DNA of 39,605 nt from Saprospiraceae bacterium (lineage in GTDB: Bacteria; Bacteroidota; Bacteroidia; Chitinophagales; Saprospiraceae): positions 1 through 39,605 of the forward strand of contig JAIPBL010000057.1 of the NCBI GenBank assembly GCA_021739645.1, read 5' to 3'. Positions 1-39,605 of this stretch are shown here, in pieces. The notes under the pieces were generated by a model that saw nothing but the letters and a program-made list of their open reading frames with translations, was not told where the DNA came from and searched no databases. How positions within the stretch are numbered: position 1 is the stretch's first letter; every line of letters begins with the position of its first letter. The position numbers and the translations under genes are program-made.

Positions 1-77
1 TTGGCAGTGGGCAGTCGGGGCAGTGGTCGCAGCCACCGACTGCCCACTGCCAACTGACGAACTGCCAACTAAGAAAA
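1..77. repeat. Stutter repeat, CAGTTGGCAGT type, with an 18-bp inverted repeat
   Basis: Positions 1-18 and 36-53 are perfect inverted complements (18 bp) around a 17-nt loop. The unit ACTGCCAACT recurs at 47-56 and 61-70. The tract lies directly downstream of the OmpA-like gene that ends at 78, so it could act as its terminator stem, although no clear T-run follows. A related GCAGTTGGCAGTT tract lies at 28676-28710. The left edge is cut by the window. Confidence 0.7.
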
Positions 78-1178
78 CTACTCCGTTTGCAGGACGATGA
101 ATTCGACCCGGCGGTTCATCTGGCGGCCATGTGGGGTTTTATTGTCGGCAACGGGCTGGGCGCTGCCACAACCCTTGAAACGGGTGCGAGTGGCTGGGAT
201 GCCGCTTCCAATGAGGTATTCGGCCACGGATTTTGCCCTTTTTTCGGAGAGCAACTGGTTGTGTTCGTCGTCGCCAACGCTGTCGGTGTGGCCACAGACT
301 TCGATGGCGAGTTGCGGGTTTTGCCGCATGATTTTCAATAACTTTTTCAGTTCAACATAGGAACGTGGCATCAGTTCTGAGCGGTCGTGCTCGAAGTAAA
401 TATCCCGCAGCGGCACGGCTTTTCCAGGTTCGAGCCTGATATTGGAGAGGTCGTCGTCGGGTATGGGGATGGGGAGGATGGGTGGTATTTTCTTCACCAG
501 AACATCTTCGATATAATAGTAACCGAAAGGGAGGCTACCGTCGTTGCCTGGTTTGGTGCGCGTGAGGCTGTCTGGGAAAAAATTTCCGATGACAAGGTAC
601 TCGGCCTCGGTGTCTGCGATGAACTTGCCGGAAACTTTAATCCAGCGGTTGGGGCTTTCGAGGATGTCTTCGGCAATTACTTGGGGGTGATAGTTGAGCA
701 GGCCGTCGGTGATTTCCTCGATTTTTTCGTTGGAAAAAAGAAAGCCGAGATTGTCGGTGCGGAGCGACTTGGGCAGGTGGCTGACCCACATTTCGGCGAG
801 GTAGCTTTGGCCGAGCACCAGCGGCTCACTGAGCTGTATCTGGATGTACTCCCGACAGTGGGGCTTGCCCTGTCCGCAGCCGTAAACGGTAATGCCTACC
901 ATTGAAAGGCCGGTGCGGGGCACTTGTTTGCCAAAACCCTTTTCCTCCCAATGGGCAGGCACTCGAACCTTGGGCCCGAACACGTCGGGGCTGGCGTTGG
1001 AGGCTGATGACCAGTATTTCATCACATTCGTGAAATGTTCGCCTTTGTAAAACCAACCAATGGGTGGCGAAGCGTACAGCTCGAAGCTGGGGTTGGGAAT
1101 GATGTTTTCAGGCTCGCCTTGGGCGGTGAGCAAATTGCAACTCAACAGGAGTATCGGCAGGATGTGGCTAAGTTTCAT
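78..1178 (-). CDS. Exported OmpA-family protein with N-terminal jelly-roll-like domain
   Basis: 366 residues from the ATG at 1176-1178, chosen because the signal peptide (MKLSHILPILLLSCNLLTAQ) starts there; the frame is open further upstream but that extension looks non-coding. After the signal peptide, residues ~25-225 begin with a PNPSFE motif and resemble a carbohydrate-binding-like beta-sandwich as seen in CBM4_9-type proteins (weak inference). Residues ~255-365 form an OmpA C-terminal domain: the FEHDRSEL start, the GHTDSVGDDEHN stretch and LLSEKRAKSV carry the Asp and Arg that bind diaminopimelate in this family. It therefore probably sits in the periplasm or outer membrane and tethers to peptidoglycan. 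It follows the DUF4112 gene on the same strand with a 99-nt gap. The ligand of the front domain is unknown. Confidence 0.85.
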   Translation of the reverse strand: MKLSHILPILLLSCNLLTAQGEPENIIPNPSFELYASPPIGWFYKGEHFTNVMKYWSSASNASPDVFGPKVRVPAHWEEKGFGKQVPRTGLSMVGITVYGCGQGKPHCREYIQIQLSEPLVLGQSYLAEMWVSHLPKSLRTDNLGFLFSNEKIEEITDGLLNYHPQVIAEDILESPNRWIKVSGKFIADTEAEYLVIGNFFPDSLTRTKPGNDGSLPFGYYYIEDVLVKKIPPILPIPIPDDDLSNIRLEPGKAVPLRDIYFEHDRSELMPRSYVELKKLLKIMRQNPQLAIEVCGHTDSVGDDEHNQLLSEKRAKSVAEYLIGSGIPATRTRFKGCGSAQPVADNKTPHGRQMNRRVEFIVLQTE

Positions 1179-1277
1179 GTCGGTGCAGTTCGGTGGTTCG
1201 ACCGTTTTCGTTTTTTGGGGTAAATAATCAAACTGCAAACTCAAAAAAAGATGCCCGTAGTTTCTAAGTGCCATTTT

Positions 1278-1760
1278 TTAAAATGCCTGGATTTGGTCGA
1301 AAAGCCAGCCAGTCACTTTAAAAGCAATAAAAATAATGAGGAACGACATCAAAAGTAACATAAAAATCACTGCTAAAATGACGGGAATTGCGCTGCCGCC
1401 GTGCTTTCCCGCCTGATAGTGCTCTTGAAGCAGGCGGTAGTTCCTGCGGTTGGCCTTGAAGCTCAGGTCGAAAAGGTCGCCGAGCACGGGGATGCTGCCT
1501 ACGAGGGCATCGAGCAGGATGTTGCCCAGCATTTTCACCACCACCATCCCGCTGGCGCCATGGCGAACCATTGAAATAACCAACAGCCCAGAAAAAGCGA
1601 AGGTGACAACATCTCCAGCAAAGGGCACGAGGCCCACGAGGAAGTCAAGTCCGAAGCGGATTTTGGTGCCGGGAAAGCGGAAGCGGCTGTCCAATAAATC
1701 GGACATGGTGTCAAGGTATTTGAACTCGACAGGTGCCATTTCAAGCCGTGTATTTTCCAT
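1278..1760 (-). CDS. DUF4112 family membrane protein
   Basis: 160 residues. The central part (residues ~20-100) matches what I recall of DUF4112: LDSRFRFPGTKIRFGLDFLVGLVPFAGD, then a glycine-rich hydrophobic stretch and a second VGSIPVLGDLFD motif, two copies of a 'G-(L/I)-(V/I)-P-x-(A/L)-G-D' hairpin. A long hydrophobic helix closes the C-terminus (residues ~125-155). This suggests an inner-membrane protein with re-entrant or paired helices. The biochemical function of the family is not known to me. The ATG at 1758-1760 follows an AT-rich leader; rpsA diverges upstream, so the roughly 300 nt between them carry both promoters. Confidence 0.8.
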   Translation of the reverse strand: MENTRLEMAPVEFKYLDTMSDLLDSRFRFPGTKIRFGLDFLVGLVPFAGDVVTFAFSGLLVISMVRHGASGMVVVKMLGNILLDALVGSIPVLGDLFDLSFKANRRNYRLLQEHYQAGKHGGSAIPVILAVIFMLLLMSFLIIFIAFKVTGWLFDQIQAF

Positions 1761-1859
1761 TTTATAAAAATTTTACTTCGCAAAAGTGCCCATGCTGTGG
1801 CAAAATGCGGAAAAAAGGTCTCAAGAAATGCAGAAAACCAAATTAAACCTGCGCCGGGC

Positions 1860-1890
1860 TTGGTTTCACCGGTTGTTAGGTTTACTTTTG
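1860..1890 (+). promoter_or_regulatory. Probable rpsA promoter (Bacteroidota type)
   Basis: TACTTTTG at 1883-1890 fits the Bacteroidota -7 consensus TAnnTTTG. CTTG at 1859-1862 ends 20 nt before it and is close to the -33 TTTG. Transcription would start near 1897, giving a leader of about 160 nt before the S1 start codon. This also argues against any S1 start upstream of 1890, although the frame is open there. Confidence 0.55.
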
Positions 1891-2057
1891 CGCCGCTTTT
1901 GGCGGAAGGTATTTTTTCAAAAAAATGTTTTGCGCATAAGCGAGTATTCACCCGGTGGTTTGTATTGAAAATGCTGGGACTTTGGTGCTTCGGCCCCAAT
2001 TTTCCGAAATCAAATGGAAGCCGCCTATTTTTTCACCTTTTAAAAAAACATTTGTCA

Positions 2058-4211
2058 ATGCTCAACGAGAAAAAGACGAATGAAGACATCGATGATAGCG
2101 ATGACGATTTGCTCACCGATGAAACTGAAGTAGAAACAACAACTGACGAAAACGAAGAAGACCTTGAAGATGAAAAAGTTTCCATTGAGGAACTGATTGC
2201 CGGCCAAGGTTCATTTGATGATTTTAACTGGGAGTCAGCCAACAAACATGGCGTAACTTACACAAAAGCCGAACGGGAGCGCCTGACTGAGACCTACGAC
2301 CAGACACTTAGCTCACTCCTCGAAAATGAAATCGTGGCTGCTACCGTCACCTCTATCACTAGCGGCGACGTGGTACTCGACCTCAACTTCAAATCCGACG
2401 GCCTCGTTTCTATTGGTGACTTCAAAGACATCCCCGACCTTAAGGTTGGTGACAAAGTGGATGTATATGTAGAGCGCCAAGAAGACGAAAAAGGTCAGCT
2501 CGTACTTTCCCGCCGCAAGGCCAAGTTGCTGAAAGCTTGGGAGTCACTCAAGGATTCCTTCGAAAATGGCACCGTCATCCGTGGTACGGTTATCAGCAAA
2601 ACCAAAGGCGGTCTCATCGTTGATTGCAGCGGTTTGGAGACGTTCCTTCCTGGTTCACAAATTGACATCAAACCCATCCTCGACTACGACCAGTTCGTGG
2701 GCAAGCAGATGGAGTTCAAAGTGGTCAAAATCAACGAGCAAATTAAAAACGCCGTTGTTTCACACAAGGCACTTATCGAAAGCGACCTCGCCGAGCAGCG
2801 TGACGCCATCATTGGTCGCCTCGAAAAAGGTCAGGTACTCGAAGGTCTTGTCAAGAACATCACCGACTTCGGAGCGTTCCTCGACCTCGGTGGCGTGGAC
2901 GGTCTGTTGTACATCACCGACATCTCTTGGGGCCGGATCAACCACCCAAGCGAAGTGCTGCACCTCAACCAGAAAATCAACGTTGCGGTACTTGATTTCG
3001 ACGAAAACAAAAAGCGTATCTCTTTGGGTCTCAAGCAATTGCAACCGCATCCATGGGAAGTTCTCTCTGCTTCTATCAAAGAGGGTGACACCATTAACGG
3101 AAAGGTTGTGAACGTGGAAGACTACGGCGCATTCCTTGAAGTGATGCCAGGCGTGGAAGGCTTGATTCACGTATCGGAGGTCTCTTGGGGCAACCAGCAA
3201 ATCAACGCCAAGGATTACTTCAAAATGGGTGCTGAACTGGATGCCAAAGTTGTTACCATTGACCGTGAAGAGCGCAAGATGTCTTTGAGCATCAAGCAGC
3301 TCACCAACGACCCATGGGAGGAACTCAGCGAGCGCTTCCCAGTAGGCAGCCGCCACAAAGTGAAGGTGAAAAACCTCACGCAGTACGGCGTGTTTGTCGA
3401 GTTGGAAGACGGCATCGGTGGCATGATTCACATCTCTGACCTTTCATGGACAAAGCGCTATTCGCACCCATCAGAGTTCACCAAGGTAGGTGAGGATATT
3501 GACGCATTGGTACTGGAAGTGGACAAGGACAACCGTAAACTGTCCCTTGGTCACAAACAGACGGAAGAGAATCCATGGGATACATTCGAAAACGTTTTCC
3601 CAGTTGGCTCCTACCACGAGGGCACCGTTGTTCGTCGTGACGACCGTGGCGCCATCGTTCAGTTGCCACATGGTTTGGAGGCATTTGCCCCCATCAAGCA
3701 CCTGAAAAAAGAAGACAACTCTACCGCCGAATTGGAGGAAGTGCTGATTTTCAAGGTGATTGAATTCAACCGTGACGACAAGCGGCTTTTGGTTTCTCAC
3801 TCCCGTTACCTCGACGACATCCGTCGTGAGGCTGACGAGACCGTGAAAAAAGAGAAGGATAAAGAACATGAAGAAGTCCGTCAAACGGTGAAGAAGCAGC
3901 AGTCCACAGTTGTAAGCTCTACGCTTGGCGACTTGGATGTATTCAGCCAATTGAAAGAACAATTGGGCGATGCAACACCTCCACCACCACCACCTGCGGC
4001 AACAAAAGCTAAAGCTACTAGTAAAAAGGCTAAAGCTGAAGTTGTAGAGGCTGCTACCGAAGTCGTTGATGAAGTTGCAGAGGTTGCTACCGAAGAAGTC
4101 GTTGAGACTGTTACTGAAGTTGCAGCAGAGACAGCACCAGTTGCTGAGGAAGCTGTAGTTGAGGCTGTAACTACTGACGAAGCTGCCGCTGACGAAAGCG
4201 AAAAAGCATAA
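2058..4211 (+). CDS. rpsA: 30S ribosomal protein S1
   Basis: 717 residues from the ATG at 2058; the frame is open upstream but that part covers the promoter and does not look like S1. S1 binds mRNA on the small ribosomal subunit and helps initiation, which matters in Bacteroidota because Shine-Dalgarno use is low. An acidic N-terminus (residues ~10-40, mostly D, E and T) is followed by six S1 RNA-binding repeats at roughly 90-155, 170-240, 260-325, 345-415, 430-500 and 515-580. The middle repeats show the typical pattern (FGAFLDLGGVDGLLYITDISW; YGAFLEVMPGVEGLIHVSEVSW). The last ~70 residues are low-complexity (A, E, V, T, K), including a run of Pro and AEVVEAATEVVDEVAE-type repeats, an extension not found in proteobacterial S1. 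It is monocistronic, with its own promoter and terminator. Confidence 0.97.
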   Translation: MLNEKKTNEDIDDSDDDLLTDETEVETTTDENEEDLEDEKVSIEELIAGQGSFDDFNWESANKHGVTYTKAERERLTETYDQTLSSLLENEIVAATVTSITSGDVVLDLNFKSDGLVSIGDFKDIPDLKVGDKVDVYVERQEDEKGQLVLSRRKAKLLKAWESLKDSFENGTVIRGTVISKTKGGLIVDCSGLETFLPGSQIDIKPILDYDQFVGKQMEFKVVKINEQIKNAVVSHKALIESDLAEQRDAIIGRLEKGQVLEGLVKNITDFGAFLDLGGVDGLLYITDISWGRINHPSEVLHLNQKINVAVLDFDENKKRISLGLKQLQPHPWEVLSASIKEGDTINGKVVNVEDYGAFLEVMPGVEGLIHVSEVSWGNQQINAKDYFKMGAELDAKVVTIDREERKMSLSIKQLTNDPWEELSERFPVGSRHKVKVKNLTQYGVFVELEDGIGGMIHISDLSWTKRYSHPSEFTKVGEDIDALVLEVDKDNRKLSLGHKQTEENPWDTFENVFPVGSYHEGTVVRRDDRGAIVQLPHGLEAFAPIKHLKKEDNSTAELEEVLIFKVIEFNRDDKRLLVSHSRYLDDIRREADETVKKEKDKEHEEVRQTVKKQQSTVVSSTLGDLDVFSQLKEQLGDATPPPPPPAATKAKATSKKAKAEVVEAATEVVDEVAEVATEEVVETVTEVAAETAPVAEEAVVEAVTTDEAAADESEKA

Positions 4212-4236
4212 GATTTACAAAGATTATTTGAATGAT

Positions 4237-4275
4237 AATCCCCGGTTCGGCATTCCGAATCGGGGATTTTTTTTG
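4237..4275 (+). terminator. rpsA rho-independent terminator
   Basis: A 14-bp stem (4237-4250 with 4255-4268, one G-U pair) with a CATT loop is followed by eight Ts. It lies 26 nt after the S1 stop codon. Confidence 0.9.
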
Positions 4276-4320
4276 TTAAAAAAGAAGGGAGAAACAGAAC
4301 TCACGCTCCATCTCTCCCTT
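4275..4320 (-). terminator. htpG terminator
   Basis: AAGGGAGA (4285-4292) pairs with TCTCCCTT (4313-4320). On the minus strand the stem is followed by CTTTTTT. It lies 25 nt beyond the htpG stop and faces the rpsA terminator; the loop is long (20 nt). Confidence 0.6.
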
Positions 4321-4344
4321 TATTTCTTGCCTAGCATAAATGCC

Positions 4345-6225
4345 TTACTTCAAAAATTCAAGGCTTTTTTTCACAAAAGCACTTAGTTCTGCACCTTTCA
4401 ACATGCCCTGGTTAAGCAATGCGAGGTCGAGCAGATGTTTGCCAAGGGTGCTGCGCTCATCACCTTCTGGCAATTTGAGGAGCTTGTCGGCGACGTAGGG
4501 GTGGTTCGAGTTCACTACAATATTGTACATGTCGCCAAAGTCGCCCATCATGCCCATGCCGCCACCTCCAAGCGCCTGCATCTCCTTCATCCGGCGCATG
4601 AACTCTGGCCGGGTAATCTGCACGGGCTGGTCGTTCGGTGATAGTGGCTTCAAGGTGACAGAAGGTCCTTTTTTGTCCTTCACCAATTCCTCAAACACAG
4701 CTTTCACTGTTTCCTGCTCTTTCTCGTTGAGCACACTTTCTTGCTTTTCATCCTTTTGCACCAGGTTGTCAATGGTGTCGGAATCCACCCGGACGAAAGT
4801 TACATCCTTCAGTTTTTGCTCCAAGTGCTGCATGAAGTGAGCATCAATCACGTTGTCGAACTCCAGCACATCGTAGCCACGCTCCTTGGCGGATTCGAGC
4901 AGATTGTGGTGCTCTTCGGCATTGTGGGTGTAGAGCATCACCGTGCGCTTGTGCTTGTCGGTTTGCGCGTCCTTGACTTTTTTCTCGTATTCTTCAATGG
5001 TGAAAAACTCATTGTTCACGTTTTTCAGCAAGGCAAAATCCACTGCCTTTTCATGAAATTTTTCATCGGAAAGCATGCCGTATTTCACAAAAACGCCTAG
5101 GTCTTTCCATTTATCCTCAAATACCTTACGGTCAGCCTTGAAGAGGTCGTGGAGTTTATCGGCTACCTTTTTGGTGATGTAGCCCGTTATTTTCTTGACG
5201 TTGCTGTCACTTTGGAGGTAGCTGCGGCTGACGTTCAGTGGAATGTCCGGCGAGTCAATGACACCGTGCATTAAAGTAAGAAAGTCCGGCACGATTTCCT
5301 TTACCTCGTCGGTGACATAAACTTGATTGCAGTAAAGCTGGATTTTGTTTTTCTGCACTTCCATCGAATTGCTCAATTTGGGGAAGTACAGGATGCCAGT
5401 CAGGTTGAACGGGTAGTCAATATTAAGGTGAATCCAGAACATGGGAGACTGGTAGCTGAACGGGTACAGTTCCTCGTAGAAACTGCGGTAATCATCGTCG
5501 GTGAGCTCGTTCGGCTGTTTTTTCCAAGCTGGGGCAGGGTTGTTGATGATGTTGTCCACCTCGATTTCCTTGGACTTCTTCTTTTCGCCCTCACCTTCCT
5601 CCAAAGTTTCTTTGTGGGTACCAAACTTGATGGGCACAGGCAAAAACTTACAGTATTTTTTCAAAAGCTCCTCAATGCGGCTGTCTTCCAGAAATTCTTT
5701 GCTGTCTTCGCTGATATGCAGGATGATGTCCGTGCCACGGTCTTTTTTCTTGCTGGATGAAATGCTGAATTCCGGGTTGCCATCGCAGACCCAAGTTACA
5801 GCTGGGTCTTCTGCACGCCACGACTTTGATTTAACCTCCACTTTGTCGGCCACCATGAAGGCGGAATAAAATCCGAGGCCGAATTTTCCAATGATGTTGT
5901 TCTCACCTTGGTATTTATCGACAAACTCTTGGGCACTTGAGATGGCTATTTGATTAAGGTATTTGTTCACCTCTTCCTCACTCATGCCTATACCCTTGTC
6001 ACGAATGGTGAGGGTGCCTTTTTTCTTGTCAACGATGATTTCGATAGTGAGGTCGCCTGCTTCACCTTGAAGTTCCCCTCGTGATGCAATGGACTTCAGT
6101 TTGGTGGTAGCATCAATGGCATTAGCGACAAGCTCCCGAAGAAAAATCTCATGATCGGAGTAAAGGAACTTTTTGATGATGGGAAAAATATTTTCCGACT
6201 GGACAGAAATATTGCCTTTTTGCAT
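4345..6225 (-). CDS. htpG: Molecular chaperone HtpG (Hsp90)
   Basis: 626 residues, the normal length for bacterial Hsp90. The GHKL ATP-binding domain is at the N-terminus: the helix with FLRELVANAIDAT holds the catalytic Glu and the Asn that coordinates Mg, TIRDKGIGMS is the DxGxG motif, and IGKFGLGFYSAFMVADKV is the lid region. The middle domain with the catalytic-loop Arg follows (NVSRSYLQSD, residues ~330-345), then the dimerisation domain near the C-terminus. A Gly/Met-rich loop (MQALGGGGMGMMGDFGDMY) lies before the end. It is a cytosolic homodimer that refolds client proteins after heat or other stress. It is monocistronic and convergent with rpsA. A 6-bp GGGTTC/GAACCC palindrome at 6272-6287 lies in its leader or promoter region. 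Confidence 0.97.
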   Translation of the reverse strand: MQKGNISVQSENIFPIIKKFLYSDHEIFLRELVANAIDATTKLKSIASRGELQGEAGDLTIEIIVDKKKGTLTIRDKGIGMSEEEVNKYLNQIAISSAQEFVDKYQGENNIIGKFGLGFYSAFMVADKVEVKSKSWRAEDPAVTWVCDGNPEFSISSSKKKDRGTDIILHISEDSKEFLEDSRIEELLKKYCKFLPVPIKFGTHKETLEEGEGEKKKSKEIEVDNIINNPAPAWKKQPNELTDDDYRSFYEELYPFSYQSPMFWIHLNIDYPFNLTGILYFPKLSNSMEVQKNKIQLYCNQVYVTDEVKEIVPDFLTLMHGVIDSPDIPLNVSRSYLQSDSNVKKITGYITKKVADKLHDLFKADRKVFEDKWKDLGVFVKYGMLSDEKFHEKAVDFALLKNVNNEFFTIEEYEKKVKDAQTDKHKRTVMLYTHNAEEHHNLLESAKERGYDVLEFDNVIDAHFMQHLEQKLKDVTFVRVDSDTIDNLVQKDEKQESVLNEKEQETVKAVFEELVKDKKGPSVTLKPLSPNDQPVQITRPEFMRRMKEMQALGGGGMGMMGDFGDMYNIVVNSNHPYVADKLLKLPEGDERSTLGKHLLDLALLNQGMLKGAELSAFVKKSLEFLK

Positions 6226-6535
6226 AGTTGTTATTGATTGTTTATTAAGGTGTTGTGAATGAATACTTGAAGGGTTCGCAAGAACCCAAGTAATATTTTT
6301 TTCTAGCTAGTTTCATGAGGCGTAAAATGGTCTCTCAAAGGACGTGCCACCAGGTTTTGACTGACAAAATGACTGCTTTTGTTGGTGTTTCCAAAGATGA
6401 AAAATATCTAACATTGTTGACAAAACATATTTAACCCGCATTATCTAAGTCACAGTTTCATGCAATTGCGGTTGAACAGGCACTGCTTTTGCCTGCATCA
6501 TTGTGCCGTTGTTTTGATGAATAAAATCAAAAATT
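6226..6535. other. Intergenic region upstream of htpG, 310 nt
   Basis: No coding signal. Visible structure is the GGGTTC-GCAA-GAACCC palindrome at 6272-6287, 47 nt before the htpG start, and CAGGCA...TGCCTG near 6478-6496 just ahead of the unknown small gene. I do not find a convincing TTTG...TAnnTTTG promoter for either divergent gene. Confidence 0.5.
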
Positions 6536-6862
6536 ATGGTAAATACAGCTAGACATATCCATGGGTTAAATGAAGCAGAGTTCAGTATGAATAATACCAT
6601 ACAAATTCATGGACACAAAGTAAGGGACTTAATAACTAAGTTTTTTTACCGTGATAGTCATCTGTGTTATCACATTCTATTGCATGTGGATGGAGGAGAA
6701 ACAGTTTTCTTCCGAGAGTTTATGGATTATGCGGAGTACAAGAAGGCTTTCAGTGATTTGCAACAGGCTAGGCTCAATAATATAATCATCAACATACCGA
6801 AAAAAAATCTGGCAACAAATCAATATTGTTGCGAAAGTGGCATGATTTTCGGTAAAGTATGA
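6536..6862 (+). CDS. Hypothetical protein, 108 aa
   Basis: I do not recognise this protein. The ATG at 6536 opens a frame of 108 codons; an internal ATG at 6587 (residue 18, followed by NNTIQIHGHKVRDLI) may be the true start. The sequence has a balanced composition with hydrophobic/charged alternation (ILLHVDGGETVFFREFMDYAEYKKAF), which looks like real protein rather than noise, and it is more AT-rich than its neighbours, as expected for a young or transferred gene. There is no signal peptide or membrane segment. A small cytosolic alpha/beta fold is likely, but no function can be given. It stands alone between htpG and a hairpin-rich gap. Confidence 0.5.
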   Translation: MVNTARHIHGLNEAEFSMNNTIQIHGHKVRDLITKFFYRDSHLCYHILLHVDGGETVFFREFMDYAEYKKAFSDLQQARLNNIIINIPKKNLATNQYCCESGMIFGKV

Positions 6863-7136
6863 ACGATTTCAAAATTAAATTCGGATTCAGCCTATATCCC
6901 TCCCACACTGAGTTTTGATTCCGAATGTACACCCCGCTTCCCTAAAACCGCCCGATTTGAATTCATAACTATATACCCAGTAAAGAAAAGGATGAAGCCA
7001 ACCCCGGCTTCCGTGCAGGCATCTACGAAAATCGTATGCCTGAGTCCAAAGATGTTTCGAGGCAGAAGTGCCTTGGGACAGTGAGTGAGACCAGTTCGTT
7101 TGGGGGGTAGAGCTGGTCTTATACTCACTTTTTTTT
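6863..7136. other. Hairpin-rich gap; candidate structured RNA
   Basis: No convincing protein. Several inverted repeats follow one another: ATTCGG (6879-6884) with CCGAAT (6921-6926); GAAGCC (6994-6999) with GGCTTC (7006-7011); a longer stem-loop at 7017-7041 (AGGCAT...ATGCCT with ACGA/TCGT inside); and GTGAGT..GAGACCAG near 7081 with CTGGTCTTATACTCAC ending at about 7129. I see no match to tmRNA, SRP RNA, RNase P RNA or 6S RNA. It could be a small RNA on either strand or the remains of a gene. Confidence 0.35.
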
Positions 7137-7175
7137 CAAAAAAGGGCATCGACGTAACCCGTCGTTGCCCTTTTT
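7137..7175 (-). terminator. Terminator after the MazG-like gene
   Basis: A 16-bp stem with one mismatch (7139-7154 with 7160-7175) and a 5-nt loop has A/T runs on both outer sides, so it may act in both directions. It starts 6 nt after the stop of the MazG-like gene. Confidence 0.8.
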
Positions 7176-7180
7176 GAATT

Positions 7181-7522
7181 TTATCCTTTCAGCTTCTCGT
7201 TGGCGGCATGCCGCACAGCATCTCTCCGGGTTTTCTTTTCCAAATTTTTTTCCATTGCTTCCGTCAAGTTCACACCAGTTTGGTTTGCCAAGCAAATGAG
7301 CACGAATAGCACGTCTGCCATTTCGTCCGATAAGTCATCTTTGGCAGTGGCTGCCAGCTCCGCTGTTTTGAAAGACTGCTCGCCGTAAAGCCGAGCCATG
7401 AGCCGAGCCACTTCCCCAACCTCTTCCATCAAAATGGCCGTGTTGGTCAGTTCGTTGTAATAGCGAACCCCAACGGTGTAAATCCAGTTATCAACCGTTT
7501 TTTGCGCTTCTGCTATCGTCAT
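7181..7522 (-). CDS. MazG-like nucleotide pyrophosphohydrolase
   Basis: 113 residues. The all-alpha NTP-PPase fold is indicated by two metal-binding motifs: EEVGEVAR (residues ~33-40, the ExxE pair) and DEMADVLFVLICLA (residues ~70-83, the ExxD pair). This single-domain length is usual for the MazG-like/RS21-C6/iMazG group, which hydrolyse nucleoside triphosphates (often modified or non-canonical dNTPs) to monophosphate and pyrophosphate and so clean the nucleotide pool. It lies 48 nt after the TrpF-like gene on the same strand and is followed by a strong terminator, so the two are probably co-transcribed. The substrate cannot be deduced. Confidence 0.85.
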   Translation of the reverse strand: MTIAEAQKTVDNWIYTVGVRYYNELTNTAILMEEVGEVARLMARLYGEQSFKTAELAATAKDDLSDEMADVLFVLICLANQTGVNLTEAMEKNLEKKTRRDAVRHAANEKLKG

Positions 7523-7570
7523 AGATTTGAAGTAAAAATTTAAGCAAAAAATAGGCGGCTAGGAATAATA

Positions 7571-8218
7571 CTATTCGATTGCCTCAAGCCTATCGAGAAT
7601 CTCATCCAACTCGTCAAATGACTTTAACCCCACCTTTTCCTCCTCGCCCCCAGTCAGACTCAGGCCTTCTGGTTGTAAGGATTCTAGGACTTCAAGCGTA
7701 TTTTCCGGTTGAAAATCGAAGGCTAGAATCACCCTGTATTCAGCAAAAAGTCTTTTCAAAAAGTCAATGGAAAGCGATTCAAGGGCTTGGAGAGACGCCC
7801 AATTGATGCCAGCTTTTGTGAAATCTAGCAAAAAATAGGTAGCGCAATGTTCAAACGCTTTAAAATGAGCAAGTATCTCGGCTTCCTTCGATTTGGGTTC
7901 AAGTATTACCTCTTTAATGATGGTTCGCCCTGACAATTTTTCTACCGCTGCAACTGGCGTGAACATACCTACCTGCACGGCATCGAAATGCAGGAAATCG
8001 TTGACTCCCATTATTTCTTCAGCTTCCGCAAAATCAAACTCGCCCACTATCTTCACGCCATCAACCCACTCGGAAATAGCTTTTGCCGCCATAGGCGAGA
8101 TGGATGACCCTGGGCTTCCGCCAAATCGGAACCCAAGCCATTCAACACCCCGTGCTGCAAAGTACCGGGCGTCGGTGAGACTGTTGACGGCACTTGCCTT
8201 AATTTTTGGTTTCATCAT
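7571..8218 (-). CDS. Degenerate TrpF-like (phosphoribosylanthranilate isomerase-like) protein
   Basis: 215 residues from the first of two adjacent ATGs at 8213-8218 (the second gives 214). The frame is open upstream but overlaps the divergent gene's leader. The beta/alpha-barrel layout of TrpF is visible: KASAVNSLTDARYFAARGVEWLGF aligns with the TrpF start KICG-x-T...EDA...GAD-x-LGF, SPGSSISP with the SPRxxS/ISP loop, FLLD (residue ~125) with the catalytic-Asp strand, and QPENTLEVLE with the N-P-x-N-V helix. Two key sites differ: the catalytic Cys position (KICG) reads K-A-S-A, and the GGL phosphate-binding loop reads AFDF. It is therefore probably not a working Trp enzyme, and no other trp gene is nearby. 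Its function is unknown; it is likely co-transcribed with the MazG-like gene. Confidence 0.6.
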   Translation of the reverse strand: MMKPKIKASAVNSLTDARYFAARGVEWLGFRFGGSPGSSISPMAAKAISEWVDGVKIVGEFDFAEAEEIMGVNDFLHFDAVQVGMFTPVAAVEKLSGRTIIKEVILEPKSKEAEILAHFKAFEHCATYFLLDFTKAGINWASLQALESLSIDFLKRLFAEYRVILAFDFQPENTLEVLESLQPEGLSLTGGEEEKVGLKSFDELDEILDRLEAIE

Positions 8219-8275
8219 TTTCTTGAAATAGTTAACTTGTTGCGCAAAGCTAAACAGCATTTCTATCAAAAAACA

Positions 8276-8599
8276 ATGACAAAGGATTCCTATTTCGAGC
8301 AAGTATATGACGTAGTACGCTGTGTGCCTCCCGGCAGGGTAACAACCTACGGTGCCATCGCAAATTTCTTAGCACTCGGCTCGGCGAGGATGGCGGGCTG
8401 GGCGCTAAATCATTGCCACGGCATGTTGGAGGTGCCTGCTCATCGTGTGGTGAACCGAAAAGGCGAACTATCAGGCAGGAATCATTTCAACCCGCCCTCC
8501 AGCATGCAGGAACGGTTAGAGGCCGAAGGGGTGAAGGTGGAAAACGACCAAGTAGTTCAGTTCAAGGAACTGTTCTGGAACCCCGCCGACCATTTTTAA
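8276..8599 (+). CDS. Alkyltransferase-like (ATL/MGMT-fold) protein
   Basis: 107 residues from the ATG at 8276; an upstream ATG at 8240 or the in-frame start at 8237 would add up to 13 residues that are not typical of the family. The winged-helix DNA-binding part of O6-alkylguanine transferases is clear: VPPGRVTTYGAIA near the start, ARMAGWALN for the Arg-finger region and VPAHRVVNRKG at the active site. In true transferases this last motif is PCHRV; here Cys is replaced by Ala. The protein can thus bind O6-alkylguanine but not accept the alkyl group, as in ATL proteins that hand lesions to nucleotide-excision repair. Its stop overlaps by 3 nt the stop of the converging glycosyltransferase gene. 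Confidence 0.85.
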   Translation: MTKDSYFEQVYDVVRCVPPGRVTTYGAIANFLALGSARMAGWALNHCHGMLEVPAHRVVNRKGELSGRNHFNPPSSMQERLEAEGVKVENDQVVQFKELFWNPADHF

Positions 8600-9681
8600 C
8601 AAGCTGCCAAAAATGTGGCCACGGCATTTTCCACTGCTTTTTCATCGAAAAAAACACCTTGAAGCCCAGTAAGCTTTTTCGCCTCCATGATTCCCTCTCC
8701 CAAGTTCAATTCATTTTGTTTCTGCATAAAAAATACATTTTCCCTTAAAAATTTTGTCGCAAGGTACTCCTGTTCCGTTTGCCCTGGCGTAGGAATAAGC
8801 AAGGCTGGGTTGCCAAGTCGAGCCAAGTCCATCACCGTGCTGTAACCCGAGCGCCCGATGAACACACTGCTCTCAAGGATTGCTTGCTGGAGGTGCTCAC
8901 CTGCCATTGAAGCTACGATTTCGATGTTCTTTGGGAGAAAACTGGGAGCTTCGCCATGCTGTCTCGGCCTGCCTTGAACTATGAGGATTTGGCCTGTTAA
9001 ATGCCTGGCCTGTTCAATAATTGCCTTTTCGAGCCTAGTTCGCTGTGGCTCTGGGCCGGAAAGCACGACAATGGCATCGTATCGCTTGGTAGCGGTATTG
9101 CTTGTTTGCAATTGAGAAAGTGCGCCAATGTACTTAGCCTTTGCCCTCAAACGAAGTTTGATTGGGTGGGAAAGCGCCCCTGACAAGTTCTGCGTCGAAG
9201 GCATATCTGGAATCCAACATTCATCGAATTTATTGATAATCAGGTGGTTGAGGGAATTAATCACCCTCTTTGCCAAAAAAAATGGCACTTGGATATTGAC
9301 CTGATGGGTAAGGAATATGCTGCGCTTTTTTGAAGCAAAACATCCGAAGCGGTTGTCGGAAATGATACCGTCAATACCTTGGCTTATCACAAGCTGTCGC
9401 ACTAAACGGTGCTCCAACCAGATGGCACGAATAATTTTGGGCAACTGCCAAGCCATGTTCCAGGCCATGGACTGCGTTTTGTATTTAACGTTGTAGCCGG
9501 GCAGCTCTAAACCGGGCAGGGTTGGGAATGTTTGCCGCAGCAATGCCAATGCGTCACCGTCGGAGGCGAGCACCACGGTTGCCCCTTGCCGTTGCAATTC
9601 CCGAATGAGCGGGATGCAGCGAGTGGCATGCCCAAGCCCCCACCCAAGCGGGGCCACAAGGATTTTTTTCGATTGGCTCAA
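8596..9681 (-). CDS. MurG-like glycosyltransferase (GT-B, family 28 type)
   Basis: 361 residues, starting with TTG at 9679-9681 (no in-frame ATG fits). The N-terminal Rossmann half starts with ILVAPLGWGLGHATRCIPLIREL, the GxGHxxR motif of MurG-like enzymes; ISDNRFG is the second strand-loop. The C-terminal half has IVVLSGPEPQRTRLEKAI, the IGRSGYSTVMDLARLGNPALLIPTPGQTEQEYLA donor-binding region typical of family 28, where Glu of the QxEQ motif holds the sugar nucleotide. It probably transfers a sugar from a UDP donor to a lipid or envelope glycan. It is not MurG itself, as the sequence lacks the division/wall context. No cotranscribed partner is visible; it faces the ATL gene. Confidence 0.85.
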   Translation of the reverse strand: MSQSKKILVAPLGWGLGHATRCIPLIRELQRQGATVVLASDGDALALLRQTFPTLPGLELPGYNVKYKTQSMAWNMAWQLPKIIRAIWLEHRLVRQLVISQGIDGIISDNRFGCFASKKRSIFLTHQVNIQVPFFLAKRVINSLNHLIINKFDECWIPDMPSTQNLSGALSHPIKLRLRAKAKYIGALSQLQTSNTATKRYDAIVVLSGPEPQRTRLEKAIIEQARHLTGQILIVQGRPRQHGEAPSFLPKNIEIVASMAGEHLQQAILESSVFIGRSGYSTVMDLARLGNPALLIPTPGQTEQEYLATKFLRENVFFMQKQNELNLGEGIMEAKKLTGLQGVFFDEKAVENAVATFLAAC

Positions 9682-9724
9682 GGATTTCGCTAAGTTTGTG
9701 CTTTATGTAAAACCTGTATTGGAC

Positions 9725-9820
9725 ATGAAATTACTGCGTTGGCAATCAATCCTGCTTCTTTTTTTCGGCTGCTGTCTGCTGTTAGCAGCTTGCAGGGCAA
9801 GTGATTGCACCTGCCCTTGA
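9725..9820 (+). CDS. Possible 31-residue lipoprotein
   Basis: ATG at 9725 gives MKLLRWQ, a hydrophobic stretch (SILLLFFGCCLLLAA) and a lipobox LLAAC with Cys at residue 23, leaving only a 9-residue mature peptide CRASDCTCP. This is the form of very small Bacteroidota lipoproteins. It diverges from the glycosyltransferase start at 9681. I see no strong promoter and no homologous neighbour, so a chance open frame remains possible. Confidence 0.4.
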   Translation: MKLLRWQSILLLFFGCCLLLAACRASDCTCP

Positions 9821-9824
9821 AACG

Positions 9825-9844
9825 AAAAAGGGGGCTGCCCCCTT
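9825..9844 (-). terminator. rng terminator
   Basis: AAGGGGG (9828-9834), CTG loop, CCCCCTT (9838-9844). Read on the minus strand the stem is followed by TTTTTCG, so it ends transcription of the ribonuclease G gene (stop at 9889). Confidence 0.8.
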
Positions 9845-9888
9845 AGGAAACAATCCCCCTTCTTCGTACTTTCTATCTCAATTTGGCT

Positions 9889-11439
9889 TTAGTTCAGCCG
9901 GATTTCGTCGTCCGTATTGTTAAAAAACTTGTACTCCGATACTTGATAGCTATTGTCCGCCTTAATGTTTATCCATTTATAGTATTTCCTGTACCACTTC
10001 ATCTGCATACTAGGAAGTCCTTTTTTCAAGAAAGCCTGCACAAATGGGTGCGTCTTGAGTATCATCTTGCCCTTGGCACCTGACTCCAATATGAACTTCA
10101 AGTCCCGTTCGATGAGGTCTGTCACTAAAACAGACGGAGTAACCTTTCCAGTACCATTACAGGCAGGGCACTGTTCAGCAGTGTTGATTTTCACTTCCGG
10201 CCTTACCCGTTGGCGGGTGATTTGCATCAGCCCGAACTTGCTCAACGGCAAAATGGTATGCTGGGCACGGTCTTTACGCATGGCATCACGCATCACTTTG
10301 AAGAGTTCCTTCTTGTGTTCGTTGTTGCGCATGTCGATGAAGTCAATCGTAATCAGGCCACCGATGTCCCGCAGGCGCAGTTGCCTTGCGATTTCCTCCG
10401 CTGCCTCCACATTGACGTTCAGCACTGCCTCTTCTTGGTTGGTGCCGGTCATTTTGTGGCCGCTGTTCACGTCAATAACGTGCATTGCCTCCGTTGACTC
10501 GATGATAATGTAAGCGCCACTGTTCAAGGTGGCAGTTTTACCAAAGGAGGATTTGATTTGACGGGTCACGCCATGCGTTTCAAAAATCGGCTTGTTTTTG
10601 TTGTGCAGGGAGGCGATTTCCACTTTATCAGGGGCTATGTTGCCCAAGAAGTGGCGAATATTTTGGTAGAGCTGCTTATCGTTGACTACGATACGATTGA
10701 AGGAATCGCTGAGGATGTCCCGTAGAATGCTCGTTGTCTTGTCCAGCTCGCTAAGGAGCTTGGTGGGTGGTTTTGCGCCTTGGAGTTGGTTGAAGACATC
10801 CTCCCATTTGCTCTGCATCATGGCCAGTTCCTCGTTGAGGTCCTGAATGCGCTTGCCTTCCGCTGCCGTGCGCACAATGACGCCAAAATTTTTTGGCTTG
10901 ATGCTTTCAACCAGCGATTTCAGCCGCTTGCGCTCTTCGGAATTGGCTATTTTTTTGGAAACGGCCACGATGTCCGAAAAGGGCGTAAGCACCAAAAAAC
11001 GGCCAGGAATGGTTAGTTCGCAACTTAGGCGAGGGCCTTTGGTTGAAATAGGTTCTTTAAGGATTTGCACCAAAATGGGCTGCCGCCTTGTGACGACTTG
11101 ATCCATTTTGCCTGTCTTGATAATCTCCGGCTCAATTTTAAAGTTGTCCAGAGCAGGAGAAGTTTGGCTACCAGAAAGTACGCTGTTGGTGAATTTTAGC
11201 AGCGATTTCAGCTTTGGGCCAAGGTCTGTGTAATGGAGGAATGCTTCTTTTTTGTGGCCAATGTCCACAAAAGCAGCATTGAGGTTGGGCATGGTTTTGA
11301 TGATTTTGCCCAAAAAAATGTCACCTACCGAGAAGTTGTTGTTCGTTTTCTGGTGGTGAAGCTCTACTAGCTTTCCGTCTTCCAGCAGTGCGATTTCTAC
11401 TTCGGTGGGCGTAGAATTGATGATTAATTCCTTATCCAC
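9889..11439 (-). CDS. rng: Ribonuclease G (RNase E/G family)
   Basis: 516 residues starting with GTG at 11437-11439 (DKELIINSTPTEVEIALLEDGKLVEL is the usual start of the family in Bacteroidota). An S1 domain lies at residues ~35-110 (GDIFLGKIIKTMPNLNAAFVDIGHKKEAFLHYTDL). The catalytic core carries the two metal-binding Asp motifs, HVIDVNSG (~320) and TIDFIDMRNN (~366), and the Zn-link CPACNGTGKV (~423) that joins subunits. It is a cytosolic endoribonuclease that acts on 5'-monophosphorylated AU-rich RNA, in 16S rRNA maturation and mRNA decay; the scaffold tail of RNase E is absent. The upstream genes on the same strand are hup, a TPR gene and a 31-residue basic protein. The leader contains a hairpin and a 5-codon open frame overlapping the GTG. 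Confidence 0.95.
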   Translation of the reverse strand: MDKELIINSTPTEVEIALLEDGKLVELHHQKTNNNFSVGDIFLGKIIKTMPNLNAAFVDIGHKKEAFLHYTDLGPKLKSLLKFTNSVLSGSQTSPALDNFKIEPEIIKTGKMDQVVTRRQPILVQILKEPISTKGPRLSCELTIPGRFLVLTPFSDIVAVSKKIANSEERKRLKSLVESIKPKNFGVIVRTAAEGKRIQDLNEELAMMQSKWEDVFNQLQGAKPPTKLLSELDKTTSILRDILSDSFNRIVVNDKQLYQNIRHFLGNIAPDKVEIASLHNKNKPIFETHGVTRQIKSSFGKTATLNSGAYIIIESTEAMHVIDVNSGHKMTGTNQEEAVLNVNVEAAEEIARQLRLRDIGGLITIDFIDMRNNEHKKELFKVMRDAMRKDRAQHTILPLSKFGLMQITRQRVRPEVKINTAEQCPACNGTGKVTPSVLVTDLIERDLKFILESGAKGKMILKTHPFVQAFLKKGLPSMQMKWYRKYYKWINIKADNSYQVSEYKFFNNTDDEIRLN

Positions 11440-11472
11440 GATGGTTCATTTAAAACTCCTAAACAGGAGTTT
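11437..11472 (-). promoter_or_regulatory. rng leader: hairpin with hidden Shine-Dalgarno and micro-ORF
   Basis: On the minus strand AAACTCCT-GTTT-AGGAGTTT (11472 to 11453) is a perfect 8-bp hairpin whose 3' arm contains AGGAG. Six nt after AGGAG an ATG at 11447-11449 opens the frame M-N-H-R-G-stop, whose TAA overlaps the second codon of rng, while the rng GTG lies within it in another frame. AGGAG is about 16 nt from the GTG, too far to serve it directly. A strong Shine-Dalgarno is unusual in this group. Translational coupling controlled by the hairpin is an inference. Confidence 0.5.
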
Positions 11473-11958
11473 AGCAGGAATAGCCAAGCAGGTACGTCCG
11501 CTACCGCACGTTGATTTGGAAAAGGTCAATTCACACGGAAAGAAAGCAAAAGGAAGGAACAACACCAGAATTATAAAGACCTGTCAGTTTAAAAACAAGG
11601 GAACATTCAACTTGACTATTAGGATAAGATTTGGTTGTCAAGTTTGCGGTTCTCGGCCGCTTGGCCGTTTAATTCCACTTTTTCGTTAAACTGGTTTGGA
11701 CGCTCAGACTCAGGTTTTGACCCATAGGTACTGAATGCACCGAAAACGGTTTGGTTGTCTTTTTTGGGCAAATCGGATTTTTGTAATAAAATCCGTCGGC
11801 ATTGGGGTTTTAAGCTTTTTTCGGTTGCTCCTTTTGGAAAAATTTTGCAGGATTGACCTAATTGAAATCCCCGGCTTAATAGACAGGAACGCCGATTGGC
11901 AACCCTATGACGGAATCATTCCGTTGGGCTGCCAATCGGCACAAGGTTTAGCTAAAAC
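11473..11958. other. Intergenic region upstream of rng, 486 nt
   Basis: No protein supported. It holds CGGATTTT/AAAATCCG near 11768-11791 and a long imperfect stem-loop at 11891-11940 (GCCGATTGGC with GCCAATCGGC at the base, ACGGAA/TTCCGT at the tip), which lies 18 nt downstream of the 31-residue gene's stop on the minus strand and may be its terminator or a processing site, although no T-run follows. The length suggests rng has its own promoter here, which I could not pin down. Confidence 0.45.
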
Positions 11959-12054
11959 CTACCGGTTTTTCTTCTTATGACGGTTCTTACGCAGTCTTTT
12001 CTTGCGTTTGTGTGTTGCTATTTTGTGACGCTTACGCTTTTTACCACAAGGCAT
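11959..12054 (-). CDS. Small basic Bacteroidota protein, 31 aa (possible ribosome component)
   Basis: ATG at 12052-12054 encodes MPCGKKRKRHKIATHKRKK, then RLRKNRHKKKNR: 31 residues, of which more than half are Lys, Arg or His. I recall near-identical tiny proteins starting M-P-[CS]-G-K-K-R-[KR]-R-H-K in many Bacteroidota genomes, usually hypothetical. The composition is that of a ribosomal extension that threads into rRNA. A small extra ribosomal protein named bL38 has been described for Flavobacterium; I cannot confirm from memory that this is the same family. It sits between the TPR gene (12146) and rng, all on the minus strand. A weak AAGAGA purine stretch precedes the start. Confidence 0.75.
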   Translation of the reverse strand: MPCGKKRKRHKIATHKRKKRLRKNRHKKKNR

Positions 12055-12145
12055 GTCAATTTCTCTTAATTAAGTTAACAATAGTGGTTTCTGAATCATT
12101 TGCTTGGAATTACGCAAGGGTTATGCATTCCAAATTGCCAACGGT

Positions 12146-12937
12146 TCAGTTACCGGATAATTTCTCGCATTTTGATTTGAAATCAGCTGCTTTGGCTGAT
12201 TCTCCCAGGCCATCGTAGGCTTGGGAAAGTAGGCAATTTGCCGTTTTGTTGTCTGGTTCGAGTGAAATGACTCTTTCGAGCCGCTTAACTGCCTTTTCAA
12301 ACTGTCCCGTTTTTATGCCTAGCCGACCCAATTGAGTCAGTACCAGAACATCGTCTGGGTATTGCTTGTTCAAGTCCACCAACATCAATATGCCTTTCAT
12401 GGGATTCTCCTTAGGAGGGTTTTCCGCATAAACCAAGGCCAAGTTGACCTTGTGCTGCATATTGGAAGGGTTCAAGGAAAGTGCTTTCTCCAGTGCCTGA
12501 ACAGCATGTTCTGTACAAAAGCTCTTGATTTTCTCTTCTTGCTCCCGTTGAATGCAAAGTGAATAAGTAGTGCCTGCAATGGACCAAGCTTCTTCGTTCC
12601 GAGTTATTTCGGCTACTTTTTCAGCATAGTAGCCTGCTATCCCCGGTTTTTCAAGCTGATACCACTGACTGGAAAGTTGTCTGTACGATGCCGCCTTTGC
12701 AGTATCGGAGGCCGCTTTTTCAACATCACTTTCAAGTGCCATCACCGAAGCCGATGCTTGCGGTGGCAACTCGGCCTTTGCATCTACCAACATCGAACTG
12801 ATGTCCGTACTGGAAAATGCACCTGCCCGCTGCTTTTCAATTTCTTGGTGCTTACTAGGCTTTGTGTCAAAACCAAAATACAGCACGGCAAACAATAAAA
12901 TAGCCGCTGAAATCAAAATCCATTGGCTTTTGTTCAT
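12146..12937 (-). CDS. Membrane-anchored TPR protein
   Basis: 263 residues from the ATG at 12935-12937. One N-terminal membrane helix (residues ~5-24, WILISAAILLFAVLYFGF) anchors the protein, leaving the rest in the periplasm or facing the cytoplasm. Residues ~85-255 are TPR-like helical repeats; AVQALEKALSLNPSNMQHKVNLALVYAE and AVKRLERVISLEPDNKTANCLLSQAYDGLGE show the TPR consensus (A-x8-P-x2-x-A). Such proteins are scaffolds; the partner is unknown. It lies 51 nt after the HU gene on the same strand. This hup-TPR-rng order is, as I recall, common in Bacteroidota and suggests a conserved operon. Confidence 0.85.
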   Translation of the reverse strand: MNKSQWILISAAILLFAVLYFGFDTKPSKHQEIEKQRAGAFSSTDISSMLVDAKAELPPQASASVMALESDVEKAASDTAKAASYRQLSSQWYQLEKPGIAGYYAEKVAEITRNEEAWSIAGTTYSLCIQREQEEKIKSFCTEHAVQALEKALSLNPSNMQHKVNLALVYAENPPKENPMKGILMLVDLNKQYPDDVLVLTQLGRLGIKTGQFEKAVKRLERVISLEPDNKTANCLLSQAYDGLGESAKAADFKSKCEKLSGN

Positions 12938-12988
12938 CAATCCTGCTTTTGCTTTTGCTCAAGACCTGCGCCTCTAAAAAGATAGGTG

Positions 12989-13300
12989 TCAATCATCGTT
13001 GTCATCTTCTGGCAGATGGTCCACGTTACCTTTCACATGCTCAACAAATATTTTTGCAGGCTTGAAAGACGGAATATAGTGTTCCGGAATATCAATGGAT
13101 ACATTGCGCTTGATGTGGCGCCCGACTTTCTTCTTTCTTCTTTTGATAACGAAGCTCCCAAAGCCCCTGATGTACACGTTGTCTCCGCCGGCCAGTGAAT
13201 TTTTCACCGACTTGAAGAATTCTTCAAGCGTTACCAAGACGTCAACTTTTGCTACACCGGTTTTTTCGGAAATGGCTGTTACTAAGTCAGCTTTTCTCAT
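12989..13300 (-). CDS. HU-family DNA-binding protein
   Basis: 103 residues, slightly longer than the 90 of classical HU because of an acidic tail (HLPEDDNDD). The HU/IHF signature GFGSFVIKRRKKKVGRHIKRN (residues ~46-66) forms the beta-arm region that bends DNA; the classical RNP at the arm tip is replaced by other residues (SIDIPEHYIPSF). The N-terminal MRKADLVTAISEKTGVAKVDV is typical of the dimerisation helices. It acts as a nucleoid protein in the cytosol. It is the first gene of the minus-strand group hup-TPR-31aa-rng and diverges from yicC. Confidence 0.93.
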   Translation of the reverse strand: MRKADLVTAISEKTGVAKVDVLVTLEEFFKSVKNSLAGGDNVYIRGFGSFVIKRRKKKVGRHIKRNVSIDIPEHYIPSFKPAKIFVEHVKGNVDHLPEDDNDD

Positions 13301-13679
13301 CTTATTTAACTGGTTTAGAATGAGTTATGAAAAAAACCACTGGTTTCTCGAAACGAGGTCGCAAATTTCGCCTTTTTTTTGATTTACGGAAATAAAACTC
13401 AATTTAATTTTAGCTTTTTTTCCGCTAATTATCAATGGGTTATGTGTTTTGACAAAGGCAAATTGATGCCAATTGCCATTCTTTTTGCCAGAACCATGAC
13501 TTGGTGTCCTGCTTTGTTGGCAAATGGGAGCAGCATTTCAATTTTCAAAAGCCTTCATCTTGATTTTTAGCCAAACTTCAAGAATGTGCCTAATTTATAA
13601 TGGGACGGTTGCCTATCTTTGCCAGCTGCCAGCCCCACCTTTAAACTTTGCGGCCGGTTTCACACTCAAAAAAACGTGT
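13301..13679. other. Divergent hup/yicC intergenic region, 379 nt
   Basis: TATCTTTG at 13614-13621 fits the -7 consensus TAnnTTTG for yicC, 59 nt before its start, but no good TTTG lies 19-21 nt upstream. For hup I see no consensus promoter. No protein is supported here; the open frame running into yicC from 13524 covers this promoter region and is not considered coding. Confidence 0.45.
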
Positions 13680-14555
13680 ATGCTATTATCAATGACTGGC
13701 TATGGGCGGGCCACAAATTCTTTTAACTCCAAAATAATCACTGCAGAAGTGCGCTCGCTCAACAGCAAGTTCACTGACATGCGCGTTAAAATCCCAAGCA
13801 ATTACCGGGAAAAAGAGCACCAACTGCGCCGCCATATCAGTGAACGGATTGAGCGGGGCAAAATTGACTTCAGCATTGAAGTCAAATCCATGCATGGAGA
13901 CGAAGGCTTTGGCCTCAACGTCCCGCTTTTCAAGCGCTACTACCAAGAACTTTCCGATATCGCCGACTCTATGGGAATGCCGAAGGATGGACTCATGGGC
14001 GCCATTCTTCGAATCCCCAATGTAATTATGTCCGAAGAGAGCGGCATAGACGAGGCAGAATGGAAGGCCGTTGAAAGGACATTGGAAGAAGCCCTCGTAA
14101 ATTTTGATAAATTTCGTCAGGCCGAAGGCAAAGTCATAGAGGAGGACATGCGCTTGCGGGTTGGCAACATTCGGAGCGCGCTGCAGTTAGTTGACCCCTT
14201 CGAGCAAGAGCGTATTCAGTTGCTCCGCAACCGGATGCGCCAGAACTTGGAGGAATTCATGAACAAAGAAAACATTGACGAGAACCGCTTCGAGCAGGAG
14301 GTCATTTTTTACCTTGAAAAAATTGACATCACTGAGGAAAAAGTCAGGTTGGAGCAGCATTGCAGCTACTACCTAGAGCAACTTGATTCCGAAGCCAGTT
14401 CCAAAGGCCGTACCCTGAGCTTCATCAGCCAGGAGATGGGCCGTGAAATCAACACCCTCGGAGCAAAGGCTTACTCTGCCGAAATTCAAAAATTCGTGGT
14501 CAAGATGAAGGACGACCTCGAAAAAATCAAAGAACAAGTAGCGAACTCCGTATGA
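13680..14555 (+). CDS. yicC: YicC family endoribonuclease
   Basis: 291 residues from the ATG at 13680 (LLSMTGYGRAT); a start at the ATG of MTGYGRA (13692) is equally possible. MTGYGRA is the family hallmark, followed by EVRSLNSKFTDMRVKIPSNY and the C-terminal DUF1732 region with KGRTLSFISQEMGREINTLGAKA. Members are hexameric, metal-dependent endoribonucleases; in E. coli YicC acts in RNA decay. It overlaps gmk by the ATGA tetranucleotide (14552-14555), so translation is coupled. The yicC-gmk pairing is conserved in many bacteria and ties RNA turnover to guanine nucleotide supply. Confidence 0.93.
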   Translation: MLLSMTGYGRATNSFNSKIITAEVRSLNSKFTDMRVKIPSNYREKEHQLRRHISERIERGKIDFSIEVKSMHGDEGFGLNVPLFKRYYQELSDIADSMGMPKDGLMGAILRIPNVIMSEESGIDEAEWKAVERTLEEALVNFDKFRQAEGKVIEEDMRLRVGNIRSALQLVDPFEQERIQLLRNRMRQNLEEFMNKENIDENRFEQEVIFYLEKIDITEEKVRLEQHCSYYLEQLDSEASSKGRTLSFISQEMGREINTLGAKAYSAEIQKFVVKMKDDLEKIKEQVANSV

Positions 14556-15130
14556 GCCAAGGAAAACTCATCGTCGTCACCGCCCCGTCAGGTGCGGGCA
14601 AGACCACCATCGTCCATCACTTGCTGGACACGTTCGACAACCTTGCGTTCTCCGTATCGGCCACTACCCGCCATCAACGAGACAACGAGCAGGAAGGAAT
14701 CGACTATTATTATACTAACGTGCAAGAATTCAAGCGGCTTATTGAACAGGATGCTTTCCTCGAATGGCAGGAGGTTTATGAAAACCAGTTCTACGGGACA
14801 CTGAAAAGTGAGGTCGAACGTCTCTGGGGGGAGGGTAAACACGTGATTTTTGACATAGATGTAAAAGGAGCTATCAACGTAAAAAATGCCTATCCTGACC
14901 GGGCACTTACCATCTTTATCAAACCTCCTTCTGAAGATGTACTGCTCGAACGCCTGAAAAAAAGAAAATCTGAAAGCGCAGAAAGCCTTCAAAAACGTAT
15001 CGCCAAAGCGACTTTTGAACTTACCTTTGAGGATAAATTTGACAAAGTGCTGGTGAACGACGATTTGACGGTCGCATTGAAACAGGCCGATGCAATCGTT
15101 GGGACATGGCTGGACACTACCGATAACTGA
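14552..15130 (+). CDS. gmk: Guanylate kinase
   Basis: 192 residues. The Walker A motif APSGAGKTT (residues ~10-18), the GMP-binding Ser/Arg/Tyr region (FSVSATTRHQRDNEQEGIDYYY) and the EWQEVYENQFYGTLKSEVE stretch are all standard. It converts GMP and ATP to GDP and ADP in the cytosol. The length is slightly under the usual ~205 because the C-terminus is short. It starts inside the yicC stop and is followed 14 nt later by apaG. Confidence 0.96.
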   Translation: MSQGKLIVVTAPSGAGKTTIVHHLLDTFDNLAFSVSATTRHQRDNEQEGIDYYYTNVQEFKRLIEQDAFLEWQEVYENQFYGTLKSEVERLWGEGKHVIFDIDVKGAINVKNAYPDRALTIFIKPPSEDVLLERLKKRKSESAESLQKRIAKATFELTFEDKFDKVLVNDDLTVALKQADAIVGTWLDTTDN

Positions 15131-15144
15131 CCCGTTTTTTTTCT

Positions 15145-15531
15145 ATGGAAACCCTGACCACACAAGGCATCCGAATCAGTGTAGAGCCTTTCTACCTGCC
15201 GCATGAGTCCATTCCGATTCAGCACCGCTATGTGTTTGCCTACCGGGTTACCATCCAAAATCAAAGCTCCGAAACCGTGCAACTGCTTCGCCGCCATTGG
15301 CACATCATCGAATCGAATGGCGTTCGTAGGGAGGTGGAAGGCGAAGGTATCGTTGGGCTACAACCTGTGCTAGCTCCTGACGAGAGCCATCAATACACCT
15401 CTTGGTGCCCACTAATGACGGATGTTGGCAAGATGTACGGTGAATTTCAAATGATACGCATCTCAGACGAAGCAAAATTTAGCGTCAAAATACCTGAGTT
15501 CAAGCTAGCACCTCCATTCAAAATGAACTGA
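15145..15531 (+). CDS. apaG: ApaG-domain protein
   Basis: 128 residues, the normal ApaG length. The fibronectin-like fold is indicated by ISVEPFYLPHES...HRYVFAYRVTIQNQSSETVQLLRRHWHIIESNG, then VEGEGIVGLQPVLAPDESHQYTSWCPLMTDVGKMYGEFQM, where the G-x-G-V-V-G-x-Q-P motif (here GEGIVGLQP) is the family signature that suggests pyrophosphate/nucleotide binding. In enterobacteria it is linked to Co/Mg resistance, but its molecular role remains unclear. Third gene of yicC-gmk-apaG; it ends at a strong bidirectional terminator. Confidence 0.93.
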   Translation: METLTTQGIRISVEPFYLPHESIPIQHRYVFAYRVTIQNQSSETVQLLRRHWHIIESNGVRREVEGEGIVGLQPVLAPDESHQYTSWCPLMTDVGKMYGEFQMIRISDEAKFSVKIPEFKLAPPFKMN

Positions 15532-15536
15532 CGCCA

Positions 15537-15596
15537 TTCCCCCAAACTAAAAATGCCGTGCCTCCAAAGAAGCACGGCATTTTTAGTTTGGGGGAA
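15537..15596. terminator. Bidirectional terminator between apaG and the OmpA/PD40 gene
   Basis: A perfect 25-bp inverted repeat (15537-15561 with 15572-15596) with a 10-nt loop. Each arm contains an A or T stretch, so it can end transcription from both convergent genes. It begins 5 nt after the apaG stop and ends 6 nt before the opposing stop. Confidence 0.88.
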
Positions 15597-15602
15597 CGAG
15601 CA

Positions 15603-18305
15603 TTATTCTATCAGTTCGTACTTGAACTTTACCCGCTCAAAAATAGGCGCATCAATTTCCGGGTCGATGTTTTTGAGGTAAACATCCACGTCACTGGTAT
15701 CGCTCTCGTCTCTCTTGCTACTGTCAAAAACAACTTTTATCCAGCCCTTCTCACCCGGCTTAACTAGGCTTGGGCCGAGTTCGTAGCTCGTACATTCACA
15801 AACACTTACGATGTCAATATCCAGCGGCACATCACCCAAGTTCGTGAAATGGAAAGTGTATTCCTTCAAATCACCTTTTTTTATCTGCCCCATATCGTAC
15901 ATGCGGGTTTCGAACTGCATGATAGGCAAACCTTTCAAGTCTTTTTTACCGTAAAGTGAAGACAGTTTGTCAATGATGATACTGTCCTTTTTCGCTGGTG
16001 CAAAATCCAATTTGATGGGGGCAGGTTGAATGCTGTCGCCGCCCGGAGCATTGCCCCGGCGATTACGGTTCGGAGCTGGCTTGCGACCTGGTGCTGGTTT
16101 CTTCTCTTCTTTTTTCGGCTCAACCGCCGGTGCATTTGGATCTATCTTGCGGTTGCCGATTTGGATGAGCTGCTCCTCCTCGATGGTGATGCTCGTCGGA
16201 CCGGAAAGGATTTTGAACTCCGTGCGACGGTTGAGTTGGTGCGCATCTTCAAATTTCACACTGTCCGGCAGCAGGGCGTTGATGTATTCCTCCGTCAGCA
16301 CGTCGCCCACTTTCAGGTAGGCAAATTTGGCGTTGGCCTTGGCGTCAATCGTTTTGGGCTGTGTTTCACCATAACCCTTCGCTTCGATGCGGGCACGTGG
16401 AATGCCTTTGCCAGTCAGCCAGCGGCGTGCCGATTCGGCTCTGCGTTGGGACAGGCTGTTGTTGGACTGGTCGGTACCTCGTGCGTCCGTATGTGAGGAT
16501 AGCTCGATGACCATGTCCGGATAGGTATTCATCAGGTCAAAAATCACTTGCAAGTCGCCCTCAGCCGGGGGCAAGATTTTATCGTCATTAAAGTCGTAAA
16601 GGATGTTTTCAAGCACAAAAGGCTCGTTCCGGACGATTTTTTTCACGATGCGGCCTGGCTTCAAATCGAGCCTTTCCTTGTAGCTTTTTGAGTCAAAAAG
16701 GCCGACCGTGTTGAATCGAACGGTGTCGTTTCCGTAGTTATCGGCTGAAGCGATAATCATGTACGAGCGGTCAAGTTCCAGCACTGCGTCATAGTTGTTC
16801 GCAGTCCCGTTGGTCTTCGTGTCAACCGACTTGGGGTTCTCGCCTTGTAGTTCTATCAACTCAAAAGTGACGCCCGTAAGCGGTTCTTTCGTTTCGAGGT
16901 CAAACGCAGTGGCAAGTACGTCCGCATCGATTTTTTTCAAAAGCACATTGTAAATATCGTTGCAGCAAGTCTTGCTGTGCACACTGCGACTGCCCTCTGC
17001 TATCCGGTTGCTGGCCAAGAGGCCGTTGTAGCCTTCCTTGTCGAGCATGAAGTACAGGTCGTCCACACTGGAATTGTAGCCCTTGCCCATGTTGGTAGGC
17101 TTGCTCCACATGGTGCCGTTCCAGGTGCTCATGAATATATCGTAACCACCAAGACCAGAGTGACCTGTCGAACTGAAATACAGCACACCATCCCGATAGA
17201 AAGGCGTGTCTTCGTCACCAATGGAGTTTATTTTCGGGCCGAGGTTCACGGGGTCGCCGTATTGGCCGTTGCCTTTGTACGTTGAGTAGTAGAGGTCGTA
17301 GCCGCCCTGGCCACCCTCCATGTTTGACACAAAAAACAGTACCTCTTTACCAAAAAGCTCACCGACGCAAGGCGATTTGGCCACGAAGTCGCCATTCACG
17401 CCCTTCACCTCATTGGCTGCACCCCAAGTGCCACCATTGTTTTCACTCATGTAGATTTTACTCTCCTTGAGGAGATGGCCATCCAGCAGCTCACGGTTGA
17501 AAAACATCCGGTTGCCGTCCGGTGAGATGGAATTGTTTACATTGAAAAACTCGGGGCGGTTCACGTTTTGGTCAAGCGCCTCTGGCTTCCCCCAACCTTT
17601 GTCACCCTTTGTTGACTTGTATATTTTTGAGTAATAGTCCCCGCCTTCTTCGTCGGCTTTGACGCCTAGGTCAACCTTGGCCTTCCCGTCATCCACTGGT
17701 TTTTGGTTCACTTCAATAATATCGTCACCAACCAGTGCAGCGAAGTACATTTCCTTGTTGTCAGCACTCAAAAACGGGGAATACTCCGAATTTTTGCCAT
17801 TGATTTCCTTGCCGCCGTGTGTGATGGTCACACCGTCCACAGGCTTGGCCACCCGGCCAAACTCGCAGCCAACCTTCTCCAACTCGGCCAGTTCCTGCCG
17901 CACCGGGTCTTTTGAAATGCTGATAAACTTGTTGAATTCCTCGATGGCATCATCGTATTTTTCGTTCATCTTCAAGGTGCGGGCGTACTCGAAACGCTTG
18001 TCTTGGTACTCGTCCACTTTCTTGTTTTTCCGGGTGGGCTTTAATGCCCGGACGTACCATTTCTCGGCGTTTCTGTAGTCTCGGAGCATATAGCTCAGGT
18101 CAGCGATGATGATGGCCATTTCAATTTCCTTCGACTCGTCGTAAGCCTTCTCGTACCATTCGAGGGCGCGGTAGTAATCTTTTTTCTCCATTTGCTCCTC
18201 CGCCGTCTGCACCATCATGGCGTATGTTGGTCGGTTGAGCGGCTGCCCAAATGCACTGTATGCACCACAGAGCAGGAGTATTGCTATTAGGATATTATTT
18301 TTCAT
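15603..18305 (-). CDS. TPR-PD40-OmpA envelope protein with C-terminal DUF1573 domain
   Basis: 900 residues from the ATG at 18303-18305, where the signal peptide (MKNNILIAILLLCGAYSAFG) begins. Domain order: TPR-like helices (~25-120), WD40-like PD40 beta-propeller with repeats such as PDGNRMFFN and FYRDGVLYFSSTGHSGLGGYDIF (~180-435), a carboxypeptidase-regulatory-like domain (~470-550), an OmpA peptidoglycan-binding domain (~570-695; SSHTDARGTDQSNNSLSQRRAESA), a Pro/Lys/Arg linker (~715-755) and a DUF1573 domain (~790-898; YDMGQIKKGDLKEYTFHFTN, CECT). TPR-PD40-OmpA proteins pair with PorP/SprF proteins in type IX secretion/gliding loci, and here a porP/sprF gene lies directly upstream, 97 nt away. 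The DUF1573 tail is not part of the usual architecture as I know it. Confidence 0.92.
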   Translation of the reverse strand: MKNNILIAILLLCGAYSAFGQPLNRPTYAMMVQTAEEQMEKKDYYRALEWYEKAYDESKEIEMAIIIADLSYMLRDYRNAEKWYVRALKPTRKNKKVDEYQDKRFEYARTLKMNEKYDDAIEEFNKFISISKDPVRQELAELEKVGCEFGRVAKPVDGVTITHGGKEINGKNSEYSPFLSADNKEMYFAALVGDDIIEVNQKPVDDGKAKVDLGVKADEEGGDYYSKIYKSTKGDKGWGKPEALDQNVNRPEFFNVNNSISPDGNRMFFNRELLDGHLLKESKIYMSENNGGTWGAANEVKGVNGDFVAKSPCVGELFGKEVLFFVSNMEGGQGGYDLYYSTYKGNGQYGDPVNLGPKINSIGDEDTPFYRDGVLYFSSTGHSGLGGYDIFMSTWNGTMWSKPTNMGKGYNSSVDDLYFMLDKEGYNGLLASNRIAEGSRSVHSKTCCNDIYNVLLKKIDADVLATAFDLETKEPLTGVTFELIELQGENPKSVDTKTNGTANNYDAVLELDRSYMIIASADNYGNDTVRFNTVGLFDSKSYKERLDLKPGRIVKKIVRNEPFVLENILYDFNDDKILPPAEGDLQVIFDLMNTYPDMVIELSSHTDARGTDQSNNSLSQRRAESARRWLTGKGIPRARIEAKGYGETQPKTIDAKANAKFAYLKVGDVLTEEYINALLPDSVKFEDAHQLNRRTEFKILSGPTSITIEEEQLIQIGNRKIDPNAPAVEPKKEEKKPAPGRKPAPNRNRRGNAPGGDSIQPAPIKLDFAPAKKDSIIIDKLSSLYGKKDLKGLPIMQFETRMYDMGQIKKGDLKEYTFHFTNLGDVPLDIDIVSVCECTSYELGPSLVKPGEKGWIKVVFDSSKRDESDTSDVDVYLKNIDPEIDAPIFERVKFKYELIE

Positions 18306-18365
18306 AATTTTTTCTGGTTGATTTTTTTGCTGATTCCGTTTCTTGAGTGCCATTGAGCTTGCACC

Positions 18366-18402
18366 GCTCACCCTCTCAAACTTCTCACACGCTCACGCTC
18401 TT
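18366..18402. repeat. Stutter repeat, CTCACGCTC type
   Basis: Degenerate tandem units (CTCACC, CTCTCAAA, TTCTCACACG, CTCACGCTC) fill the gap between the PorP/SprF-like gene and its OmpA partner. The frame of the latter is open through part of this tract, which is why a start further upstream is not credible. Confidence 0.5.
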
Positions 18403-19473
18403 TTAAAGGTGCGGGCAAAGAATAACGGGTTTCACGTCTGGTTTCTTGTAAATTTTGCCCGTGTAATAGGCTGCAATTTCAAAACCACCCTGATGGCTGT
18501 TCGCTTCGCTCAACGCCGATAGCGTAAAGTCGTAACCAAGTTGCACTTTGAAATCCTTGTAATCCAACCCGAGCAGTAGCTGCGCAGAGTCGCCGACCCG
18601 GTAACCGAGGCCGCCGTTTAGTTTGATGTTCTCAGCAGGCTTTAGCCAGTAGCCTGCCCACGCATGCACTTGAAACTGCTGGGCCGGACTGATATTGGAA
18701 AAATAAACCTCCGGGGTAAGTGTCCATTTTGCGTTCAGTGCCGTGTTGAGTTGGGCATGGGCGATAAGGCGCATGTTCAAGTCCACGTTTGAACCTCCAA
18801 AATTGTAGTCGGTGCCTGGTGTAGTGATGTGCCTTGCCGAAACGCCAAAATTGTAGTCCGTGGTTTTGCTAGCCTTGGATTTGAAAAGCAAGCCAAGGTT
18901 AATATCAGTAAAGTCTTTTTTCTTGTCTGAGTTGTTTCCAGGACCGGGTGTGCTACCGCCGCTTTGAAATATCAAATCTGTCGTTGCAGCACCGGGCATG
19001 TTTGCTAATTGTTGCGACAAAAGGTCTTCTGGCAGAAGTCCATTGAGGCTTTTTATCTTCCTACCCACCTTGCCCCACTGTACGCCGAGGGTCACCACAT
19101 TCTTGCTTTTTTTATCGAGTGCCAAATGAAAGGCACCGCTTAACTGGCCAGCCGATGTCGTCAGTTTGCCATCGCCCGCTGCGTCTTGAAAAACGAGTAA
19201 TCCAACGCCAATCCAGTGTCGCTTGCCAATCATCAAAATTGGGGCATCCACAAAAATAGTTGGGGTGGAATAAGCGGACTTACCAATGGCAGTACGTGCT
19301 TGGTCACGATAAAGTCCACCGATGCGGAACGTCCCCTCGTAAGCACCCGAGAACGCCGGGTTCATGTGCAGGGGGTTCATGTAGAAAAGCGTGTTGTGCA
19401 GATCCTGGGACTTGAGATGGCCAAAGCCGCCAAGCGTTACAACAAGGAGTAAAATTGTTTTTGTCAATCTCAT
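18403..19473 (-). CDS. PorP/SprF family type IX secretion system membrane protein
   Basis: 356 residues from the ATG at 19471-19473, where the signal peptide MRLTKTILLLVVTLGGFGHLKSQD begins. LFYMNPLHMNPAFSGAYEGTFRIGGLYRDQ is the N-terminal signature of the PorP/SprF family (N-P-A-x-x-G... RxQW), followed by alternating strands typical of an outer-membrane beta-barrel, VGLLVFQDAAGDGKLTTSAGQLSGAFHLALD and GLGYRVGDSAQLLLGLDYKDFKVQLGYDFTLSAL. SprF proteins work with gliding adhesins and type IX secretion. It is followed by the OmpA/PD40 gene on the same strand, the usual pairing. No secreted giant adhesin or T9SS core gene lies in the window. Confidence 0.9.
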   Translation of the reverse strand: MRLTKTILLLVVTLGGFGHLKSQDLHNTLFYMNPLHMNPAFSGAYEGTFRIGGLYRDQARTAIGKSAYSTPTIFVDAPILMIGKRHWIGVGLLVFQDAAGDGKLTTSAGQLSGAFHLALDKKSKNVVTLGVQWGKVGRKIKSLNGLLPEDLLSQQLANMPGAATTDLIFQSGGSTPGPGNNSDKKKDFTDINLGLLFKSKASKTTDYNFGVSARHITTPGTDYNFGGSNVDLNMRLIAHAQLNTALNAKWTLTPEVYFSNISPAQQFQVHAWAGYWLKPAENIKLNGGLGYRVGDSAQLLLGLDYKDFKVQLGYDFTLSALSEANSHQGGFEIAAYYTGKIYKKPDVKPVILCPHL

Positions 19474-19651
19474 GTTCGAAAAAAATTTATAAGGATTCAA
19501 GGGCCGTTTGGCAAAAGGCCGAAAGATAGAATTTCTTCTTCAATTTAGGTTAAATCTCGCTGCAAGATAGGCGTTAAAGCGGGCTCGACAAGTCCGTTTA
19601 TTCCCTCTTTTGCACACCGAAAGACAGTTTTACGTGAAATGTCCGAAATTT

Positions 19652-20626
19652 TCAAAGGGCTGCTTGCCGAACTATCTTTTCAACATCCTGCTCGTTCATG
19701 CACTTGAAATGCCCTTTCGGGCAAGTTTGGTAACCAATTTTTGAGCAGGGGCGGCATGATAATCCCTCCACTTCAAAGCTTGTGTTTCGGTCGGGGTTGG
19801 CAGTGCCGTAGTACGGTGCCATGCCCAAAGCAGGGACGGTATTGCCCCAAATAGACAATACTTTTTGCTGAAAAGCTGCCGCAATGTGCATCATCCCCGT
19901 GTCGTGGGTGATGACCAAAACGGCTCGTCGCAGCACCTCCGCCGACTCCTGCAACGACAATTTCCCACACAGGTTCGAAACATGGCTTCCGCTTTGCTCC
20001 GCAATGATTTCCCCCTCAGCCGCCTCTTCCTTGCCGCCCAGCAGCAAGATGGGCTGGTGCAACTGCTGGCAGATTTCAACAATTTTGGCCGTCGGCAAAC
20101 GCTTGGTTTGGAACTTGGCACCGATAGCGAAGGCGAAGTATGAGGTATGAGGGATGGGGTATGAGGGATGCAGGTGTTGGGGCACAAAAAAATCCAAGCC
20201 CTGTCCATCGTTTTTTATTCCCAGTGGTTCTGTGGCGGCAAGGTATCTGTCAACGATGTGGAGCTTCGGCAAACGGTTGATTTTCAGTGCGGTCAGCAGC
20301 CATTTTTCAACATTCAATTTTTTGAATGTCAGCCATTTAGGTTGAAATAAAAGGCCAATTCGAACTCGCAGCGTGCGCAGGTTTTTGTGCAAATCAACGA
20401 CATAGTCGTATCCCTCACGGCGCAGGTCGGGCAGCACTTCCGACACGTTTTTTTTGATGGTGAAAATGCGGTCAATATGCGAGTTGGCCTCCAGTAGGGG
20501 CAGGAATTGCTGTTTGGTGAGGTAATGGATTTCAGCGCCCAACTGTTGTTTCAGGCACCTAACCACGGGCGTCGTCAGTACGATATCGCCAATGGAAGAA
20601 AAACGGATGATGAGGATTTTTTTCAA
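19652..20626 (-). CDS. Glycosyltransferase family 9 (heptosyltransferase-like)
   Basis: 324 residues if translation starts at TTG 20624-20626, giving the family-typical KKILIIRFSSIGDIVLTTPVVRCLK; a GTG at 20665 would add 13 atypical residues. The GT-B fold of heptosyltransferases is shown by this start, DYVVDLHKNLRT (~85-96), GAKFQTKRLP (the acceptor/donor hinge), LLGGKEEAAEG and THDTGMMHIAAAFQQKVLSIWGNT (~255-278, the D-T-G-x-x-H-I-A-A donor motif). A Cys-rich stretch (LSCRPCSKIGYQTCPKGHFKCM) near the C-terminus is also usual. It likely adds heptose or a related sugar to lipopolysaccharide core at the inner membrane. Residues ~150-163 are encoded by a repeat (20139-20172). Confidence 0.9.
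   Translation of the reverse strand: MKKILIIRFSSIGDIVLTTPVVRCLKQQLGAEIHYLTKQQFLPLLEANSHIDRIFTIKKNVSEVLPDLRREGYDYVVDLHKNLRTLRVRIGLLFQPKWLTFKKLNVEKWLLTALKINRLPKLHIVDRYLAATEPLGIKNDGQGLDFFVPQHLHPSYPIPHTSYFAFAIGAKFQTKRLPTAKIVEICQQLHQPILLLGGKEEAAEGEIIAEQSGSHVSNLCGKLSLQESAEVLRRAVLVITHDTGMMHIAAAFQQKVLSIWGNTVPALGMAPYYGTANPDRNTSFEVEGLSCRPCSKIGYQTCPKGHFKCMNEQDVEKIVRQAAL
20139..20172. repeat. Stutter repeat inside the glycosyltransferase gene
   Basis: Plus-strand units TATGAGG, TATGAGGGATGG, GGTATGAGGGATG. On the coding strand they read in-frame as HPSYPIPHTSY, between the two Rossmann halves. The intergenic tract at 28765-28795 has the same words (CATACCTCATCCCTCA, CTCATCCCTAC). This places an otherwise intergenic repeat type inside a conserved gene at a linker that should tolerate insertion. 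Confidence 0.65.
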
Positions 20627-20710
20627 AAAAATCAAGTGAAAAGGCAAAAGCCAGTATTGTTGCACAATATTAGATTTTGGGGAAAGACTAAAAAAGTGGC
20701 AAACTTCGGC

Positions 20711-20743
20711 TGCACTTTTTACTTTTTACTTTTTCCTTCAAAA
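20711..20743. repeat. Stutter repeat, ACTTTTT type
   Basis: CACTTTTTACTTTTTACTTT and following TTCC form three 7-nt units ACTTTTT immediately after the stop of the GH25 gene (20744). It could double as a T-rich 3' end signal on the plus strand, but the gene is on the minus strand. Confidence 0.6.
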
Positions 20744-21529
20744 TCAAGGATTAGCTGCAACAGGTTCGCTCGGAGCTGCCAATGGTAAAGCCGCAGGTAT
20801 GACGAGAGGCTGCACAGGCTCGGGCATCCAGTCAAGGAGTGGTGCAGGGCGGCAGATGGTGAGGCTTTCCAAATCGCCGAGGCTACCGTTGAAAACGTTG
20901 AAGTCCACGTCGCCAGCGATACCGTGAAGGCGTCCCCGGTTGCCGTATTGCCAAAAGCTCCAGGCATTGCCGTCAACAATTTCAGGTGACCAGAGGCTGG
21001 TGTAGCGGGCTACCCAGACGGGGTAACCGCTCATTTGATTAGCGAGGTACTGGTTGTAAAATTTTTGGTTGGAATAGATAATGGGTTTCACCTTATAGGC
21101 ATCCTCCACCAGCGCAAGCCAGTCTTTTACACCTTGGGCCACGTGTTCAGCTGGGTAGCCGTCTGCCACTTCTACATCTAAAACAGGAGGTAGGTCGCCA
21201 TGCTGGAGGTCAACGGTGGAAAGGAAATTACGAGCCTGCAACGCTGCTGGGACGCCGGGACGAAAAAAATGGTAGGCACCCCGAAGGATTCCTGCCGCCT
21301 GCATGGCATCCCAGTTTTTGCAAAAAAATGTGTCCTGCATGGACTGCCCTTCACTGGCTTTCACGAAGGCAAAATGCACGTCTTGCGCGGCGACTTGTTG
21401 CCAATCAATCTTCTTTTGGTAGTGCGAAACGTCGATCCCATGAACCCCAAAGCCCTCCTTCCGAACTGTTTGTTCGTGGCAGGCAGTCAAAAAAGCCAAG
21501 GCTCCGAGTAGGATAAATTTACTTTTCAT
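20744..21529 (-). CDS. Glycoside hydrolase family 25 lysozyme, lipoprotein
   Basis: 261 residues. The N-terminus MKSKFILLGALAFLTAC is a lipoprotein signal peptide with lipobox LTAC (Cys 17). The GH25 catalytic domain follows: GVHGIDVSHYQKKIDWQQV holds the first catalytic-site Asp, FVKASEG and GAYHFFRP the next strands, PPVLDVEV the D-x-E pair that carries the nucleophile and acid/base, and YSNQKFY, VWVARY, WSFWQYG and VDFNVFNGS the remaining barrel elements. It cleaves the beta-1,4 bond between N-acetylmuramic acid and N-acetylglucosamine. A Pro/Ala-rich tail of ~35 residues ends the protein. As a lipoprotein it would act at the periplasmic or outer face of the envelope for wall remodelling or attack. 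It appears monocistronic. Confidence 0.93.
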   Translation of the reverse strand: MKSKFILLGALAFLTACHEQTVRKEGFGVHGIDVSHYQKKIDWQQVAAQDVHFAFVKASEGQSMQDTFFCKNWDAMQAAGILRGAYHFFRPGVPAALQARNFLSTVDLQHGDLPPVLDVEVADGYPAEHVAQGVKDWLALVEDAYKVKPIIYSNQKFYNQYLANQMSGYPVWVARYTSLWSPEIVDGNAWSFWQYGNRGRLHGIAGDVDFNVFNGSLGDLESLTICRPAPLLDWMPEPVQPLVIPAALPLAAPSEPVAANP

Positions 21530-21894
21530 GGTTTGACATCAGATTGTTGCACTCCTTATCTAACGCAAGATATTTAATTATGGCTGTGCAAGAACGCAAA
21601 AAAATAAATTCGGCACAACACAAGACGGGGACTTTAAACCTTTACTAACAGGGTTAAGTGCAAAAATGCCGCCGAACCACGCTTTTGTGTCGCAAAACTA
21701 GGCTTCTCGACAAAGATGGTTTTGCCGAAAAACCTTTTCACCTTTCTTTATCTCAAAAAAAACTTTTCAGAAAATACACACCACTACCTATCTTTCCCGC
21801 CCAAAATATCGCCATTCCTTAAAAAAGCCAAACGAACCGCCCTTTCCATTTGAAGCACGAATTAAATTTTTTCATTAAATCTAAACATACAAAC
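21530..21894. other. Divergent GH25/GMC intergenic region, 365 nt
   Basis: AT-rich, no protein supported. TATCTTTC at 21788-21795 with TTTC ending 20 nt upstream is a near match to the Bacteroidota promoter and would serve the GMC gene with a leader of about 95 nt. The open frame entering the GMC gene from 21850 begins with TTG and is not needed. Confidence 0.45.
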
Positions 21895-23622
21895 ATGAGT
21901 AACATCAATGGAAAATGGCAACAAGACAATACCTACGATGCCATTGTCATTGGCAGCGGCATCAGCGGGGGCATTGCCGCCAAAGAGCTGTCGGAGAAAG
22001 GCTTGAAGACCTTGGTACTGGAGCGGGGCCGAATGGTAAAGCATATCGAAGACTATCCGACCATGAACATGGCCCCCTGGGACTTGCCATTTCGGGACAA
22101 GGTGCCGCAGGACGAAATTGACAAACACTACCAAAAACAAAGCCGCACTGGCTACACCATCCGCCAAGGCTGGAAGCACTGGTTCGTCAAGGACGACGAG
22201 CACCCCTACACCGAGGTCAAACGCTTCGACTGGATGCGGGGCTACCACGTCGGCGGGCGCTCCCTCACCTGGGGGCGGCAGAGCTATCGCCACAGCGACT
22301 TGGACTTTGAGGCCAACGCCAAAGAGGGCATCGGCGTGGACTGGCCCATCCGATACGCCGACATCGCACCTTGGTACAGCTACGTGGAGGAGTGGATTGG
22401 CGTCAGCGGCTCCAACGAGGGGCTGCACCAACTACCCGACGGCAAGTTCCAACCAGCCATGGAAATGAACTGCGTGGAAACGGACATGAAGGGCAAAGTG
22501 GAAGCTAAATTCGGCGACCGAAAAATCACAATTGGCCGTACAGCGCACATCACGGCAGCTACCGAGGCGCAAAAAAAACTGGGGCGTGTCAACTGCCAGT
22601 TCCGCAACCTCTGCATGAGGGGCTGCCCGTTCGGGGGCTATTACAGCAGTAACGCAGGCGGATTGAAGGCTGCCGAACTGTCCGGCAACATGACCCTGCG
22701 CCCCAACTCCATCGTCCACTCCATTATTTATGATGAAAAAACCGGCAAGGCCAAGGGCGTGAAAATCCTCGATGCCGAAACGAAACAGGAGATGGAGTTT
22801 TATGCTAAAATCGTCTTCGTAAATGCCTCGGCGTTCAACTCTACCTGGATTTTAATGAACTCGGTCAGCGAGCGCTTCCCCAACGGCATGGGCAACGACA
22901 GCGACCAGTTGGGTCGCAACGTAATGGACCACCACTTTCAAGTAGGCGCCTCCGGCAAGTCGGACGACTTTGGCGACAAATACTACTCAGGCCGCCGTGC
23001 CAACGGCATTTATATCCCTCGCTTCCGCAACGTTGACGCAAAAACAAAGCGCAACGATTTCCTCCGCGGCTACGGCTACCAAGGTGGCGCCAGCCGAGAA
23101 AACTGGCAAAGCCTGATCGCAGAAATGGGTTTCGGCAAGACCTTCAAGCAAGAAATTCACGACCCAGGCCAATGGCGGGTCGGCATCAACGGCTTCGGAG
23201 AAATGCTGCCGCACCCCGACAACCGCATCACCCTGAACAAGGAGGTGAAGGACATGTACGGCATGCCCACCCTCACGATGGATGTGCAAATCCGGGAAAA
23301 CGAACTCGCCATGCGCAAGGACATGGCTGCCAGCGCCGTCGAGATGCTGGAAGCCTCGGGTTTAAAAAACGTGGAAGCCTACGACCGCAACTACGCACCC
23401 GGCCTCGGCATCCACGAGATGGGCACCGCCCGCATGGGCAAGGATCCAAAAACCTCTGTACTGAACAAGTGGAACCAAGTGCACGCCGTACCCAATGTAT
23501 TTATGACCGATGGCGCTGCAATGACTTCGGCTGCCTGCGTAAACCCATCGTTGACCTACATGGCACTGACGGCTAGGGCTTGCGATTATGCCGTGAAGGA
23601 ATTGAAAAAGGGAAATATCTGA
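21895..23622 (+). CDS. GMC family oxidoreductase
   Basis: 575 residues from the ATG at 21895. The Rossmann FAD motif DAIVIGSGISGGIAAKELSEKGLKTLVLERG lies at residues ~13-43. Family signatures follow: VGGRSLTWGRQSYR (the flavin-contact loop), a Cys-rich segment CQFRNLCMRGCPFGGYY (~235-251), and at the C-terminus PGLGIHEMGTARMGKDP with the catalytic-base His and NPSLTYMALTARACDYAV. Members oxidise alcohols, sugars or related compounds and pass electrons to a quinone or cytochrome. There is no signal peptide, yet the next gene encodes a Tat-type small subunit, so it probably folds with FAD in the cytosol and is exported with that partner, as in gluconate 2-dehydrogenase type complexes. No cytochrome c subunit is encoded nearby. 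The substrate is unknown. Confidence 0.93.
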   Translation: MSNINGKWQQDNTYDAIVIGSGISGGIAAKELSEKGLKTLVLERGRMVKHIEDYPTMNMAPWDLPFRDKVPQDEIDKHYQKQSRTGYTIRQGWKHWFVKDDEHPYTEVKRFDWMRGYHVGGRSLTWGRQSYRHSDLDFEANAKEGIGVDWPIRYADIAPWYSYVEEWIGVSGSNEGLHQLPDGKFQPAMEMNCVETDMKGKVEAKFGDRKITIGRTAHITAATEAQKKLGRVNCQFRNLCMRGCPFGGYYSSNAGGLKAAELSGNMTLRPNSIVHSIIYDEKTGKAKGVKILDAETKQEMEFYAKIVFVNASAFNSTWILMNSVSERFPNGMGNDSDQLGRNVMDHHFQVGASGKSDDFGDKYYSGRRANGIYIPRFRNVDAKTKRNDFLRGYGYQGGASRENWQSLIAEMGFGKTFKQEIHDPGQWRVGINGFGEMLPHPDNRITLNKEVKDMYGMPTLTMDVQIRENELAMRKDMAASAVEMLEASGLKNVEAYDRNYAPGLGIHEMGTARMGKDPKTSVLNKWNQVHAVPNVFMTDGAAMTSAACVNPSLTYMALTARACDYAVKELKKGNI

Positions 23623-23657
23623 TTGCTTAATTGTTGTGATTGTTGGATTGTTGTAAA
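23621..23657. repeat. Stutter repeat, GATTGTTG type
   Basis: Degenerate units GATTGCTTA, ATTGTTG, TGATTGTTG, GATTGTTG occupy the junction between the GMC gene and its partner, beginning at the last base pair of the GMC stop codon. Confidence 0.6.
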
Positions 23658-23696
23658 CCGACAACATCCCTCAAGCATCGAAAAATAATTTTAAAA

Positions 23697-24272
23697 ATGA
23701 ACAGAAGAGATGCCATAAAACAAGCCTCCATCCTGTTGGGCGGGGCGCTTTCTGCTGGAGCAATATCTGGCGTGATGAGCGGCTGCAAAGCCGATCCTAA
23801 AATTGACTGGTCACCCAAATATTTCACCACCGAGGAGGGTAGCCTCGTGGAAGCCATCGTCGAGCGCATCATTCCTAAGACGGACACACCGGGCGCCAAG
23901 GACGCTGGGGTGCACACTTTCATTGACCAGATGATGGCCGATTTTTACCAAGAAAAAGACAAGGCGGCCTTCAAGGATGGGCTTAGCAAAGTGGAGGCCG
24001 AAGCAAAATCCGCTCACGGCAAATCCTTCGTGTCACTCACGCCAGAGCAACAGGACGAGGTACTCACCAAAATCGACAAAGAAGCCTACGACCCTAGCCG
24101 CAAAAAGGACGACCCCCCGCTTTTCTTCAAAAACATGAAGGAACTGACGGTGCTGGGCTTTTGTACTTCGGAGGTTGGCGCCACCGAGTTTTTGAAATAC
24201 GACCCCGTGCCGCGGGCTTACCACGGCTGTATTCCGTACAGCGAAGTGGGGGCAGCTTGGGCGACTTCGTAA
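23697..24272 (+). CDS. Gluconate 2-dehydrogenase subunit 3 family protein, Tat lipoprotein
   Basis: 191 residues from the ATG at 23697. The N-terminus MNRRDAIKQASILLGGALSA is a Tat-type signal (twin Arg at residues 3-4), and GVMSGC gives a lipobox-like Cys around residue 30. The mature part has the family's features: LVEAIVERIIPKTDTPGAKDAGVHTFIDQMMADFY, where PxTDTPGAxxAGV is the hallmark, and a C-terminal CTSEVGATEFLKYDPVPRAYHGCIPY. These small subunits escort the flavoprotein across the inner membrane through Tat. It follows the GMC gene by 74 nt and ends at a terminator, so the two form a two-gene unit. Confidence 0.9.
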   Translation: MNRRDAIKQASILLGGALSAGAISGVMSGCKADPKIDWSPKYFTTEEGSLVEAIVERIIPKTDTPGAKDAGVHTFIDQMMADFYQEKDKAAFKDGLSKVEAEAKSAHGKSFVSLTPEQQDEVLTKIDKEAYDPSRKKDDPPLFFKNMKELTVLGFCTSEVGATEFLKYDPVPRAYHGCIPYSEVGAAWATS

Positions 24273-24310
24273 GATAATTGACGAAACGTAGTTGCACTTC
24301 TTGCAAACAC

Positions 24311-24358
24311 AGGCCAAGTGGCGGATGAGATTTCATTCGGCACTTGGCCTTTTTATTT
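24311..24358 (+). terminator. Terminator of the GMC/subunit 3 pair
   Basis: AGGCCAAGTG (24311-24320) pairs with CACTTGGCCT (24341-24350), followed by TTTTATTTT. A 20-nt loop has partial internal pairing. Confidence 0.85.
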
Positions 24359-24408
24359 TGGGCAAAACCACTTCTAAGCGACCCGGAAAAGATTTCCGAG
24401 CTACATGG

Positions 24409-25332
24409 TTACAATGCCTTCAAGTATTCCACCAACTGGTCGAACGTTCCACCAAACCCTTTCTCCATGCTCTCTTTCATGCCCCGGTACGTGGCGATTT
24501 CGGTTTCGCTGGCCCTCAGTGGCCCGCCTTGGAGGGTCATGATAGTTTTGCCGTCCTGTTCTGTAAAGGTCAGAACGTTGTGGACTTCCAGCGGAAAATT
24601 TTCGATAATGGGCGCCGGAATGATGTTGCCCTCCTCATCGGCAAAAGAGTTGATGAAAACCAGCCGCTCTGGCGACGTGATTTCCCGGAAGGTAAAGCGG
24701 CCAAACATCTGGAAGCCGTTTTTGGCAGACATGGAGTAGTGAAAAATGCCGCTAGGCTGTAGGTCGAATTTCAGCACCTTCAACTCCATGCCAGTGGGTC
24801 CCCACCACTTCGCCAGCCGCTCCGGCTGCGTCCATGCCTTGAAGACCAGTTCCCGAGGAGCATCCAACACCCGGGTGAAACTCAGTCCCGGTGTGATTTG
24901 CAAAAAATCCATGAGCGACCTGCCCAAAATATCCGTCCAGCCCATCTCGAAATTCTTCGCAGCAAAGTCTGGATTGTTCGCTGCCGCAAAGCTTTCCAGC
25001 CCGCTGTGCGTCAGTTTCACCCTCGTTTTTTCGCCTTCGGCAAACAGCTCGAACGTCACGAGCGAATCGCCGGGGTAGCCGTCGTAGCGCCAAGAGTAGG
25101 CGAGTTTTTGGTTCGGCACGGCGGCTTTTACTTCGCAAAGGTGCAGGTATGTTTTCTCTGGTGGCCCGCCTTCGAACTGGAACCGATGCCCTACCTCCGC
25201 CTTGAAATCGGGCAGGTCAAAGTACCATTTTTTCATCTGAATTGGGTCGGTGAGGGCTTGCCAGACAAGCTCCGGCGGGACTGGGTAGGTGCGCTCTATG
25301 ACGAGCGGGCGAGGTGATTTTTGATTTGCCAT
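24409..25332 (-). CDS. Tandem SRPBCC (AHSA1-type) domain protein
   Basis: 307 residues from the ATG at 25330-25332. Two complete AHSA1/START-type domains are fused. The first (~10-150) starts VIERTYPVPPELVWQALTDPIQMKKWY; the second (~155-305) starts FTRVLDAPRELVFKAWTQPERLAKWWGP and ends EKGFGGTFDQLVEYLKAL, the usual C-terminus of the family. Each domain forms a helix-grip cavity that binds a hydrophobic ligand. Proteins of this family are generally made one domain per gene; a fused pair suggests either a dimer in one chain or two different ligands. It lies downstream of an ArsR-type regulator on the same strand, the usual ArsR-AHSA1 pair, with a repeat tract filling the 61-nt gap. Confidence 0.9.
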   Translation of the reverse strand: MANQKSPRPLVIERTYPVPPELVWQALTDPIQMKKWYFDLPDFKAEVGHRFQFEGGPPEKTYLHLCEVKAAVPNQKLAYSWRYDGYPGDSLVTFELFAEGEKTRVKLTHSGLESFAAANNPDFAAKNFEMGWTDILGRSLMDFLQITPGLSFTRVLDAPRELVFKAWTQPERLAKWWGPTGMELKVLKFDLQPSGIFHYSMSAKNGFQMFGRFTFREITSPERLVFINSFADEEGNIIPAPIIENFPLEVHNVLTFTEQDGKTIMTLQGGPLRASETEIATYRGMKESMEKGFGGTFDQLVEYLKAL

Positions 25333-25342
25333 TGCTTTGAAT

Positions 25343-25430
25343 TTGTTGATAAAGGTTGATAAAGTTGATGAAGGCCTGAAGTCACGTTGGGTATCAACCC
25401 TTATCAACCTCACCAACTTTATCAACTTTA
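25343..25430. repeat. Stutter repeat, TTGATAAAG type, forming an inverted repeat
   Basis: GTTGATAAAG-like units at 25343-25374 and complementary CTTTATCAAC-like units at 25393-25430 form a long imperfect hairpin. The right part encodes the last residues of the ArsR-type regulator (KVDKVGEVDKG) and its stop. Confidence 0.7.
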
Positions 25431-25741
25431 TTTTTTTGAATTTCCGCCAGATAGCGCTCCAGCGAGTCGAGTTTTTCGTTCCAAAATTGTCGGTACTGCT
25501 CCACCCAATCCGATATTTCCCGCAGTTTTTCGGGTTGCGCTTCGCAAATGCGCTCTCGGCCCTGCTGCTCGATGACGACCAGGCCGCATTCCGTCAGGAT
25601 TTTCAAATGCTTCGAAATGGCCGCACGGCTCGTCGGGAAGCAATCGGCCACGGCGTTAATGTTCAGTGGGTTTTGCGCCAGCAGCCCAATGATTTCACGC
25701 CGGGTCGGGTCGGCGATGGCTTGAAAAACGTCTCTTCTCAT
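25394..25741 (-). CDS. ArsR-type HTH transcriptional regulator
   Basis: 115 residues. A winged helix-turn-helix is clear: MRRDVFQAIADPTRREIIGLLAQ, then LNINAVADCFPTSRAAISKHLKILTECGLVVIEQQGRERI as recognition helix and wing. No metal-binding Cys pair (CxC or DxH sets) is seen, which fits the subgroup that pairs with AHSA1/SRPBCC genes rather than metal sensors. It probably represses its own operon. The natural end of the family is near LERYLAEIQKK; the final ~9 residues (KVDKVGEVDKG) come from an intergenic repeat type that has grown into the gene's 3' end. It starts 20 nt after the RibD-like gene's stop region on the minus strand. Confidence 0.92.
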   Translation of the reverse strand: MRRDVFQAIADPTRREIIGLLAQNPLNINAVADCFPTSRAAISKHLKILTECGLVVIEQQGRERICEAQPEKLREISDWVEQYRQFWNEKLDSLERYLAEIQKNKVDKVGEVDKG

Positions 25742-25761
25742 TGTTCTAGATTTAAAAAAAA

Positions 25762-26331
25762 TCAGTCAGTGCGGCCATAGTGCAGACAAACCACGCCGCA
25801 GCCGAAAGCCTTGCTTTCGAGCAGCTTGAGTTTTAGCCTTTCCGAACTGTTTGGGAACATTGGGATGCCCACGCCGAGCAGCACTGGATTGACAAAAAGC
25901 CAAAGGTCGTCCACGAGGTTTTCTTGCAAGAGCTGGCGGCCTACCGACGGGCTGCCGAACACGACAATGCCCTTGCCTTTGCCCTGTTTCAGCTCGTTGA
26001 TTTTGGTGGAAAGCGCATCGCCGATGAACGTGGTCAGGGGTAGGTCTTCCTCTTTTTGGGTGGTTGACAGCACGAATTTTTGCACCTGGTTGTACCAAGT
26101 GGAGTGCTCCATGTCATGCTTCGAGGCATTGGGTTGGTCGCCTGCCGTAGGCCAATATGCTTCCATCATCTGCCAAGTAACCCGGCCATAGACCGCCACG
26201 TCGGCTTCATTGGTGCGGCCACCGGCAAAGTCAAATATTTCGTCGTCCACTTTTATCCAATCCATTTCCCCATTGGGGCCAGCAGCGAATCCGTCGAGCG
26301 ACATGTGCATGAACCAAGCTAATTTTTTCAT
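25762..26331 (-). CDS. Dihydrofolate reductase / RibD C-terminal-like protein
   Basis: 189 residues from the ATG at 26329-26331; the frame is open upstream but that part covers the promoter and operators. The fold is that of RibD_C/YwjB/YyaP-type reductases: MKKLAWFMHMSLDGFAAGPNGEMDWI at the start, VYGRVTWQMMEAYWP, FVLSTTQ, IVVFGSPSVGRQLLQENLVDDLWLFVNPVLLGVGIPMF (the NADPH-binding G-S-x-x-x-x-x-L loop) and a C-terminal GCGVVCLHY. These are NADPH-dependent reductases of unknown natural substrate. It precedes the arsR-SRPBCC pair, 20 nt upstream, so the three may be one operon. The promoter carries two identical palindromes (26361-26372 and 26388-26399). Confidence 0.9.
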   Translation of the reverse strand: MKKLAWFMHMSLDGFAAGPNGEMDWIKVDDEIFDFAGGRTNEADVAVYGRVTWQMMEAYWPTAGDQPNASKHDMEHSTWYNQVQKFVLSTTQKEEDLPLTTFIGDALSTKINELKQGKGKGIVVFGSPSVGRQLLQENLVDDLWLFVNPVLLGVGIPMFPNSSERLKLKLLESKAFGCGVVCLHYGRTD

Positions 26332-26360
26332 TGGAATTTGATTTTGTTGAACAGATAAGT

Positions 26361-26406
26361 AACCAATCGGTTGCAAATATAAAATGAAACCAATCGGTTT
26401 CGCAAA
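26361..26406 (-). promoter_or_regulatory. Promoter with two operator-like palindromes
   Basis: On the minus strand TTTG (26403-26406) and TATATTTG (26374-26381) are separated by 21 nt, a near-ideal Bacteroidota promoter for the RibD-like gene. Two copies of AACCAATCGGTT (26361-26372, 26388-26399) overlap it: one lies in the -33/-7 spacer, the other just after the -7 box where RNA should begin. AACC-n4-GGTT is a half-site arrangement often used by TetR-type dimers; the repressor is not encoded nearby. Confidence 0.65.
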
Positions 26407-26501
26407 TTTTCCAGAATATTTTTTTACGCTCAAATATGGTAGGTACGTATGCTGCTTGTGCTACTTTTCGCCACCTTCGCAATTCACCAGAATAATAAGC
26501 A

Positions 26502-26870
26502 ATGCACCTGCTCGCCAAAATCCTCGTCGCCGTCGTCGCAATCGAACACCTGTATATTTTGTGGCTGGAAATGTTCGCTTGGGAAACCCGTGGAAGGAAG
26601 GTTTTCCGAGGCTCGCTGCGGCAGGATATGTTTGGCCCAACCAAGGTGTTGGCTGCCAATCAGGGGCTGTATAACGGCTTCCTTGCTGCTGGGTTGGTCT
26701 GGTCGTTGCTCATCAGTGATGTGATTTGGGCTAAAAACGTGGCCATGTTTTTCCTCGGATGCGTCATCGTGGCGGGCATTTACGGGGCGCTCACAGCGAG
26801 CCGCAAGATATTCTTTGTACAGGCATTGCCAGCCATCATCGCATTCATAGTTCTGTTGTTAATCCATTGA
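26502..26870 (+). CDS. DUF1304 family membrane protein
   Basis: 122 residues, the usual length. Four hydrophobic helices are visible: ILVAVVAIEHLYILWLEMF (~5-23), GLYNGFLAAGLVWSLLI (~53-70), VAMFFLGCVIVAGIYGAL (~78-97) and ALPAIIAFIVLLLIH (~108-122). The motifs EHxYILxLEMFAWET and NQGLYNGFLAAGL are the DUF1304 signature. It is an inner-membrane protein of unknown function, often found near efflux or stress genes. It diverges from the RibD-like gene across the operator pair and may share its control. The GNAT gene starts 8 nt after its stop, so the two are co-transcribed. Confidence 0.9.
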   Translation: MHLLAKILVAVVAIEHLYILWLEMFAWETRGRKVFRGSLRQDMFGPTKVLAANQGLYNGFLAAGLVWSLLISDVIWAKNVAMFFLGCVIVAGIYGALTASRKIFFVQALPAIIAFIVLLLIH

Positions 26871-26878
26871 TTTTCAAG

Positions 26879-27340
26879 ATGCTGCATTTAAAACGCACCG
26901 ATTCCAACGACCCAGATTTTGCCCCACTTGTGCGCCTTCTCGATGCCGATTTGGCAAAGCGAGACGGAGACGAACACGCTTTTTACGCCCAGTTCAACAA
27001 GGTGGCCAGCATCCGCCACGTCGTGGTGATTTATGAAAATAAGCGGCCTGTGGGCTGTGGCGCTTTCAAGCCGTTTGACGAAAATTCGGTGGAAGTCAAG
27101 CGGATGTACGTGCTGCCGGAGTTGCGGGGTCAAGGTTTTGCTTCGCAAATTTTGGAAGAATTGGAGCGGTGGGCAGCGGAATCCGATTTCAGCCGCTGCG
27201 TGTTGGAGACGGGCAAAAAACAGCCGGAAGCCATTTCGCTCTATTTAAAAAGCGGGTATGCGGTCATCCCGAATTTCGGGCAGTACGCTGAAGTGGAAAA
27301 CAGCGTTTGTTTTGAAAAGCACTTGGCCAAAGCGCGTTAA
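26879..27340 (+). CDS. GNAT family N-acetyltransferase
   Basis: 153 residues from the ATG at 26879; the frame is open upstream inside DUF1304 but that is a shadow. The GNAT core is clear: HVVVIYENKRPVGCGAFKPFDENSVEVKRMYVLPELRGQGFASQILEELERWA, where V-x-R-M-Y-V-x-P-x-x-R-G-x-G-x-x is motif A (the acetyl-CoA pyrophosphate loop), and ETGKKQPEAISLYLKSGY is motif B. It transfers an acetyl group from acetyl-CoA to an amine; the substrate cannot be read. Second gene after DUF1304. A GTTTTGGC/GCCAAAAC stem (27341-27368) directly behind the stop may be a weak terminator. Confidence 0.92.
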   Translation: MLHLKRTDSNDPDFAPLVRLLDADLAKRDGDEHAFYAQFNKVASIRHVVVIYENKRPVGCGAFKPFDENSVEVKRMYVLPELRGQGFASQILEELERWAAESDFSRCVLETGKKQPEAISLYLKSGYAVIPNFGQYAEVENSVCFEKHLAKAR

Positions 27341-27410
27341 GTTTTGGCAAATCTTTAGCCGCCAAAACGTTGGATGAAAAGTCCTGTTTTTTTATCGCCC
27401 ATTATCTGCC

Positions 27411-28673
27411 ATGTCACGACATCTCATTGCCGGTATTCTTTTCCTTTCATTGTCCGTGCTGACTTTCGTTCAGTTCCGGTTGCTGCTGGCAGGTGTGCAC
27501 CTGGAAAAGCAGCGTTTTGACCAACGCACTGAAACTGCGCTGTTGGTGGTCGCCGATTCGCTCAACCAGCCCAATCAGCGGAGTGCCGCCTTGATCGAAC
27601 GCTTGAAAGTCAGCCAAACGACAAACACCACTTTACTCGTCCACCCCATCTCCGACTCATTGGACGCACTGCTGAAACGGGAGCTTCGTCGCAGGGACAT
27701 CACGGCTAGTTTCGCTTTTGCGATTAGCCCCATCTACAACGGTCAAGTGTTGCTTGCCGACAAAGCTTACCAACCAGGACAGTTCACTTTCGGACGTTAT
27801 CAGGTGCCTTTGGGCAGACATATCATTAGCGGTTGCAACTTCGAGCCATTGCTCCATTTTGATGTGCCCAACCTTTTTGGCTACCTGCTGGGGGAGTTGC
27901 GGGGGCTTATTGTGCCTTCGGTGCTTTGCTTGTTGGCCATTCTGTCTTGTTTTTTACTGCTGCTCAATATTTTGAAAAAAGAGCGGCAACTCAATGCCAT
28001 CAAGAACGACTTCATCAACAACCTGACGCACGAGCTGAAAACGCCCGCATTTTCCATTTCCCTTTCCTCTAAAATGGCGAAGGAAAGCCTGGCCAAAAAT
28101 GATGCGAAGCGGGCAGCCAACTTTTTACAACTCATTGAAAATGAGAACAATAAAATAAAAGTACATGTGGAGAAAGTATTGGAATTGGCCAGCCTGGAAA
28201 GCCCCCGCTATCAACTGCACAAAACGCAAGTGAGCCTCCACCAAATCATCCGGGAAGTAGCCACGGCATTTGGGGGGGAACTGGAAAGTAACGGTGGGTC
28301 ACTCGTCCTCGACCTCCAAGCCAGCCCCGATACAGCACTCGTGGATGTGGAGCATTTTAAAAATGCGCTTCAAAACTTGCTGGACAATAGCCTCAAATAC
28401 AGCCCAAACAAAGCGGAAATCACCATTTCGACCTTAAAAAAGGAGAAGCGGCTACTGCTAACCGTGAGAGACAAAGGGCGAGGAATTGAACCTGTTTATC
28501 AAAAACAGGTCTTCGATAAATTTTTTAGGATACCAAACAGCGCTACACAAGCAAAGGGGTTTGGGCTTGGGCTGAGTTATGTGCTACAAATTGCGAAAGC
28601 ACATGGAGGAAAGGTGACTGTGGAAAGTGAGCCTGGAACAGGGGCGAAGTTTACGATTGAATTGCCAGGTTGA
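27411..28673 (+). CDS. Orphan membrane sensor histidine kinase
   Basis: 420 residues. Two membrane helices (~4-26 and ~165-187) bracket a ~140-residue periplasmic sensor region with no recognised fold. The kinase core follows directly: H-box FINNLTHELKTPAFSI (phospho-acceptor His ~206), N-box HFKNALQNLLDNSLKYSPN (~320), G1 VRDKGRGIEPVYQKQVFDKFFRI (~352) and G2 KGFGLGLSYVLQIAKAHGG (~382). No HAMP domain is obvious between the second helix and the H-box. It phosphorylates a response regulator, but no such gene is in the window. It starts 70 nt after the GNAT gene and ends in a repeat tract. Confidence 0.93.
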   Translation: MSRHLIAGILFLSLSVLTFVQFRLLLAGVHLEKQRFDQRTETALLVVADSLNQPNQRSAALIERLKVSQTTNTTLLVHPISDSLDALLKRELRRRDITASFAFAISPIYNGQVLLADKAYQPGQFTFGRYQVPLGRHIISGCNFEPLLHFDVPNLFGYLLGELRGLIVPSVLCLLAILSCFLLLLNILKKERQLNAIKNDFINNLTHELKTPAFSISLSSKMAKESLAKNDAKRAANFLQLIENENNKIKVHVEKVLELASLESPRYQLHKTQVSLHQIIREVATAFGGELESNGGSLVLDLQASPDTALVDVEHFKNALQNLLDNSLKYSPNKAEITISTLKKEKRLLLTVRDKGRGIEPVYQKQVFDKFFRIPNSATQAKGFGLGLSYVLQIAKAHGGKVTVESEPGTGAKFTIELPG

Positions 28674-28791
28674 GCAGTTGGTCCCGAGTACTCGGGAGCA
28701 GTTGGCAGTTAAGATATTGATTTTCAGTTGATTGCAAAAATAAAGCACCAAAACCACACACTAATCATACCTCATCCCTCAGTCCTCATCC
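28674..28791. repeat. Mixed stutter repeats after the histidine kinase
   Basis: GCAGTTGG and GCAGTTGGCAGTT (28676-28710) flank the 14-bp palindrome CCCGAGTACTCGGG (28683-28696). Then CATACCTCATCCCTCA and CTCATCCCTAC (28767-28794) repeat the words seen inside the family 9 glycosyltransferase gene. The first type also opens the window (1-77). Two repeat types thus lie side by side. Confidence 0.65.
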
Positions 28792-28995
28792 CTACTTCAC
28801 CTCTGGCATCTTGCAAGCCTCGTCCGCTGTCTTACCGCAGACTGAGCAAGACCCGAAATTATCAGTCAGCATTGGGTTGTTGGTTGAACAAGACCCTCTG
28901 AACTCCCGCTTTTTGATGATATAGCTGACGTTCATCAAAATGAAGAAGATGCCGACGACGGCAATGATTGGGAGCAGTATTTGAAGAAATTGCAT
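28792..28995 (-). CDS. Small membrane protein with four Cys, NqrM-like
   Basis: 67 residues from the ATG at 28993-28995; the frame is open upstream through a hairpin and is not used. One membrane helix (residues ~3-25, LQILLPIIAVVGIFFILMNVSYIIKK) is followed by a short soluble tail with the pattern GSC...CSVCG...AC, four Cys in all. NqrM, which delivers iron for maturation of the Na-pumping NADH:quinone reductase, has the same plan (helix, KGSCGGL, then a C-x-C...C cluster). The match is by pattern only, and no nqr genes are in the window, so another metal-binding role is possible. Confidence 0.55.
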   Translation of the reverse strand: MQFLQILLPIIAVVGIFFILMNVSYIIKKREFRGSCSTNNPMLTDNFGSCSVCGKTADEACKMPEVK

Positions 28996-29036
28996 GGCTG
29001 TAGTTTTTGAAAGACAAGAAAGCATTAAAACAGCAC

Positions 29037-29075
29037 AGCAGGTTGATTGGTTGGCACAGTGCCAATCAATCAACC
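29037..29075 (-). terminator. Possible infB terminator
   Basis: A 16-bp stem with one mismatch (29041-29056 with 29060-29075, CAG loop) overlaps the infB stop codon at 29070-29072. On the minus strand it is followed only by a CTGTTTTAATG, a short T-run, so it is weak by itself. Confidence 0.5.
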
Positions 29076-31943
29076 GCCATATTTCTGCTTCACTTCCGTG
29101 ATTTCGTAGCCTTCGACGATGTCGCCTTCTTTCATATCGTTGTAGTTGTCAATGGTCAGACCGCATTCCATGCCAGACTTGACTTCTTTTACGTCATCTT
29201 TCACACGCTTGAGCGACCCCAACCTTCCATTGGCACCTTCCTTGGTTGGGAAAATAACGATACCGTCCCGCACCAAGCGGATATGCGTGTTCCGGGTGAG
29301 CTTTCCATCCAGCACGTAGCAACCTGCAACGGTGCCGACTTTGCTGATTTTGTAAACCTCCCGTATCTCGATGTTTGCTACGATTTTCTCTTCCTTGGTA
29401 GGTTCGAGCATGCCTTCGATGGCCAGTTTTATTTCTTCAATGGCCTCGTAAATGATGGAGTACATCTTGATTTCGACACCCTCCCGTTCGGCCAGCTTGC
29501 GGGCTGCCACCGATGGCCGCACCTGGAAGCCGATGATGATGGCATCAGAAGCGGAGGCGAGCAGTACGTCCGACTCAACGATTTGACCAACGGCCTTGTG
29601 GATGACGTTGACCTGAACGGTCTCCAGTGCCAACTTGATAAGCGCATCGGAAAGTGCCTCAACAGAGCCGTCCACGTCACCTTTGACGATGAGGTTAAGC
29701 TCTTTGAAGGTGCCGAGCGCCAAGCGGCGTCCGATTTCGTCGAGGCTGATACGCTTGGTAGCACGAGTGGCTTGCTCCCGGTTTATTTGCGCCCGCTTGG
29801 AGGCCAATTGACGTGACTCCGATTCGTCGTCCATGATTTTGAAGCGCTCACCTGCTGTGGGTGCGCCACTTAGGCCAAGCACGAGTACCGGCGCAGATGG
29901 CCCAGCTTCGGTAATGCGCTGGCCGCGTTCGTTGAACATGGCCTTCACCTTGCCTGCATACTCGCCAGCAACCATTGCATCGCCAATTTTGAGCGTTCCA
30001 GTTTGTACCAGCATTTTGGATACGTAGCCCTTGCCTTTGTCAAGCGATGCTTCGAGTACGGTTCCAATGGCGTTTCTGTCTGGATTTGCTTTCAACTCAG
30101 CAAGGTCAGCTACGAGCAGTACTTTATCAAGCAATTGATCTACCCCTTCACCAGTTTTGGCGGAAATATCCATGGACTGGTAATTACCACCCCACTCCTC
30201 AATGAGCAGGTTCATGGAAGCCAGCTCTTGTTTGATTCGGCCTGGGTCAGCGCCCTCTTTATCAATTTTATTGATGGCAAAAACCATCGGTACGGTCGCT
30301 GCTTGGGCGTGGCTGATTGCCTCCTTGGTTTGGGGCATGATGTTGTCATCCGCCGCAATTACGATGATGGCAATGTCCGTCACCTTGGTACCCCTTGCAC
30401 GCATGGCGGTGAACGCCTCGTGACCAGGTGTGTCCAAGAAGGTGATAGAACGGTCGTTGACGGTCACCTCATAAGCACCGATGTGCTGGGTGATACCGCC
30501 CGCTTCGCCAGATACCACCTTGGCCTCCCGGATATAGTCGAGCAAGGAGGTTTTACCGTGGTCAACGTGGCCCATCACGGTGATGATGGGCGAACGAGGC
30601 TTCAAGTCTTCTGGTGCATCTTCCTCTTCTTCTTCGAAATCTGTTTGGTCTTCGACGCTGATGAACTGCACTTCGTGGCCAAACTCACTGGCCACCAATT
30701 CTATCAGTTCCGCATCGAGGCGCTGGTTGATGGACACGAATACGCCGAGGCTCATACAAGTGGTGATGACCTCGGTTGCTGAAACATCCATCATGTTGGC
30801 CAATTCCTGAACGGTCACAAATTCTGTCACTTCCAGTTTGTCGGATTGGCCTTCCATATCGCGAAGCTCCTGACGCTCACGAACACGTTCCCGTGTTTCA
30901 CGGCGCATTTTTTGGCGCTTCTTCTTGCCAGCCCCGGAGAGCGAGGCCATCGTTTTGCGGATCTGCTCTTCGGCTTCTTTTCCTGAAACTTCACGGGCAG
31001 GTGCTCCCCTGCGCCGCCTGTCGCCAGTGCCTTGCGATGGGCTGGCCGCACCCGGTTGTGGTGTTTGTGGGAGCACTTTTTTGCGCTTGCGCTTACGCCG
31101 TGCGCTATCGTCGGAGGTATCAGACGAAGCAACTGGTCTCGATTTGTCACCACGAACTGATCTATCGCCAGCTCGTTCGGAACCTGCTTTCTTCTTGACT
31201 GGCTTAGCAGCGGGTTCTTTGCGTTTTGCTATTTCTATTTTACCCAAGATTTTCAACCCCCTTAGTTCAGGGGTTCCCATCCTGACAAGTTCATCTTCAT
31301 CCACTCCATCAGTTACAACTTCAGTTGGCACTTTGGCCACTGTTGGCCCAACGGGCCCAGCTGGCACGGTTGGTGGTTCTTTGTCATCTGCAACTGCGGC
31401 AGGTGTCTCGACAACTTCTGGCTCGCTTGGTTTTTCATCGGCAGGTTTCTCGGCCACTTTCTTGGGGCGAACTGGCATGCCTTTTTTGTCCAATTCTATT
31501 TTCCCCTTAATCTTAAGTCCATCTACTTTAGGACGTGAACGCTCCTCGACAACTACTGGCGTTTCTTCCACCACAGGGGTAGGCTCTACTACAGGAGCAG
31601 GTTCTGCAACTTCTTTTGCCGTGACCACGGGAAGGGGTTCCTCTTTTTTGATTAGCGGTGGCGGCGGTGGCGGCGGCGGCGGAGCGGGTTCTGTTCGCCT
31701 GATAAGGGGAGGAAGGGGTTCCTTCTTTACCAAGGCAGGCCGAACGCCGATAGTCATGGCATCGGCTTTCACCTTTTCTGCCATGTCTTTTTGGTACTCT
31801 TTGAGCAATAGGGATTCCATCTCCTCTGTGACTTTGGAGGTAGGCTTGTTATCAATATGAAAACCCTTGCTGCCCAGAAACTCTACAATAGTTGCTGTAC
31901 CAACGTTTAATTCCTGCGCTACTTTTACTAAGCGTTTATCCAT
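29070..31943 (-). CDS. infB: Translation initiation factor IF-2
   Basis: 957 residues. The N-terminal IF2_N helix motif [27 protein letters not shown] is followed by a long low-complexity region with a nine-Pro run ([15 protein letters not shown]) and Lys/Arg/Glu blocks up to ~residue 360. A second IF2_N-like segment ([29 protein letters not shown]) precedes the GTPase: G1 GHVDHGKTS (~457), G3 [10 protein letters not shown]4 NKID. Domains II-IV with the fMet-tRNA-binding C2 end the protein (~residues 860-957). It places initiator tRNA on the 30S subunit. It follows nusA on the same strand with a 96-nt gap filled by a repeat, as part of rimP-nusA-infB. Confidence 0.97.
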
Positions 31944-31954
31944 TCAGAAAAAAA

Positions 31955-32036
31955 TAAATGATGAATGACAAGGTGATAAAATTGAAAGACAAAGATAGTT
32001 TCCTTGTCGCTCATCATTCATCATCCCGGTCATTCC
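31955..32036. repeat. Stutter repeat, GATGAATGA type, between nusA and infB
   Basis: ATGATGAATGACAAGG (31957-31972) and the complementary CCTTGTCGCTCATCATTCATCAT (ending at 32033) form an imperfect inverted repeat. The words TGAATGAT also occur upstream of nusA (33284-33320). The tract fills the whole spacer between two co-transcribed housekeeping genes. Confidence 0.65.
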
Positions 32037-32039
32037 AGG

Positions 32040-33278
32040 CTATTCATCGAATTCGGCGGCAAGGATTCCAAGCACTTCATCGACAGTTTCCTCTTCGAGT
32101 TCCGTGCGCCTTACCAGCTCGTCTCTGCTCAATTCCAATACGCTGCGGGCCGTGTCGCAGCCGATACGCTTGAGTTCCTCAATGACCCAAGGCTCTATTT
32201 CGTCCTTGAATTCATCAAGGTCAACGTCGTCAATTTCTTGGCCGTCCGTGTTGCGGTAAACGTCAATTTCAAAACCTGTCAGCTTGCTCGCCAACTTGAT
32301 ATTGGTTCCACCTTTGCCGATGGCCAGCGATACTTGGTCGGGGTCGAGGTAAACGCTCGCACGTTTTTGCTCCGAATCCAACTCGATACTGGTCACCTTG
32401 GCTGGCGTCAACGAACGCTGGATGAACAGGCTTTCGTTGTTGGTGAAATTGATGATGTCAATGTTTTCGTTGCGAAGCTCCCGAACGATGCCGTGGATAC
32501 GGGAACCTTTCATCCCCACACAAGCACCTACCGGGTCCACCCTATCGTCGTAAGATTCGACTGCTACCTTGGCACGTTCGCCAGGTAGGCGCACGATGCG
32601 CTTCACAGCAATGATACCGTCCTCGATTTCAGGCACTTCCTGCTCTAGCAGCTTCTCCAAAAAGGCATTGTCCGTGCGGCTAACAATCACCACTGGGGTG
32701 TTGTTTTTCATTTCCACCTGCTTGATGATGCAGCGCACCATATCGCCTTTGCGGAAATAGTCGCCCTTGATGGTTTCCTGCTTTGGCATCAACAACTCGT
32801 GGCCAGTGGCATCATCAATAATGAGGAATTCTTTCTTGATGATTTGGCTGACCTCGCCCACTATCATTTCGCCTACCCGCTCGACGTACTTGCGGTAAAT
32901 GTCGTCTTTCTCCAATTCCATGATTCTGGAGATAAGCGTTTGGCGGGCAGCTTGGATGGAGCGGCGGCCAAAGTCTTCGAGGAAGAGCTGTTCGTAGCAC
33001 TCCTCGCCAATCTCGTAGCTGTCGTCAATGGACAGCGCCTCCGAGATGGACACTTGGCTGCGGTCGTCCGTCACCTCGCCATCTGGCACAATTTGGCGAA
33101 CCCGCCAAAGCTCAAGGTCGCCCTGCTGTGCGTTCACGATGACGTTGAAGTTGTCGTCGGAACCAAATTTCTTCTTGATCAATGTGCGGAACACATCTTC
33201 CAGCACCCGCACCATCGTGGGACGGTCAATGTTTTTGCTGGATTTGAAATCGGAAAAGGTATCTACTAAGTTTATCAT
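32040..33278 (-). CDS. nusA: Transcription elongation/termination factor NusA
   Basis: 412 residues from the ATG at 33276-33278 (MINLVDTFSDFKSSKNID); the frame is open upstream only through a repeat tract. The N-terminal RNA-polymerase-binding domain (~1-125) is followed by an S1 domain (~135-200; ERVGEMIVGEVSQI...KGDMVRCIIKQV) and two KH domains (~205-345) with ALVSRT-like (VIVSRTDNAFLEKLLEQEVPEI), GERAKVAVESYDDRVDPVGACVGMKGSRIHGIVREL, and AIGKGGTNIKLASKL. The acidic C-terminal repeats of E. coli NusA are absent, as in most other bacteria. It modulates pausing, termination and antitermination. Middle gene of rimP-nusA-infB; in E. coli NusA represses this operon, and a leader hairpin here could serve a similar purpose. 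Confidence 0.96.
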   Translation of the reverse strand: MINLVDTFSDFKSSKNIDRPTMVRVLEDVFRTLIKKKFGSDDNFNVIVNAQQGDLELWRVRQIVPDGEVTDDRSQVSISEALSIDDSYEIGEECYEQLFLEDFGRRSIQAARQTLISRIMELEKDDIYRKYVERVGEMIVGEVSQIIKKEFLIIDDATGHELLMPKQETIKGDYFRKGDMVRCIIKQVEMKNNTPVVIVSRTDNAFLEKLLEQEVPEIEDGIIAVKRIVRLPGERAKVAVESYDDRVDPVGACVGMKGSRIHGIVRELRNENIDIINFTNNESLFIQRSLTPAKVTSIELDSEQKRASVYLDPDQVSLAIGKGGTNIKLASKLTGFEIDVYRNTDGQEIDDVDLDEFKDEIEPWVIEELKRIGCDTARSVLELSRDELVRRTELEEETVDEVLGILAAEFDE

Positions 33279-33283
33279 CCTTG

Positions 33284-33362
33284 TAATGATGAATGATAAA
33301 TGGAGAATGAAGAATGGTAAAATGCGTTGTTCACAGTTCACCAACCGTCATTGACCATTGGA
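33284..33362. repeat. Stutter repeat, GAATGATAAATG type, between rimP and nusA
   Basis: AATGATGAATGATAAATGG, AGAATGAAGAATGG and TAAAATG are degenerate copies of one unit; a second type (ACCAACCGTCATTGACCATTGG) follows at 33339-33361. It fills the 88-nt spacer between rimP and nusA. Confidence 0.6.
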
Positions 33363-33366
33363 TTTT

Positions 33367-33858
33367 TTAAAAGCTAATCACAATCATTGTTCTTTTTATC
33401 TCGTCGTAAGGAAGCTCCGTTTGAACCTCCATTTTCTTTTTCTTTTTGCCTTCCAGCACCACTAGGGTTTCCTGAATGGTGCAGCTCGTTTCGCCAGCGG
33501 CTACCAGTGGGCCGGTTTTTACCGTGCCTTCCTTGAGCGTCACTTCCACTTTGCGGCCAATATTCTTGACGTACTGGCGCTGGAGTTTCAGCGGGTTGGT
33601 TAGTCCTGGCGACGACACCTCCAGTGTGTAGCTCTCGCCGAGCCATCCGGCCTCATCAAAATGGTGCTCCACGTGACGGCTGATCCGCTGGCACTTTTCC
33701 AGCGTCAGGCCGCTATCCGCATCAACGAAAACCTCCAGCTTGTTGGCAGCGCTCAGGTGGAAATCCACCAAGAAGCAATCTTGATAGCCTTCTTCCGCAA
33801 ACTTCTCATTGAGTAGTTCGTGGAGTTTTTCTTCTATAAAAAATGCGTCAACTGCCAT
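33367..33858 (-). CDS. rimP: Ribosome maturation factor RimP
   Basis: 163 residues from the ATG at 33856-33858. The N-terminal domain contains EVFVDADSGLTLEKCQRISRHVEHHFDE and ESYTLEVSSPGLTNPLK, the family signature (L-E-V-S-S-P-G-x-x-x-P-L). The C-terminal SH3-like domain ends with the acidic/basic stretch EGKKKKKMEVQTELPYDEIKRTMIVISF. It binds the free 30S subunit and helps its assembly. It is the first gene of rimP-nusA-infB. A 9-bp hairpin with a following T-rich stretch lies directly between its promoter and its start codon. Confidence 0.95.
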   Translation of the reverse strand: MAVDAFFIEEKLHELLNEKFAEEGYQDCFLVDFHLSAANKLEVFVDADSGLTLEKCQRISRHVEHHFDEAGWLGESYTLEVSSPGLTNPLKLQRQYVKNIGRKVEVTLKEGTVKTGPLVAAGETSCTIQETLVVLEGKKKKKMEVQTELPYDEIKRTMIVISF

Positions 33859-33888
33859 AAAGTAAAAGAGGGAACTTTTGTTCCCTCT
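33858..33888 (-). promoter_or_regulatory. Terminator-like hairpin in the rimP-nusA-infB leader
   Basis: AGAGGGAAC (33867-33875) pairs perfectly with GTTCCCTCT (33880-33888), TTTT loop. On the minus strand the stem is followed by TTTACTTT and then the rimP ATG, 8 nt after the stem. It lies downstream of the promoter at 33913-33944, hence inside the transcript. Attenuation or translational masking is inferred, not shown. Confidence 0.6.
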
Positions 33889-33912
33889 GCCGGTTAGTTC
33901 GTCAAGCGGGGG

Positions 33913-33944
33913 CAAAAGTATAAACTTTTGCTGGAATTGCCAAA
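33913..33944 (-). promoter_or_regulatory. Promoter of the rimP-nusA-infB operon
   Basis: TTTG at 33941-33944 and TACTTTTG at 33913-33920 (both on the minus strand) are 20 nt apart, the best match in the window to the Bacteroidota consensus TTTG-n19-TAnnTTTG. RNA should start near 33906, leaving a leader of about 50 nt. Confidence 0.8.
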
Positions 33945-34206
33945 GTCCTTTTAAAATAAAGGGGTTTTGAGTCCGGTAAGATTTTTTTTGCAGAGACAGG
34001 GGAGGTGGGCAAAGTTGTTACTCGCCAACTGAAAATAGCAGAAATGTCGCCCACCCAAGTAAAAAGCGGGTTTGTCAAGCACCTCGCCTGACAAACCCGC
34101 AATATTCGTACACGCTAAAGTTTACTCAATGGCCTTGCTGACACTCTACACCAGTGCTATCCGCCTCGCATGTGTTTTTGGCCTATCTAAATAGCCATCA
34201 ATCTGA
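33945..34206. other. Gap between the rimP promoter and the AraC-type remnant
   Basis: Holds the orphan terminator at 34061-34100. On the minus strand a 17-codon open frame (stop at 34126-34128) ends 26 nt before this terminator, with residues CEADSTGVECQQGH; it may be the 3' end of a lost gene, but it is too short to be sure. Nothing else is supported. Confidence 0.35.
34061..34100 (-). terminator. Orphan minus-strand terminator
   Basis: GCGGGTTTGTCA (34066-34077) pairs perfectly with TGACAAACCCGC (34089-34100). On the minus strand the stem is followed by TTTTT. No complete minus-strand gene ends here; the plus-strand AraC-type remnant starts about 105 nt away and points the other way. Confidence 0.75.
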
Positions 34207-34479
34207 CCAGTTAAAGTAATTAGCGTGTCCATGCTGGCGCACACATTCGCCATGAGCGAATCCTCCCTGTTGCGGCAATTGAAACGCCTGACGGGGCTGA
34301 CCCCACGGAAGTATTTGCTGGAAATGCGCCTGAACGAAGCCCACCAACTACTGGAAATCAGACAGTTCGACGCCATCGAAAAAGTAGCCTTGGCGGTGGG
34401 ATACACCGATATCCGCAGTTTTTCAAAAAATTTCAAGGGTCGTTTCGCAAAATTATCGTCAAAATTCACAACTGCTTGA
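34207..34479 (+). pseudogene. 5'-truncated AraC-type HTH remnant
   Basis: The frame open from 34207 encodes the DNA-binding end of an AraC-type regulator: VSMLAHTFAMSESSLLRQLKRLTGLTPRKYLLEMRLNEAHQLLE, then the second helix-turn-helix IEKVALAVGYTDIRSFSKNFKGRF, where the final F-G-x-x-P motif is replaced by AKLSSKFTTA. Members are usually part of a 250-residue regulator or a large hybrid sensor kinase; the sensory or kinase part is missing and a TGA at 34204 closes the frame upstream. A GTG at 34225 or ATG at 34231 could in theory start a stand-alone 82-84-residue protein. The lack of upstream coding sequence, the degenerate end and the orphan terminator point to a decayed locus. Confidence 0.7.
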
Positions 34480-35155
34480 TTTTCAGCGAAGTAGATTTTT
34501 GACCTGGCGGATTTTGCTACCTCCGACAATGAAAATTGACGAATTCTGCGCGTAGATTGACGGATTTAAACCATTGAGGCTCCCCATCTTTGCCCTGTTG
34601 TTTTGAAAGAGGTGATGTTTGAACCACCACCGCCAACCCGAAATTCGGTGGGCTTGAAAAAGTAGTGTGAATTTGTGCGTGATAAGATTTGTAAGTTCTG
34701 TGAACCTAAAAACCGCCACTGCTTTCTAATCACGGTATCCGCATTAATGCGCTTTGACGAAGGGCGGGGACATTACACCATCAAATCTTTTCGGTCGAAC
34801 TGGGATTCGGCAGGTCTTGCACCGACCCGCCTTGGTTTTGTCATGCCAGTTGCCGTTTGAACAAATATTTTTTTCACGTTAACCATAAATAAATAAAATG
34901 AAATCCTTCAACACAGCCACCATGCTGCCCGGCCTTATCTATAGGGGCAGACTTCCACCACCCATTGGGAACCCAAGTACAGAATGTGCAAAAGTGCAGG
35001 CCGGTATTTTTTATTTATTAACGTGAATAGCCGGTCTGCCTTTCCCGCTCACTAAACTCAAAAAAACATCCTGCATCCGCACTCGTGGATGTCTGGGTGA
35101 TGCATGCCCTGAATAGCTTATTGAATCAAAGAACGAAAAATTTAAAAAAACAGTG
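34480..35155. other. Non-coding gap before the large coiled-coil gene, 676 nt
   Basis: No protein supported on either strand. Contents: two similar words GTAGATTTTTGAC and GTAGATTGACGGATTT around 34490-34565, the inverted-repeat element at 34873-35027, a GCAGGCCGG/CCGGTCTGC stem (34996-35039) and CATCC/GGATG at about 35070-35087. The promoter of the large gene is probably here, but I see no consensus box. The region may contain remains of the locus that the AraC-type fragment belonged to. Confidence 0.45.
34873..35027. repeat. 155-bp element with AT-rich terminal inverted repeats
   Basis: TTCACGTTAA (34873-34882) and TTAACGTGAA (35018-35027) are perfect inverted complements. Both arms continue inward as ATAAATAAATAAAA-like sequence, so the arms are similar over about 25 nt. 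The centre is GC-rich and non-coding. It could be a MITE-like element or a long-range RNA hairpin. A target-site duplication is not evident. Confidence 0.5.
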
Positions 35156-37990
35156 ATGATTAAACAAATTTCAAAATATGCTCAAATCGCCATAGCCATT
35201 GTAGTATTTGGCTGTTTGCCAGCAACATCTTTGCAGGCCCAATCCAATGCCGCCATCTGCCAAGATGGTGACTGCCCCTCCTCCGTCTTCTCTATCCAAC
35301 TGGACGAGCCGCTAAAGCCGGAATCCTTTTCCAGCGACCGGACGGAGCGCTTCCAGCAGGCGTACCTTTCCTTCCTCCCAATAAAAAACGGCTATGCCCG
35401 CAACGACGACTGGCAGGACGAATACGAAGACTCGCAGCTCGGCGGCAAAAGCTGTCTGAGGCACTATCAATTGGAGGCCATGTTTGCCCATGAATACGTG
35501 CAAAATGCCGACTTCAAAAAGTTTGTGGACGGCAACGCCCCCAACGCCAGCAGCTTCGTGCAGGATGGGTTCGCCAGCAGCCGGAAAGGGCTGAACCTCG
35601 CCAAACGCATGAAGGACAACTGCCCCAAGGAGGTCAAAGATGTGCAGGATAAAAAAGGGCCATCGTTGGACGACTTCCCACCCACTTACCAGCGGCTGGG
35701 GCAGGAGCTGGGCTATTTTGATGAAAAAGGAAAAATGCTCAAGCCGTTGGATGCGCCCGAAGAGCAGCAAGACGATTCCAAGCTCAACAAAAAAGAACAA
35801 ATTGCCCAACTGAAGCAGCAGGTTGACCAATTGCCCGTAGGGCAGGAAATGAAGGATAAAATAGGTGGTGTAAAAAACGCCTTGGGGGCGGCTCGACCAA
35901 AATTAGGACTGCTCAAAGGAGCACTGGGGCTGCTCGGTTCCCGCTTGGGCACTTTCTTGCCAGGGCCGCTGGGCTTGGTCGGCAAAATCAAAACGGTCAA
36001 CGATGTGCTGGGCGTTCTGAAAAATTTTATTCCAAAAATATCCGTGCCGAACCTGCTTTCCAAAATCGGCAACCTGTTTAGGCGGGGAAAAGACCTGGGC
36101 GACAAGGCGAAAGACCTCGTCGACAATTCCCAAAAACTGAAGGACAAATACGACGACATCAGCAAAAAAGCGGATGGCCTGCAGGACAAGATTGCGGAGC
36201 GGGAAAAGGCCATTGACCAACTCCAAAACAAGCTGGACGAACTGGCCAAGAAGAAGGCGGAACTCCAGTCCAAGCTCGAAGACAAGCCCCGGAAGGTGCT
36301 GGATGAACTGAAAAAACAGGTCGGCGACGTGGCAAAGGATGCTGGCGAACTGGTGGACAACGTGGAAAAAGAAACCAAACTGAAGGATAAATTATTGGAA
36401 GAACTGGACGAACTGACCAAGGCCAAGGAGGAGGTCGAGGAACAATTGGGGCAGTTGGAAAAGAAAATGGAGGAACTGGCCGAGGAACAAACTGACTTGG
36501 AAAATGAGACCAAGCAAGCCGAACAAGAAGTCGAGGAGGTCAAGAAACAGGAGGAAAAGGCGGACGAACTGGCAGAAGGACTGGATGACCTGAAGCCGGA
36601 GACGGAACTGGAAGCAGAAATCGCCGATTGCGAAGCGGAACTAAAAGGCCTCCTGCTCGAAATCACCGGACTGGACAAAAAGCAGGACAAGTTCAAGGAC
36701 AAATTGGGCAAATTGGCGGCGCTGCCCGGCAAGTTGCTCGGCAAATTGTCCGACCTGAAACTGTTTCAGGACAAGCTGAAGCTCCCCAAAAATGGCATCC
36801 CTGTGGTGGGCAAGATTCTGGCAAAACTGGACGAACTTTCCGGCAAAGCCAACGCCATCGGCTCCATCGTGGAGGTTTTGACGGGCAAGAAAAACAAGCT
36901 GCAAACGACCATCGAGGGTTACGATAAGAAATTGGACAACATCAAGTCAACCTACGATTCCAGACTAACCGACCTCGATGGCCTTAAAAAGGAACTCGTA
37001 AACCTGATTGCCGAGAAGTTCAACTTGAAGGCAAAACTCGGCCAGGCCACCGACGATGCGGCGGCACAGGAAGCACTGGTTCAAGACTTCATCCAACGCT
37101 ACAAGCGCTTCGATGACAAGTCGGACTGCCTCAGCCAAAAGGAATTGGAGCAGAAAATAGCCGAACTGAAAAAAGAGCAGGAAACCACAGAACCCGAACT
37201 GGAAAAACTGGAAGAAGACCTTGAAGACGCCGCCAAGCAGGAAGAAAAGCTGGAGCAGCAAACCAAGGAGGTGGAAAAACAGGTGGAGGAGCAGGCCAAG
37301 CAATCCGAGGAACTGAAAACGGCGGAAGAAACCATCAAGCAGGAGTACGGAACAGACGTGAAATTAGAACCCGTGACCGTGGAAGAATGGGCAGAGAGTT
37401 TCGAGGTGGAGCGGCCATACTGGAACGCGGTGTTCCATCCCGACGACGAGGTGGTGGAAGGCAAGAAAGGCCGCTATTTCGAGGTGCAACTGAAAGATGC
37501 CGACAAGAACGTCAAACTGCTGTTCGGCCCCGGCGAGTACTTCCTGAGCAAGGCCGATTTTCGTAAAAAATACGGCTCCACCATCGGCGCATTCGTCACG
37601 GAGGCCTTGCAAGCACTGAAGAAAACCGACCAGGAAAAGGTCAAGCTGTACATTCAGGGAGGTGCCGACATCGTTGGCCAAGAAACCTTTTCTGGCAACC
37701 TGGACGAGCAGTATCTTTATAGGGAAATAAAAGTGCTGCCCATGAAAGCAGACGGGGAGCGGTTCGGCGCCATGAAGGTGACGAAGCAGACCCCGGAACA
37801 AAATTTTCGGAACCCACACCTGCCGAACCTACGGGCGCAGTACCTCAAGGAAATGATTCTGGTCTATTCCAAGAAATTCGACCCCATTGTGCTGGAAGGG
37901 GTCGTCAAGGATTTTAAGGACGAGGGGGAAAGGAATGCGATTATCTACTTGTTTTTCCCAGAGGAGGTTTTGGAGGATGGTGGTAAGTAG
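35156..37990 (+). CDS. Large exported coiled-coil protein of unknown function
   Basis: 944 residues from the ATG at 35156 (GTG at 35153 directly before it is not needed). A signal peptide of ~29 residues ends at SLQAQ-S. Domain plan: an N-terminal globular part with five Cys (~30-215); a Gly/Leu-rich hydrophobic stretch (~235-300; LGAARPKLGLLKGALGLLGSRLGTFLPGPLGLVGK); coiled coil 1 (~310-505, Lys/Glu/Leu heptads); a second Gly/Leu-rich segment (~517-575; LAALPGKLLGKLSDLKLF and IPVVGKILAKLDELSGKANAIGSIVEVLTG); coiled coil 2 (~580-735); a C-terminal domain (~740-944) in which LYIQGGADIVGQE...LPNLRAQYLKEMI recalls the G-x-(A/T)-D and N-L-x-x-x-R-A elements of OmpA-like peptidoglycan-binding domains. 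I do not recognise the family. It lies alone, between the eroded gap and a bidirectional terminator. Confidence 0.85.
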   Translation: MIKQISKYAQIAIAIVVFGCLPATSLQAQSNAAICQDGDCPSSVFSIQLDEPLKPESFSSDRTERFQQAYLSFLPIKNGYARNDDWQDEYEDSQLGGKSCLRHYQLEAMFAHEYVQNADFKKFVDGNAPNASSFVQDGFASSRKGLNLAKRMKDNCPKEVKDVQDKKGPSLDDFPPTYQRLGQELGYFDEKGKMLKPLDAPEEQQDDSKLNKKEQIAQLKQQVDQLPVGQEMKDKIGGVKNALGAARPKLGLLKGALGLLGSRLGTFLPGPLGLVGKIKTVNDVLGVLKNFIPKISVPNLLSKIGNLFRRGKDLGDKAKDLVDNSQKLKDKYDDISKKADGLQDKIAEREKAIDQLQNKLDELAKKKAELQSKLEDKPRKVLDELKKQVGDVAKDAGELVDNVEKETKLKDKLLEELDELTKAKEEVEEQLGQLEKKMEELAEEQTDLENETKQAEQEVEEVKKQEEKADELAEGLDDLKPETELEAEIADCEAELKGLLLEITGLDKKQDKFKDKLGKLAALPGKLLGKLSDLKLFQDKLKLPKNGIPVVGKILAKLDELSGKANAIGSIVEVLTGKKNKLQTTIEGYDKKLDNIKSTYDSRLTDLDGLKKELVNLIAEKFNLKAKLGQATDDAAAQEALVQDFIQRYKRFDDKSDCLSQKELEQKIAELKKEQETTEPELEKLEEDLEDAAKQEEKLEQQTKEVEKQVEEQAKQSEELKTAEETIKQEYGTDVKLEPVTVEEWAESFEVERPYWNAVFHPDDEVVEGKKGRYFEVQLKDADKNVKLLFGPGEYFLSKADFRKKYGSTIGAFVTEALQALKKTDQEKVKLYIQGGADIVGQETFSGNLDEQYLYREIKVLPMKADGERFGAMKVTKQTPEQNFRNPHLPNLRAQYLKEMILVYSKKFDPIVLEGVVKDFKDEGERNAIIYLFFPEEVLEDGGK

Positions 37991-38000
37991 TAGTCAAAAT

Positions 38001-38046
38001 GAGACAAGACAGGCGGCAACTTCAAGTTGCCGCCTGACTTGTGTCT
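38001..38046. terminator. Bidirectional terminator between the coiled-coil gene and the lipoprotein gene
   Basis: CAGGCGGCAACTT and AAGTTGCCGCCTG form a 13-bp inverted repeat around 38010-38036; outside it GAGACA and TGTCTC extend the stem with small bulges to 38001-38046. It lies between convergent gene ends (37990 and 38081). T-runs are short on both sides. Confidence 0.75.
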
Positions 38047-38080
38047 CCGTTAAATGGTGAAGTTATTCTTTCAATGTTCC

Positions 38081-38584
38081 TTAATTCACCATATATCCTT
38101 GCAGGTGAACCTTCGTCAGTTCTGCAATTCTGAACGATTCCGTCTTTGTTTCATAAGCAATCGACAGTTCCGGTGTCGCATTGAAATTCGCAGTGTTGTT
38201 GCAGCCGGAGCCGTTGCTTAGGTTGTTTTGGCAGTGCCCCTCGGTGTAATTATTGTTCACAAGAACGGTTGGAACTGATTTCCTGATGACGATTACCTTA
38301 TCCGTCCCTTGCATGTTGATTTCGTAGGTAAACATGGCATGTGGCTTAAAGCTATAATCCACGCCTTTCCCATTTTTGAAAAACTCGTAGCCTGTTGTCA
38401 TTTCATTCGCATCAGGATATTGTTCGCTGTAAGGCACACCCGTTACGACGTCATTGTCAAATTCCAAAGCCCAGTGCTGGAACAGTGGGGCCATCTCGGC
38501 AGATTGTAGCAGCGACTCATCCTTTGCGCAGCTAAAAAGTAACAATAGGAGGGACAGCGTAGCAATTGAGTATAAATTTTTCAT
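38081..38584 (-). CDS. Hypothetical lipoprotein, 167 aa
   Basis: Start at the ATG 38582-38584, where a lipoprotein signal begins: MKNLYSIATLSLLLLLFSCAKDE with lipobox LFSC (Cys 19). The frame is open upstream without reason. The mature part (~145 residues) shows alternating beta-type patterns: WALEFDNDVVTGVPYSEQYPDANEMTTGYEFFKNGKGVDYSFKPHAMFTYEI, then KVIVIRKSVPTVLVNNNYTEGHCQNNLSNGSGCNN with two further Cys that could form a disulfide. The style is that of small Bacteroidota lipoproteins in lipocalin-like families that report a calculated 'expected versus seen' structure (weak inference). Function is unknown. It stands alone between the coiled-coil gene (convergent) and the DUF255 gene. Confidence 0.75.
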   Translation of the reverse strand: MKNLYSIATLSLLLLLFSCAKDESLLQSAEMAPLFQHWALEFDNDVVTGVPYSEQYPDANEMTTGYEFFKNGKGVDYSFKPHAMFTYEINMQGTDKVIVIRKSVPTVLVNNNYTEGHCQNNLSNGSGCNNTANFNATPELSIAYETKTESFRIAELTKVHLQGYMVN

Positions 38585-38720
38585 GGTAAAATGTTTTGAG
38601 TGAAAAAATGAAAATCTTGGCTGAGGCAGCAAATATAACTTTGTTTGACTTAAAATGCCAATTAAAATTCGGCAAATTGGATTTTATGCAAAGCGTTGCA
38701 AAGGTTGCGCCAAGATGACC

Positions 38721-39605
38721 TTATTGCTTGTTTTCATTGCCCCCCATTAACCCAATTGCTTTCTCCACCTCCTTCACCGGCAGCTTGCAAACCTTGTTTT
38801 GACAGACGTAAATCATCGTCTCGCCAGCTTGTAGCTTATCTTTCAGCAGCTCCAGCGAGCCTTCGGTGCTGCCGCCCAGCAACAAGGCATTTGGTAAATA
38901 ATTGCGCAGCAAGGCATCTCTTTTCTTCGCAAAATCCTTCCCGATGATAGCCACCTCAAACGGTGGCCGAACGTACTGCAAATAGAGCCTGCCCCAGTTC
39001 GAGTAGTAGTCGGGACTGCCCGATTTGGCCATTGTGCTGGCCATTTTGTGCATCATCCCACGGGCAATTTCTCGGTATTTTTCATCGTAAAAATACTCCC
39101 CCAACACATACAAGTTGCTCGCCATCAGGGAGTTGGAGCCAGGAATTACATTGTCAGAGGTCTCCATTTTTCGGGCCACGAGCGGCGGGTCGAGGTCGGA
39201 GGTGTAGAAGAAGAAGCCCGTTTTTTCATCGTAAAAATGCTGGATGGCATAGTCCGTCAGTTCCCGAGCAGCATTCAGCCATTTCTCATCAAAAGTCACC
39301 TGGTACAGCGCCGTGAACGCCTCGGCGGTGAGGGCATAGTCGTCGAGGAAAGCGTTGATGACCGACTTGCCGTCCTTGTAATTGCGGCGCAAGCTGTGGT
39401 CGGACTGCATGATTTTTCCGAGGGTCAAATGGCCATTTTTCAGCGCCGCATCCAGCCACTTTTGGTTGCCGAATGCACGGTAGGCATCCACGTAGCCCTT
39501 CACCATCAGGCCGTTCCAAGCGGTGAGCGACTTGTCGTCGAGCGGCGGGCGCACCCGCTTGGAACGCACATCGAAGAGCTTGGCATTTGCCTTGGCAATC
39601 AGTGA
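38721..39605 (-). CDS. DUF255/YyaL-type thioredoxin-domain protein, C-terminal part
   Basis: 294 residues visible; the frame runs off the window at 39605, so the N-terminal thioredoxin-like DUF255 domain is not seen. The section starts SLIAKANAKLFDVRSKRVRPPLDDKSLTAWNGLM, the well-conserved entry of the alpha/alpha-barrel of this family (R-x-x-R-x-x-P-x-x-D-D-K-x-L-T-x-W-N-G-L). FLDDYALTAEAFTALYQVTFDEKWL and GFFFYTSDLDPPLVARKMETSDNVIPGSNSLMA follow, and the end has a C-x4-C pair (IYVCQNKVCKLPVKEVEKAI). The six-hairpin barrel resembles N-acylglucosamine 2-epimerases and glycosidases, but activity in the family is not established. Typical full length is ~650-700 residues, so more than half is missing here. 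Confidence 0.9.
   Translation of the reverse strand, partial: SLIAKANAKLFDVRSKRVRPPLDDKSLTAWNGLMVKGYVDAYRAFGNQKWLDAALKNGHLTLGKIMQSDHSLRRNYKDGKSVINAFLDDYALTAEAFTALYQVTFDEKWLNAARELTDYAIQHFYDEKTGFFFYTSDLDPPLVARKMETSDNVIPGSNSLMASNLYVLGEYFYDEKYREIARGMMHKMASTMAKSGSPDYYSNWGRLYLQYVRPPFEVAIIGKDFAKKRDALLRNYLPNALLLGGSTEGSLELLKDKLQAGETMIYVCQNKVCKLPVKEVEKAIGLMGGNENKQ

Follow-up and report, generated by a model that had tools for sequence, protein, structure and literature searches.

Hairpins of repeated 7- and 8-nt words in the gene gaps of a Saprospiraceae genus

Short tandemly repeated (STRR) heptamers exist in cyanobacteria and resemble the elements considered here in that several heptamer words occur per genome. 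Three heptanucleotides in Calothrix are mentioned in an account of Xanthomonas repeats (Rehm et al. 2015, PMC4692102), where imperfect, mostly intergenic arrays of GGGAATC heptamers, most often of four units, form many inverted 'convergent' pairs (70 in Xcc and 75 in Xac) and are found more often in gaps flanked by ORFs of one direction than in convergent or divergent gaps. TAACTGA direct repeats, described from Beggiatoaceae, Cyanobacteria and some Bacteroidetes (MacGregor 2015, PMC4679880), form arrays in gaps, most of which end shortly before a start codon and some of which lie in essential-gene operons; some Bacteroidetes gaps also hold other heptamers, and the gaps of relatives are shorter. 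REP/BIME sequences with RAYT are many-copy short palindromes in gaps, mostly between same-direction and convergent ORFs (PMC3733652). Several bacterial groups are enriched in heptamer repeats, and the cited passages of PMC4692102 and PMC4679880 give no settled reason for this.

We analysed a 39,605-nt stretch of DNA from an environmental Saprospiraceae bacterium (the window; Table 1), further parts of the same genome and stretches of sister species. As in the Xanthomonas type, imperfect tandem heptamers gather in gaps and inverted pairs occur. Whereas that type, in the sections of the source used here, has one G-run word family per organism, many 7- and 8-nt words coexist in our genome, most without GGG (absent from 19 of the 25 commonest words listed); these many words stand in place of the single G-run word able to form G-quadruplexes that marks the Xanthomonas type. 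Moreover, the same gap bears different words in different species, unlike what the cited part of PMC4692102 describes. The TAACTGA system likewise consists of heptamer arrays in gaps near starts, essential operons included, but these are almost only direct repeats (169 sets and one indirect in the main genome), whereas ours have paired inverted arms; its related heptamers are rarely repeated in the main genome, and word replacement is not described in the passages of PMC4679880 cited here. As in REP/BIME, our elements are many-copy short palindromic repeats in gaps, yet they differ from those portrayed in the cited sections in their tandem-word arms, mostly non-conserved loops, lack of GTAG/CGTC tag excess and lack of direct association with the three Y1 genes examined. 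Searches of open-access literature returned no account of the multi-word, word-swapping form, and no tested known repeat family accounts for the hairpins. Rfam gave no gathering-score matches in the window, in L015 or in the elements of L028. Elsewhere on contig L028 there are two group II intron pieces (Rfam).

Table 1. Elements and tracts in the window, with fold energy and with tracts reported by Tandem Repeats Finder at a score of at least 30
Feature	Position	Strand	Context	Fold (kcal/mol; z)	Tandem Repeats Finder	Corresponding gap in relatives
Inverted AGTTGGC-word element	1..77	.	Abuts stop of OmpA-like ORF 78-1178(-); contig starts inside element	-46.8; -6.5	3-26, 39-70	
Weak single C-rich tract, CTCACGCTC words	18366..18402	.	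Directly past stop of ORF 18403-19473(-); from sequence and gene call		None reported	
Period-7 tract, AGGTATG/AGGGATG words	20135..20170	+	Inside heptosyltransferase ORF 19652-20626(-)		20138-20175	
Period-7 ACTTTTT tract	20714..20738	.	5 nt past stop of ORF 20744-21529(-)		20714-20738	
Period-8 GATTGTTG tract	23620..23654	+	Overlaps stop of ORF 21895-23622(+)		23620-23654	
Inverted 9/10-mer element, TTGATAAAG ... CTTTATCAA	25343..25431	.	Right arm (25394-25431) within C-terminal end of ArsR-type ORF 25394-25741(-)	-38.8; -6.6	25345-25374, 25392-25431	
Weak CAGTTGG copies around CCCGAGTACTCGGG palindrome	28676..28710	.	2 nt past histidine-kinase stop	-15.6; -3.1 (1/200 shuffles equally good)	None reported	By eye, absent from G013, G003, G008, G005, G012
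Period-7 CTCATCC/CTCATAC tract	28765..28794	.	Touches stop of small ORF 28792-29073(-)		28765-28793	By eye, absent from G013, G003, G008, G005, G012
Inverted (not tandem) AATGATG element	31955..32036	.	infB/nusA gap	-31.6; -5.6	None reported	Recognisable in G013, G003, G008, G005, G012; more diverged in G007
Period-7 AATGATG tract	33285..33316	+	nusA-rimP gap, 6 nt upstream of called nusA start (ATG)		33285-33316	Recognisable in several relatives

Abundance and architecture

The tandem tracts are a real class, far above chance, that the original prediction had recognised and understated. Intergenic DNA of the surveyed part of the genome, 230,537 bases, holds 165 imperfect tandem tracts of period 5–12, against a mean of 3.2 and a maximum of 8 in 20 dinucleotide shuffles, and 150 of the 165 have period 7 or 8. 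At a score of at least 14 the counts are 92 and 0.2. This survey covered 1,346,016 of 6,157,607 bases, many of the contigs having been picked from a hit list; eight stretches on contigs absent from that list gave 14 tracts, against a mean of 0.25 and a maximum of 1 in shuffles. The relatives also fill many gene gaps with hairpins of repeated 7- or 8-letter words.

Many tracts are halves of one structure, in which the 5′ arm, made of tandem words with almost no C, is followed by a spacer (median 15 nt) and a 3′ arm of the reverse-complement words. Among 117 neighbouring tract pairs from our genome and the sister stretches, 99 run G-then-C and none C-then-G (4 GG, 9 CC and 5 skewless), and the arm complementarity score reaches at least 8 in 90 of the 99. 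The 5′ arm has 4.5% C and 32.7% G, the 3′ arm 4.8% G and 33.1% C; the spacer is balanced, and the arms are AT-rich on average (GC 0.37–0.38). Of ten elements folded, nine give values between -22.3 and -49.1 kcal/mol, with z from -3.8 to -10.6; the weak palindrome past the histidine-kinase gene is the tenth. Units are arranged head to tail, unlike CRISPR direct repeats with their unique spacers of regular length, in agreement with the initial exclusion of CRISPR. In the AGTTGGC family a loop of about 20 nt is conserved, and 49 bp of its copy at the contig start recur identically at C97:23999-24047. In the G-then-C polarity with a spacer of 5–35 it occurs at six places in our genome, and across the genus 8 of 14 genomes gave matches; the reverse polarity was found in none of 61 family genomes, in a search with another spacer range (20–50) and genome set. 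Spacers are slightly more alike in elements with the same word (5.13 vs 4.37, p=3e-4). Fitting one consensus to all words gave a loose common pattern after rotation, an outcome that rotation fitting favours, and we did not rely on it. Common periods, C-poor and G-poor arms and polarity thus bear out the idea that these tracts form a single class; the replication or repair process suggested as their origin is plausible, as we infer it.

In polarity, unit length and the scarcity of C on the G strand, the elements recall telomere repeats fused head to head. A reverse transcriptase of telomerase type, working from short RNA templates and adding C-free repeats to both 3′ break ends before their head-to-head joining, would also place the same word on both arms, and our genome has one RVT_1 match. 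However, RVT_1, the sole reverse-transcriptase family searched, matched in 7 of 14 genomes, ours included, and gave no match in the array-rich G003 (100% complete) and G008 (98% complete), each of which has words of its own. A resident reverse transcriptase of this family is therefore not required, and we regard such templated addition as extremely improbable.

That each tract has its own sequence, as first proposed, is not borne out as a general rule. Identical words link 538 pairs of loci, against a mean of 25 and a maximum of 43 in 500 letter shuffles, and blocks of 32–33 nt with the same odd unit are common to different contigs; shared 22-mers are in modest excess (122, against a mean of 84.8 and a maximum of 115 in 100 unit-shuffled array sets). 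The words come from a pool common to the whole genome. Replication slippage acting independently from gap to gap, without exchange among loci, would explain the tandem structure, the unit variants and the closely related words that different species have at L028:6829, but the sharing of words and odd-unit blocks stands against it, and slippage does not itself produce inverted arms or a fixed polarity. Because words are shared between loci, slippage is refuted as the sole cause, unless sequence bias alone yields the same words, and we hold it to be very unlikely.

Placement relative to genes

With gene boundaries from our own gene caller, of the 105 tracts in same-strand gaps 53 are at most 18 nt from the start codon downstream and 40 at most 18 nt from the stop codon upstream, 28.7 being expected in either case. 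Proximity to stop codons, predicted as the rule, is thus only half borne out, and tracts gather more strongly at starts. It is often the C-rich arm that adjoins a start codon: of 50 tracts close to a start but not to a stop, 49 are C-rich in the mRNA sense, and of 37 close to a stop but not to a start, 31 are G-rich, an orientation that follows in part from the fixed pair polarity. In 22 of 82 tract-bearing same-strand gaps, tracts come within 20 nt of both genes. Tracts also occur in convergent (12/146) and divergent gaps (14/131), within some called ORFs and, as anticipated, inside operons, both in rimP-nusA-infB and in the atp operon. Within the window, the assignment of tracts to gene ends had to be revised for 20135-20170, which is coding, for 33284-33320, which precedes a start and not a stop codon, and for 25394-25431, which is not gap DNA.

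These placements bear on whether the elements are RNA structures under selection, intercistronic hairpins that couple translation or set the stability of mRNA segments, with a sequence that may vary provided that the hairpin and a C/A-rich leader ahead of the start codon persist. The stable folds (although any long palindrome folds well), the C-rich and G-rich sides on mRNA and the persistence of tracts in the atp operon, at atpF-atpH and atpH-atpA in 5/5 species compared and at atpA-atpG in 4/5 (strict detector), are consistent with such a role. It would, however, require neither tandem 7/8-mers nor words common to unlinked genes, its mRNA orientation is partly a product of pair polarity, and elements also lie in convergent and divergent gaps and in ORFs; we judge it distinctly unlikely. 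The narrower suggestion of 3′-end or RNA-processing signals is not supported by the present sequence analyses.

Kept sites and replaced words

The comparison of gene junctions between sister species, proposed with the original prediction, gave the key result: elements tend to hold the same gene gaps in relatives, and their words are usually replaced. Both arms change together. We compared 96 junctions between our genome and the sisters, whose stretches were located via anchor genes, most of them adjoining elements (one anchor gave no ortholog); contigs C35 and C7 were chosen for tract richness. G003 has an element at 10 of 22 gaps that bear one in our genome and at 3 of 62 other gaps (absent from both 59, sister only 3, ours only 12, both 10; Fisher p=4e-5). 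For G008 the corresponding counts are 18, 1, 6 and 6 (p=0.007); the G006 and G007 tables do not reach significance when taken alone (p=0.30 and 0.34), and species that share a site cannot count as independent. The word is identical at 0/10 shared gaps in G003 and 0/6 in G008, and unchanged at 2/5 in G006 and at the single one in G011; in the atp operon, kept gaps with differing words were seen across five species. In support of joint change, complementarity is 18.3 within 24 elements (9 sites) and 9.8 between 5′ and 3′ arms of different species at the same site (p=3e-8). Same-site words are somewhat closer than those of permuted site pairs (distance 2.04 vs 2.63, p=0.0004) and keep their period in 19 of 24 comparisons (12.5 expected, p=0.0055), as expected if some sites drift and others are rewritten. 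Conserved spacers, considered as proof of in-place change, looked promising by eye at L028:6190 (ours and G003) and L015:16686 (ours and G008), but in 24 species pairs at 9 sites spacer likeness is 3.75 at the same and 3.44 at different sites (p=0.54).

Small mobile palindromes, REP- or MITE-like and mobilised in trans, might instead enter the same few tolerated gaps repeatedly, another word then meaning another element. Consistent with this are the conserved AGTTGGC loop and the 49-bp copy at two places, tracts close to both genes of a gap, spacers that are not conserved at a site and slightly more alike with the same word, empty or short gaps (at L018:17890, 139 bp in our genome, 70 bp with another word in G003, 26 bp in G007 and 16 bp in G008) and, across the genus, Y1 transposase matches in 12 of 14 genomes. 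Against it stand the above-chance similarity of words and periods at a site, hairpin feet without excess of REP tags (of 198, GTAG at 0 with 4.5 expected and CGTC at 3 with 5.6 expected) and the three Y1 genes inspected by eye (L059:18307, L211:17839 and L221:5087, of seven matches in our genome), whose flanks hold other palindromes and not these arrays directly. We consider recurrent insertion unlikely, though less so than selected RNA structure. The absent tag excess and the lack of direct association with these three Y1 genes led us to reject RAYT/REP membership, in line with the initial exclusion of REP/BIME. Near the L221 Y1 gene, an 8-mer array pair lies about 1.1 kb away, beyond another gene.

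None of reverse transcription, RAYT/REP and strictly local slippage passed every test as the only cause. We tentatively favour recurrent breakage or template switching at the palindromic tandem-word elements, with copying from other arrays, a reading built on sequence comparison. The palindrome, as hairpin or cruciform, would be a place where DNA repeatedly breaks or forks repeatedly stall and where part of the arms is lost; both exposed 3′ ends, bearing the same G-strand words, would then anneal to and copy another genomic array, or slip on their own units, so rebuilding both arms with one new word and unchanged polarity. Selection on adjacent start and stop codons would confine the rebuilt DNA to the gap, and a C/A-rich, G-poor leader before starts may help to retain elements through a mild benefit or simple tolerance. 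Wholesale re-insertion remains compatible with the data, because same-site spacers are not more alike than those of different sites, and whole-element copying fits the alike spacers of same-word elements and the AGTTGGC loop better than rewriting of arms does. Rewriting leaves the 7/8-nt unit length and the origin of the first element unexplained. Somewhat more doubtfully, we extend it to a possible genome-wide process, in which gene-gap addresses would stay fixed for much of the life of the genus while repair or replication would repeatedly rewrite the two arms together, drawing on a common vocabulary that itself changes, the C-free strand always pointing toward the centre, as in head-to-head telomere-like tracts.

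Distribution and significance

Around nusA, the one gene neighbourhood surveyed across the family, the 206,534 intergenic bases of 80 named loci, members of our genus included, contain 8 tracts of period 7 and 9 of period 8, against 1 and 4 in one shuffle. This suggests that dense tracts are confined to our genus and certain others. In other genera, G036 (40 kb) has 6 tracts in 3,977 intergenic bases and G028 (36 kb) 3 in 7,408, against 0 and 1 in one shuffle each. In our genus, many words, two unit lengths and paired arms come together with sister genomes in which addresses last and words change, so models of insertion, slippage, template switching and templated addition make different predictions that strain comparison can test. 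In essential operons (atp, nusA-infB) these stable and fast-changing hairpins separate cistrons, a setting in which any influence on expression could be measured.

Abundance and placement of the tracts

The genome comprises 6.16 Mb in 147 contigs, of which the window is one entire contig (C57, 39,605 bp). Of the named records, those nearest to this genome are genomes from metagenomes that carry the label Saprospiraceae or Bacteroidota. The original prediction held that short imperfect repeats, each with its own sequence but of one style, mark gene boundaries in this DNA. Most of its tracts were supported by Tandem Repeats Finder, its infB, nusA and rimP genes were confirmed with family models, and the observation as a whole was confirmed and extended. 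In 1,346,016 bases of the genome (the window plus 71 fetched stretches; 230,537 intergenic), intergenic DNA held 165 approximate tandem tracts of period 5–12, far in excess of shuffled intergenic sequence (mean of 3.2 and maximum of 8 in 20 dinucleotide shuffles); at a score of at least 14 there were 92 versus 0.2. Of the 165, 102 had period 7, 48 period 8, 7 period 9 and 8 some other period. An earlier run on 1.15 Mb of the same genome found 131 tracts in gaps versus 3.0, and 45 in a 502-kb coding sample made up of alternate called genes; eight stretches from contigs outside the hit list of the genome word search gave 14 versus 0.25 expected. Contigs start within arrays (the window at position 1; C49 with 139 bases of period 7, L040:1-139), so long arrays may interrupt the assembly and may be under-counted.

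Among gaps no longer than 600 bp, tracts were present in 82 of 537 between same-strand genes, 12 of 146 between convergent genes and 14 of 131 between divergent genes. The predicted placement near stop codons was only half borne out: in same-strand gaps the upstream stop lay within 18 nt of 40 of 105 tracts (28.7 expected), but the downstream start was this close more often (53 of 105; 28.7 expected). Start-only tracts in these gaps (n = 50) were C-rich on the mRNA in 49 cases and without skew in one, whereas stop-only tracts (n = 37) were G-rich in 31, C-rich in 4 and without skew in 2. Called ORFs contain some tracts, among them a period-7 array at window 20135-20170 that is probably translated, as the heptosyltransferase frame runs uninterrupted across it.

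Anatomy of the inverted elements

Many tracts are halves of an inverted element. Among 117 neighbouring pairs in own and sister stretches, the G-rich arm preceded the C-rich arm in 99 and followed it in none (own, 57 versus 0; sister, 42 versus 0); the remainder were 4 GG, 9 CC and 5 without skew. Arm complementarity scored at least 8 in 90 of the 99, with a median spacer of 15 nt in those 90; the two arms had equal periods in 95 of the 99 and an identical consensus word in 55. Cytosine made up 4.5% of the 5′ arm and guanine 32.7%; in the 3′ arm the respective values were 33.1% and 4.8%, and the spacer was balanced. Ten elements folded as RNA at −15.6 to −49.1 kcal/mol; among 200 shuffles per element, none folded as well for eight elements and one did for each of the other two. 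Several heptamer arrays with differing words also lie on putatively viral contigs from a viral collection (L227, L228, L232, L241, L243 and L246), where neighbouring pairs among 24 loci were 8 G-then-C, 6 GG, 1 CC and 0 C-then-G.

Sharing and replacement of words

The genome contains 180 copies of the word ACTGCCNACTGCC versus 5 of its backward-read pattern. Across 60 relatives searched, ACTGCCAACTGCC was present in 22, including 12 members of the same genus, and reached its highest count, 313, in G036, of another genus; its backward word numbered 307 in G028, likewise of another genus. One tract in G036 (L222:10397-10513) passes from AGTTGGC to ATGCTGG words with nearly no break. In 169 loci of own stretches, coding loci included, 538 locus pairs had an identical word, against a mean of 25 and a maximum of 43 in 500 letter shuffles of the words; the commonest were AGTTGGC (22 loci), ATTGGTG (11), AAATCGT (10), ATTGCGG (8) and AGTTTTG (8). 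Some loci of different contigs have in common exact blocks of 32-33 nt with a matching odd unit (for example L017:8807 and L055:14915, or L015:16691 and L038:9213); the excess of shared 22-mers over 100 rounds of unit shuffling is only moderately strong (122 pairs versus a mean of 84.8 and a maximum of 115). The AGTTGGC family clearly has a conserved loop: its places in eight same-genus genomes have in common some 20 nt that resemble, with variation, NGCCGTGGTAGCAGNCCC. One AGTTGGC element stands as an identical 49 bp at window 3-51 and at C97:23999-24047 of the same genome.

At the same gene junctions in sister species (96 gaps, each with an orthologous counterpart in one or more of the fetched stretches), tract presence was associated and words mostly differed. 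With counts ordered as neither, sister only, own only and both, the association held for G003 (59/3/12/10; p = 4e-5) and G008 (18/1/6/6; p = 0.007); G006 (4/2/3/5) and G007 (6/0/7/2) were not significant alone. Where both genomes had a tract, words differed from our own in 10 of 10 gaps in G003, 6 of 6 in G008, 2 of 2 in G007 and 3 of 5 in G006; the single such gap in G011 carries the same word. The clearest case of word change at kept gaps is the atp operon, in which atpE, F, H, A and G were confirmed (table). Downstream of the atp genes lie two group II intron pieces (L028:11302-11593; Rfam RF02001 and RF01998).

Words at atp gaps (from the detector, each written from the first letter of the alphabet) and positions of Y1/RAYT-like transposase genes of the own genome
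Feature	Position	Own	G003	G006	G007	G008
atpF-atpH gap		AGTTATG	AATGGTG	ATTGGTG	AATATTG	AGGGATG
atpH-atpA gap (related 8-mers, 5/5)		8-mer	8-mer	8-mer	8-mer	8-mer
atpA-atpG gap		AGTTTTG/AGTTTCG	AATGATG	ATTCGTG	none	AGGTATT
Y1/RAYT-like gene	L059:18307-19029
Y1/RAYT-like gene	L211:17839-18300
Y1/RAYT-like gene	L221:5087-5659

By eye, the own genome, G003 and G008 retain the outer flanks at L018:16071 and differ in the inner DNA. In contrast to the atp gaps, the infB-nusA element of the window was recognisable by eye as one and the same element in six relatives (G013, G003, G008, G005, G012 and G007); in G001, G002, G004, G009, G010 and G006 it was not. The window tracts 28676-28710 and 28765-28794 were not seen by eye at the corresponding gap in G013, G003, G008, G005 and G012, indicating that old and young elements coexist.

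Origin of the elements

The two arms change together: their complementarity was 18.3 within elements (24 elements, 9 sites) versus 9.8 when the arms of a site came from two different species (p = 3e-8, optimistic, like the p-values of the same-site comparisons below, because sites are counted repeatedly over several species). At the same site, 5′ arms were more alike than at different sites (9.6 versus 6.4, p = 3.5e-4), words were closer than in permuted pairs (distance 2.04 versus 2.63, p = 0.0004) and the period was retained between species in 19 of 24 cases (p = 0.0055). Spacers were no more alike at the same site than at different sites (p = 0.54), and those of same-word elements were slightly more alike (5.13 versus 4.37, p = 3e-4). 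Taken together, same-word spacer likeness, the AGTTGGC loop, joint arm change and same-site retention of words and periods show a mixed set: some members behave as if whole elements had been copied, others as if their arms were rewritten in place.

Our leading but tentative guess is that recurrent breaks or template switches at the palindromes would rewrite the arms. The main rival, repeated insertion of mobile palindromes, appears less likely. Of 14 same-genus genomes, 12 have Y1 transposase matches; three of seven own copies were examined, all located among other palindromes. The short palindromes flanking these genes (table) are unlike the 7/8-mer arrays and form separate REP-like families of the genome; the Y1 gene on L221 is separated by about 1.1 kb and another gene from two paired 8-mer arrays. 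RVT_1 matches occur in 7 of the 14 genomes, our own among them, with no match in G003 or G008.

Inverted pairs are present among the GGGAATC heptamers of Xanthomonas (PMC4692102), and in Beggiatoaceae, as in a few Bacteroidetes, TAACTGA direct repeats end shortly before start codons (PMC4679880); the available text of these papers describes, for either repeat, neither many words per genome with fixed polarity nor word replacement at kept gaps. As far as the literature searched shows, this kind of element is already known and its multi-word, word-replacing variant is new. Selection on RNA hairpins may act alongside either rewriting or mobile-palindrome insertion.
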